Source of the DNA: a virus
Strand: one strand, 5' to 3'
Length of the DNA stretch: 28,907 bases
IMG/VR virus record: IMGVR_UViG_3300044634_002300
Coordinates: 1 to 28,907 of that record
Part shown: positions 1 through 28,907 of the stretch, piece after piece
Position numbering within the stretch: the stretch's first letter is position 1
How the letters are laid out: each line of letters starts with the position of its first letter
Translations under genes and position numbers: made by a program
The notes under the pieces: generated by a model
Told to the model about the DNA's origin: nothing
Database searches by the model: none
What the model saw: the letters and a program-made list of their open reading frames with translations, nothing else

Positions 1-325
1 GACTTTGTTTAAGGATAAGACTTTCTCCGACGTCTTAGAAGAGATATATAACAACTCAAAAAAGAAGGATAAGCAGATCACCGCTCTAATTGGAGAGCTT
101 AAGCCGCTGGTTGAGAATATCGGTGATGCTACCCTAGTAGTCCCCATGATCGCCAACTACCTAGAGATAGGAGTTAAGAACGATGAGATGTTAGTAAAGA
201 TGCTCACCATAGTTCAGAGAATGGACAATGCTAAGTCATCAGGTGATACAGCAGGATTTGAGTTAGGTGCTGAAGAGCTAGCACAGATTCTAGACCAGGC
301 CAACGCCCTGGCACAGGAGAAGTAA
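1..325 (+). CDS. small helical protein at window edge, probably baseplate/tail accessory
   Basis: About 106-108 residues, function not recognised. The first in-window start codon is TTG at 5. However, base 1 is G and the frame reads xxG-ACT-TTG, so the natural start is probably an ATG whose first two bases lie just outside the window, giving MTLFKDKT. The protein looks mostly alpha-helical and charged, with no Cys, no signal peptide and no membrane segment. Its stop overlaps the next start as TAATG, so it is probably translationally coupled to the hub/spike gene downstream. Its place at the head of a baseplate operon suggests a small tail or baseplate assembly protein. That role is inferred from position only. 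Confidence 0.75.
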   Translation, partial: TLFKDKTFSDVLEEIYNNSKKKDKQITALIGELKPLVENIGDATLVVPMIANYLEIGVKNDEMLVKMLTIVQRMDNAKSSGDTAGFELGAEELAQILDQANALAQEK

Positions 326-1434
326 TGGTTGATACTAGAAATAGCTTAGGCTTATTCGTTAGGTCAGCAAACCCAGCAGTAGCTAGAGGATCTAAACAAG
401 CTTTCCAAGCCGGGAGAGTTGTAAAAGTTAACCTCGATCCAAACTTTCCCGATTTAGTAGGAAGCGTACATTATAAGATTCTCGGAAAAGTAACTGACAA
501 TCTACCCGCCGAGCAGTACCCCATCGCTTTTCCTCTCCAGTCTCATATCAGACACCTGCCGCTAGTTAACGAAATCGTACTTTTAGTTTCAGCAGCATCA
601 AAAAATCTAGATAGTTTAGCTATTAGTAAAACAGTCTACTACTTAGATGTAGTAAATATATGGAACTCTCCTCATTTTACTGGCTTCCCCGAAGACACAT
701 CTTCCGACCCCAAGCTCGGGGAGTACTTTGAGGAAAAAGTAGATATAAATCCAATGCTACCATACGAAGGAGATGTCATACTAGAAGGTAGAAACGGGCA
801 ATCACTTAGACTCTCTCAGACAGTACCTAATCTCACGCCCTGGGGAGGTACAGTGAAAGGAGACCCTATAACCATTCTAAGTAACGGACAGGTAACAACT
901 ACAAACGGGTTTGAGTTTATTACTGAAAATATAAACGAGGATTTCAGTTCAATATATTTAACTTCAACTCAAACAATTCCTTTAGTAGAGAGCAGCATTA
1001 ATAGAAAATCCTACTCTCAAAAACCAACTGAGACTAAAGCCTACAAAGGCAACCAGGTGCTGCTTAGTAGCGGTAGAATTTATCTAAACGCCTCTACTGA
1101 CCACATACTACTATCCTCCCCTCTATCAATAGGACTATCAGGAGATACGATTAACATCGATTCCACTAGTACCACTATTATTGAGGCAAATAAAATTGAG
1201 CTAGGGAAAAACGCTCAAGAACCTGTACTCCTCGGGAGTAGAACTACCGCACTACTTGAAGATCTACTCAATCAACTCTTATCTTTATCAATTGATTTGC
1301 AAGCTGCAATCTCTCTACCAACCGGAGGGCCGATAGTTCAGCTACAGAAAGCAGGAGTTGATATGGCAAGTAAAGTAAGCACGCTGAAAGGGCAGCTTGA
1401 AGGTTTAAAGTCGAAAAAAACCTTTACAAAGTAA
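325..1434 (+). CDS. baseplate hub/spike protein, T4 gp5-like OB-fold without lysozyme domain
   Basis: The protein has 369 residues. The N-terminal ~120 residues look like the OB-fold of T4-type gp5 spike proteins: a beta-rich region with GRVVKVNLD near residue 30, then a conserved HLPLVNEIVLLV stretch near 75-90. Residues ~150-185 carry the segment found in gp5-like proteins of aquatic T4-like phages (GRNGQSLRLSQT, then GDPITILSNGQ). The C-terminal half (about 235-300) is rich in short beta repeats (GRIYLNAS, ILLSSPLSIGLSGDTINID, IELG), consistent with a trimeric beta-helix needle. It ends in a helical, Leu-rich tail. No lysozyme catalytic region like that of T4 gp5 is present. A Shine-Dalgarno-like AGGAGA precedes the ATG, and the start overlaps the previous stop. 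The family is inferred from motifs; I am fairly confident of a hub/spike role. Confidence 0.72.
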   Translation: MVDTRNSLGLFVRSANPAVARGSKQAFQAGRVVKVNLDPNFPDLVGSVHYKILGKVTDNLPAEQYPIAFPLQSHIRHLPLVNEIVLLVSAASKNLDSLAISKTVYYLDVVNIWNSPHFTGFPEDTSSDPKLGEYFEEKVDINPMLPYEGDVILEGRNGQSLRLSQTVPNLTPWGGTVKGDPITILSNGQVTTTNGFEFITENINEDFSSIYLTSTQTIPLVESSINRKSYSQKPTETKAYKGNQVLLSSGRIYLNASTDHILLSSPLSIGLSGDTINIDSTSTTIIEANKIELGKNAQEPVLLGSRTTALLEDLLNQLLSLSIDLQAAISLPTGGPIVQLQKAGVDMASKVSTLKGQLEGLKSKKTFTK

Positions 1435-2198
1435 TGGCACTACAGGGTTTATTTGGAGTACTTCTAAGCCAGCGTGCTAAGCTAGAGCAGACCGTCATCT
1501 CACAGCTCAGTGTTTTATTAGAGCCCTATCAAGAGTTTCTAGATTCTACAAAGGACCCTGAAAGCCTTAGACAATTCTGTCCTACACCAGAACAGCTCCT
1601 GATACTGATAGCAACCAAAGATAACATAGAGAGCTCAGTAATAGCATTACAGCGGAGAGTCACTTCCCTACAGACCATCTTACAGCGAGTGCAGGTAGTT
1701 TTGATAGCTATACCTCCGATTATCGCTATTATAAAAGCCCTACCCACTCCTAATCAGTTTACTACTACAGGCTTTGTTCTCACCCTTGGTGATAGACTGG
1801 AGAAGGTAAAAGAGCTCTCGCAAAAATACCGTGGAGAGGTTGCTGCAGGAACCTTCGTACTATCTACGATTAACAGCACCTTTGCTACGATTCTAGGACT
1901 ATTGCAGAGCTTGGATAGAATAATCGAGATTTGTGCCCCCAACCTTGTTAGTGAAAATGAAGAAATTAGAGCACTCTCTCAATCCCTTAATCAATCCATC
2001 ACCCAGTTTAACAATTCCTACAAAGAGTATAAAATAGAGATAAGGGTAGTTGATAGGCAAGCTGTAGCTCCGCAGCGCTACGCAGTAGCTATCGACCGGT
2101 TAGGGGTAGTGGTGCTAGAGGGTAGACCATCCTTCAGCTCATCAACACAAGTACTTGTAGATGAAATTAAGTTTAGAATTGATCAACTAATTATCTAA
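1434..2198 (+). CDS. helical baseplate-region protein, function unknown
   Basis: The protein has 254 residues and I do not recognise the family. It is mainly alpha-helical, with a hydrophobic stretch near residues 83-102 (VQVVLIAIPPIIAIIKALP) that could be a membrane-like or buried helix. Two coiled segments flank it. The C-terminal ~50 residues are more beta-like (RYAVAIDRLGVVVLEG). The hydrophobic segment could suit a tape-measure chaperone or a membrane-contacting baseplate component, but nothing decides this. The start overlaps the hub gene stop (TAATG), so it belongs to the same translational unit. It ends just before the CTATTTATAA motif. Confidence 0.7.
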   Translation: MALQGLFGVLLSQRAKLEQTVISQLSVLLEPYQEFLDSTKDPESLRQFCPTPEQLLILIATKDNIESSVIALQRRVTSLQTILQRVQVVLIAIPPIIAIIKALPTPNQFTTTGFVLTLGDRLEKVKELSQKYRGEVAAGTFVLSTINSTFATILGLLQSLDRIIEICAPNLVSENEEIRALSQSLNQSITQFNNSYKEYKIEIRVVDRQAVAPQRYAVAIDRLGVVVLEGRPSFSSSTQVLVDEIKFRIDQLII

Positions 2199-2200
2199 AT

Positions 2201-2212
2201 CTATTTATAATT
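2201..2212 (+). promoter_or_regulatory. CTATTTATAATT intergenic motif, candidate late promoter-like element
   Basis: The short gap between a stop at 2198 and the ATG at 2213 is almost filled by CTATTTATAA. The same core appears upstream of other genes at 16513, 21497 and 25914, and as ATATTTATTA at 10872. T4 late promoters use TATAAATA; the core here is its reverse complement, read on the coding strand. It lies only 12 bases from the ATG, so a transcript starting downstream would have almost no leader. A processing or ribosome-access role is therefore also possible. Confidence 0.4.
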
Positions 2213-2686
2213 ATGAAAGCCAGTGAATTTAAAGAAATAATTAAAGAGGCAGTAAGAGAAGCTATTCAAGAGGAGTTAAAAACCATCCTCTCTGAAGCAG
2301 TGCATACCCCTAAGTCCTCAGTCTCTAGTCCTGCTTTTGAAAGCGTTTACCAAGCACCCAAGCAGCAACCCTTGCAGTTTACAAGCGGTAATCCGCTTAT
2401 GGAAGCACTTAATATGACAAGCAGAGCCATGACTTCTGAAGACTACCAGAGCGGTAATACTCAGTCACCGAGCACCGTTAGAGCTAATATGTCTGAGGTG
2501 TTTGCAGGTAGTTCTTACTCCGCCAAACCGACTTACAAACCAGTCTCTGAAGACCCCAGGGCAGTAGCATCAGCAATCGCTGCAGCACCTAAAGTAGGAT
2601 TAGATCTCTCTCAGTTGGGTTTTGTTAACAAAGCAGCCGCTATCGTAAAGCTAGCTGATAAGAAGAGCCAACCATATGGCTTTTAA
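2213..2686 (+). CDS. small protein with CTS-like amphipathic N-terminus, next to gp25
   Basis: The protein has 157 residues and no known family. The first ~30 residues form a charged amphipathic helix (MKASEFKEIIKEAVREA, then LKTILSEAV). It contains I10-K-E12|A13 and L26-S-E28|A29, both fitting the (L/I)xE cleavage rule of T4-type prohead proteases. The middle (35-110) is low complexity, rich in Ser, Pro, Gln and Thr and probably unstructured. The C-terminus (about 118-150) is a more ordered helical part (AVASAIAAAPKVGLDLSQLG). It overlaps the gp25-like gene by 11 bases. It could be an internal or scaffold-associated protein or a baseplate adaptor; the N-terminus is what links it to the cargo genes after 14212. 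Confidence 0.7.
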   Translation: MKASEFKEIIKEAVREAIQEELKTILSEAVHTPKSSVSSPAFESVYQAPKQQPLQFTSGNPLMEALNMTSRAMTSEDYQSGNTQSPSTVRANMSEVFAGSSYSAKPTYKPVSEDPRAVASAIAAAPKVGLDLSQLGFVNKAAAIVKLADKKSQPYGF

Positions 2687-3086
2687 CGTACGTAGGATTA
2701 ACCCACTCGATCTACAGCCTAGAAAAGCTGTAGGAGTAGCTCTCCCCTTCCAGGGCAGAGCTGTTTTTAATTCTACCTACACCACTAAAGATGCCACCAG
2801 GACAAATTTAATAAATTTCTTTTTAACAGGGCAGAATGAGAGAGTTTTTAATCCTAGATTTGGATCTGGAATTAGAAATTTACTTTTTGAAAACTTAACT
2901 CAAGAGAGTATTGATATTGTTACCGAGAATATTACGCAAGGCTTGCAGATATATTTCCCGCAGGTCGAGATAAGGAATTTGCAATTAGTTCCAATTTACG
3001 ATGAAAACCTTGTAAACTTTGAGCTAAAATACGGTATTAGAGAGACGGGAATAACTGACGAGCTTACAATAAATTTTGAACTATAA
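2676..3086 (+). CDS. gp25: baseplate wedge protein, T4 gp25-like
   Basis: The protein has 136 residues, the usual size for gp25-like wedge proteins, which form part of the contractile tail baseplate wedge with gp6 and gp53 in T4 (established knowledge). The family hallmarks are visible: an N-terminal strand, a helix starting near TNLINFFLTGQNERVFNPRFG, the conserved FGSGIRNLLFE element (about residues 62-72), a helix (ESIDIVTENITQGLQIYFP), and the closing beta strands ending in LTINFEL. It lies directly upstream of the gp6-like gene with a TAATG overlap, the typical order in aquatic T4-like phages. Confidence 0.88.
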   Translation: MAFNVRRINPLDLQPRKAVGVALPFQGRAVFNSTYTTKDATRTNLINFFLTGQNERVFNPRFGSGIRNLLFENLTQESIDIVTENITQGLQIYFPQVEIRNLQLVPIYDENLVNFELKYGIRETGITDELTINFEL

Positions 3087-4915
3087 TGGCAGAGGAAAGA
3101 GACATAAAGTACATTAACAAGTCGTTTAGTAGCTTCAAACAAGAGCTAATAAACTACACTAAGAATTACTTCCCAGACACATACAACGATTTCTCACCAA
3201 CTTCGCCCGGTACGATGTTTATAGAGATGGCTGCATACGTAGGAGATGTACTAGCCTTCTACCAAGACACCCAGCTACAAGAAACCTACCTACAGTACGC
3301 CCAGGAAAGTAAGAACCTTTACGCACTCGCATATGCGATGGGATACCGTCCAAAAGTAAGCACAGCATCACAAGTGATTCTAGATGTTTACCAAACTGTA
3401 CCTGCTAAACTAGTAGGAGGCCAGCAAGTACCTAATTACGACCAAGCTCTAACAGTTCTAGGCAACACACAACTTCAGTCAACTACAGGGTCTCCTGTAA
3501 AGTTTTTAATTGAGGATACAGTAAACTTCGGATTTTCAAGCTCCTACGATCCAACTGAAGTTAGTATCGACTCATCAACCGGCAATACGATTAATCTTTT
3601 TCTACTAAAAAAACAAGTAAAAGCTATCTCTGCAGAAGTAAAGACCCTAACCCTGCCAGTAGGTGCACCTGAGAAGTTTAAGACTGTAAATATAACTGAT
3701 GATAATATCTTAGGTGTTTTAGACATCGTGGAGACCGGGAATACCAGATGGTACGAAGTACCTTATCTAGGTCAAGATACTACATTTGTAGAGCAGACGA
3801 ATCTAAGTTCCGACGCCAGCACCACACCCTACAGCTTGCAGGTACAAAAAGTACCTCGAAGATTTGTTACCAGGTTTACATCTACAGGCACTCTTCAGGT
3901 ACAGTTCGGAGCAGGTACATCAGGACAGAGCGACTCCATAATAACACCAGACCCTACCAATGTAGGCTTAGGAGACCAGATTATAGGTGTGTCAAAAATC
4001 GACACCGCCTATGACCCCTCCAACTTTATGTATACTGGAGCTTACGGATTAGCACCCGCAAACACAACTCTCACCATCAGATATCTTACAGGCGGTGGTG
4101 TTGAAGCTAACGTACCTTCAGATACCATCACAACTATACTAGCCTCCTCAGTAACAGCAACTGTGACAGGTTCAGCAAATAGTCTACTTTTTACAAATCC
4201 TAATCCTGCAGACGGTGGTAGGGATGGAGATACTTCTGAAGAAATCAGGCAGAACTCACTTAGAAGTTTTAACGAACAGTTAAGAACAGTAACAAGAGAT
4301 GACTATGCTGTCCGCGCTCTTTCAATGCCTCCTAAATTTGGTACAGTAGCTAAAACTTATGTAACACAAGATCAGCTAACGAGTAGTAATTCTACGACTG
4401 ATAGCATAATTGATAGTAATCCTCTCTCCCTATCTCTTTATATCCTATCATACGATGGGAATAAAAAACTCGCTACATCTAGCGCTACCTTAAAGTCCAA
4501 TTTAAAGACTTACTTAGGGCAGTATAAGATGATTACGGATGCAGTTAATATAAAAGATGCTTTTATAGTGAATATAGGAATTACTTACGAGATTATAGTA
4601 TTACCTAATTTTGCAGGAAGAGATGTGCTATTTAACTGCACCAAAGTTCTTAAAGATTTTTTTGCAATAGAAAAATGGAATATTAACCAAAGCATCAACC
4701 TATCTAGTCTCTTCCCGCTACTAGACAGAGTCAAAGGAGTCCAAACAGTTCAGAGTATACAAGTCACTAACAAGGTTGGAGGTAGCTACTCTCAGTACGG
4801 ATACGATATCAAAGGAGCAACCAGAAACAATACCGTTTATCCTTCCTACGACCCCTGTATCTTTGAAGTAAAATTCCCAGACACGGATATAATCGGACGA
4901 GTAACAACACTATAA
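3086..4915 (+). CDS. gp6: baseplate wedge protein, T4 gp6 / Baseplate_J-like
   Basis: The protein has 609 residues. The N-terminus (about 10-95) matches gp6/J-type wedge proteins: FKQELINYTKNYFPDTYNDF, then SPGTMFIEMAAYVGDVLAFYQD, then a YALAYAMGYRP element. The middle part is beta-rich. Around residues 375-415 comes the Baseplate_J signature (GGRDGDTSEEIRQNSLRSF, then RTVTRDDYAVRAL), followed by a C-terminal helical/beta domain. In T4, gp6 dimers link neighbouring wedges into the inner baseplate ring. It sits directly after gp25 and one base before the next gene, so it is part of the baseplate operon. It is close in length to T4 gp6. Confidence 0.88.
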   Translation: MAEERDIKYINKSFSSFKQELINYTKNYFPDTYNDFSPTSPGTMFIEMAAYVGDVLAFYQDTQLQETYLQYAQESKNLYALAYAMGYRPKVSTASQVILDVYQTVPAKLVGGQQVPNYDQALTVLGNTQLQSTTGSPVKFLIEDTVNFGFSSSYDPTEVSIDSSTGNTINLFLLKKQVKAISAEVKTLTLPVGAPEKFKTVNITDDNILGVLDIVETGNTRWYEVPYLGQDTTFVEQTNLSSDASTTPYSLQVQKVPRRFVTRFTSTGTLQVQFGAGTSGQSDSIITPDPTNVGLGDQIIGVSKIDTAYDPSNFMYTGAYGLAPANTTLTIRYLTGGGVEANVPSDTITTILASSVTATVTGSANSLLFTNPNPADGGRDGDTSEEIRQNSLRSFNEQLRTVTRDDYAVRALSMPPKFGTVAKTYVTQDQLTSSNSTTDSIIDSNPLSLSLYILSYDGNKKLATSSATLKSNLKTYLGQYKMITDAVNIKDAFIVNIGITYEIIVLPNFAGRDVLFNCTKVLKDFFAIEKWNINQSINLSSLFPLLDRVKGVQTVQSIQVTNKVGGSYSQYGYDIKGATRNNTVYPSYDPCIFEVKFPDTDIIGRVTTL

Positions 4916-4916
4916 G

Positions 4917-6062
4917 ATGTCAATTTATAAAATTTTCCCCGAAAAGACAGCAACTCTCTACTCCCAGTATCCGGAAATGAACACCGGTAGGGATGAGATT
5001 TTAGAGTTAGGTTCCTACTCCGTAGGCACAGATTCTTTCGTAAATAGAGCTCTTATACAGTTTGATTTATCTGAAATAACTGAAGTACTAGAGACATTTA
5101 TCTCTTCTTCAACCCGGCCAGCTACAAGCTTTAGCGCCTCACTAAGGCTCTCTTTAGCAAGCGCAAACGAAGTCCCTGACTCTTACACAGTTGAAGCATA
5201 TCCAGTGTACGTTCCCGGTGCAACACTCACAACCTGGGTAGCAGGAAACGGAAAATACAACGATACACCCAAGAATTCTAGCGGAGTTTCATGGGTATTT
5301 ACTCAATCATCAGGGTCAAACAACTGGACTTCTGATAGTATAGCTGGAGAAACTGTTACCTCTTACTCCAGCAGTGAACCCGGCGGTGGTGCATGGTACA
5401 CAGATACACCCGGGTATGTTTTTAATATGTACCAGTCTCATACTGTAAATTCAACTCACGACTTAAACATTAACGTCACCGAAGGAGTAAAAGCACAGTA
5501 TGACGGTAGTATAGACAACGCCGGTTTTTTACTTAAAATCTCTGGCAGTGCTGAGTTTGCAGCCTACAGTAATAACCGTCAACTCTTCCTACGGTACTTC
5601 TCCCACTTAACCCACACCATCTACCCACCCTGCCTTGAAATTAAATGGGATGACTCCCAGTACCTATCAGGACTTACCACCATCACTGATCCTAACGCTA
5701 GCATTAAGCTAAAAAATAACAGAGGAGAATATGCTGACCAAGGTAGACAGAGATTTGAACTTAACGTAAGACCTAAATACCCAGCTAGAACGTTTGCAAC
5801 TTCATCAAGCTACCTAACTAATTTTAGACTGCCCGCCACCTCCTACTGGGGGTTAAGAGACGAGAACACCCACGAAATGGTGGTTGACTTTGACACCCTA
5901 TTTACAAAGATTAGCACTAGTACCTCTAGCAGCTACTTTGATATTCATATGGGAGGCCTAGAGCCTGAAAGGCACTACAGAGTCCTTATCAAGACTGAGA
6001 TCGGAGGATCAACTACTATCGTGGATGAAGGTCAAGTATTCAAAATTGTAAGAAATGGCTGA
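4917..6062 (+). CDS. DNRLRE-like beta-sandwich baseplate/adhesion protein
   Basis: The protein has 381 residues. The N-terminal ~240 residues resemble DNRLRE-type domains found in surface and adhesion proteins: IYKIFPEKTATLYSQYPEMN, an ELG segment, then RALIQFDLSEI, a WV..G.Y near 100, and finally FFSHL-like then PPCLEIKWDD. The C-terminal ~140 residues (LKNNRGEYADQGRQRFELNV onward) look like a second beta domain, ending with RHYRVLIKTE and a short tail. Ser, Thr, Tyr and Asn are abundant, typical of extracellular phage proteins. It follows gp6 after one base and overlaps the next gene by eight. I infer a peripheral baseplate or host-contact protein in the place where T4 has gp7/gp8. The domain call is by eye. 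Confidence 0.68.
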   Translation: MSIYKIFPEKTATLYSQYPEMNTGRDEILELGSYSVGTDSFVNRALIQFDLSEITEVLETFISSSTRPATSFSASLRLSLASANEVPDSYTVEAYPVYVPGATLTTWVAGNGKYNDTPKNSSGVSWVFTQSSGSNNWTSDSIAGETVTSYSSSEPGGGAWYTDTPGYVFNMYQSHTVNSTHDLNINVTEGVKAQYDGSIDNAGFLLKISGSAEFAAYSNNRQLFLRYFSHLTHTIYPPCLEIKWDDSQYLSGLTTITDPNASIKLKNNRGEYADQGRQRFELNVRPKYPARTFATSSSYLTNFRLPATSYWGLRDENTHEMVVDFDTLFTKISTSTSSSYFDIHMGGLEPERHYRVLIKTEIGGSTTIVDEGQVFKIVRNG

Positions 6063-6408
6063 AGAAATACGTTTAAGTAGGACTGTTCTAGATCGCAATA
6101 AATTTAACGCAGTCGTTGACAGGTCTTTCAAAACCTTTGTAGAACCGGTTCCTGAACAGGATCCAGACACAATACAAGAACTGTTTAGACTTTACGATAA
6201 GTTATTCTTTACTATTCCCATAAGGGGAGAAACCAACTCCCACGAACACCTAGTAAAGAGAAGCTCAGAAGTATATTCTTCTGAGGATAAGTCAGCTGAA
6301 ATTCAACCCTTACTAGACGAGATCGCACAACTCCGTCAAGAGCTTTTAGAAAGTAGTACTGAAATAGTAAAACTTAGTGCACAGGCAGTTCAACAATCAG
6401 AAGTCTAA
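6055..6408 (+). CDS. small coiled-coil baseplate-region protein
   Basis: The protein has 117 residues and no recognised family. The N-terminal half contains an extended stretch (VPEQDPDTIQELFRLYDKLF). The last ~40 residues form a likely coiled coil (LLDEIAQLRQELLESSTEI). The start overlaps the DNRLRE-like gene by eight bases, and the stop overlaps the next start (TAATG). Its place between two large baseplate proteins suggests a linker or oligomerisation subunit, which is inference. Confidence 0.72.
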   Translation: MAEEIRLSRTVLDRNKFNAVVDRSFKTFVEPVPEQDPDTIQELFRLYDKLFFTIPIRGETNSHEHLVKRSSEVYSSEDKSAEIQPLLDEIAQLRQELLESSTEIVKLSAQAVQQSEV

Positions 6409-8954
6409 TGGCAGAAACTACATACATATTAACTGAAGAAGTTCCAAATGTAGAAGGAATTAACAGCTACTCAGCCGAAGATACAGGGTTAGTAGATCAG
6501 TATATTATTAATTCTGAGTTTAACTCTACAACTGACCTTATCGAGCTATCGATATACGCTCAAGACAACACTTTACTTCAGTTAATTCCAAACTACACCG
6601 GATACAAGGAGCTAGGTAACTCGGCAAGCGCGGGCAAGGAAGGAACTAGCGTTCTCTATATTGACCCTATTCAAGATAGTCAAACTCTAGGCTACAATCA
6701 AGGAGGAGTCTCTCTACTGTACAACTTCTTAAGGAATATCTCAGACGTAAGCTTATTCATTTCAGAAATTTCTCCCGATAGAACGGAAATAAAAGCTAAG
6801 ACTTTAGAAGAAGTCCCTGAGCTGCTGCTTGCTATAGCTGAACTTCAAAGAGAGTTAAATACATCAACCTACTTCTACGATTTTAGGTTAAATTTTTTAA
6901 ACGGTACCCTTTTAATAGGGATAAATGTAAACGTAGATAGCGATAGAAATATCGTAATAAAGCTTTACGAACCCCTACCGGCTGCAATTAACACCAAAGT
7001 AAACTTTAGATTAGTAGAAGTAGTAAGCGATAGTGTAAATTACAGTATTGAAGCTGTAACACAGCCGGATGCGGAAGTATTCCCCATTCTGAGAGGCCCT
7101 AACTTCACATCAGAACTCGACGGACAGTCAGCTCAACCAACTGAATTTCTAGACTACAATCAGCTATATCTCTTCCCAGTCACCAGCAGCTACTATAGGT
7201 TACTAAATCAAGTAAGTCAGAGCGGAGCCGAAATAAATATTGACTACGCTGATTACAGTAACTTTGTTCATTTCTCCTCAGCTCAAGAGAGGTTAAACAA
7301 TTTCGCACATAAACTCGAATTAATACAGACCTACAACAGCGCATCTAACGCAATCAGTACAGCACTTAGTACAACCGCATCCCTAGCCTCTTCTACAAGC
7401 GTAACGTTTTATCAAAACTTAGTTAAGGGTGTAATAGAGAAATTTGATGGGTACGATAACTATCTATTTTTTGAAAGCTCTAGCTCTACTTGGCCAAAAT
7501 CAGGAAGTGCCTTACCGTACGTAAACCTGCCGGTTGGTAACGCTACGGCAGTTAACTGGTATAACTCACAGTCACTAGTCGCCTCACTTTATGATGAGGT
7601 AAATCAGAGTAGCCTAGTCTACACGGTTCCTGAGTTTATCAGACAGGACACTTCTAATGCTCCGTATTCATTGTTCCTAAACATGCTAGGTCAGCATTTT
7701 GACAGCTTGTGGGTATATGCTAGAGCTGTAACCGATAAGTACAATGCTGACAATAGAATAGACTACGGGATATCAAAAGACTTAATAGGGGAGGTTCTGA
7801 AGAGTTTTGGAGTTAAACTTTATAGCTCAAATTTTTCAATCGCTAATCTAAGCTCGCTGTTCTTAGGTGAGTTTTACGATAGCGGATCCGAGCAGATAAG
7901 TTCATTTGTAACTGCATCAAACCTACCCACACCTGATAGAGATTTACTTGCAGAGACTTACAAAAGAATCTACCACAACTTACCTTACCTTATCAAGTCC
8001 AAGGGTACTGAAAGAGGTTTAAGAGCTCTTATTAACTGTTTCGGTATTCCAAGTGGATCGCTTCAAGTAAGAACTTACGGAGGTGTGAATACTTTAACTC
8101 CTACTCCTTATTTCGGACCTACTGCACTAACCGGGAGTAATATCAGACTAGACAACACCGGAAGCATCACCTCAGGAAACACTCTATCGTACTATTCTAC
8201 AATTCAGCAAAACAATAAGAAGTACACTCAAGATCTAAACATCGTAGAGGTAGGATTCTCTCCTGCTTACAATTTAGATAATTTTATAAGCAGCAGTATA
8301 ACTTCGAGCTTTGATTTAGATCAATACATTGGTGATCCCAGGTACCTGTACCAGTCCGGATACAGCAACGATACGTACGGAAATTTAAACAGAGTAGCAG
8401 AAACAATACTCTCAGGCTCTTCAGCCTACGACGTACGCGACTTTGTGAGGTTAATAAAATTCTTCGATAATCAACTTTTTAAGATGGTTAAAGATTTTGT
8501 ACCTGCCCGGGATATCACATCTTCGGGGATAATTATAAAACCTCACATCTTAAATAGAAGCAAGGTAAAGTCCGTACAATCCTCGGGAACAAGACCTGAA
8601 TACACAAGCTCAATTGATACCGCCTTTATAACCGGATCAAACGGAGGAGTGTTAGCCGACTATAGCACCGCCCACAGTCAAAGCCTACGAAGTCCATCAG
8701 GACCGGTGATTAAAATCTTCAATGCTAACGAAGAGACTATCAACGGTGAATTAGGGGGATCAAATTTAAGATTATATACCGGCAGTCTAAATGTTAATAA
8801 TCCATTTAAAAAGATGGAACAGCCCCTTTTAACTTTTGACGTCATTAATACAACCGACGCAACATCACTGGCTGGCAGTATTCCAGCCGGAGATATTTAT
8901 ATCTGGATACAAGAAGGTGTATACTTTGTTGACACCCCTGTAGCATCGTCATAA
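6408..8954 (+). CDS. large baseplate/tail protein, possible tail protein I-like region
   Basis: The protein has 848 residues. The N-terminal ~200 residues are beta-rich. The middle contains long helical and Ser-rich parts. Residues about 520-560 hold a segment familiar from large phage tail proteins (ETYKRIYHNLPYLIKSKGTE, then RGLRALINCFGIPSG), resembling the tail-protein-I type region that joins the baseplate wedge to fibres. After it comes YGG, a beta-rich region, then a helical FVRLIKFFDNQLFKMVKDFVP motif near 690. The C-terminus is low complexity, Ser/Thr/Gly-rich and beta-like. It begins at a TAATG overlap. I infer a baseplate wedge or fibre-attachment protein; the exact T4 counterpart cannot be named. 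Confidence 0.7.
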   Translation: MAETTYILTEEVPNVEGINSYSAEDTGLVDQYIINSEFNSTTDLIELSIYAQDNTLLQLIPNYTGYKELGNSASAGKEGTSVLYIDPIQDSQTLGYNQGGVSLLYNFLRNISDVSLFISEISPDRTEIKAKTLEEVPELLLAIAELQRELNTSTYFYDFRLNFLNGTLLIGINVNVDSDRNIVIKLYEPLPAAINTKVNFRLVEVVSDSVNYSIEAVTQPDAEVFPILRGPNFTSELDGQSAQPTEFLDYNQLYLFPVTSSYYRLLNQVSQSGAEINIDYADYSNFVHFSSAQERLNNFAHKLELIQTYNSASNAISTALSTTASLASSTSVTFYQNLVKGVIEKFDGYDNYLFFESSSSTWPKSGSALPYVNLPVGNATAVNWYNSQSLVASLYDEVNQSSLVYTVPEFIRQDTSNAPYSLFLNMLGQHFDSLWVYARAVTDKYNADNRIDYGISKDLIGEVLKSFGVKLYSSNFSIANLSSLFLGEFYDSGSEQISSFVTASNLPTPDRDLLAETYKRIYHNLPYLIKSKGTERGLRALINCFGIPSGSLQVRTYGGVNTLTPTPYFGPTALTGSNIRLDNTGSITSGNTLSYYSTIQQNNKKYTQDLNIVEVGFSPAYNLDNFISSSITSSFDLDQYIGDPRYLYQSGYSNDTYGNLNRVAETILSGSSAYDVRDFVRLIKFFDNQLFKMVKDFVPARDITSSGIIIKPHILNRSKVKSVQSSGTRPEYTSSIDTAFITGSNGGVLADYSTAHSQSLRSPSGPVIKIFNANEETINGELGGSNLRLYTGSLNVNNPFKKMEQPLLTFDVINTTDATSLAGSIPAGDIYIWIQEGVYFVDTPVASS

Positions 8955-8967
8955 AAAGTAAACATAA

Positions 8968-10866
8968 ATGCCCGTATTTCCAGTAACATATTTTGACGTT
9001 AGAAAGCTTAGGATCAGCAAAACTAGCGCTAACGGAGCTGATATTACAAAACAGCTTGAGAGCGTTGAAGAAATTATTATACCACATACAAGTAGAGTGG
9101 GTAATACTCCGTCCGCGACTCTTACATACAGAATTTATGGAAGGCAGGAACTAAGCGATTCCTATATCTTTGACGTAACAGTCGGTGGCAGTAATATCTC
9201 CGGATCAAACCAAACTGCAGTTAGTACTATCTTTGAACCTTATACTTCAGAAAACTTTGATAACTCTGACTTTAATGCCCTCTTCAACAACGCCGTTACC
9301 CCAGCTAACACCGCCAACGTTCAAAAAGTTGACTATTCTACCAATCCAAATATTCCTGTAAACATAGTTGCAATTAGGAATAATATAGCCGAGCGAGCAG
9401 ACGTTCAAGAACTCCTCCACACAAGCCCGGGTCTGATCAGCGGCCGGTACGGGGGTAAGCAGCTAACCGGACAGTTAATTAATAAATTTAGAGACGGAGA
9501 TAAGTCTTACGGTAAAACACCAGTAATAGAACACACCACTCCCTACTTCTGTATATTTGACTACATATCCGGCTTCTCACCCGAGCATAACAAAGCCAAC
9601 GCTATTGTGATATCTTACATTGTAGACGAATTAGGAAACTTAACAACCCCCGACTCACCCACCGCCCTACCGATCTTACAGCAAGGGTTCCCTTCAGACT
9701 CTGAGTTTGAGATATCAGTACAGTCTGCAGCCATAGGAGGAACAGAGGCAAAGCTCCTGGGGATGAATGAAGTTCTACGGTCAGGAGTAAGGATTGAACC
9801 TATACTCTACAGCTATACAGCCTCTCAATATCTAAAGCCAGCATACTCCGCCTCACACCAGCTTGAGTTCGATGTTGATGCCGATCTTCAAACATACGAT
9901 GCCGCAGCATCGGGATCAGGTACCCAATCACCATCAACCTCATACCCGGTTATAACTGCTGTTACTTTTTCACTCGAAAAGAAAGACGACCTAAATAACT
10001 ACAACACAAGTACCTCTAGGTATTCATTTTCCCAAGATACTCAACAGCCAGTAAAATTCTCAGCTTTCATTGAACATTTCGGTTCAGGCGTAGAACTTAG
10101 CAACGGCAGCGGCTTCCGAACAGCTGAGGTTGATTACAGGATCGAGGTGAGTAGTAACGGCACCTTTAATTCAAACACAGTTACTACTCTTGCAAGTGAA
10201 AGAGTATCTTATCGTGCTAATTCGCGACCTGATATCACTATGGAAAGCGGCTTCCGTAATTTTAACAGCGGATCAGTAGTCCGGGTAGTAGTGCAGCCTC
10301 TAGATCAAAACCTAGACACCTTGGACCTATTTGGAAGATCTTTCCAAGCAACTAGTTTTGCATCCGGATCAACGTTTGTAGCTCAATCAGATAACGGACA
10401 AGGGTTCTTCTTTACCACCGGAAGTGCTGCAAGCAACACCACCTTAACCGCCAGTATTAGTCTTTCTTCAAAATATGATAATTTATATATTGGAATAAGA
10501 AACGCAACTGCAGCAAACCAAGGATTCAACACAGTAACCCTTCCTTTTACGGTCCAGCCCGGTGACGAAATTACATTTAATAACGATGAAGCTAGAACTT
10601 TTCTAGTAACAGCCGTACAGGAACCCTCACAGAACACCGAACAGCTTCTTTACATAACTTTAAACTCGAAACCAAATAAAGCAGCCAACAAGGACTTCTT
10701 TGCCATTCGCAGATACGTCCCCACCAGTAATATGATATTAATGAAGACTGATAGAGTAAGAGGCACTCAGAGCAACGGAATACTATTCCCTAAATATCCC
10801 TCTGCTAGGCTAAAAGCAAACTACGAAAGAATAATCTCCGACCTTAAAAACAAAGGTATTTTATAA
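8968..10866 (+). CDS. large beta-rich tail/baseplate protein, unknown
   Basis: The protein has 632 residues and no sure family. It begins MPVFPVTYFDVRKLRISKT; an A-rich 13-base gap without a Shine-Dalgarno sequence precedes the ATG. The N-terminal half includes a stretch with GLISGRYGGKQLTGQLINK, conserved-looking but not identified. The rest is Ser/Thr/Asn-rich and beta-rich (for example FASGSTFVAQSDNGQGFFFT near 465-490), ending in a basic helical tail (KANYERIISDLKNKGIL). No membrane segment or signal peptide is visible. Size, composition and position suggest a virion baseplate or fibre component. Confidence 0.7.
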   Translation: MPVFPVTYFDVRKLRISKTSANGADITKQLESVEEIIIPHTSRVGNTPSATLTYRIYGRQELSDSYIFDVTVGGSNISGSNQTAVSTIFEPYTSENFDNSDFNALFNNAVTPANTANVQKVDYSTNPNIPVNIVAIRNNIAERADVQELLHTSPGLISGRYGGKQLTGQLINKFRDGDKSYGKTPVIEHTTPYFCIFDYISGFSPEHNKANAIVISYIVDELGNLTTPDSPTALPILQQGFPSDSEFEISVQSAAIGGTEAKLLGMNEVLRSGVRIEPILYSYTASQYLKPAYSASHQLEFDVDADLQTYDAAASGSGTQSPSTSYPVITAVTFSLEKKDDLNNYNTSTSRYSFSQDTQQPVKFSAFIEHFGSGVELSNGSGFRTAEVDYRIEVSSNGTFNSNTVTTLASERVSYRANSRPDITMESGFRNFNSGSVVRVVVQPLDQNLDTLDLFGRSFQATSFASGSTFVAQSDNGQGFFFTTGSAASNTTLTASISLSSKYDNLYIGIRNATAANQGFNTVTLPFTVQPGDEITFNNDEARTFLVTAVQEPSQNTEQLLYITLNSKPNKAANKDFFAIRRYVPTSNMILMKTDRVRGTQSNGILFPKYPSARLKANYERIISDLKNKGIL

Positions 10867-10871
10867 AAGAC

Positions 10872-10882
10872 ATATTTATTAG
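10872..10882 (+). promoter_or_regulatory. ATATTTATTAG motif in 32-base gap, candidate late promoter-like element
   Basis: The 10867-10898 gap lies between two structural genes and holds ATATTTATTAG followed by TATAAACC, about 27 bases before the ATG of the next gene. It is a looser version of the CTATTTATAAAGA element found in other gaps. No Shine-Dalgarno sequence is present before the ATG (CTAAAACATG). A promoter here would drive the conserved structural gene and the fibre paralogs. Confidence 0.35.
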
Positions 10883-10898
10883 TATAAACCACTAAAAC

Positions 10899-11555
10899 AT
10901 GGCATATTTAAACAACTCTGTAGTAACAGTAGATGCTATCCTAACCAAGAAAGGTAGAGAGCTTCTAGCAAGAGGCGACGGATCTTTCAGGATCACGCAA
11001 TTCGCTCTATCTGACGATGAAATCGACTACACCCTTTACAATGTAACTCATCCTTCAGGATCTTCGTACTACGGCGAGGCTATAGAGAATATGCCGCTGC
11101 TTGAAGCATTCCCGGATGAGACTCAAATTATGAAATATAAGCTTGTCACTCTTCCTAGAGGTACAGCTCGCCTACCGGTTCTTAACATTGGATATTCTTC
11201 AATCACGCTAAAGCAAGGAGCCTCTCTAGCAATTACTCCCCAGACTCTTAATTTCTTAGGAGCTAATCAAACCTTTGAACCAAGTGGCTACACAGCCACT
11301 ATTGCAGACGTAAGAGTTCTTGCAACGTTTAACGGAGTAGGTATTAATACTGAAGAGGCAAACAGGTTGAATACCACCACTACTCTTGGTACTAATGTAT
11401 CTAAGACAGTGATCGGTACTTCAATCAATCTTTCAGCTACAACAGTCAATACATTGTTTGGTACCACTACTCAACTACAGACCACCCTTACGTTAATAGG
11501 TAGAGATTCTGGAGCAAGACTCACCATTCCAGTAACCATCACTAAATCAAACTAA
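10899..11555 (+). CDS. conserved phage structural protein, unknown role
   Basis: The protein has 218 residues. The N-terminal ~100 residues are a compact block of a kind I associate with structural proteins of aquatic T4-like phages (VDAILTKKGRELLARGDGSF, then ITQFALSDDEIDYTLYN, ENMPLLEAFPDE, YKLVTLPRGT). The C-terminal half is a beta-rich Thr/Asn/Leu domain with repeated TTTL/TTQL elements. The phrase 'VDAILTKKGRELLA' resembles openings seen in tail-fibre adaptor or fibre-like proteins. It is followed after a six-base gap by two paralogous fibre-like genes, so a fibre attachment or sheath-associated role is plausible but not shown. Confidence 0.72.
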   Translation: MAYLNNSVVTVDAILTKKGRELLARGDGSFRITQFALSDDEIDYTLYNVTHPSGSSYYGEAIENMPLLEAFPDETQIMKYKLVTLPRGTARLPVLNIGYSSITLKQGASLAITPQTLNFLGANQTFEPSGYTATIADVRVLATFNGVGINTEEANRLNTTTTLGTNVSKTVIGTSINLSATTVNTLFGTTTQLQTTLTLIGRDSGARLTIPVTITKSN

Positions 11556-11561
11556 TAAGAT

Positions 11562-12590
11562 ATGTCATTTAAGAGATTCGAAGCTGACGATTTAGTAGTA
11601 AGCGCTGAGCCAGTATCAGCTCCAGTTTGGAGTACAAACACTCCAATACTTTCAACTTTTTTCACTTCCTCAACCCAGCCCACCTCCACCTCCGGGAACT
11701 ACTACCTAGATATTTATCAGACCGGATCACAGCTCAATGGCTCAGAAGTACAGCTAGCAATCGCCTACGCCGACGTTGCTGGCCTAGGAACCGCACCCTA
11801 TAACAGCGCAGTTCCGGGCTACTCCCCAACTAAAACAGTCTACGGACAATACCGCACATTGGTACTAGGTGATGAGGAGAGCTCATTTAAGTTCGGAGGT
11901 AGTATCACCAGCGATTACTTCTACGCAATTAGTATCGATAGAGACAGGTATAGAGAATCCCTACTACCGGGTACCTTTAACCTAACACTTACCAACGGCG
12001 CAAACACTCTTAAGCTTACTGACAACAGTGCAGCTACATCTACCATTCAATTCAACGATGCAGGAAGAGTTTTTCAAGTAGTGAGCGGATCAAACGGAAC
12101 TCCCGCTACGGTAGTAAACTCAACAGGCTTTACGCTAGCATCAGGATCTTACGGGTTCTTCTTACCTGATATCGGTACGATACTTTTGAGCGGTTTAGCA
12201 TTAAGCGGATCAGCAGCCCAGGGCGGTATCGGATTATCCATCAATAGAGGAACCGGATCTCTAGCCGTCACCGCAACTAATGCAGCTAGGCTCTACGACG
12301 CCATTAAGGCAGGAGCAGCATTTCAACTTAACTACCAAGAGACAGTATCTTCACAGTTTGTATTTACAAGGGTAAGAAACAGTGAGTTCAACTACTCTAC
12401 TAACCCTTCGTACATCACCGGGTCAGGAGATCTAAGGATCAGTAATATGGTAAACGCACCTCAGAGCTACATCACTTCAGTTGGTATGTATAACGACAAC
12501 AACGAACTGCTAGCGGTTGCAAAGCTATCAAGACCCCTACTAAAGGACTTCACTAAAGAAGCATTAATTAGAATTAAGCTTGATTTCTAA
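11562..12590 (+). CDS. fibre-like structural protein, paralog 1
   Basis: The protein has 342 residues. It shares a plan with the next gene. Shared features include an Asp-Arg element (AISIDRDRYRESLLPGTF here, VVDIRRDRFGEAIKPSSF there) and a C-terminal ~80-residue block, here with NYSTNPSYITGSG and then YITSVGMYNDNNELLAVAKL. The middle is Gly/Ser/Thr-rich and beta-like, as in phage fibres and short tail pins. The conserved C-terminal block, placed at the very end, could be a trimerisation or receptor-facing head. The start follows the previous stop by six bases with an AAGATATG leader. I infer a tail-fibre or baseplate pin. Confidence 0.72.
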   Translation: MSFKRFEADDLVVSAEPVSAPVWSTNTPILSTFFTSSTQPTSTSGNYYLDIYQTGSQLNGSEVQLAIAYADVAGLGTAPYNSAVPGYSPTKTVYGQYRTLVLGDEESSFKFGGSITSDYFYAISIDRDRYRESLLPGTFNLTLTNGANTLKLTDNSAATSTIQFNDAGRVFQVVSGSNGTPATVVNSTGFTLASGSYGFFLPDIGTILLSGLALSGSAAQGGIGLSINRGTGSLAVTATNAARLYDAIKAGAAFQLNYQETVSSQFVFTRVRNSEFNYSTNPSYITGSGDLRISNMVNAPQSYITSVGMYNDNNELLAVAKLSRPLLKDFTKEALIRIKLDF

Positions 12591-12594
12591 ATGA

Positions 12595-13758
12595 ATGAGT
12601 GCATTTATACGACTAAACAAGCAGGATGCATTCGTAGTACCTTATACTGCGCATAAATCATTTTCTTTACCGTTCTTCGGCGATAGCGGGAGTGCAGGTG
12701 TAGAGTTCTATATCGGAACTAGGGATAGAGCATCCCTCTTCTCTTCGGCATCCTTAAAGACACAAAATCAATACTCTAGCTTAGTATTTGATTCTATAAA
12801 CCATTTATACTATTCGAATTTCAGCTCTTCAGTAGAAAGCGGCAGTTTTGAAAATTACAACCAATCTACTTTATTTTATTCCCGTAGCCTGACTCTTATC
12901 GATAACACAGACATCTTTGTAGTAGATATTCGAAGGGATAGATTCGGGGAAGCAATCAAGCCTTCAAGCTTTACCTTTAGAACGGGTTCAATAACTATTG
13001 CTGACGATGGAGAAGGGAATTTGCAAATCGCTGACGACACCACGATCACAGTACAGGTATTAACCTTCTATTCTGAATCAGCACCATTTTCAAGCTTTAA
13101 TGACTCCTCTCAAATCACAACAGATCCAGTATCCCCACCTGCAGGGTATACATTCGCTTCAGCGTCGTGGCAAGGGACCCCTAACAAAAGCCCATTCTAT
13201 GATAACGCAGGTCCTACTCAAGTTCAGGTAATAGGTAATCGTGGAATTACCTATGATGAAAATGCAGGAGTAATGCTAACTGATAGCTCAGTTTATCAGT
13301 TCGCAGATCCAACACCCGACGCTGGGCCCGTAGAGATACTTTTTGTTTCAAGCTCTAATGTAGATTATAGCATAGGGGGACGTACTAACGTAGGTAATAT
13401 TTTCTACCCGCACGGGATATGCGTTATCAGCAAAACCGATCAACTAGTATCCTTGTTAAAAGACTCTGTCGGCTACGGTACTAATGTAAACTGGCAAACC
13501 TCTCATACCATCTTCCAGCATCAGTACCGCTGTCGGGTAAATGAAAGCAGTCTTAATTACTCCCAGAACCCTTCTATCAAATCAGGCAGCAACGGAGATA
13601 CTTACAATTTTGCTACCGGGAGCTACTTCCAACCCTACATCACAACGGTAGGACTTTACAACGATTCAAACGAACTCATAGCAGTAGCTAAGCTAGGTCA
13701 ACCGATACCTAAATCCAGGTACACGGATATGACTTTTGTTATCGCACTAGATATTTAA
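12595..13758 (+). CDS. fibre-like structural protein, paralog 2
   Basis: The protein has 387 residues and is a diverged tandem copy of the preceding gene. It shares the central Asp-Arg element and the C-terminal block (NYSQNPSIKSGSN and then YITTVGLYNDSNELIAVAKL), while the middle differs strongly. This pattern, with a conserved frame and a variable centre, is usual for adhesins that evolve by duplication. ATG 12595 is used; an ATG at 12591 is in another frame. No signal peptide or membrane segment is present. Tail-fibre or pin function is inferred. Confidence 0.72.
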   Translation: MSAFIRLNKQDAFVVPYTAHKSFSLPFFGDSGSAGVEFYIGTRDRASLFSSASLKTQNQYSSLVFDSINHLYYSNFSSSVESGSFENYNQSTLFYSRSLTLIDNTDIFVVDIRRDRFGEAIKPSSFTFRTGSITIADDGEGNLQIADDTTITVQVLTFYSESAPFSSFNDSSQITTDPVSPPAGYTFASASWQGTPNKSPFYDNAGPTQVQVIGNRGITYDENAGVMLTDSSVYQFADPTPDAGPVEILFVSSSNVDYSIGGRTNVGNIFYPHGICVISKTDQLVSLLKDSVGYGTNVNWQTSHTIFQHQYRCRVNESSLNYSQNPSIKSGSNGDTYNFATGSYFQPYITTVGLYNDSNELIAVAKLGQPIPKSRYTDMTFVIALDI

Positions 13759-13762
13759 TATC

Positions 13763-14215
13763 ATGACAGAACCTACCTGGACTTACAAGGGTAGGATGAT
13801 CACTAAAATTTCCGATATGCCGGAAGGCACTTACGGATTTATCTACCAGATCACCCACACCCCTACCAACAAAAAATATATCGGCAAGAAAGTCATGTAC
13901 TTTACCCGGAAGGTTAAGCTCACCAAAAAAGAGATCGCCGAACAGACTGGCCCTGGCCGCAAGCCTATCACCAAGTTAGTCACCAAAGAAAGTGACTGGG
14001 CTAGTTACTACGGATCCAACAAAGAGTTCTTATCTTTAACCAGAACCTTCCCTAAAGAAGAATTCCAGAAAGAGATTTTAGAACTTGCTACCGGTAAAAA
14101 GATGCTTACTTACTATGAGTGTAAATATTTATTTAAATACGGTGCCATTGAGAATAATCAGTTATACTACAACGATAACATATTAGGTAAATTCTACAGG
14201 AAAGATTTTATATGA
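13763..14215 (+). CDS. GIY-YIG-like endonuclease (Seg-type, small)
   Basis: The protein has 150 residues. The N-terminal part carries a GIY-YIG-like signature: Y24-G25-F26-I27-Y28 followed by K38-Y39-I40-G41. Next come a basic region (VKLTKKEIAEQTGPGRKPIT) and an ASYYGSNKEF segment, as in Seg-like phage nucleases, where a Tyr-Gly-Ser element follows the Arg/Lys region. A downstream EFQKEILELATG helix and a Glu in TYYECKYLF are candidate catalytic Glu positions. GIY-YIG enzymes cut DNA, often as homing endonucleases. No C-terminal DNA-binding repeat is visible, so it may be a free-standing nuclease or a structure-specific enzyme. The stop overlaps the next start (ATGA). Confidence 0.75.
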   Translation: MTEPTWTYKGRMITKISDMPEGTYGFIYQITHTPTNKKYIGKKVMYFTRKVKLTKKEIAEQTGPGRKPITKLVTKESDWASYYGSNKEFLSLTRTFPKEEFQKEILELATGKKMLTYYECKYLFKYGAIENNQLYYNDNILGKFYRKDFI

Positions 14216-14751
14216 AACTAATCCAAGCACTTCTTACTGAGAGCACTTACTCTAAGATCAAAGATGCTTTTAAAGCAGCTGGAGCTACTTATGTAGGAGC
14301 AGGATCTGAAGGAGTTGTTTATAATGCACCCAATCCCGTACCGGAATTCGGTTACCAGCCTAAAGAAGGGTATCTAGTTAAAATCACCCAGGATGACATC
14401 GAAATGCAAGCTATGGTAAAAGCCCAGGGTAAAAAATTTAAATACCTAGCAAACATCGGTAAGGCAGTTAAGATGGAAAAAGGAGGGTGGTATCAAATCG
14501 AAAACCTGCAGCCAGTCTCTCAGGAATACTCTCAGGAAATTAAAAAGAACGTTCGTATATTAGATCAGTTCTTTAGCGAAGGAGATAAGAGCCTACTTTC
14601 AAACCTATCCCCGTACCTGCAGAAGGTCTTTACCGGTGCAAGGGAGGAGCTGGTTCAAACCGGCATTGATCCTGAAGAAGTTGATATGTTTGGAGATGAC
14701 AACAACGTAATGGCAACCGCCGACGGTCAAATAAAGTTAATCGACTATTAA
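14212..14751 (+). CDS. minimal protein-kinase-like protein with CTS-like N-terminus
   Basis: The protein has 179 residues. It begins MKLIQALLTES, where L8-T9-E10|S11 matches the T4 capsid-targeting signal and cleavage pattern. After it comes a glycine-rich loop G29-A-G31-S-E-G34-V-V-Y, followed by a beta-3-like YLVKITQ, which could hold the ATP-binding Lys. Near the C-terminus, DDNNVMATADGQIKLIDY resembles the Asn and 'D-[FY]-G' metal-binding parts of eukaryotic-like kinases (LIDY in place of DFG). The total length is well below a normal kinase (~250 residues), so it may be a minimal or degenerate kinase fold. The start overlaps the nuclease gene by four bases. If the N-terminal signal is real, it would be packaged in the head. 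Confidence 0.68.
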   Translation: MKLIQALLTESTYSKIKDAFKAAGATYVGAGSEGVVYNAPNPVPEFGYQPKEGYLVKITQDDIEMQAMVKAQGKKFKYLANIGKAVKMEKGGWYQIENLQPVSQEYSQEIKKNVRILDQFFSEGDKSLLSNLSPYLQKVFTGAREELVQTGIDPEEVDMFGDDNNVMATADGQIKLIDY

Positions 14752-14808
14752 GTTGGTTCGGAACGGTTTCGTTCTTATATTAAGGTTATAACTATGTAAT
14801 GCCTCCGC
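14752..14808 (+). promoter_or_regulatory. 57-base gap with short hairpin, boundary before primase
   Basis: This is the longest gene-free gap in the window. A perfect five-base stem GAACG/CGTTC with loop GTTT (14761-14774, extendable by one G-T pair) sits in GGAACGGTTTCGTTCT, followed by TATATTAAGG and TATAACTATG. It has no long U-run, so at best it is a weak terminator. It could instead mark a promoter and start of the primase unit. No Shine-Dalgarno sequence precedes ATG 14809. Confidence 0.3.
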
Positions 14809-15732
14809 ATGGAGAATCCTATACTGCTAAGCGCAATCGAGAACGTACTGGGGAAATCTAATAAGAGGGCCCGGGATAACTATGCATTTAGTTGTCCGTT
14901 CTGCAACCATCGTAAACCCAAGCTTGAGATCAAGCTGAGTACTAACGAGAAGGGGGAGAATCCGTGGGAGTGCTGGGTTTGTAGTGCCCGGGGTAGGACT
15001 GTTAAGTCTCTGCTAAGGCAGATGAAGCTAGGTAAGGATGAAGCGAACCAGGTCTTAAAGCTTGTTAGGAAAGGAGAGACAGCTGACTACGAGGTTACCT
15101 TTGTAGAGCTTCCTAAAGAGTTTCAACCCCTCTCTACCGCCACCCGGACTTCCGTTATTGCAAACAAGATCAGGAACTACCTCTATAAAAGAGGTCTTAC
15201 CGAGAACGACTTTTTAAAATATAACATCGGCTACTGCACCACCGGAGATTATGCTGGAAGGATCATCGTACCTTCATACGATGAAAATAATCAGCTAAAC
15301 TTCTTTGTTGGCAGGACCTTTGAGAATAATTATTTTAAGTACAAGAATCCTCCCGCATCCAAGGATGTGATAGGATTTGAGAATTTAATTAACTGGGACC
15401 AGCCCGTCATCTTAGTTGAAGGAGTCTTCGATGCCATGGCTGTTAAACGTAATGCTGTCCCGATCTTAGGTAAGTCCTTATCTAAGAGTTTAATGTTAAA
15501 ATTAGTGTCAAACAAGGTTCAAGACATTTATATAGCATTGGATAAAGATGCTTTAAAAAGTGCGCTACGGTACTCTGAGCAATTCCTTGCTATGGGTAAA
15601 CGAGTGTTCCTTGTTGACATGATCGATAAAGATCCTTCACAGATGGGTTTTACTACTTTCACCCACCATATTCAACAGTCCCAGGAGCTGACTTTCAGTG
15701 ACCTCCTCCGACACAAATTAGCTTTCGTATGA
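14809..15732 (+). CDS. DNA primase, zinc finger plus Toprim (T4 gp61-type)
   Basis: The protein has 307 residues. The N-terminus has a zinc ribbon with C29-P-F-C32 and C55-W-V-C58. The centre (about 95-190) is the primase core with KYNIGYCTTGDYAGRIIVPS. A Toprim domain follows, with E204-G-V-F-D208 (catalytic Glu and Asp) and an ALDKDA element at D245/D247, then VDMIDKDPSQMG near 265. These match the DnaG-type primases of T4-like phages, which synthesise RNA primers with the phage helicase. The enzyme is small and single-purpose, with no fused helicase. No other start is possible in frame because an upstream TAA lies at 14797. It is coupled to the nuclease gene by an ATGA overlap (15729/15732). 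Confidence 0.9.
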   Translation: MENPILLSAIENVLGKSNKRARDNYAFSCPFCNHRKPKLEIKLSTNEKGENPWECWVCSARGRTVKSLLRQMKLGKDEANQVLKLVRKGETADYEVTFVELPKEFQPLSTATRTSVIANKIRNYLYKRGLTENDFLKYNIGYCTTGDYAGRIIVPSYDENNQLNFFVGRTFENNYFKYKNPPASKDVIGFENLINWDQPVILVEGVFDAMAVKRNAVPILGKSLSKSLMLKLVSNKVQDIYIALDKDALKSALRYSEQFLAMGKRVFLVDMIDKDPSQMGFTTFTHHIQQSQELTFSDLLRHKLAFV

Positions 15733-16511
15733 TTTATCCAGGTTCCAATTTTCTTTTAGAGCATAAGCAAAAACGCATTCAGTTCGACGGAGAGCTAAAG
15801 CAGATCACTCTGCCGGACCGCCGGGTTTACAGAAGAGGCGAAGGCCTTTATTATCCCTCCGTTACTACGATCCTGCAGTACATGCCCAAAAATAAGTTCT
15901 TTGAGCAGTGGATCAAGGACGTAGGTCATAACGCCGATCTCATTATGAGAAGGGCAGGTGAAGAAGGGACGGCAGTCCACAATGCAGCCGAGGAGCTGAT
16001 CAAAGGCGGGGAAGTCCAGTGGATGGATGACTACGGCAAGGCTAAGTACTCGCTGCTGGTATGGCAGATGATCAATAAATTCGTTGAAGCTTGGAAGGCT
16101 ATGGCCCCTGACGTCATTGCTACCGAAGAATTTACCTTCTCAGACGTCCATAAGTACGCCGGTACTGCTGATATCATTGCCAAGATTGGTGATGAGGTTT
16201 GGTTGCTGGATATCAAGACTTCTAACTCCCTACATAAATCTCACGAACTACAGCTATCGGCTTATGCCAAGGCCTGGGAGGAGATGTACGGGCAGAAGAT
16301 CGACCGGACAGGTATCATCTGGCTAAAATCAACTAAGAGAACTGCCTCTAACAAGGACGGAGCATTCCAGGGTAAGGGATGGGAGCTTAAAGTAGTTGAT
16401 AACATCGATGAGAACTTTGAACTGTTCCAGCTCATCTATAAACTCTACCTTTTAGAGCATCCTGCCGACGAACCATCCTTTCAGACATATCCTTTATCGG
16501 TAAAGTTGTAA
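15729..16511 (+). CDS. PD-(D/E)XK nuclease, RecB/Cas4-like
   Basis: The protein has 260 residues. It has the motifs of the RecB-family nuclease fold: an N-terminal Y-P-S-V-T-T-I-L segment, a GTAVHNAAEEL element with the motif His, then KYAGTAD with D148, then WLLDIKTS with D161-I-K163 (the D...D/E-x-K core) and a QLSAYAKAW motif IV. Such proteins act as exonucleases or helper nucleases in DNA repair and recombination. No Cas4-type Cys cluster is visible. It starts inside the primase stop (ATGA overlap), so primase and nuclease make one unit. It is followed by a 45-base gap with a perfect eight-base inverted repeat. Confidence 0.88.
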   Translation: MIYPGSNFLLEHKQKRIQFDGELKQITLPDRRVYRRGEGLYYPSVTTILQYMPKNKFFEQWIKDVGHNADLIMRRAGEEGTAVHNAAEELIKGGEVQWMDDYGKAKYSLLVWQMINKFVEAWKAMAPDVIATEEFTFSDVHKYAGTADIIAKIGDEVWLLDIKTSNSLHKSHELQLSAYAKAWEEMYGQKIDRTGIIWLKSTKRTASNKDGAFQGKGWELKVVDNIDENFELFQLIYKLYLLEHPADEPSFQTYPLSVKL

Positions 16512-16512
16512 G

Positions 16513-16549
16513 CTATTTATAAAGAGCCTATCTTTAGGTAGATAAATAG
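16513..16549 (+). promoter_or_regulatory. inverted repeat CTATTTAT...ATAAATAG before nucleotidyltransferase gene
   Basis: CTATTTAT (16513-16520) and ATAAATAG (16542-16549) are perfect inverted repeats around a 21-base centre with an inner CCTA/TAGG pair, so the RNA could fold into a hairpin. The left arm is part of the recurring CTATTTATAAAG motif. The right arm gives GATAAATA on the coding strand, close to the T4 late box TATAAATA, eight bases before ATG 16557. The site lies at the end of the primase-nuclease unit and could combine a terminator and a promoter. Confidence 0.45.
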
Positions 16550-16556
16550 TAAAAAA

Positions 16557-17468
16557 ATGGGAGGAAACGTATTTGGAACTACAGATAAGATTAACAGGGA
16601 GGATATCAAACCTACCCTGCTTAACTTTTTAAAAGAATTCAAAAGGTTATTCCCCGCAGCCGAACCGCACTTCAGGCAGATGCAGACCCTAGGCTCTGCC
16701 GGCAAGAAAGAGGTATCTGGAGATATCGATTTAGCGATCTCAGACCAAAGCTTTGATAAGATCCAGGACTGGGGGTTAGATCAGAAGCACGTCCAGGAAC
16801 TCTTTGAACTTTTTAAAAAGAGATCTAGGACAGCCTCTGAAGACCAGCTTATGAAAAGAGCTGTGATCGTAGCTATTGCCGAAAAAATCCAAGAGTCTGA
16901 TACCAACCTTGCTGTTGATGTAAAAGGATCTTCCGCAGGAGCGCTATTCCTCCAAGCCCCTCAGTTTAATGAGGCAGGAGAGCAGTTAGAGAAAAACGTT
17001 CAGATTGATATAAACGTAGGAGATATAGACTGGCTTAAGTTCGCTTATTACTCTAGCGTTTACTCCGGTAACGTTAAGGGCCTGCATAGGACCCAGCTCC
17101 TGGTAGCTTTATTTGCTAACAAAGGATATATCTTCTCCCATAACTACGGAGTTAAGAACAAAGACACCCAGGAAGTAGAAGCTAAAACTCCTGCCCAGGC
17201 CATCGAGCTACTAAACAAACTCTACGGCGCTGATTTCAGCAATGAGATATTAGAGAACTATTTTAGCATCATTGAATCCCTTAAGAAGAACTTAAGTGAG
17301 CAGGACCTGAACAGAGTCTACGACATCTACCTTAAGATACTTGACAGCACCCGGGCCGATATCCCGGAAGATCTTCAGGATTACTGGATTGCCAGCCAGG
17401 AGAGGTTACAGCTAAAGGGTAAATTTTTACCCGAGGATTCAAATCTTATAAAGTACCAGATTAAATGA
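16557..17468 (+). CDS. nucleotidyltransferase-fold protein 1
   Basis: The protein has 303 residues. It begins MGGNVFGTTDKINRED and carries a nucleotidyltransferase (Pol beta-type) motif: G46-S47 followed by D56-I-D58 (GSAGKKEVSGDIDLAI). A third acidic residue is likely D151 in KNVQIDINVG, or else D121. The rest is helical (LNKLYGADFSNEILENYFS and on). This fold transfers nucleotidyl groups to nucleic acids, proteins or small molecules; the substrate is not known. The start is an A-rich leader (AAAAAAATG) without a Shine-Dalgarno sequence. The stop overlaps the next gene by four bases (ATGA), and that gene begins with a second such domain, so the two probably form a pair. No CTS-like N-terminus is seen. 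Confidence 0.78.
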   Translation: MGGNVFGTTDKINREDIKPTLLNFLKEFKRLFPAAEPHFRQMQTLGSAGKKEVSGDIDLAISDQSFDKIQDWGLDQKHVQELFELFKKRSRTASEDQLMKRAVIVAIAEKIQESDTNLAVDVKGSSAGALFLQAPQFNEAGEQLEKNVQIDINVGDIDWLKFAYYSSVYSGNVKGLHRTQLLVALFANKGYIFSHNYGVKNKDTQEVEAKTPAQAIELLNKLYGADFSNEILENYFSIIESLKKNLSEQDLNRVYDIYLKILDSTRADIPEDLQDYWIASQERLQLKGKFLPEDSNLIKYQIK

Positions 17469-20389
17469 GCGGTGTAGCAGGAGGAAATAGAATCAAGAGA
17501 CAGAACGTCCAGGATACGTTCAACGATTTTACTGAGAAGGTACTCAGTAAGATCCCCGGCTATAAAGTCTCCAGTCTTTCCGGGAGCGTGAAAGCAGGTT
17601 CAAAGCCTGACTTTGGTGACCTAGACATTATCGCTACCTTTGAGTATGATGATAAGAAAGTAGCCAAGCAGGCGATCATCGATACGGTATCAAAGATGCC
17701 CGATTCCTTGATTATGCCTTTTAAAAGCGAGAGGTATGCCGGTAAAAGATTCTACAATTCAGGAGAGATCATCTCGGTACTATATCCTATCAAAGGAGCA
17801 CCCGGTGAATCAATCCAGGTAGATATTATGGTATCGCTATCGGAGGTAGAGCATCAGTTTAAGAACTCGTTCCTGGACCTACCCGCAGAAGTACAGGGTT
17901 TGATCTTAGGATTAGTTAAGACTGCGCTGCTGGAGCAGGATCCGGCCGAAGTATTTGCCCGTCTGGGAATCAAGAACGTACCGCCTTTAGAAGCAAATCA
18001 GGAATACGAATTCAACCTCTCTAGTGTAAATTTAACCCTTAGAAAAGTAACTCTGGATAATTTCAAAGAAATAGCTAGAGAAGAGATTTGGAAATCCAAT
18101 AACTGGGAGGATATTAAAAACCTTCTTAAGGACTTTGATTTAAGCCAGTCTTTTGAAAAACTTTTAGACCAGGTCACAAGCTCACTAAAAAATCCTAGAA
18201 GTAAGAACCGCGTAGCGGGAATCTTCCGCTCGATGGTATCAGTTAAGTCCGGGGAAGTAGGTACTCCTAAAGGAGACAATAAAGAAAAGGCTTTAGCGGC
18301 CGTTGCTCAAACGCTAACTGAAGCAGAAGGAACTGTGATCGGACTTTACGGGGGCGGCTTCAAACCACCTCACCGCGGTCACTTCCACATCGCTAAAGAG
18401 CTAGCCAAGGATGTAGATTTAATCAAGATTTACATCGGTGGTAGGATCAGAGAGGGAGAAATAATCACAGCTCAGCAGTCAAAAGAGATCTGGGAGGTAT
18501 ATGCAAAGTACTTAGGTAAGCCTACCGAGATTGAAATCGCTCCGATCACACCTATCCTTTCAATCTACCAGGAGATCGAAGCTAACCCAAAGCAAGACTA
18601 TGTAGTAGGTTCTTCTAGCGAACCGGGAGATGTAGGTAAATTTAAAGCTTTGCAGCTTAACAAAGACAATTTCTACGATAAAGCAAAATTAAAAATTGTG
18701 TCAACGATCAACGAAGAAAAACTATCTGCTACTACAGTCAGAACAGATGCCGAGTACCTAAAAACAGGTCAATGGATGCCTGAAGAACTTTCAGCAGACG
18801 ATAAAAAAGCAGTACTCGGAATTTTAAAAGCAACTCCTGAGTACAAAATGGCTGAAGCCATCGATGATGTATTTAGCAACTTCCTAGGAGAAAGCAAAAA
18901 AGAAAAAGCAGAAAAGGAAGAAGAGACTTCGGAAGTTAGTATGGGTACTCCCGTCACCCCGATCTCGGTCGTCCCATCGGTAGTCCGTCAAAGGATGCAA
19001 GACCTTACGGTTTACTTCCGGGATTTAGCCCCGGATGATGTCATCGTTGATTTCAACGGTCAATCGATCGTCATCACCCCGATGATCTACAACAAGGCTG
19101 AACCAACAGGACCTGCTGACTTTACACCCCAGCAAAAACCCATCAACGAATTAGGAACGTACTTCAACTACGTACCGTATATCGCCGGGATACTTGAGCA
19201 TATGATAGCTAAAGGTATGAAGGTAGTCCCGCTACCGGACATCAAAACCAGACAAGATGAAGAAAACGCTGCTAAGACTTTTGGTAAGACTGCTACGTAC
19301 GATCCTGGTAAGAAAGAAGTCGTGCTGTATGTGACAGGCCGTCACCCCAAAGACGTTATGAGGTCTTTCTGCCATGAGATGATTCACCATATGCAGAATC
19401 TAGAAGGACGTCTGCCGATGATCACTACCACCAACACCCAGGAGGATTCAGCGTTAAACGAGATCGAAAAAGAGGCACATTTCCTGGGAAGTATGACTAT
19501 GAGAGAGTACGAAGATTCGATCAAAAATCAAGATACCCTAGAAGAAGGTACCAAATACCGCTCCATCGTTGCTGATGTTAGGCAGGCTGTTAACGATGCT
19601 TTAAACGTTTTAATAACGGGGAAAGAAGAGCTAAAAAAACAAGCGAAGGATTTAAAGTTAAAAGGTGAAATAGAAAAAGCGAATAAACTTTTAAAATCTA
19701 TAAATAAAGTTAAAGGATATAACATTAAGACCATAAGAGAGCCTGGGAAGAAGGACATTGAGATTGCCGGAAAGTACGGAATGTCCTCTTTAGGAGCTAT
19801 GCTATCAACAGAATCCCAGGTAGCGTACCTAGGAGAGTTTACAAGCCAGAGCGAGAAAGGAACTAGATCAAAAGACGGTAAACCGATCACTGTAGAAGTT
19901 AACCTAAAGTTTGCTCAATCTAATGAGGTCAAGCCCGGGGAGTACTACATCGACGGAGAGGCTTCATCAGATGACGGTGAACTAGATATTATAATAGCGT
20001 TTAATCCCGGAGACGGTGCTAGCCTCCTTCAAAAGATACAACCTACTTTGACCGATCTCATCCGTCACGAGATCGAACACCTTACCCAGTCCGGAGCCCA
20101 GCTCCAGCCCACCAAATGGATGCGAGGTGACCTAGCCATGCGCAAGAGGATAAGGCAGAATCCAGAGACATTCTACAAGTACTTCATGCTACCTAAAGAA
20201 GTAGATGCAAACATCCAAGGGCTTTACATGAAAGCAAACTACGACAAGACTGACTTTCAGTCAACTGTCGATCAGTACTTAGATAGCTTGGTTGATACAG
20301 AAGTAATATCGGTAGAAAAGAGGAAAGAAGTCTACGATAAGTTTAAAGCCCGGATCCCTCAGATCGGAGGCATACCAAACCTAAATTAA
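17465..20389 (+). CDS. 974-aa multidomain protein: nucleotidyltransferase, cytidylyltransferase, two HExxH metallopeptidase domains
   Basis: The protein reads as four modules. (1) Residues 1-286: a nucleotidyltransferase with G40-S41, D52-L-D54 and D120. (2) 287-476: a nucleotidyl/cytidylyltransferase with G293-LYGGGFKPPHRGH (the GxFxPxHxGH-type nucleotide site) and a downstream SATTVRT. (3) 477-694: a zinc peptidase with C636-HEMIH (H637, E638, H641) and a likely third ligand in EIEKEAH (about 666-672). (4) 695-974: a second zinc peptidase with HEIEH (868-872) and a likely Glu ligand in PKEVDANIQG (E912). The boundaries coincide with LTE286|A, LGE476|S and LEE694|G, which fit the T4-type prohead protease rule. 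A polyprotein processed in the capsid is inferred. It is coupled to the preceding nucleotidyltransferase by an ATGA overlap and ends two bases before the next ATG. Confidence 0.82.
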   Translation: MSGVAGGNRIKRQNVQDTFNDFTEKVLSKIPGYKVSSLSGSVKAGSKPDFGDLDIIATFEYDDKKVAKQAIIDTVSKMPDSLIMPFKSERYAGKRFYNSGEIISVLYPIKGAPGESIQVDIMVSLSEVEHQFKNSFLDLPAEVQGLILGLVKTALLEQDPAEVFARLGIKNVPPLEANQEYEFNLSSVNLTLRKVTLDNFKEIAREEIWKSNNWEDIKNLLKDFDLSQSFEKLLDQVTSSLKNPRSKNRVAGIFRSMVSVKSGEVGTPKGDNKEKALAAVAQTLTEAEGTVIGLYGGGFKPPHRGHFHIAKELAKDVDLIKIYIGGRIREGEIITAQQSKEIWEVYAKYLGKPTEIEIAPITPILSIYQEIEANPKQDYVVGSSSEPGDVGKFKALQLNKDNFYDKAKLKIVSTINEEKLSATTVRTDAEYLKTGQWMPEELSADDKKAVLGILKATPEYKMAEAIDDVFSNFLGESKKEKAEKEEETSEVSMGTPVTPISVVPSVVRQRMQDLTVYFRDLAPDDVIVDFNGQSIVITPMIYNKAEPTGPADFTPQQKPINELGTYFNYVPYIAGILEHMIAKGMKVVPLPDIKTRQDEENAAKTFGKTATYDPGKKEVVLYVTGRHPKDVMRSFCHEMIHHMQNLEGRLPMITTTNTQEDSALNEIEKEAHFLGSMTMREYEDSIKNQDTLEEGTKYRSIVADVRQAVNDALNVLITGKEELKKQAKDLKLKGEIEKANKLLKSINKVKGYNIKTIREPGKKDIEIAGKYGMSSLGAMLSTESQVAYLGEFTSQSEKGTRSKDGKPITVEVNLKFAQSNEVKPGEYYIDGEASSDDGELDIIIAFNPGDGASLLQKIQPTLTDLIRHEIEHLTQSGAQLQPTKWMRGDLAMRKRIRQNPETFYKYFMLPKEVDANIQGLYMKANYDKTDFQSTVDQYLDSLVDTEVISVEKRKEVYDKFKARIPQIGGIPNLN

Positions 20390-20391
20390 AG

Positions 20392-20952
20392 ATGGGAGTA
20401 TTAGCAGATTTACTACTTACTGAAGAAGAGCAGAATCCAAAACCTAGAGGCAAGCTCTTCTGTGATATGGACGGAGTGCTGACGGACTTCGATCAGAGGT
20501 TTGATCACTACTTTGAAATGCTTCCAGCCGAGTATGAAGAACGGAGAGGCAAGGCAGGGTTCTGGAGTGCCATCGCCCCGATCGGGCAGATCTTCTGGGA
20601 AGGAATGGAATGGACTCCTTACGGAAAAGTTTTATGGAAGCACATCCAGGATTTTAATCCTACTTTACTTACCGCTCCTTCATCCGAGCAATCATCCAGA
20701 GACGGCAAAGTAGAATGGGCGAATAGAGAACTTGATCCTATCCCTCCTATCATCTTTAGACAAGCTAAAGAAAAGCACCTAGAATGCTCCGGACCCGATG
20801 ACATCTTGATCGATGACCGGGAAGATACTATCGAGAGATGGAAAGATGCCGGAGGAATAGGAATTTATCACCCCAAGAACGGGGATCCCACCTTAATTAT
20901 CAGAAGATTAGAAACACTAGGTTATGTCAAGCCATCTAAAGAAGGAATTTGA
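20392..20952 (+). CDS. HAD-superfamily phosphatase with CTS-like N-terminus
   Basis: The protein has 186 residues. The N-terminus MGVLADLLLTEEEQ has L9-T10-E11, a match to the CTS cleavage pattern. The HAD core follows: LFCDMDGVLTDF with D25 (nucleophile) and D27; a Thr/Ser motif near LLTAPSS; a basic residue element in FRQAKEKHLE (motif II-type Lys region); and DILIDDREDTIERW with D141/D142 as motif III. This is typical of 5'-nucleotidase (NT5C)-like HAD enzymes, which remove phosphates from nucleotides. The substrate is unknown. The start lies two bases after the 974-residue gene. It overlaps the next gene by 29 bases. Confidence 0.82.
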   Translation: MGVLADLLLTEEEQNPKPRGKLFCDMDGVLTDFDQRFDHYFEMLPAEYEERRGKAGFWSAIAPIGQIFWEGMEWTPYGKVLWKHIQDFNPTLLTAPSSEQSSRDGKVEWANRELDPIPPIIFRQAKEKHLECSGPDDILIDDREDTIERWKDAGGIGIYHPKNGDPTLIIRRLETLGYVKPSKEGI

Positions 20953-21496
20953 TGAGAGGGCTGTAAACAGAGCCCGGAACCTCATCACTAAAAATTTTAA
21001 CAACCGGACCATGGTCGGTTCAGGGTACGAGAAGGTAAAGCAAAAGCATACCGAGGGTGAAACCTGGCTAGAAGATGGTAGGACCTGGACCATTAAAAAC
21101 GGTGTTAGACAGAATGTCACCAAACTCGACGGTGCTAAGAAGCTAGCTCAGACCCCGCTCATCTGCCCTAAATGCAGCGGTTCTATGAACCACCACCTAG
21201 CTAAAAAAATGTATAAGATTCACGGCTTTTGCTTTGAATGTACCGTTGATATGGAGGCAGGTCTTAGACGGGCCGGGTTATACCAGGAGTATGAAAAGCA
21301 GATGATGCAAGGTAATATGCAGGGCTGGGCCGAGGGCCTGCAGCAGTGGATGATCGAACAGCTAGGAGAATCAATCTCCTTCGTTACCGAGGACGGTACA
21401 GTAGAGGACTGGGGCAACAATCCTGCCCGGCAAAAAGTCGAAATCATTAAGAACGTCAATCAATATCTTGACCACCTTAAGAAGCACCTGGAGTAA
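20924..21496 (+). CDS. zinc-ribbon protein, unknown
   Basis: The protein has 190 residues and no named family. A basic N-terminus (KKEFDERAVNRARNLITKNF) is followed by a likely zinc ribbon with C81-P-K-C84 and C103-F-E-C106, which could bind nucleic acid or another protein. A helical C-terminus contains many Gln and Met (YEKQMMQGNMQGWAEGLQQW). No CTS-like N-terminus is seen. The 29-base overlap with the HAD gene suggests coupling. The stop is just before a CTATTTATAAAGA element. Confidence 0.72.
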   Translation: MSSHLKKEFDERAVNRARNLITKNFNNRTMVGSGYEKVKQKHTEGETWLEDGRTWTIKNGVRQNVTKLDGAKKLAQTPLICPKCSGSMNHHLAKKMYKIHGFCFECTVDMEAGLRRAGLYQEYEKQMMQGNMQGWAEGLQQWMIEQLGESISFVTEDGTVEDWGNNPARQKVEIIKNVNQYLDHLKKHLE

Positions 21497-21511
21497 CTAT
21501 TTATAAAGAAA
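21497..21511 (+). promoter_or_regulatory. CTATTTATAAAGAAA motif, candidate late promoter-like element
   Basis: This is the same 13-base core (CTATTTATAAAGA) as at 25914, with only two further bases differing in each direction. It sits directly after a stop codon and 20 bases before the ATG of the next gene. No Shine-Dalgarno sequence follows (AACTTCAATG). The exact repeat in otherwise unrelated gaps makes chance unlikely. Confidence 0.5.
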
Positions 21512-21516
21512 CTTCA

Positions 21517-22446
21517 ATGATTTTAACTGAGTCAAAAGTTACGACAGTACTAACAGAAGGTCTTCGCTACCATTTGCAGACCGGCAATCCTTTATACGAG
21601 AATATTTACCGTCCAGGGTCAGAAGAATACTTCAACACTATTCGTCAGGCACGTCTACTTATGAACGAAGGTCTGCTACAGAATCTATGTCTAGAAGATA
21701 TGGAGCTTTTATTTGAAACCCAGGTAGGTGAGTATGCTGAATTTGAAGGGAAAAAAGTACCTTTAGATTTCCCGATGCTGGAAGAGATTACTTTTGTAAT
21801 CCCGGATGCAGAAGCAACCTGGCCTCAAGCCTCTACAAATCCTCAGATCTTTAAGATGGGAGAACAGCAGTGGAAAAAGCTTTCTGATATATCCAAGGCA
21901 TCCGGAGGATTCGGATATACTGCAAAGTACTCCGATATTGACCCCGTCATGGAAGATCCTGCAACAGGTGAGATTGTGACTTTCACTGACAGTGATCAGG
22001 TCCAGATGCCCGTAGTCCTGAAGTACCAGGAGGCAGGAGTAATAAAGTACGAGATCGTAGTAGGAGAAGATATCCTTCACAGCCTGATTGACTCAGGCAC
22101 CAATCCCGATCCTGATATCTGGGTTGTGGACATTACAAGCGAGGCACTAGCCGAGGCTAAGTACCAGGGCAAGGAAGTAGCTTTGAATAAACCCAAAAGA
22201 GGAGGACCTAAGAAGTTCTTCGTTTATACCCGCAACCCTAAGACCGGCAAAACTATCAAAGTGAACTTCGGAGGTACTACAGGACTGACTGCTAAGATCA
22301 ACAATCCGGAAGCACGCCGTAACTTTGCCAGCCGTCACAACTGCGATCAGAAAAACGATAAAACCAAGCCCGGGTACTGGTCTTGCAGACTCCCAAGGTA
22401 CGCCAAGTTGATTGGACTTAAATCAAGCTTTGGTGGTTTCTGGTGA
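21517..22446 (+). CDS. cargo-type protein with double LTE N-terminus and Cys-bearing C-terminal domain
   Basis: The protein has 309 residues and no named family. The N-terminus MILTESKVTTVLTEGLR holds L3-T-E5|S6 and L12-T-E14|G15, both fitting prohead protease sites. The middle (60-230) is a mixed alpha/beta part (FEGKKVPLDFPMLEEITFVI onward). The C-terminal ~75 residues (KFFVYTRNPKTGKTIKVNFG, then SRHNC276DQKNDKTKPGYW, then C290) form a compact basic domain with two Cys and a His, a type I have seen in aquatic T4-like phages; it may bind DNA. One base after its stop comes the next gene's start. It is likely an internal virion protein if the signal is real. Confidence 0.72.
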   Translation: MILTESKVTTVLTEGLRYHLQTGNPLYENIYRPGSEEYFNTIRQARLLMNEGLLQNLCLEDMELLFETQVGEYAEFEGKKVPLDFPMLEEITFVIPDAEATWPQASTNPQIFKMGEQQWKKLSDISKASGGFGYTAKYSDIDPVMEDPATGEIVTFTDSDQVQMPVVLKYQEAGVIKYEIVVGEDILHSLIDSGTNPDPDIWVVDITSEALAEAKYQGKEVALNKPKRGGPKKFFVYTRNPKTGKTIKVNFGGTTGLTAKINNPEARRNFASRHNCDQKNDKTKPGYWSCRLPRYAKLIGLKSSFGGFW

Positions 22447-22447
22447 T

Positions 22448-22927
22448 ATGATTAAGTTAATAGATCTTATAAAAGAAATAGGAGACTCAAGTTCTCAACC
22501 ATATAAATTTGATTTTTATGGTGATTATGATGTTATGAGAGTTTATGGATTTTATACTGAAAATTATCCATATACTGTAGAATTACAATATGATGATTTA
22601 GATTTCTATGACGAGGATACAACTAACGTATTAGGAGTAAGATTCTATGTCTCAGATGAAGATGAACCGGATTTGGAACGAGATGATATTGTAACAAATA
22701 AAGGTGAACTGTTTAGAGTTATGGCAACTGTAACAGCTATTATTAAAAAAGATATTCAAAATCACCCTGAAATTGATACTATAACATTCACCCCATCAAA
22801 AAAAGAAGGTGAAACTGCAAATGTATCTAGATTAAACCTTTACACACGATATATTAAATATGAATTCCCTAATGCTATTGTAAAACCATATGGTACTAGT
22901 GGTGGTGTAATAGTAAAACTCAAATGA
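22448..22927 (+). CDS. small CTS-like protein, A/T-rich gene
   Basis: About 159 residues if ATG 22448 is used. That start gives MIKLIDLIKEIG, which matches the MKLIDLLLEE signal in neighbouring genes (I8-K-E10), and it sits one base after the previous stop. An in-frame ATG at 22412 would overlap the previous gene and add 12 unlike residues, so I prefer 22448. The body is acidic (YDDLDFYDEDTTN) and then ordered (LNLYTRYIKYEFP). The gene is visibly richer in A/T than its neighbours, with codon third positions mostly A or T, suggesting a different origin. The family is unknown. The stop overlaps the next start (ATGA). Confidence 0.7.
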   Translation: MIKLIDLIKEIGDSSSQPYKFDFYGDYDVMRVYGFYTENYPYTVELQYDDLDFYDEDTTNVLGVRFYVSDEDEPDLERDDIVTNKGELFRVMATVTAIIKKDIQNHPEIDTITFTPSKKEGETANVSRLNLYTRYIKYEFPNAIVKPYGTSGGVIVKLK

Positions 22928-23208
22928 GACCCTACACTGATCTAGAAGTTACAGACAAATACATCATCCGAGAATTTACCGAAAACATTGACCCAATAGA
23001 GTTAATGTGGCATAGGGACGACGAAGATCGTACTGTAGAACCACTCTGCCCTAGTGATTGGCAGTTCCAAAGAGACAATGAAATGCCCATCCTTCTTAAA
23101 GAGGGTGAAAGGATATTTATTAAGAAACACGAGTGGCACCGTGTCATTAAAGGTTCTGGTCATTTACTTATAAAAATTTACAAACATGGCAAAGAAGAAG
23201 CATACTGA
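22924..23208 (+). CDS. small conserved phage protein, cupin-like suggestion
   Basis: The protein has 94 residues. It contains IREFTENIDPIELMWHRDDE, then WQFQRDNEMPILLKEGER, then HEWHRVIKGSGHLLIKIYKH. The pattern of acidic and His/Trp residues and beta strands resembles a small cupin-like barrel, in which two His or a Glu/His set would bind a metal (H51-type WHR and HEWHR), but this is only a suggestion. I have seen similar small proteins in aquatic T4-like phages without an assigned role. No CTS-like N-terminus is seen. It is coupled to its neighbours at both ends (ATGA at 22924 and a 23-base overlap downstream). Confidence 0.68.
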   Translation: MRPYTDLEVTDKYIIREFTENIDPIELMWHRDDEDRTVEPLCPSDWQFQRDNEMPILLKEGERIFIKKHEWHRVIKGSGHLLIKIYKHGKEEAY

Positions 23209-23449
23209 TAACGAGATTATCAACGAACTAGTAGCTGTAGCTACCCCGGAGATAACCCCGGAAATCGAATTGACTCCTGTAATTGAAGCAGCTCCTGTAG
23301 CTGTTACTGCCCCGGTTCTTACCCCAGGAGAGTACTACCAGGGAAAAAAGATTGAGAGATACGTCTCCAACCTAGGAAAGAAGGCTGTTGCAATCATCGA
23401 GGGAAAAAGAGTTAAAGTACTTAAAGCGGACGTCATCAAAGTCAAGTAA
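23186..23449 (+). CDS. Pro/Ala/Glu-linker small protein
   Basis: The protein has 87 residues. A basic N-terminus (MAKKKHTDNE) is followed by a low-complexity Pro/Ala/Thr/Glu stretch (about 20-46) and a basic beta-like C-terminus (YYQGKKIERYVSNLGKKAVA onward). It overlaps the upstream gene by 23 bases and the next gene as TAATG. The highly charged, mostly unstructured composition suits a virion-internal or scaffold-associated protein, which is inferred from composition. Confidence 0.66.
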   Translation: MAKKKHTDNEIINELVAVATPEITPEIELTPVIEAAPVAVTAPVLTPGEYYQGKKIERYVSNLGKKAVAIIEGKRVKVLKADVIKVK

Positions 23450-23592
23450 TGGCTAAGATCAAGTCTCAAGCAGTATCAACATTCCAGGACAGGCCGAAGG
23501 TCAGCAGACCGGGGGTACATTCTAAGACCAAGACTTCAGTTCTTAAAACCAGCAAGAACTATACCAAGAAGTATCGTGGCCAAGGTAAATAG
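23449..23592 (+). CDS. 47-aa basic protein, overlapping both neighbours
   Basis: The start ATG overlaps the previous stop (TAATG), and the frame stays open for 47 codons to TAG at 23590-23592. The sequence is very basic (MAKIKSQAVSTFQDRP, then VHSKTKTSVLKTSKNY, then KKYRGQGK), with about a quarter Lys/Arg, no Cys and no acidic cluster. It resembles short basic phage proteins that bind nucleic acid, but no family is named. The next gene starts inside it at GTG 23576. Its small size means it is easily missed. Reading-frame fit and neighbour coupling support it as real. Confidence 0.7.
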   Translation: MAKIKSQAVSTFQDRPKVSRPGVHSKTKTSVLKTSKNYTKKYRGQGK

Positions 23593-24085
23593 ATCTGACA
23601 TAAAAGCCTTTATGCGTGACCTCCTCAGGGAGGTTATTGTGGAAGGTGGTATGGAGGAAAATTTACGTGATTGGGTAAAAGCAAAATGGGTACGGATAGA
23701 TTCAAGCGGCAATATAGCAGGGGCCTGCGGTACTTCAAAAAATCAGAAAAACCCGGACAGATGCTTACCTATAGCCAAGGCCCGGTCCTTGACCAAGAGT
23801 CAGAGAGCTGCTACGGCTGCTAAAAAGAAAAAAGCAGGGTCAAAGGGAGCTCAGGTAGTCCCTAACACTAAAGCTGCTAAAGTAACCAAGGAACAGGTTA
23901 TAGAGACTCTTAGCTCTATGCTCATAGAAAAGTCAGGATACTCTCCAACCCAGCCCGACAAATGGTCTTATGCTATAAGCCAGGCCAAGGCCAAGTACGA
24001 TACTTACCCTTCAGCTTTAGCTAACTTATGGGCTTCCAAGAAGTATAAGGAGCTGGGAGGCAGATGGAAGAAAAAGAAAAAGTAA
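23576..24085 (+). CDS. small basic protein with GACG..DRCLP motif, DUF5872-like
   Basis: The protein has 169 residues from GTG 23576. The shorter ATG 23611 would give MRDLLREVIVEGG and is also possible, and would look more like the CTS-type starts. The core WVRIDSSGNIAGACGTS, then C51...C63 with NPDRCLPIAKA, matches the small domain I know as DUF5872, common in T4-like phages and with no known role. It is followed by a Lys-rich region and a C-terminal helical part with SGYSPTQPDKWSYAISQAKA and YKELGGRWKKKKK. It is a likely DNA-binding or virion-internal protein. The overlap with the 47-residue gene supports coupling. Confidence 0.74.
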   Translation: MAKVNRSDIKAFMRDLLREVIVEGGMEENLRDWVKAKWVRIDSSGNIAGACGTSKNQKNPDRCLPIAKARSLTKSQRAATAAKKKKAGSKGAQVVPNTKAAKVTKEQVIETLSSMLIEKSGYSPTQPDKWSYAISQAKAKYDTYPSALANLWASKKYKELGGRWKKKKK

Positions 24086-24130
24086 ATAAGAACTACTATG
24101 AAACTAATAGACCTACTTTTAGAAGAAAAA
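24084..24130 (+). repeat. dispersed repeat of leader and CTS-like codons, copy 1
   Basis: The leader AAATAAGAACTACT plus the ATG and ten codons encoding MKLIDLLLEE is repeated at 24419-24465 with about five mismatches in 47 bases (leader AAATAAGAAGTATT). The repeat includes non-coding leader, so it reflects DNA-level copying rather than protein selection only. Confidence 0.75.
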
Positions 24131-24424
24131 AAAGCAAAAGAAACTTTCGAGGAATTTGCTACCACAAGAGGTGCAGGTGCTGCTAAGATAGCATCCAATG
24201 CCGAAGAGAAGGGCGGACTAGCTCTTTTGACTTGGCATCACTTTAAGGTCAAGGCCCCGTACTACAAAAAGGCAACAGCCGGTAAGTTCGACGAAGAGTC
24301 TGCTAAAAAAGAATTTGAAAGTACCTTAAAAAGCATATCATTAGATATGACCGCTATTGAATTTCAAAGAGAGGTAGGCCGGCTAGAGGTGCTAGGGGAG
24401 CTGCTGATTAGAGAGAAAAAATAA
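24098..24424 (+). CDS. 108-aa small protein with CTS-like N-terminus
   Basis: The N-terminus MKLIDLLLEEKK has L8-E9-E10, the position used for cleavage in the T4 signal. The body is helical and charged (KETFEEFATTRGAGAAKIAS, then LALLTWHHFKVKAPYYKKAT), with no Cys and no membrane segment. The family is unknown; similar small proteins occur in aquatic T4-like phages. The leader and first ten codons repeat at 24433 with about five base differences. It is a likely internal head protein if the signal is functional. Confidence 0.72.
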   Translation: MKLIDLLLEEKKAKETFEEFATTRGAGAAKIASNAEEKGGLALLTWHHFKVKAPYYKKATAGKFDEESAKKEFESTLKSISLDMTAIEFQREVGRLEVLGELLIREKK

Positions 24425-24465
24425 GAAGTATTATGAAACTAATTGACCTTCTCTTAGAAGAAACT
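24419..24465 (+). repeat. dispersed repeat of leader and CTS-like codons, copy 2
   Basis: Second copy of the leader-plus-signal repeat described at 24084, here AAATAAGAAGTATT followed by the codons for MKLIDLLLEE. The two copies sit 335 bases apart in front of unrelated gene bodies, so a short unit may have been copied to new genes. Confidence 0.75.
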
Positions 24466-24654
24466 AATCCGGAAGATAAAGTTATTCTGGATATTCCCTT
24501 ATTCATTAGACTTCTAGAATATGCCAGAGAAGATGCTCAGGCAGACGTAGATCTACATTTCATGGCCGATAACGCTATCAGACTTTCCACGGAGGGTGAA
24601 ACTTTAACAATGGATCATTACGATCAAATCATCAAGCAAGATGAAGCTAAGTAA
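24433..24654 (+). CDS. 73-aa small protein with CTS-like N-terminus
   Basis: The N-terminus MKLIDLLLEETN has L8-E9-E10. The remainder (about 12-73) is acidic and helical (VILDIPLFIRLLEYAREDA, then MADNAIRLSTEGETLTMDHY). It has no motif and no Cys. It overlaps the next gene by 14 bases. Candidate internal protein. Confidence 0.7.
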   Translation: MKLIDLLLEETNPEDKVILDIPLFIRLLEYAREDAQADVDLHFMADNAIRLSTEGETLTMDHYDQIIKQDEAK

Positions 24655-25060
24655 ACTCATCAGCGAAGCAGAGGTTAAATGCCCTCCCGCAACACAGGAC
24701 ATTGATCTCAATCTTGAGAACAGACAGAAAGCTATTGACGAATACGGATACGGCCCTGCTGACCCTTCCCAAAAGAACGAAAAGTTCTGGAAGAAGAAGA
24801 TGGATATGTGGCAGGTCGATACAGCTGAAGAGCTTAAGAATATGGTTTGCGGTACTTGTGCCGCTTTTGATATTACAGCTAAGACTCTAGACTGTATCGC
24901 CAAGGGCATCGGATCGGACATGGGTACGGAAGATCCTTACGATGTGATTGATGCCGGTGAGCTAGGATACTGCAGATTTCTAAAGTTTAAGTGCGCAGCC
25001 TCTAGAACCTGCGACGCCTGGGTGGTAGGAGGGCCGATAGTCGATAAAAAAAATGGCTAA
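24641..25060 (+). CDS. Cys-rich small protein with CTS-like N-terminus
   Basis: The protein has 139 residues. MKLSKLISEA has I7-S8-E9|A10, a CTS-type site. The body has seven Cys (14, 70, 73, 85, 111, 118, 124), with MVCGTCAAF and GYCRFLKFKCAASRTCDAW clusters; the latter resembles small proteins of aquatic T4-like phages. The Cys spacing could bind zinc or an iron-sulphur cluster, or give disulphides; the sequence does not decide. It overlaps both neighbours (14 and 8 bases). Confidence 0.74.
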   Translation: MKLSKLISEAEVKCPPATQDIDLNLENRQKAIDEYGYGPADPSQKNEKFWKKKMDMWQVDTAEELKNMVCGTCAAFDITAKTLDCIAKGIGSDMGTEDPYDVIDAGELGYCRFLKFKCAASRTCDAWVVGGPIVDKKNG

Positions 25061-25697
25061 CCGAATACAGTTAGCACTAGAGAATTTTGATTCAATATCT
25101 CATTGGAGCAATCCAATTCAGGATCTAGATATATTCTCTACTGAAGATTGTGTTAGGCTATTTGACCAAAATGGGTATCATTTAACTCCGGTAGAGCAAT
25201 TATACGCAGAGCAAAACGGATATCCGCTTAGTACAAGAAGACACGAAACAGTAATAAGAAAACCTTGGCTTACACTAGACAGTACATATACAGGAGCTCA
25301 TATTAACCACTCAGACTTATTTGAACGAAAAGGGTATAGCGGTGAAGCATTAGAGCAACTAAGGCACTATGTACAACATAACAACCTCCTTTGGAAGATT
25401 ATAAAAATGAAACCAAAATGGGGTATCGATATAAGTATAGATTATGTAGATGAAAAAGGTAATGTGTTTGAGGTATTCCACTATGAGTGGGATTCGTTTG
25501 AGTACGAACCTACTGTAGAGAGAAAATTAGCAATTGAAAATTTTATCTTGACACAAGATTGGAACATGCACGCAGTAGAAGTACTAAAACGTAAAAATGA
25601 ATGGTTTGATCTAGACTTTTTTGGACAGTCAAAATGGAGAACTGATTTCTACAACATACCTCCAGAAAAGTTTAAACACATTATATGGGATAACTAG
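25053..25697 (+). CDS. hypothetical A/T-rich gene, aromatic-rich protein
   Basis: The protein has 214 residues and no family is recognised. It is rich in Trp, Tyr, Phe, His and Asn, and has no Cys except one near residue 33. Its DNA is clearly more A/T-rich than the flanking Cys-rich gene, like the 22448 gene, suggesting separate acquisition. No CTS-like N-terminus is seen (MANRIQLALENFDSIS). It overlaps the upstream gene by eight bases and is two bases from the next gene. Confidence 0.66.
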   Translation: MANRIQLALENFDSISHWSNPIQDLDIFSTEDCVRLFDQNGYHLTPVEQLYAEQNGYPLSTRRHETVIRKPWLTLDSTYTGAHINHSDLFERKGYSGEALEQLRHYVQHNNLLWKIIKMKPKWGIDISIDYVDEKGNVFEVFHYEWDSFEYEPTVERKLAIENFILTQDWNMHAVEVLKRKNEWFDLDFFGQSKWRTDFYNIPPEKFKHIIWDN

Positions 25698-25699
25698 GA

Positions 25700-25912
25700 A
25701 TGAAAAATACAGAATTCACAAACCTGATCCAGGAACTAGCAGCTGAAGTGCTGGCAGAAGGAATTCACGATCCTATGAATCCAGGCATCCTCAAGAAGAG
25801 ATTAGGTAAGCTTTCATGTACAAAAGTAAGAGCGGCTAGGGGTAAACTTAAAGACAAAGGCACTACGTATGCAAAAGCCCTGCAGAGGTACCTTAACTAT
25901 CACTGTCAGTGA
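25700..25912 (+). CDS. 70-aa basic small protein with CTS-like N-terminus
   Basis: The N-terminus MKNTEFTNLIQELAAEVLAEG has I10-Q-E12 and L18-A-E20|G21, the same two-site spacing as the 27421 gene (I10-Q-E12 and L18-I-E20). The rest is basic (ILKKRLGKLSCTKVRAARGK, then KALQRYLNYHCQ), probably a compact helical nucleic-acid-binding domain. After trimming at E20 a ~50-residue basic protein would remain, suited to condensing DNA in the head. Similar small proteins are known to me from aquatic T4-like phages without a role. Confidence 0.74.
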   Translation: MKNTEFTNLIQELAAEVLAEGIHDPMNPGILKKRLGKLSCTKVRAARGKLKDKGTTYAKALQRYLNYHCQ

Positions 25913-25913
25913 T

Positions 25914-25928
25914 CTATTTATAAAGAAA
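25914..25928 (+). promoter_or_regulatory. CTATTTATAAAGAAA motif, candidate late promoter-like element
   Basis: This is the same core as at 21497, 25 bases before ATG 25939, in a 26-base gap after a TGA stop. The following AAAACCTTACC has no Shine-Dalgarno sequence. Together with the copies at 2201, 16513 and 21497 it suggests a shared element of late genes. Confidence 0.5.
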
Positions 25929-25938
25929 AAACCTTACC

Positions 25939-26163
25939 ATGTCTAAAGTAACTTTCAACGGAGGCTATTACCTAACAGGTACTTCCCCAGTATCAGGTAG
26001 CTGGAGAGCAATTACCTCAGTATCCTCAAGCACTGTAATCGAATCTGTTAAGTTTGCAGATGGCAGCACAGCCGCAAGCCTGCCACTAGCAGCTGGTCTT
26101 AATCTAGATGTAAAGATTACACAAATCAAACTATCAGCAGGAGGAGCTTTCTTAGCTAAATAA
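25939..26163 (+). CDS. 74-aa small beta-rich structural protein
   Basis: A Ser/Thr/Ala/Gly-rich protein with alternating beta-like segments (MSKVTFNGGYYLTGTSP, then WRAITSVSSSTVIESVKFAD, then LDVKITQIKLSAGGAFLAK). No signal, Cys or motif is present. It could be a capsid-decoration or small fibre-cap protein; nothing decides. It has its own CTATTTATAAAGA element and ends two bases before the next gene. Confidence 0.68.
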   Translation: MSKVTFNGGYYLTGTSPVSGSWRAITSVSSSTVIESVKFADGSTAASLPLAAGLNLDVKITQIKLSAGGAFLAK

Positions 26164-26164
26164 T

Positions 26165-27424
26165 ATGAAGCTGCAGGAAAGCGACTTAGGGGACCTTATT
26201 CTTCATGCGACTAACTCGGAAACCGTTGAAGATTTTCTAGACAAAGTAGAAGCCGATAAACTAGAAAGCAATCTTTCAACTAAAGAACTTGAAGATTTTT
26301 ATAAGGAAAATAGAAATGTAGCTAAAAAAAAATTAAAGATGAATAAAGAAGCTATTTTAAAAGCTATCAAAGAGGTACTGACTGAAAAGAAAGCTACATA
26401 TTGCGGAAGATGCGGACATACTCACGTCAAAGGAACTCCTTGCCCAAGACCTTTCAAAGAAGGGTTATCAACTTACGGCGATGATGCCTATTTCGTAGCA
26501 CCAAACAAAGGGAAGATGAAAAAAGAAGATATTTTAAAAGCCGTTAAAGAAGTATTAGAGGAATCTCAAACTTTTGTAATTTCCCCAGATCCTGCATCTA
26601 GAGAGGCCGCAAAAAAAGCTGCTCAATTAGCAGGAGCTAAGGATCCAGAACTTTACAAGCAGATCGATACTATGAAATCTAATGATTCAGTTACAGTCGG
26701 AGAAGCTATGGTTTCTTCAGATGATCGAGTTAGTTATCTTGAAATTGCATTAGGGCGTGTTTGGAATATGGGACGTGGTAAAAATAAGATTGATTTAAAC
26801 TCAATGGCTCAAGAATTAGTTAACGATATGTTTGCTGAATCGTTAGATGAAGATTTAGACCTAGGTCATGAAGATCACGAGCCGCACATGATCAAATCAG
26901 AGCTTTACCAGATTGCAAAATACGCTATCCAGCTTTATAAGATGGTAGATCAGTTTGACAGTGAGGCTGAAGTTGATTTTCCCGCCTGGTGGCAGTCCAA
27001 AATCACAAAAGCAAACTCAATGGTCAGCAGCGCCAAGCACTACCTTGAGTTCGAACTAGCTGAACCAGCAATGGATCAGGCTATGGTAGAGGAAAAAGCT
27101 AAAATGTATTATCATGTATTAGAAGATGGAGGATATGGTCGTATAGGACATCATAGTTACTTTAATACTCAAGAAGAAGCCGAAAAACGAGCTGATACAT
27201 TATCTGATATGTTCCCTGAATCAGAGTTTTATGTTGAAGCTTATCCTAGCAAAAAAGAACCAGTTAAAGTAACTATGGAAGAAGCTAAAAAAGAACTAGA
27301 CAAAGTCGGTAAAGAAGATAAAGATATCGACAACGACGGCGATGTAGACAAGACTGATAAGTACCTCAAAGGTAGAAGAGTTAAGATCGGCGCAGCAATC
27401 GCCCAGCATTCTAAGAAGAAATGA
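26165..27424 (+). CDS. mosaic protein with two internal CTS-like copies, zinc ribbon and EF-hand-like tail
   Basis: The protein has 419 residues. (a) Residues 1-58: MKLQESDLGDLILHATNSE, then a charged helix. (b) 59-75: MNKEAILKAIKEVLTEKK, a CTS-like unit. (c) About 79-95: a zinc ribbon with CGRC80/C83, H85/H87 and C93. (d) About 118-135: a second CTS-like unit, MKKEDILKAVKEVLEES. (e) A helical domain (VSYLEIALGRVWNMGRGK onward, then HMIKSELYQIAKYAIQLYKM). (f) A short domain with YYHVLEDGGYGRIGHHSYF. (g) An EF-hand/dockerin-like calcium site, D387-I-D389-N-D391-G-D393-V-D395 ending in TDKYL. The parts differ in base composition (d/e and f more A/T-rich), so it looks assembled from pieces. It may be cut into smaller products. 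Confidence 0.72.
   Translation: MKLQESDLGDLILHATNSETVEDFLDKVEADKLESNLSTKELEDFYKENRNVAKKKLKMNKEAILKAIKEVLTEKKATYCGRCGHTHVKGTPCPRPFKEGLSTYGDDAYFVAPNKGKMKKEDILKAVKEVLEESQTFVISPDPASREAAKKAAQLAGAKDPELYKQIDTMKSNDSVTVGEAMVSSDDRVSYLEIALGRVWNMGRGKNKIDLNSMAQELVNDMFAESLDEDLDLGHEDHEPHMIKSELYQIAKYAIQLYKMVDQFDSEAEVDFPAWWQSKITKANSMVSSAKHYLEFELAEPAMDQAMVEEKAKMYYHVLEDGGYGRIGHHSYFNTQEEAEKRADTLSDMFPESEFYVEAYPSKKEPVKVTMEEAKKELDKVGKEDKDIDNDGDVDKTDKYLKGRRVKIGAAIAQHSKKK
26336..26389 (+). repeat. internal repeat coding CTS-like unit, copy 1
   Basis: The bases coding KMNKEAILKAIKEVL repeat at 26513-26566 (KMKKEDILKAVKEVL), including an identical TATTTTAAAAGC core. Each copy starts with an internal Met and ends in (V)LxE, so it looks like a signal-bearing gene start that has been fused in-frame. 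Confidence 0.65.
26513..26566 (+). repeat. internal repeat coding CTS-like unit, copy 2
   Basis: Second copy of the repeat described at 26336, with LEE|S as its end. Present within the same reading frame, 177 bases downstream. Confidence 0.65.
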
Positions 27425-27990
27425 AACTAAATAAGCTTAAAGATATAATTCAAGAGGCATACTTTGAGGTGCTTATTGAGGCTGCCCAGCCCCCGGTCCA
27501 GGGCCCGAAGAGGGACCAAACAGACCCTACGTTGAATATTCTCGGTAAGTTTCCTACCCTGCAAAAGACTCTCACCCATCTCCTAACACCCCAGTACATG
27601 CAATTTGTAGAGAAGGTAGGATGGATGTCCCCTAAACCCTCTACGTTCAAGGTAGAGTTTAAGTCCGGACAAGATATGGTCTTAAAGTGGATGGGTAAGA
27701 ATTTTGAAGCCAATATCGAGGGTAAGCGCTACTACCTAGCCAACCTACCGGAGTACCAGCAGGCACTCGACAAGATCGGTATCATTCTCTCCCACGGTCC
27801 AATCCAGACAGGAATGGATGCACTAGGAGGAGAAGAGGGAGCAGGAGGAGATGTATTCGCAGGAGCAGGAGCACCTGAACCGGCTGCTGATGCCGGTGCT
27901 GATGCCGGTGCTGAAGCAGGAGCCGAGACAGGAGCAGAAACCCCCGCAGCTACTCCCGGAGCTGGAGAGGACGTATTCGCAGGACTCTAA
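27421..27990 (+). CDS. small protein with two-site CTS-like N-terminus and Gly/Ala-rich tail
   Basis: The protein has 189 residues. MKLNKLKDIIQEAYFEVLIEA has I10-Q-E12|A13 and L18-I-E20|A21, the same spacing as the 25700 gene. The centre (30-130) contains a compact domain (LGKFPTLQKTLTHLLTPQYM, then YYLANLPEYQQALDKIGIIL). The last ~55 residues are an Ala/Gly/Glu/Asp low-complexity tail ending in GEDVFAGL; the phrase DVFAG is repeated at about 142-146 and at the end. This may be an internal head protein or a decoration protein tail. It overlaps both neighbours (ATGA and TAATG). Confidence 0.72.
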   Translation: MKLNKLKDIIQEAYFEVLIEAAQPPVQGPKRDQTDPTLNILGKFPTLQKTLTHLLTPQYMQFVEKVGWMSPKPSTFKVEFKSGQDMVLKWMGKNFEANIEGKRYYLANLPEYQQALDKIGIILSHGPIQTGMDALGGEEGAGGDVFAGAGAPEPAADAGADAGAEAGAETGAETPAATPGAGEDVFAGL

Positions 27991-28907
27991 TGGATTTAGT
28001 CGACAAGATAATCAAGGAATGGTCTTGGAGATGTGCTAAGGGTTATCCGCAGTTGGACTCTGAGGAAGATCTTCGTATCTTAGAAGGATTATTTAAAATT
28101 AACCTTACTGAAGCATCTTTGAGAGCAAATACACTAGCTGCCAAACAGCTACTAATTCAAAAATACCCAGAAAACTTTTCCAATATGTCTAACGACTATA
28201 GGATAGGTAACACAGGCAAAATTTCATCAGCTGAATTTGCTGAGATTATAGAAAAAGAGTTCGGTCAAGCTCCTGAAGTTATTGCTCCTAACTCTGAACT
28301 TAATAATCAGAATACTAAACCCGACGGAAGTCGTGAATTCTCACTATTCAAATTTAAAACTGATAAAGGAGCTAGCTCTTTAATACTAGCTGGCGGTCCA
28401 AAAGAACTTAATAGAGAGAGGCAAGAGCACGGAATTATTAATGCAATTAACTCTATAGAAGGAGTAAAGAGCGTTCGAGACCGGGACGGGCAGACTATCG
28501 AAGGAGTTTTAAGAGCTGAAAAAGTACCTATTATCCCTGGCTACAAACACGAACCTTACTCGGATATCAAGCTTATAATCCAAGGAACTGACGATCCTTT
28601 TCTAATCTCAGCTAAAGGACCTGTCCCACCCGTCATTGCAGGAGGAGGACTACAGGGTATTATGTTGCTCTCTGATAAGGTACAGAAGTTTGTAAAGCAG
28701 TTCTACGAGGACGCCTACAAGTACTATAAACAGATTTTCGATGAAAACGAATCTCTTACTTACGAAACAAATCTCTACAAGACTAAGTTTTTCAAAGACG
28801 TAAACCGGAAAGTTCCTGAGAATATCGTTTTTGAGATCTTAAGAGGTACACCTGCAGTTGGAGGAGAGGTAGATATGATCTATGTAGGTCCTATGGATGT
28901 CGTAACT
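27990..28907 (+). CDS. large protein cut by window end, possible PD-(D/E)XK-like element
   Basis: Starts at ATG 27990 (TAATG overlap with the previous stop), stays open to the window end (306 codons) and has no stop, so it is partial at the 3' end. Near residues 39-42, L39-T-E41|A42 fits a prohead protease site, so the first ~41 residues may be removed. The later part holds KHEPYSDIKLIIQGTDDPFL then ISAKGPVPPVIAGGG, a D...(I/S)xK pattern that resembles a PD-(D/E)XK nuclease core, as in some virion proteins of T4-like phages. The family is not confirmed. Confidence 0.68.
   Translation, partial: MDLVDKIIKEWSWRCAKGYPQLDSEEDLRILEGLFKINLTEASLRANTLAAKQLLIQKYPENFSNMSNDYRIGNTGKISSAEFAEIIEKEFGQAPEVIAPNSELNNQNTKPDGSREFSLFKFKTDKGASSLILAGGPKELNRERQEHGIINAINSIEGVKSVRDRDGQTIEGVLRAEKVPIIPGYKHEPYSDIKLIIQGTDDPFLISAKGPVPPVIAGGGLQGIMLLSDKVQKFVKQFYEDAYKYYKQIFDENESLTYETNLYKTKFFKDVNRKVPENIVFEILRGTPAVGGEVDMIYVGPMDVVT

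Follow-up and report, generated by a model that had tools for sequence, protein, structure and literature searches.

Leader-bearing genes of the block

The window, a stretch of viral DNA of 28,907 nucleotides, covers part of the genome of an uncultured, Immutovirus-like T4-type myophage. A DNA-level search of annotated phages gave no match to it, after which relatives were found through protein searches. Our analysis centers on a block of 21 genes from position 14212 on (14212-28907); the genes given below with both coordinates lie on the plus strand. A first-pass annotation had proposed that many neighboring genes in this region begin with a T4-type capsid-targeting sequence, and all the N-termini it quoted are present in the sequence, correctly placed. 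In T4, ten residues are enough for targeting, with positions 4 and 7 serving targeting and positions 8 and 10 serving processing by gp21, whose consensus is L/I-X-E (PMC3012670, PMC9026906).

The block opens with a protein-kinase-like gene (14212..14751), whose leader MKLIQALLTE|S (bars mark predicted cleavage sites) occupies residues 1-10 and fits the T4 register strictly. An AlphaFold model with a mean pLDDT of 89.9, falling below 50 only at residues 1-9, suggests a confident kinase-like fold with the leader disordered and apart from it. When compared with PDB folds, its best 50 matches were all protein kinases (best E 5e-5, TM 0.37-0.49). The window protein has no Pfam match, and a tblastn search of annotated phages returned none. 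Its sequence contains GxGxxG, VKIT, DDNN and LIDY motifs, consistent with the glycine-rich loop, catalytic lysine and D..N / IDx elements of a putative protein-kinase-like fold with a short C-lobe. The Flavobacterium phage immuto_2-6A (immuto) carries a syntenic ortholog at 29% identity, and ortholog leaders keep the pattern (MISLQKILKE, MKLSQIILE, MKLTNIISE, MISIYNILKE).

A second candidate enzyme, at 20392..20952, is predicted to be a HAD-type 5'(3')-deoxyribonucleotidase and begins MGVLADLLLTE|E. Its CDMDGVLTDF segment fits the DxDGxxTDF motif and it matches PHROG 2643 (E 1.9e-21), with Pfam matches under cut-off. Ortholog leaders read MKKVMGNLADLLLEE|S in immuto, MGKLADLLLFEE in L017 and MKTLAELLE in L020. 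Next to it lies an untagged multidomain protein of 974 aa (17465..20389) with an NMNAT/cytidylyltransferase-like domain (PF01467 at residues 294-320, E 0.0034, below cut-off) and an internal LTE|A ahead of that domain. Its immuto counterpart is annotated as NMNAT.

Five further genes carry a single leader. The protein encoded at 22448..22927 begins with the strict motif MIKLIDLIKE|I, ahead of a body with a weak, below-cut-off DUF6934-like match. The leader MKLIDLLLEE|K of 24098..24424 corresponds to MRLLELLRE|A in immuto, where the body is conserved, and to MIKLKSIISE|A in L182. At 24433..24654, MKLIDLLLEE|T precedes a small DIPLFIRLLEYARED domain. The gene at 24641..25060 begins MKLSKLISE|A ahead of a Cys-rich CPPATQ domain; its AlphaFold model (mean pLDDT 38.8) gives no usable fold. 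Finally, 27990..28907, cut by the contig end, begins MDLVDKIIKE|W in the T4 register, and this IKE10 is a better site than the LTE41 chosen at first. Its orthologs begin MNLIDKVIEEW (G005), MNVLDKILLEW (L017) and MSVVDKIVIEW (immuto), and cleavage is uncertain because the W..RC.KGYP that follows the leader is conserved.

Other leaders have two or more candidate sites. The gene at 21517..22446 begins MILTE|SKVTTVLTE|G, and both sites are retained in G005, L012 and L017. The sites listed in the first-pass annotation differ in quality; its MILTE5 here is very short. The C-terminus of this protein matches PHROG 7595 (E 3e-9) and is shared with the C-terminus of the Melnitz cytidyltransferase through immuto gp099, which matches residues 500-650 of that enzyme. 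The gene at 23576..24085, whose start is uncertain (GTG 23576 or ATG 23612), has a two-site leader ...DLLRE|VIVE|GG, as do its orthologs in G005 (MHAFMRELLLE|VIKE) and, in similar form, immuto. The leader of 25700..25912 is MKNTEFTNLIQE|LAAEVLAE|G, with orthologs MKKSEFQNLIQELAAEVLTE|G and MKKSEFQNLIQELAAEVLAE|G. In 27421..27990, which begins MKLNKLKDIIQE|AYFEVLIE|A, both glutamates are retained in G005 (MKLQDLRHIIEE|AYLEVLIE|A) and L017 (MKLEQLRDIIEE|AYYEVLSE). A weak member, 26165..27424, begins MKLQE|S and has two leader-like segments further inside (KAIKEVLTE|K and KAVKEVLEE|S); at its C-terminus it has matches to PHROGs 4359 and 38880 plus a weak one to 764. Outside the block and adjoining baseplate genes, 2213..2686 begins MKASEFKEIIKE|AVREAIQE|ELKTILSE|A (immuto ortholog MKLDLLKKLIKEAVKEAVREELTVILSE|D) and possibly encodes a further core-associated protein. 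The leaders at 23576 and 2213 had been missed at first. Nine genes (14809, 15729, 16557, 17465, 20924, 22924, 23186, 25053 and 25939) are without a convincing leader.

Enrichment, conservation and modularity of the leaders

The leaders are strongly enriched at N-termini. Eleven of the 21 block genes have (L/I)xE with Glu at residues 9-13, and the motif fills 12 of 105 such N-terminal positions (11%), against about 1% deeper inside the same proteins; the upstream tail genes have it at 2 of 65. We then defined a strict T4-register motif as hydrophobic residues at E-6 and E-3, L/I at E-2 and Glu at 9-11, which is the T4 pattern (hydrophobic 4 and 7, L/I 8, Glu 10) with a shift of one allowed. Six of 35 window N-termini have it, where the frequency inside these proteins predicts 0.13 (P=4e-9). 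This confirms the original claim of T4-type leaders on many neighboring genes; further block genes fit the looser or two-site form. The relative G005 (173 kb) has 8 of 240 versus 0.6 expected (P=2e-7) and immuto, more weakly, 4 of 228 versus 0.95 (P=0.016), all three P values being somewhat optimistic because the motif was defined after examples had been seen. Relative to the remaining genome, leaders concentrate in the stretch that begins with the block and ends with the capsid gene, both in G005 (12/31 versus 9/206, p=4e-7) and in immuto (9/30 versus 10/198, p=1e-4). In the 50 kb read of the distant G009 (344 kb) no N-terminus has the strict motif, although G009 has the protease.

Comparing the N-termini of homologs, a check proposed with the first-pass annotation, revealed that the leader pattern is retained in this phage group. 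Among 30 distinct short leaders of the 24641 family, Glu stands at residue 9 or 10 in 29 and [LI]xE occurs in 24; Ala follows the Glu in 24 of 29, and other leader residues vary. After clustering at 85% body identity, 9 of 10 clusters keep the Glu. This conservation of Glu and the following Ala lends indirect support to cleavage after (L/I)xE.

The leaders are also modular, sitting on unrelated proteins and missing from outside homologs. Homologs of 24433 in most other loci begin M-NPRDTITLDVPLFIRLLEYARED, that is, at the leader-domain junction. Agrobacterium and Sinorhizobium phage homologs of 20392 likewise have no LxE leader and start at or within ~14 residues of the catalytic motif. Two cases count against the reading proposed below: G010 has a gp21-type protease yet carries the 24433 domain leaderless, and L/I is missing from P3 in the HAD ortholog of HTVC008M.

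Prohead protease and head genes in relatives

A search for a gp21-type protease, the other check proposed at the outset, found one (PF03420, E 1e-29 to 1e-36) in 7 of 10 related records. Carriers of this PF03420/PHROG 207 head maturation protease include immuto and relatives whose counterparts are 93% and 78% identical to the window's 974-aa protein. The window fragment itself lacks the gene, which is uninformative because its record is only 28.9 kb long. In G005 and immuto, the block leads directly into the terminase, portal, protease, scaffold and major capsid protein (MCP) genes. The MCPs begin with the same kind of leader (G005 MELNSLLNE|S, immuto MELNQLFE|G), and the scaffolds are rich in LxE sites, as expected for a gp22-type substrate.

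Enzymes as candidate cargo of the phage head

We propose, with a probability of roughly 80%, that block genes carry detachable T4-type capsid-targeting leaders on prohead cargo proteins that are cut by a gp21-type protease and probably delivered. About ten block genes would supply this cargo. A leader of 9-12 residues, or its two-site version of ~20 residues, would act like the T4 sequence: its hydrophobic face would dock the nascent protein on the scaffold core, the shell would form around it, and cleavage by the protease after (L/I)xE would leave the mature protein loose within the head. Once processed, the cargo (among it the small kinase-like protein, the HAD protein resembling deoxyribonucleotidases, the Cys-rich protein and several others) would probably be carried into the following host together with the DNA. 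Packaging is suggested by homology and by published proteomics of other phages, whereas cutting at precisely this site and delivery into the host would follow the precedent of T4, whose internal proteins (IPs) and Alt are injected with the DNA (PMC3012670, PMC9026906).

Independently published virion proteomes of T4-like cyanophages support this proposal; the literature search found none for immuto. Four S-CREM2 virion proteins have near-textbook leaders: gp6 (MKDFDSFLEE), gp13 (MKDLHSFLTE), the kinase gp14 (MKRFDAFLTE) and gp154 (MKNFSSFLTE). Leaders also occur on the S-SCSM1 NMNAT (MKSFLQFLKE) and the S-SZBM1 cytidylyltransferase (MRFRQFIIE), both in virions, and on an S-CRM01 kinase reported in virions (MISFDQFLSE). 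Unexplained virion enzymes of these phages that bear leaders comprise a SAM hydrolase, kinases and cytidylyltransferase/NMNAT proteins, the last being tagged, single-domain counterparts of the domain in 17465. Within the S-CREM2 regions covered, 4 of 18 non-structural proteins detected in virions have the strict motif, versus 1 of 88 undetected ones (p=0.0027); some of the 14 detected proteins that lack it are probably tail proteins. In S-SCSM1 just 1 of 20 virion proteins has it (p=0.13), a list too thin on its own. The authors of these proteomes could not separate packaging from contamination (PMC10665884, PMC9602691), and our literature search found no paper connecting the enzymes to a targeting leader. 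The presence of similarly labeled enzymes in cyanophage particles suggests that proteins bearing the leader are probably cargo brought in along with the DNA. In S-SCSM1 and S-SZBM1, genes for primase and ribonucleotide reductase are found close to the blocks, and the window has gene families in common with related Kyanoviridae.

Three other explanations deserve weighing. The tagged proteins could be prohead core parts that, like T4 gp67/gp68, are consumed or cut to pieces as the head matures, with no delivery of working proteins. The multi-site leaders of 25700, 27421 and 2213, the internal LxE sites of 26165 and the LxE-rich scaffolds of this phage group are all core-like. We nevertheless consider this unlikely: in several cases the body is a recognizable folded enzyme or domain in which LxE is rare (counting the leader's own, one site each in 14212, 20392 and 22448, and two in 24641), their leaders are short and terminal, and mature cyanophage virions yield homologous enzymes. 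Less likely still, the pattern could reflect a generic amphipathic helix at the N-terminus, biased translation initiation (M-K-L-I with AT-rich early codons) or a non-capsid signal, for instance for membrane docking or degradation. AAA and ATT codons directly after the start are favored in low-GC genomes, which would fit an initiation bias, and similar N-termini occur on some genes beyond the head region. None of these, however, explains the Glu at 9/10 and following Ala across diverged leaders, the enrichment across the block and the head genes, the leader on MCP or the link to virion detection in cyanophages. Chance matches are very improbable: LxE is short and matches ~1% of positions, but the 6 of 35 strict motifs far exceed expectation and leaders are conserved in homologs at 20-75% body identity. 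Tested against positions inside these proteins, both chance and composition were rejected.

Head packaging of leader-tagged cargo thus remains our preferred reading, and the set of internal head proteins proposed in the first-pass annotation is supported by the protease, the homologs and the cyanophage proteomes, with the qualification that some block genes are untagged. That annotation also suggested that such a diverse cargo set in one block may be undescribed. The mechanism is already known, because T-even phages have diverse leader-tagged internal proteins; what is new is the enzyme-rich cargo set and the spread of the leader. The block resembles T4 IPI, IPII, IPIII and Alt in leader length, hydrophobic residues 4 and 7, L/I 8, Glu 10, a gp21-type protease and diverse bodies behind a common leader. 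In T4, however, such proteins are few: besides the enzyme Alt they are mainly anti-restriction inhibitors, and the ip genes occupy two loci, whereas here about ten lie in one block beside head genes and include kinase-like and nucleotidase-like proteins. Pfam and PHROG scans found no sequence homology of the block protein bodies to T4 IPs. According to the account of Repoila et al. 1994 in PMC12373910, T-even ip loci encode at least ten non-homologous proteins among relatives, with the packaging leader as the only common feature. Those sets are scattered over different phages, whereas a similar number here occupies a single block of one phage, from a different group that infects Bacteroidota.

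We lean towards a broader view in which T4-related phages from marine and freshwater settings, whether they infect Bacteroidota, cyanobacteria or other hosts, use the leader as a general and exchangeable address label, such that unrelated enzymes gaining it would become delivered cargo. Enzymes that we name under this view are kinases, nucleotidases, NMNAT-like proteins, a SAM hydrolase, a Cas9-like nuclease and a zeta-toxin-family kinase. If true, a phage's injected enzyme set could be read from N-termini alone, making the injected proteins of a large environmental phage group predictable from sequence, and a packaging leader would be a simple answer to the recurring metabolic and signaling enzymes in cyanophage virions. 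The leaders could then also serve as ready tags when proteins are to be loaded into phages that infect hosts other than E. coli.

N-terminal signals likewise direct proteins into the head in the giant phages SPN3US and phiKZ and for P1 DarB. They differ in form: SPN3US propeptides are mostly >100 residues long with an AxE motif, and DarB uses another signal inside its first 30 residues.

Leaders at the N-termini of block genes

The first-pass annotation had listed leaders, short N-terminal stretches ending in (L/I)xE, in the block of 21 genes at 14212-28907, and every N-terminus on its list is present in this 28,907-base IMG/VR virus fragment. Within the block, [LI]xE with Glu at residues 9-13 occupies 11% of positions, versus ~1% deeper in the same proteins; in genes upstream the figure is 3% (2/65). 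The leaders MKLIQALLTE, MIKLIDLIKE and MKLIDLLLEE place Glu at 10 and hydrophobic residues at 4, 7 and 8, while some others are off-register. A strict motif in the T4 register (hydrophobic at E-6 and E-3, L/I at E-2, Glu at 9-11) occurs in 6 of 35 window genes against 0.13 expected (P=4e-9), in 8 of 240 genes of G005, a 173-kb relative, against 0.6 expected (P=2e-7), and as a weak signal in Flavobacterium phage vB_FspM_immuto_2-6A (hereafter immuto; P=0.016), these P values being somewhat optimistic because the strict form was set after examples had been seen. The evidence from leader conservation is independent of them. In G005 and immuto alike, a looser motif is commoner in the stretch of genes that runs from the block up to and including the capsid gene than in the rest of the genome.

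Immuto, of the genus Immutovirus, shares 58% identity with the window in the baseplate protein and 47% in the 974-aa protein at 17465, relatives of which are encoded in 21 viral loci, among them a 120-kb contig (93% identity) and a 173-kb one (78%). Several block neighbours carry no tag, the multidomain 17465 protein among them. This protein (17465-20389) combines an NMNAT-like domain with two HExxH-like motifs (HEMIHH, HEIEH); LTE↓A (↓, predicted cut) lies directly ahead of the NMNAT-like domain rather than at the untagged N-terminus. Two-site leaders (genes 25700, 27421 and 2213) may belong to core proteins, not delivered cargo.

A conserved and separable element

Comparison of homologs indicates that the leader is a detachable module. 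The domain of gene 24433 begins M-NPRDTITLDVPLFIRLLEYARED in most other loci; in the window it is preceded by MKLIDLLLEE↓T. In Agrobacterium and Sinorhizobium phages, HAD nucleotidase homologs lack an LxE leader, their first residue lying at or close to the catalytic motif; the leader contains ADLLLTE in the window copy and ADLLLEE in that of immuto. Among 30 distinct short leaders of the Cys-rich 24641 family, Glu falls at residue 9 or 10 in 29, with Ala immediately following in 24 of 29; in clusters at 85% body identity, Glu is retained in 9 of 10 while the intervening residues vary. Orthologs of the kinase-like protein 14212 retain leaders at ~20-30% identity (MISLQKILKE, MKLSQIILE, MKLTNIISE, MISIYNILKE). 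AlphaFold predicts 14212 confidently (mean pLDDT 89.9) everywhere but residues 1-9, so the modelled structure would start at the predicted cut. The best 50 PDB matches to this fold are all protein kinases, at modest TM-scores (0.37-0.49) that we attribute to a short C-lobe.

In several phages (loci L203-L208) the 24641 domain is fused C-terminal to domains that open with a PGGFHPFHAGH nucleotidyltransferase-like motif, fusions that by sequence link two putative cargo families. The 104-aa immuto homolog of 24098 (NC_055915.1, 112261-112575) is annotated as tRNA(Ile2) C34 agmatinyltransferase, probably a mis-annotation.

Head genes, protease and proposed targeting

Downstream of the block, G005 encodes terminase, portal, gp21-type protease, scaffold and major capsid protein on the same strand, in an order that immuto repeats. 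The protease has a Peptidase_S77 match in 7 of 10 related records and also matches PHROG 207, head maturation protease; the window, being a fragment, lacks a protease gene of its own. Major capsid proteins start with leaders themselves (MELNSLLNE↓S, MELNQLFE↓G), and LxE sites are numerous in scaffolds.

According to published work on T4 (PMC9026906), gp21 cleaves after L/I-X-E, and ten residues of IPIII are enough for packaging; targeting depends on residues 4 and 7, cutting on 8 and 10. We conclude that the leaders, shown to be present, enriched, conserved and modular, with the protease encoded in near relatives, probably function as T4-type capsid-targeting sequences. Packaging of the tagged proteins would follow the example of other phages; cleavage at the exact site and delivery would follow that of T4 alone. 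The principle is not new: the diverse internal proteins of T-even phages have only the packaging leader in common (PMC3012670, PMC12373910), and T4 packages an enzyme, Alt (PMC9026906). In the open-access literature, with few subscription journals, we found no description of ~10 tagged genes in one block adjoining head genes, of the enzyme content of such a set or its occurrence in Bacteroidota phages, or of a leader link to unexplained cyanophage virion enzymes.

Other leaders also recur. The C-termini of gp22-like scaffolds (L036:3095-4450, L023:15626-16867) read RMQKLAGIIK or RWQKLAGIIK, and RMQKLAGIITE↓S-like segments lead several non-scaffold genes (immuto 111675 and 25061; L117:5531-5989); these may represent another class of leader, likewise core-targeting, with a motif in common with the scaffold. 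A third family, M..FDLKKFLVENKL, heads differing proteins (immuto 1803, 103806, 117631, 118632; G005 157296; L117:2480), some adjoining the protease gene.

Tagged proteins in virions and in further phages

Published mass spectrometry of virions of the T4-like cyanophage S-CREM2 detected a SAM hydrolase, a Cas9-like nuclease, an APH-like kinase and a cytidylyltransferase, with the authors undecided between packaging and contamination (PMC10665884). The hydrolase begins MKDFDSFLEE↓F, the kinase MKRFDAFLTE↓E, the cytidylyltransferase MKNFSSFLTE↓A and a fifth detected protein, gp13, MKDLHSFLTE↓Q. The nuclease, gp12 (L149:7704-10313), has a 25-residue N-terminal leader ending RFASFMAE↓A that looks like a targeting leader out of its usual position. 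Counted by hand from annotated starts, the strict motif marks 4 of 18 detected versus 1 of 88 undetected non-structural genes of the examined regions (Fisher p=0.0027); the looser motif, scored mechanically, marks 6/18 versus 7/88 (p=0.0086). An automatic gene caller recovered three of the four strict-motif detected proteins, missing gp14. The S-SCSM1 virion NMNAT starts MKSFLQFLKE↓A, the motif-virion association in that phage by itself not being significant (p=0.13). A cytidylyltransferase detected in S-SZBM1 virions starts MRFRQFIIE↓A and a kinase reported from S-CRM01 virions MISFDQFLSE↓K, with related kinases in S-B68 (MKRLGRLLAE), S-N03 (MKSLKLFE) and ME01 (MKSLKIFE).

A similar block occurs in Methylophilales phage Melnitz, where one leader reads MQGFKTFLSE↓A and a cytidyltransferase begins MKKFSEIIE↓A; the HAD gene is among the families that this phage has in common with the window. 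An uncultured phage (L182:1548-6045) carries a tagged run denser than the window block, its neighbouring genes starting MIKLxxLLxE-like (MIKLKDLLE, MIKLKSIISE, MIKLTDILNE, MIKLRSLLKE, MIKLKPLLE, MIKLKTLLKE). Two P-loop proteins are possible further packaged cargo, one at L020:8389-9042 (MKLTDLIFE↓A; PF06414 zeta-toxin family, E 6.5e-12) and one in HTVC008M (L143:11387-12049; MIPFILKE↓G).

Follow-up and report, generated by a model that had tools for sequence, protein, structure and literature searches.

The DNA analysed here, a 28,907-nucleotide virus fragment from IMG/VR (record IMGVR_UViG_3300044634_002300) referred to below as the window, encodes on its plus strand a protein that appears to consist of a minimal protein kinase domain preceded by a short leader. 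The translation of the open reading frame at 14212-14751 is exactly the 179-amino acid protein described in an earlier sequence-only reading and contains all the elements named there, namely, G29, G31 and G34 of the glycine loop, DDNNVM, the LIDY terminus and the MKLIQALLTE start. The features relevant to the analysis are as follows, with conservation given as counts in the family alignment of 38 sequences.

14212..14751, plus strand: gene for a predicted minimal protein-kinase-fold protein, 179 aa, ending one residue past the DFG Asp
14212..14241, plus strand: leader MKLIQALLTE, predicted capsid-targeting sequence, with a putative cut after Glu10
14296..14313, plus strand: glycine-rich loop G29-A-G31-S-E-G34 (G31 and G34, 38/38; G29, 35/38)
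14380..14382, plus strand: beta-3 Lys57 (38/38; register as in kinases)
14401..14403, plus strand: alpha-C Glu64 (38/38; within model helix 62-71)
14683..14685, plus strand: Asp158, candidate HRD-type catalytic Asp (24/38 in this column; present in every aligned window-clade member)
14704..14706, plus strand: catalytic-loop Asn165 (38/38)
14743..14745, plus strand: DFG Asp178, the penultimate residue (38/38)
24098..24127, plus strand: similar leader, MKLIDLLLEE, on an unrelated 108-aa protein
24433..24462, plus strand: similar leader, MKLIDLLLEE, on an unrelated 73-aa protein

Twenty close copies of the gene are 86-100% identical to that in the window, and there are more distant relatives, two with 69% identity and one (L024) with 35-40%. 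Those of them that were aligned all start with MKLIQALL and finish with LIDY, and the relatives share the boundaries of the window gene. Because the start and stop sites of the relatives coincide and comparisons of the window copy with eight relatives give dN/dS of 0.10-0.25, sequence comparison identifies the reading frame as a genuine gene; the identical termination of the aligned relatives and the same dN/dS values rule out a frameshift or a truncated pseudogene. The upstream neighbor, a SegE/GIY-YIG gene, overlaps the kinase gene by 4 bases, an overlap also found in L024 and another relative, L022, and a DNA primase gene follows 57 bases downstream. The upstream gene (13763-14215) is labeled 'NAD synthetase' by PHROG 447 and in the record of the cultivated phage immuto (see below), whereas Pfam assigns it to the SegE GIY-YIG endonucleases (E 1.2e-25); the former label looks wrong. 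Further downstream, the window encodes a 974-aa protein (17465-20389) of odd multidomain make-up: one stretch (GLYGGGFKPPHRGH) is cytidylyltransferase/NMN-AT-like, and two motifs of the HExxH type, HEMIHH and HEIEH, resemble those of zinc proteases.

Iterated searches yielded 99 confirmed IMG/VR loci of this family, 80 of which were retained. In addition, a tblastn search starting from L024 led to a protein of a cultivated virus, gp093 of Flavobacterium phage immuto (YP_010114590.1), which is cultivated on Flavobacterium sp. LMO8. This 146-aa 'hypothetical protein' occupies the same place as the window protein, before DNA primase and exonuclease, and shares with it an [L/I]xE leader and the end at the DFG Asp, but is 28% identical to it and lacks an Asp where the canonical HRD motif would have one. 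A large clade within the family, approximately 40-47% identical to gp093, is denoted here the marine clade, a working label rather than a checked habitat. The family is virus-only and single-copy: the kinase gene is present once per genome in eight of the eight long relatives examined, with no second copies; no relatives were detected in a scan of bacterial and archaeal genome contigs; tblastn found no match to the family in cultivated phages other than immuto; and the family profile does not match RaK2, CBB, T4 or T7. Two copies from the immuto clade are interrupted in the data, one (L053:4001-4441) by an in-frame stop at residue 57 and the other (L057:4001-4436) apparently by a frame change. 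Directly upstream of the kinase, members of the marine and immuto clades encode a small protein that itself starts with a leader-like sequence (L066:3679-3978 and L025:15515-15994; C-terminal halves alike by eye); it is absent from this place in the window and is a possible partner.

The fold was settled by the addition of distant family members to the alignment. With nine close homologues only, AlphaFold2 produced an uninformative model (pLDDT 48), whereas with the 38-sequence family alignment, pLDDT reached 92.2 and pTM 0.85, all five models scoring 91-92. The model contains, in the order typical of kinases, a beta-1/beta-2 hairpin (residues 26-38), beta-3 (54-59), alpha-C (62-71), beta-4/beta-5 (82-97), helices at 104-129, alpha-E (134-149), the catalytic loop and beta-7/beta-8 (166-176). 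The 50 PDB matches listed by Foldseek, with a best E of 8.9e-5 and prob of 0.98-1.00, are without exception protein kinases; their TM-scores are just 0.35-0.48 and rmsd mostly 7-9 A, values that could be due to differences in how the lobes are set. VIA-align (Z up to 9.4) superposed residues 17-179 of the model on residues 1-146 of CDK2, so that the protein ends at the position of the DFG Phe. In a viral structure library, T7-type protein kinases were among the top matches (E about 1e-6).

Profile comparisons point in the same direction. When the family HMM was run against all PDB sequences, the best 60 of 101 matches were all kinases, the top one aligning in register from the G-loop to DFG; with a best E of just 0.02, no individual match is significant, and it is the uniform kinase identity of the matches that appears telling. 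Pfam Pkinase is the commonest weak match of the members (14/38; best member E 0.037), more common than that to the HipA-like kinases (HipA_2; 3/38, best E 0.012), which is under the curated cut-off. For immuto gp093, the best weak matches were to Pkinase, from the catalytic loop to DFG, and to a T7 kinase PHROG (phrog_15752, E 0.15). No kinase match was obtained for the window protein alone against Pfam, where the curated Pkinase cut-off was not reached, or PHROGs, nor with a profile of only its close copies against PDB; PADLOC defense models gave no meaningful match. The fold and profile alignments to kinases run from the N-lobe to the DFG Asp. The kinase-like fold suspected from the letters of the protein is thus borne out by a model with pLDDT 92 and by fold and profile matches that are essentially confined to protein kinases, and we consider it nearly certain that the window protein adopts this fold.

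The residues that are invariant in all 38 aligned members are Glu10, G31, G34, K57, T59, D61, E64, G92, P154, N165, M167, K175 and D178. K57, which is the beta-3 Lys anticipated in the sequence-only reading and is in register with kinases, E64, N165 and D178 correspond to the positions through which kinases hold ATP-Mg. N165, the Mg-binding Asn of the catalytic loop, is the second Asn in DDNNVM. In the window clade, where this region reads VDMFGDDNNVM, Asp158 lies seven residues ahead of Asn165, compared to the canonical five (HRDxxxxN); in the marine clade, ELDIRPSNVM conforms to the canonical D-x4-N arrangement; and in the immuto clade (PDLEGPGGSIKMDNIM), S, K, R or M takes the place of Asp at the usual HRD position. 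In the phylogenetic tree, rooted at the midpoint only, the immuto clade has a long branch (1.14) and joins the canonical-Asp members at forks supported by values of 98/98 and 100/100, a position that fits loss of the Asp. The non-canonical spacing of the HRD-type Asp in the window clade calls for caution in choosing between a kinase and a pseudokinase; the chances that the window-clade protein is catalytically active seem about even or slightly better.

Because D178 is the penultimate residue in every one of the 38 aligned members, the chain stopping one residue after it, the family consistently lacks the activation segment along with the C-lobe helices that would come after DFG; a complete C-lobe with an activation segment and APE is absent in 38/38, and with it the usual peptide-binding surface. 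The protein had been described as shorter than normal kinases and as having LIDY instead of DFG. The LIDY end is indeed there, but its Asp represents that of DFG, so that the motif is cut short rather than replaced. The missing part of the C-lobe is not encoded by the following gene, which is the DNA primase in the window and an unrelated membrane-like protein in immuto.

Disorder in the model is confined to the leader, residues 1-8 being the sole stretch with pLDDT under 50 and the first helix starting at residue 12. Conservation is also higher in the leader than in the domain: the window protein and L024 are identical at 9 of the 10 leader residues, compared to 58 of the 159 in the domain. 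In the family alignment, residue 8 is Leu or Ile and residue 10 is Glu in 38/38, whereas residue 9 varies (G, K, T or S). The internal proteins of T4 have a capsid-targeting sequence of 10 residues, of which residues 4 and 7 are important for targeting and residues 8 and 10 for processing, as in IPIII, where the latter two control processing (PMC9026906); the [L/I]8-x-E10 register of the window leader matches that of IPIII. Three matches to M-K-L-x-x-x-L-[hydrophobic]-x-E are present in the window (14212, 24098 and 24433) against an expected 0.01, although the pattern, having been composed after these leaders were seen, describes them more than it tests them. In immuto, the block from 100.8 to 125.3 kb that holds the kinase, picked only once its genes had been seen, has [L/I]xE with Glu at residues 8-13 in 13 of 32 CDS. 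The rest of the genome gives 22 of 199 CDS (Fisher p 1.2e-4), and offset positions of the same CDS as in the block give 5/88.

The protease that would be needed to process such a leader is encoded by the relatives. Peptidase_S77, the T4 gp21-type prohead protease, was found in all eight long relatives (E <= 4.7e-32), two of which belong to the window's own 87-90% identity group; a gp23-type capsid gene was found in five of the five relatives checked; and the immuto annotation includes gp20/gp21/gp23-type genes. These protease and capsid genes lie in the relatives, outside the window fragment. The immuto prohead protease (L114:7661-8242) itself contains, near its N-terminus, LLTE/S (MNNPLLINVTPFKGLLTES; the slash denotes a putative cut). 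These residues are identical to those flanking the cut predicted for the window kinase, as would be consistent with autocleavage. Given the invariant Glu10, the IPIII-like register, the higher conservation of the leader than of the domain and the gp21-type protease in the relatives, the part of the sequence-only reading that took MKLIQALLTE for a head-targeting signal is upheld as a prediction that we regard as quite likely to be correct.

Kindred leaders are found on several other proteins. In close relatives of the window, unrelated proteins of 127 and 136 aa (L121:1501-1881, G001:119463 on, and L119:1501-1908) start with MKLISALLSE/S and MKLISALLQE/S, respectively. A zeta-toxin-like P-loop protein of a marine-clade relative (L066:6587-7519; Pfam E 8.8e-13), with the start MIKLTDLILE/S, is a candidate for another packaged enzyme. 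The window itself is rich, between 20392 and 28039, in small proteins with [L/I]xE leaders (starts at 20392, 21517, 22448, 24098, 24433, 24641, 25700 and 27421; also 2213), and those in this region are candidate internal head proteins.

The family appears to combine traits of two known systems. Like the T7 gp0.7 Ser/Thr kinase and JSS1_004, it has the kinase fold in a phage protein, and T7-type kinases phosphorylate host and defense proteins (PMC12345140). Read by eye, the gp0.7 core (GNGHFSAAY, RVIKV, DMHSGN, ITDP) ends shortly past the DFG-type Asp, in DMHSGN...YITDPVSF, with a second domain following, and so seems to end as in the window family; hhalign of the family against gp0.7 gave only marginal similarity (prob 28.6, 60 columns around the G-loop). 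The two differ in that gp0.7 is produced early in the infected cell, lacks an evident capsid-targeting leader and carries a shut-off domain at its C-terminus; the window family has nothing after the kinase core and hence no host shut-off domain of the gp0.7 style. With T4 IPI-IPIII and Alt, in contrast, the family shares a short leader at the N-terminus in which residue 8 is Leu/Ile and residue 10 is Glu; the T4 leaders are cleaved by gp21, and the proteins are carried in the head (PMC9026906). The T4 cargo is an ADP-ribosyltransferase or a restriction inhibitor, whereas the putative cargo of the window family is a kinase fold.

From the computed kinase fold, active-site conservation, conserved truncation and leader, and the gp21- and gp23-type genes of the relatives, we infer packaging, cleavage, injection, catalysis and the nature of the targets; T4 Alt and T7 gp0.7 are the precedents from which we propose that the protein is packaged, is injected and acts early on host proteins. 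The kinase, comprising the N-lobe, alpha-E, the catalytic loop and beta-7/beta-8 up to the DFG Asp, would be synthesized late in infection and docked in the prohead core by its 10-residue leader. The gp21-type prohead protease would then cut the leader off after Glu10, and the mature domain (residues 11-179) would be retained in the DNA-filled head and enter the host along with the genome. In the host, it would bind ATP and phosphorylate, or bind, host proteins ahead of phage gene expression, plausibly blunting defense or host gene expression in the manner of the T7 gp0.7/JSS1_004 kinases. Whereas head packaging of the family is probable, the complete scenario of a minimal T4-type myovirus kinase that is packaged, cleaved, injected and phosphorylates host proteins has, in our estimation, about an even chance of being correct. 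More tentatively, these proteins might be active 'half-kinases', complete to the DFG Asp, that are packaged via the leader and phosphorylate defense or takeover targets at DNA entry, the leader being common to a rotating set of otherwise unrelated effectors to which they belong.

The most serious alternative is that the protein is delivered in the same way but is a pseudokinase that acts by binding, as a nucleotide sensor, a decoy, or an inhibitor of a host kinase or defense protein. The displaced HRD-type Asp of the window clade, the absence of this Asp on the long immuto branch and the missing activation segment all speak for such a role, but the ATP-Mg residues are invariant throughout the alignment, D158 is found in every aligned window-clade member and the marine clade retains the canonical DIRPSN, so that we consider a pseudokinase possible but less likely than an active kinase.

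Two other explanations, both improbable in our view, concern the leader. The protein could be a head-assembly factor rather than an injected effector, with proteins of the core, the shell or the protease as its substrates or binding partners in the prohead during assembly; a leader that targets the prohead is what one would expect of such a factor, gp21 also cleaves T4 core proteins (PMC9026906), and the gene is single-copy in each long relative checked. However, it sits between tail-fiber and DNA-metabolism genes, away from the capsid genes, and in T4 the proteins that have such short leaders (IPI-III and Alt) are brought into the host (PMC9026906). Alternatively, the protein could be an ordinary intracellular phage kinase, with an N-terminal peptide involved in membrane or partner binding. 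The peptide does resemble an amphipathic helix, and LxE is short and occurs elsewhere too, as in the 22 of 199 CDS outside the immuto block, but an invariant Glu10 in the T4 IPIII register, conservation exceeding that of the domain, the sharing of the leader by unrelated proteins and the presence of the cognate protease in relatives argue against this reading and for packaging in the head.

Phage kinases and T4 capsid targeting are each already known; the family itself is a new phage-kinase family. If borne out, these would be, to our knowledge, the first virion-delivered phage protein kinases; the open-access literature searched yielded neither the pairing of a conserved targeting leader with a kinase that stops at the DFG Asp nor a published virion proteome or packaged phage kinase. 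If the proposed scenario is true, T4-type phages, with hosts that, judged from the cultivated relative only, are probably Bacteroidota, deliver a kinase with their DNA that would meet host defenses ahead of any phage gene expression, and the leader would be a simple sequence handle for listing the proteins that these largely uncharacterized phages may inject. The family would also show the minimum size of a working kinase and provide a natural active-site series, from canonical in the marine clade through altered in the window to apparently inactive in the immuto clade. With one member carried by a cultivated phage-host pair, the family is open to direct testing.
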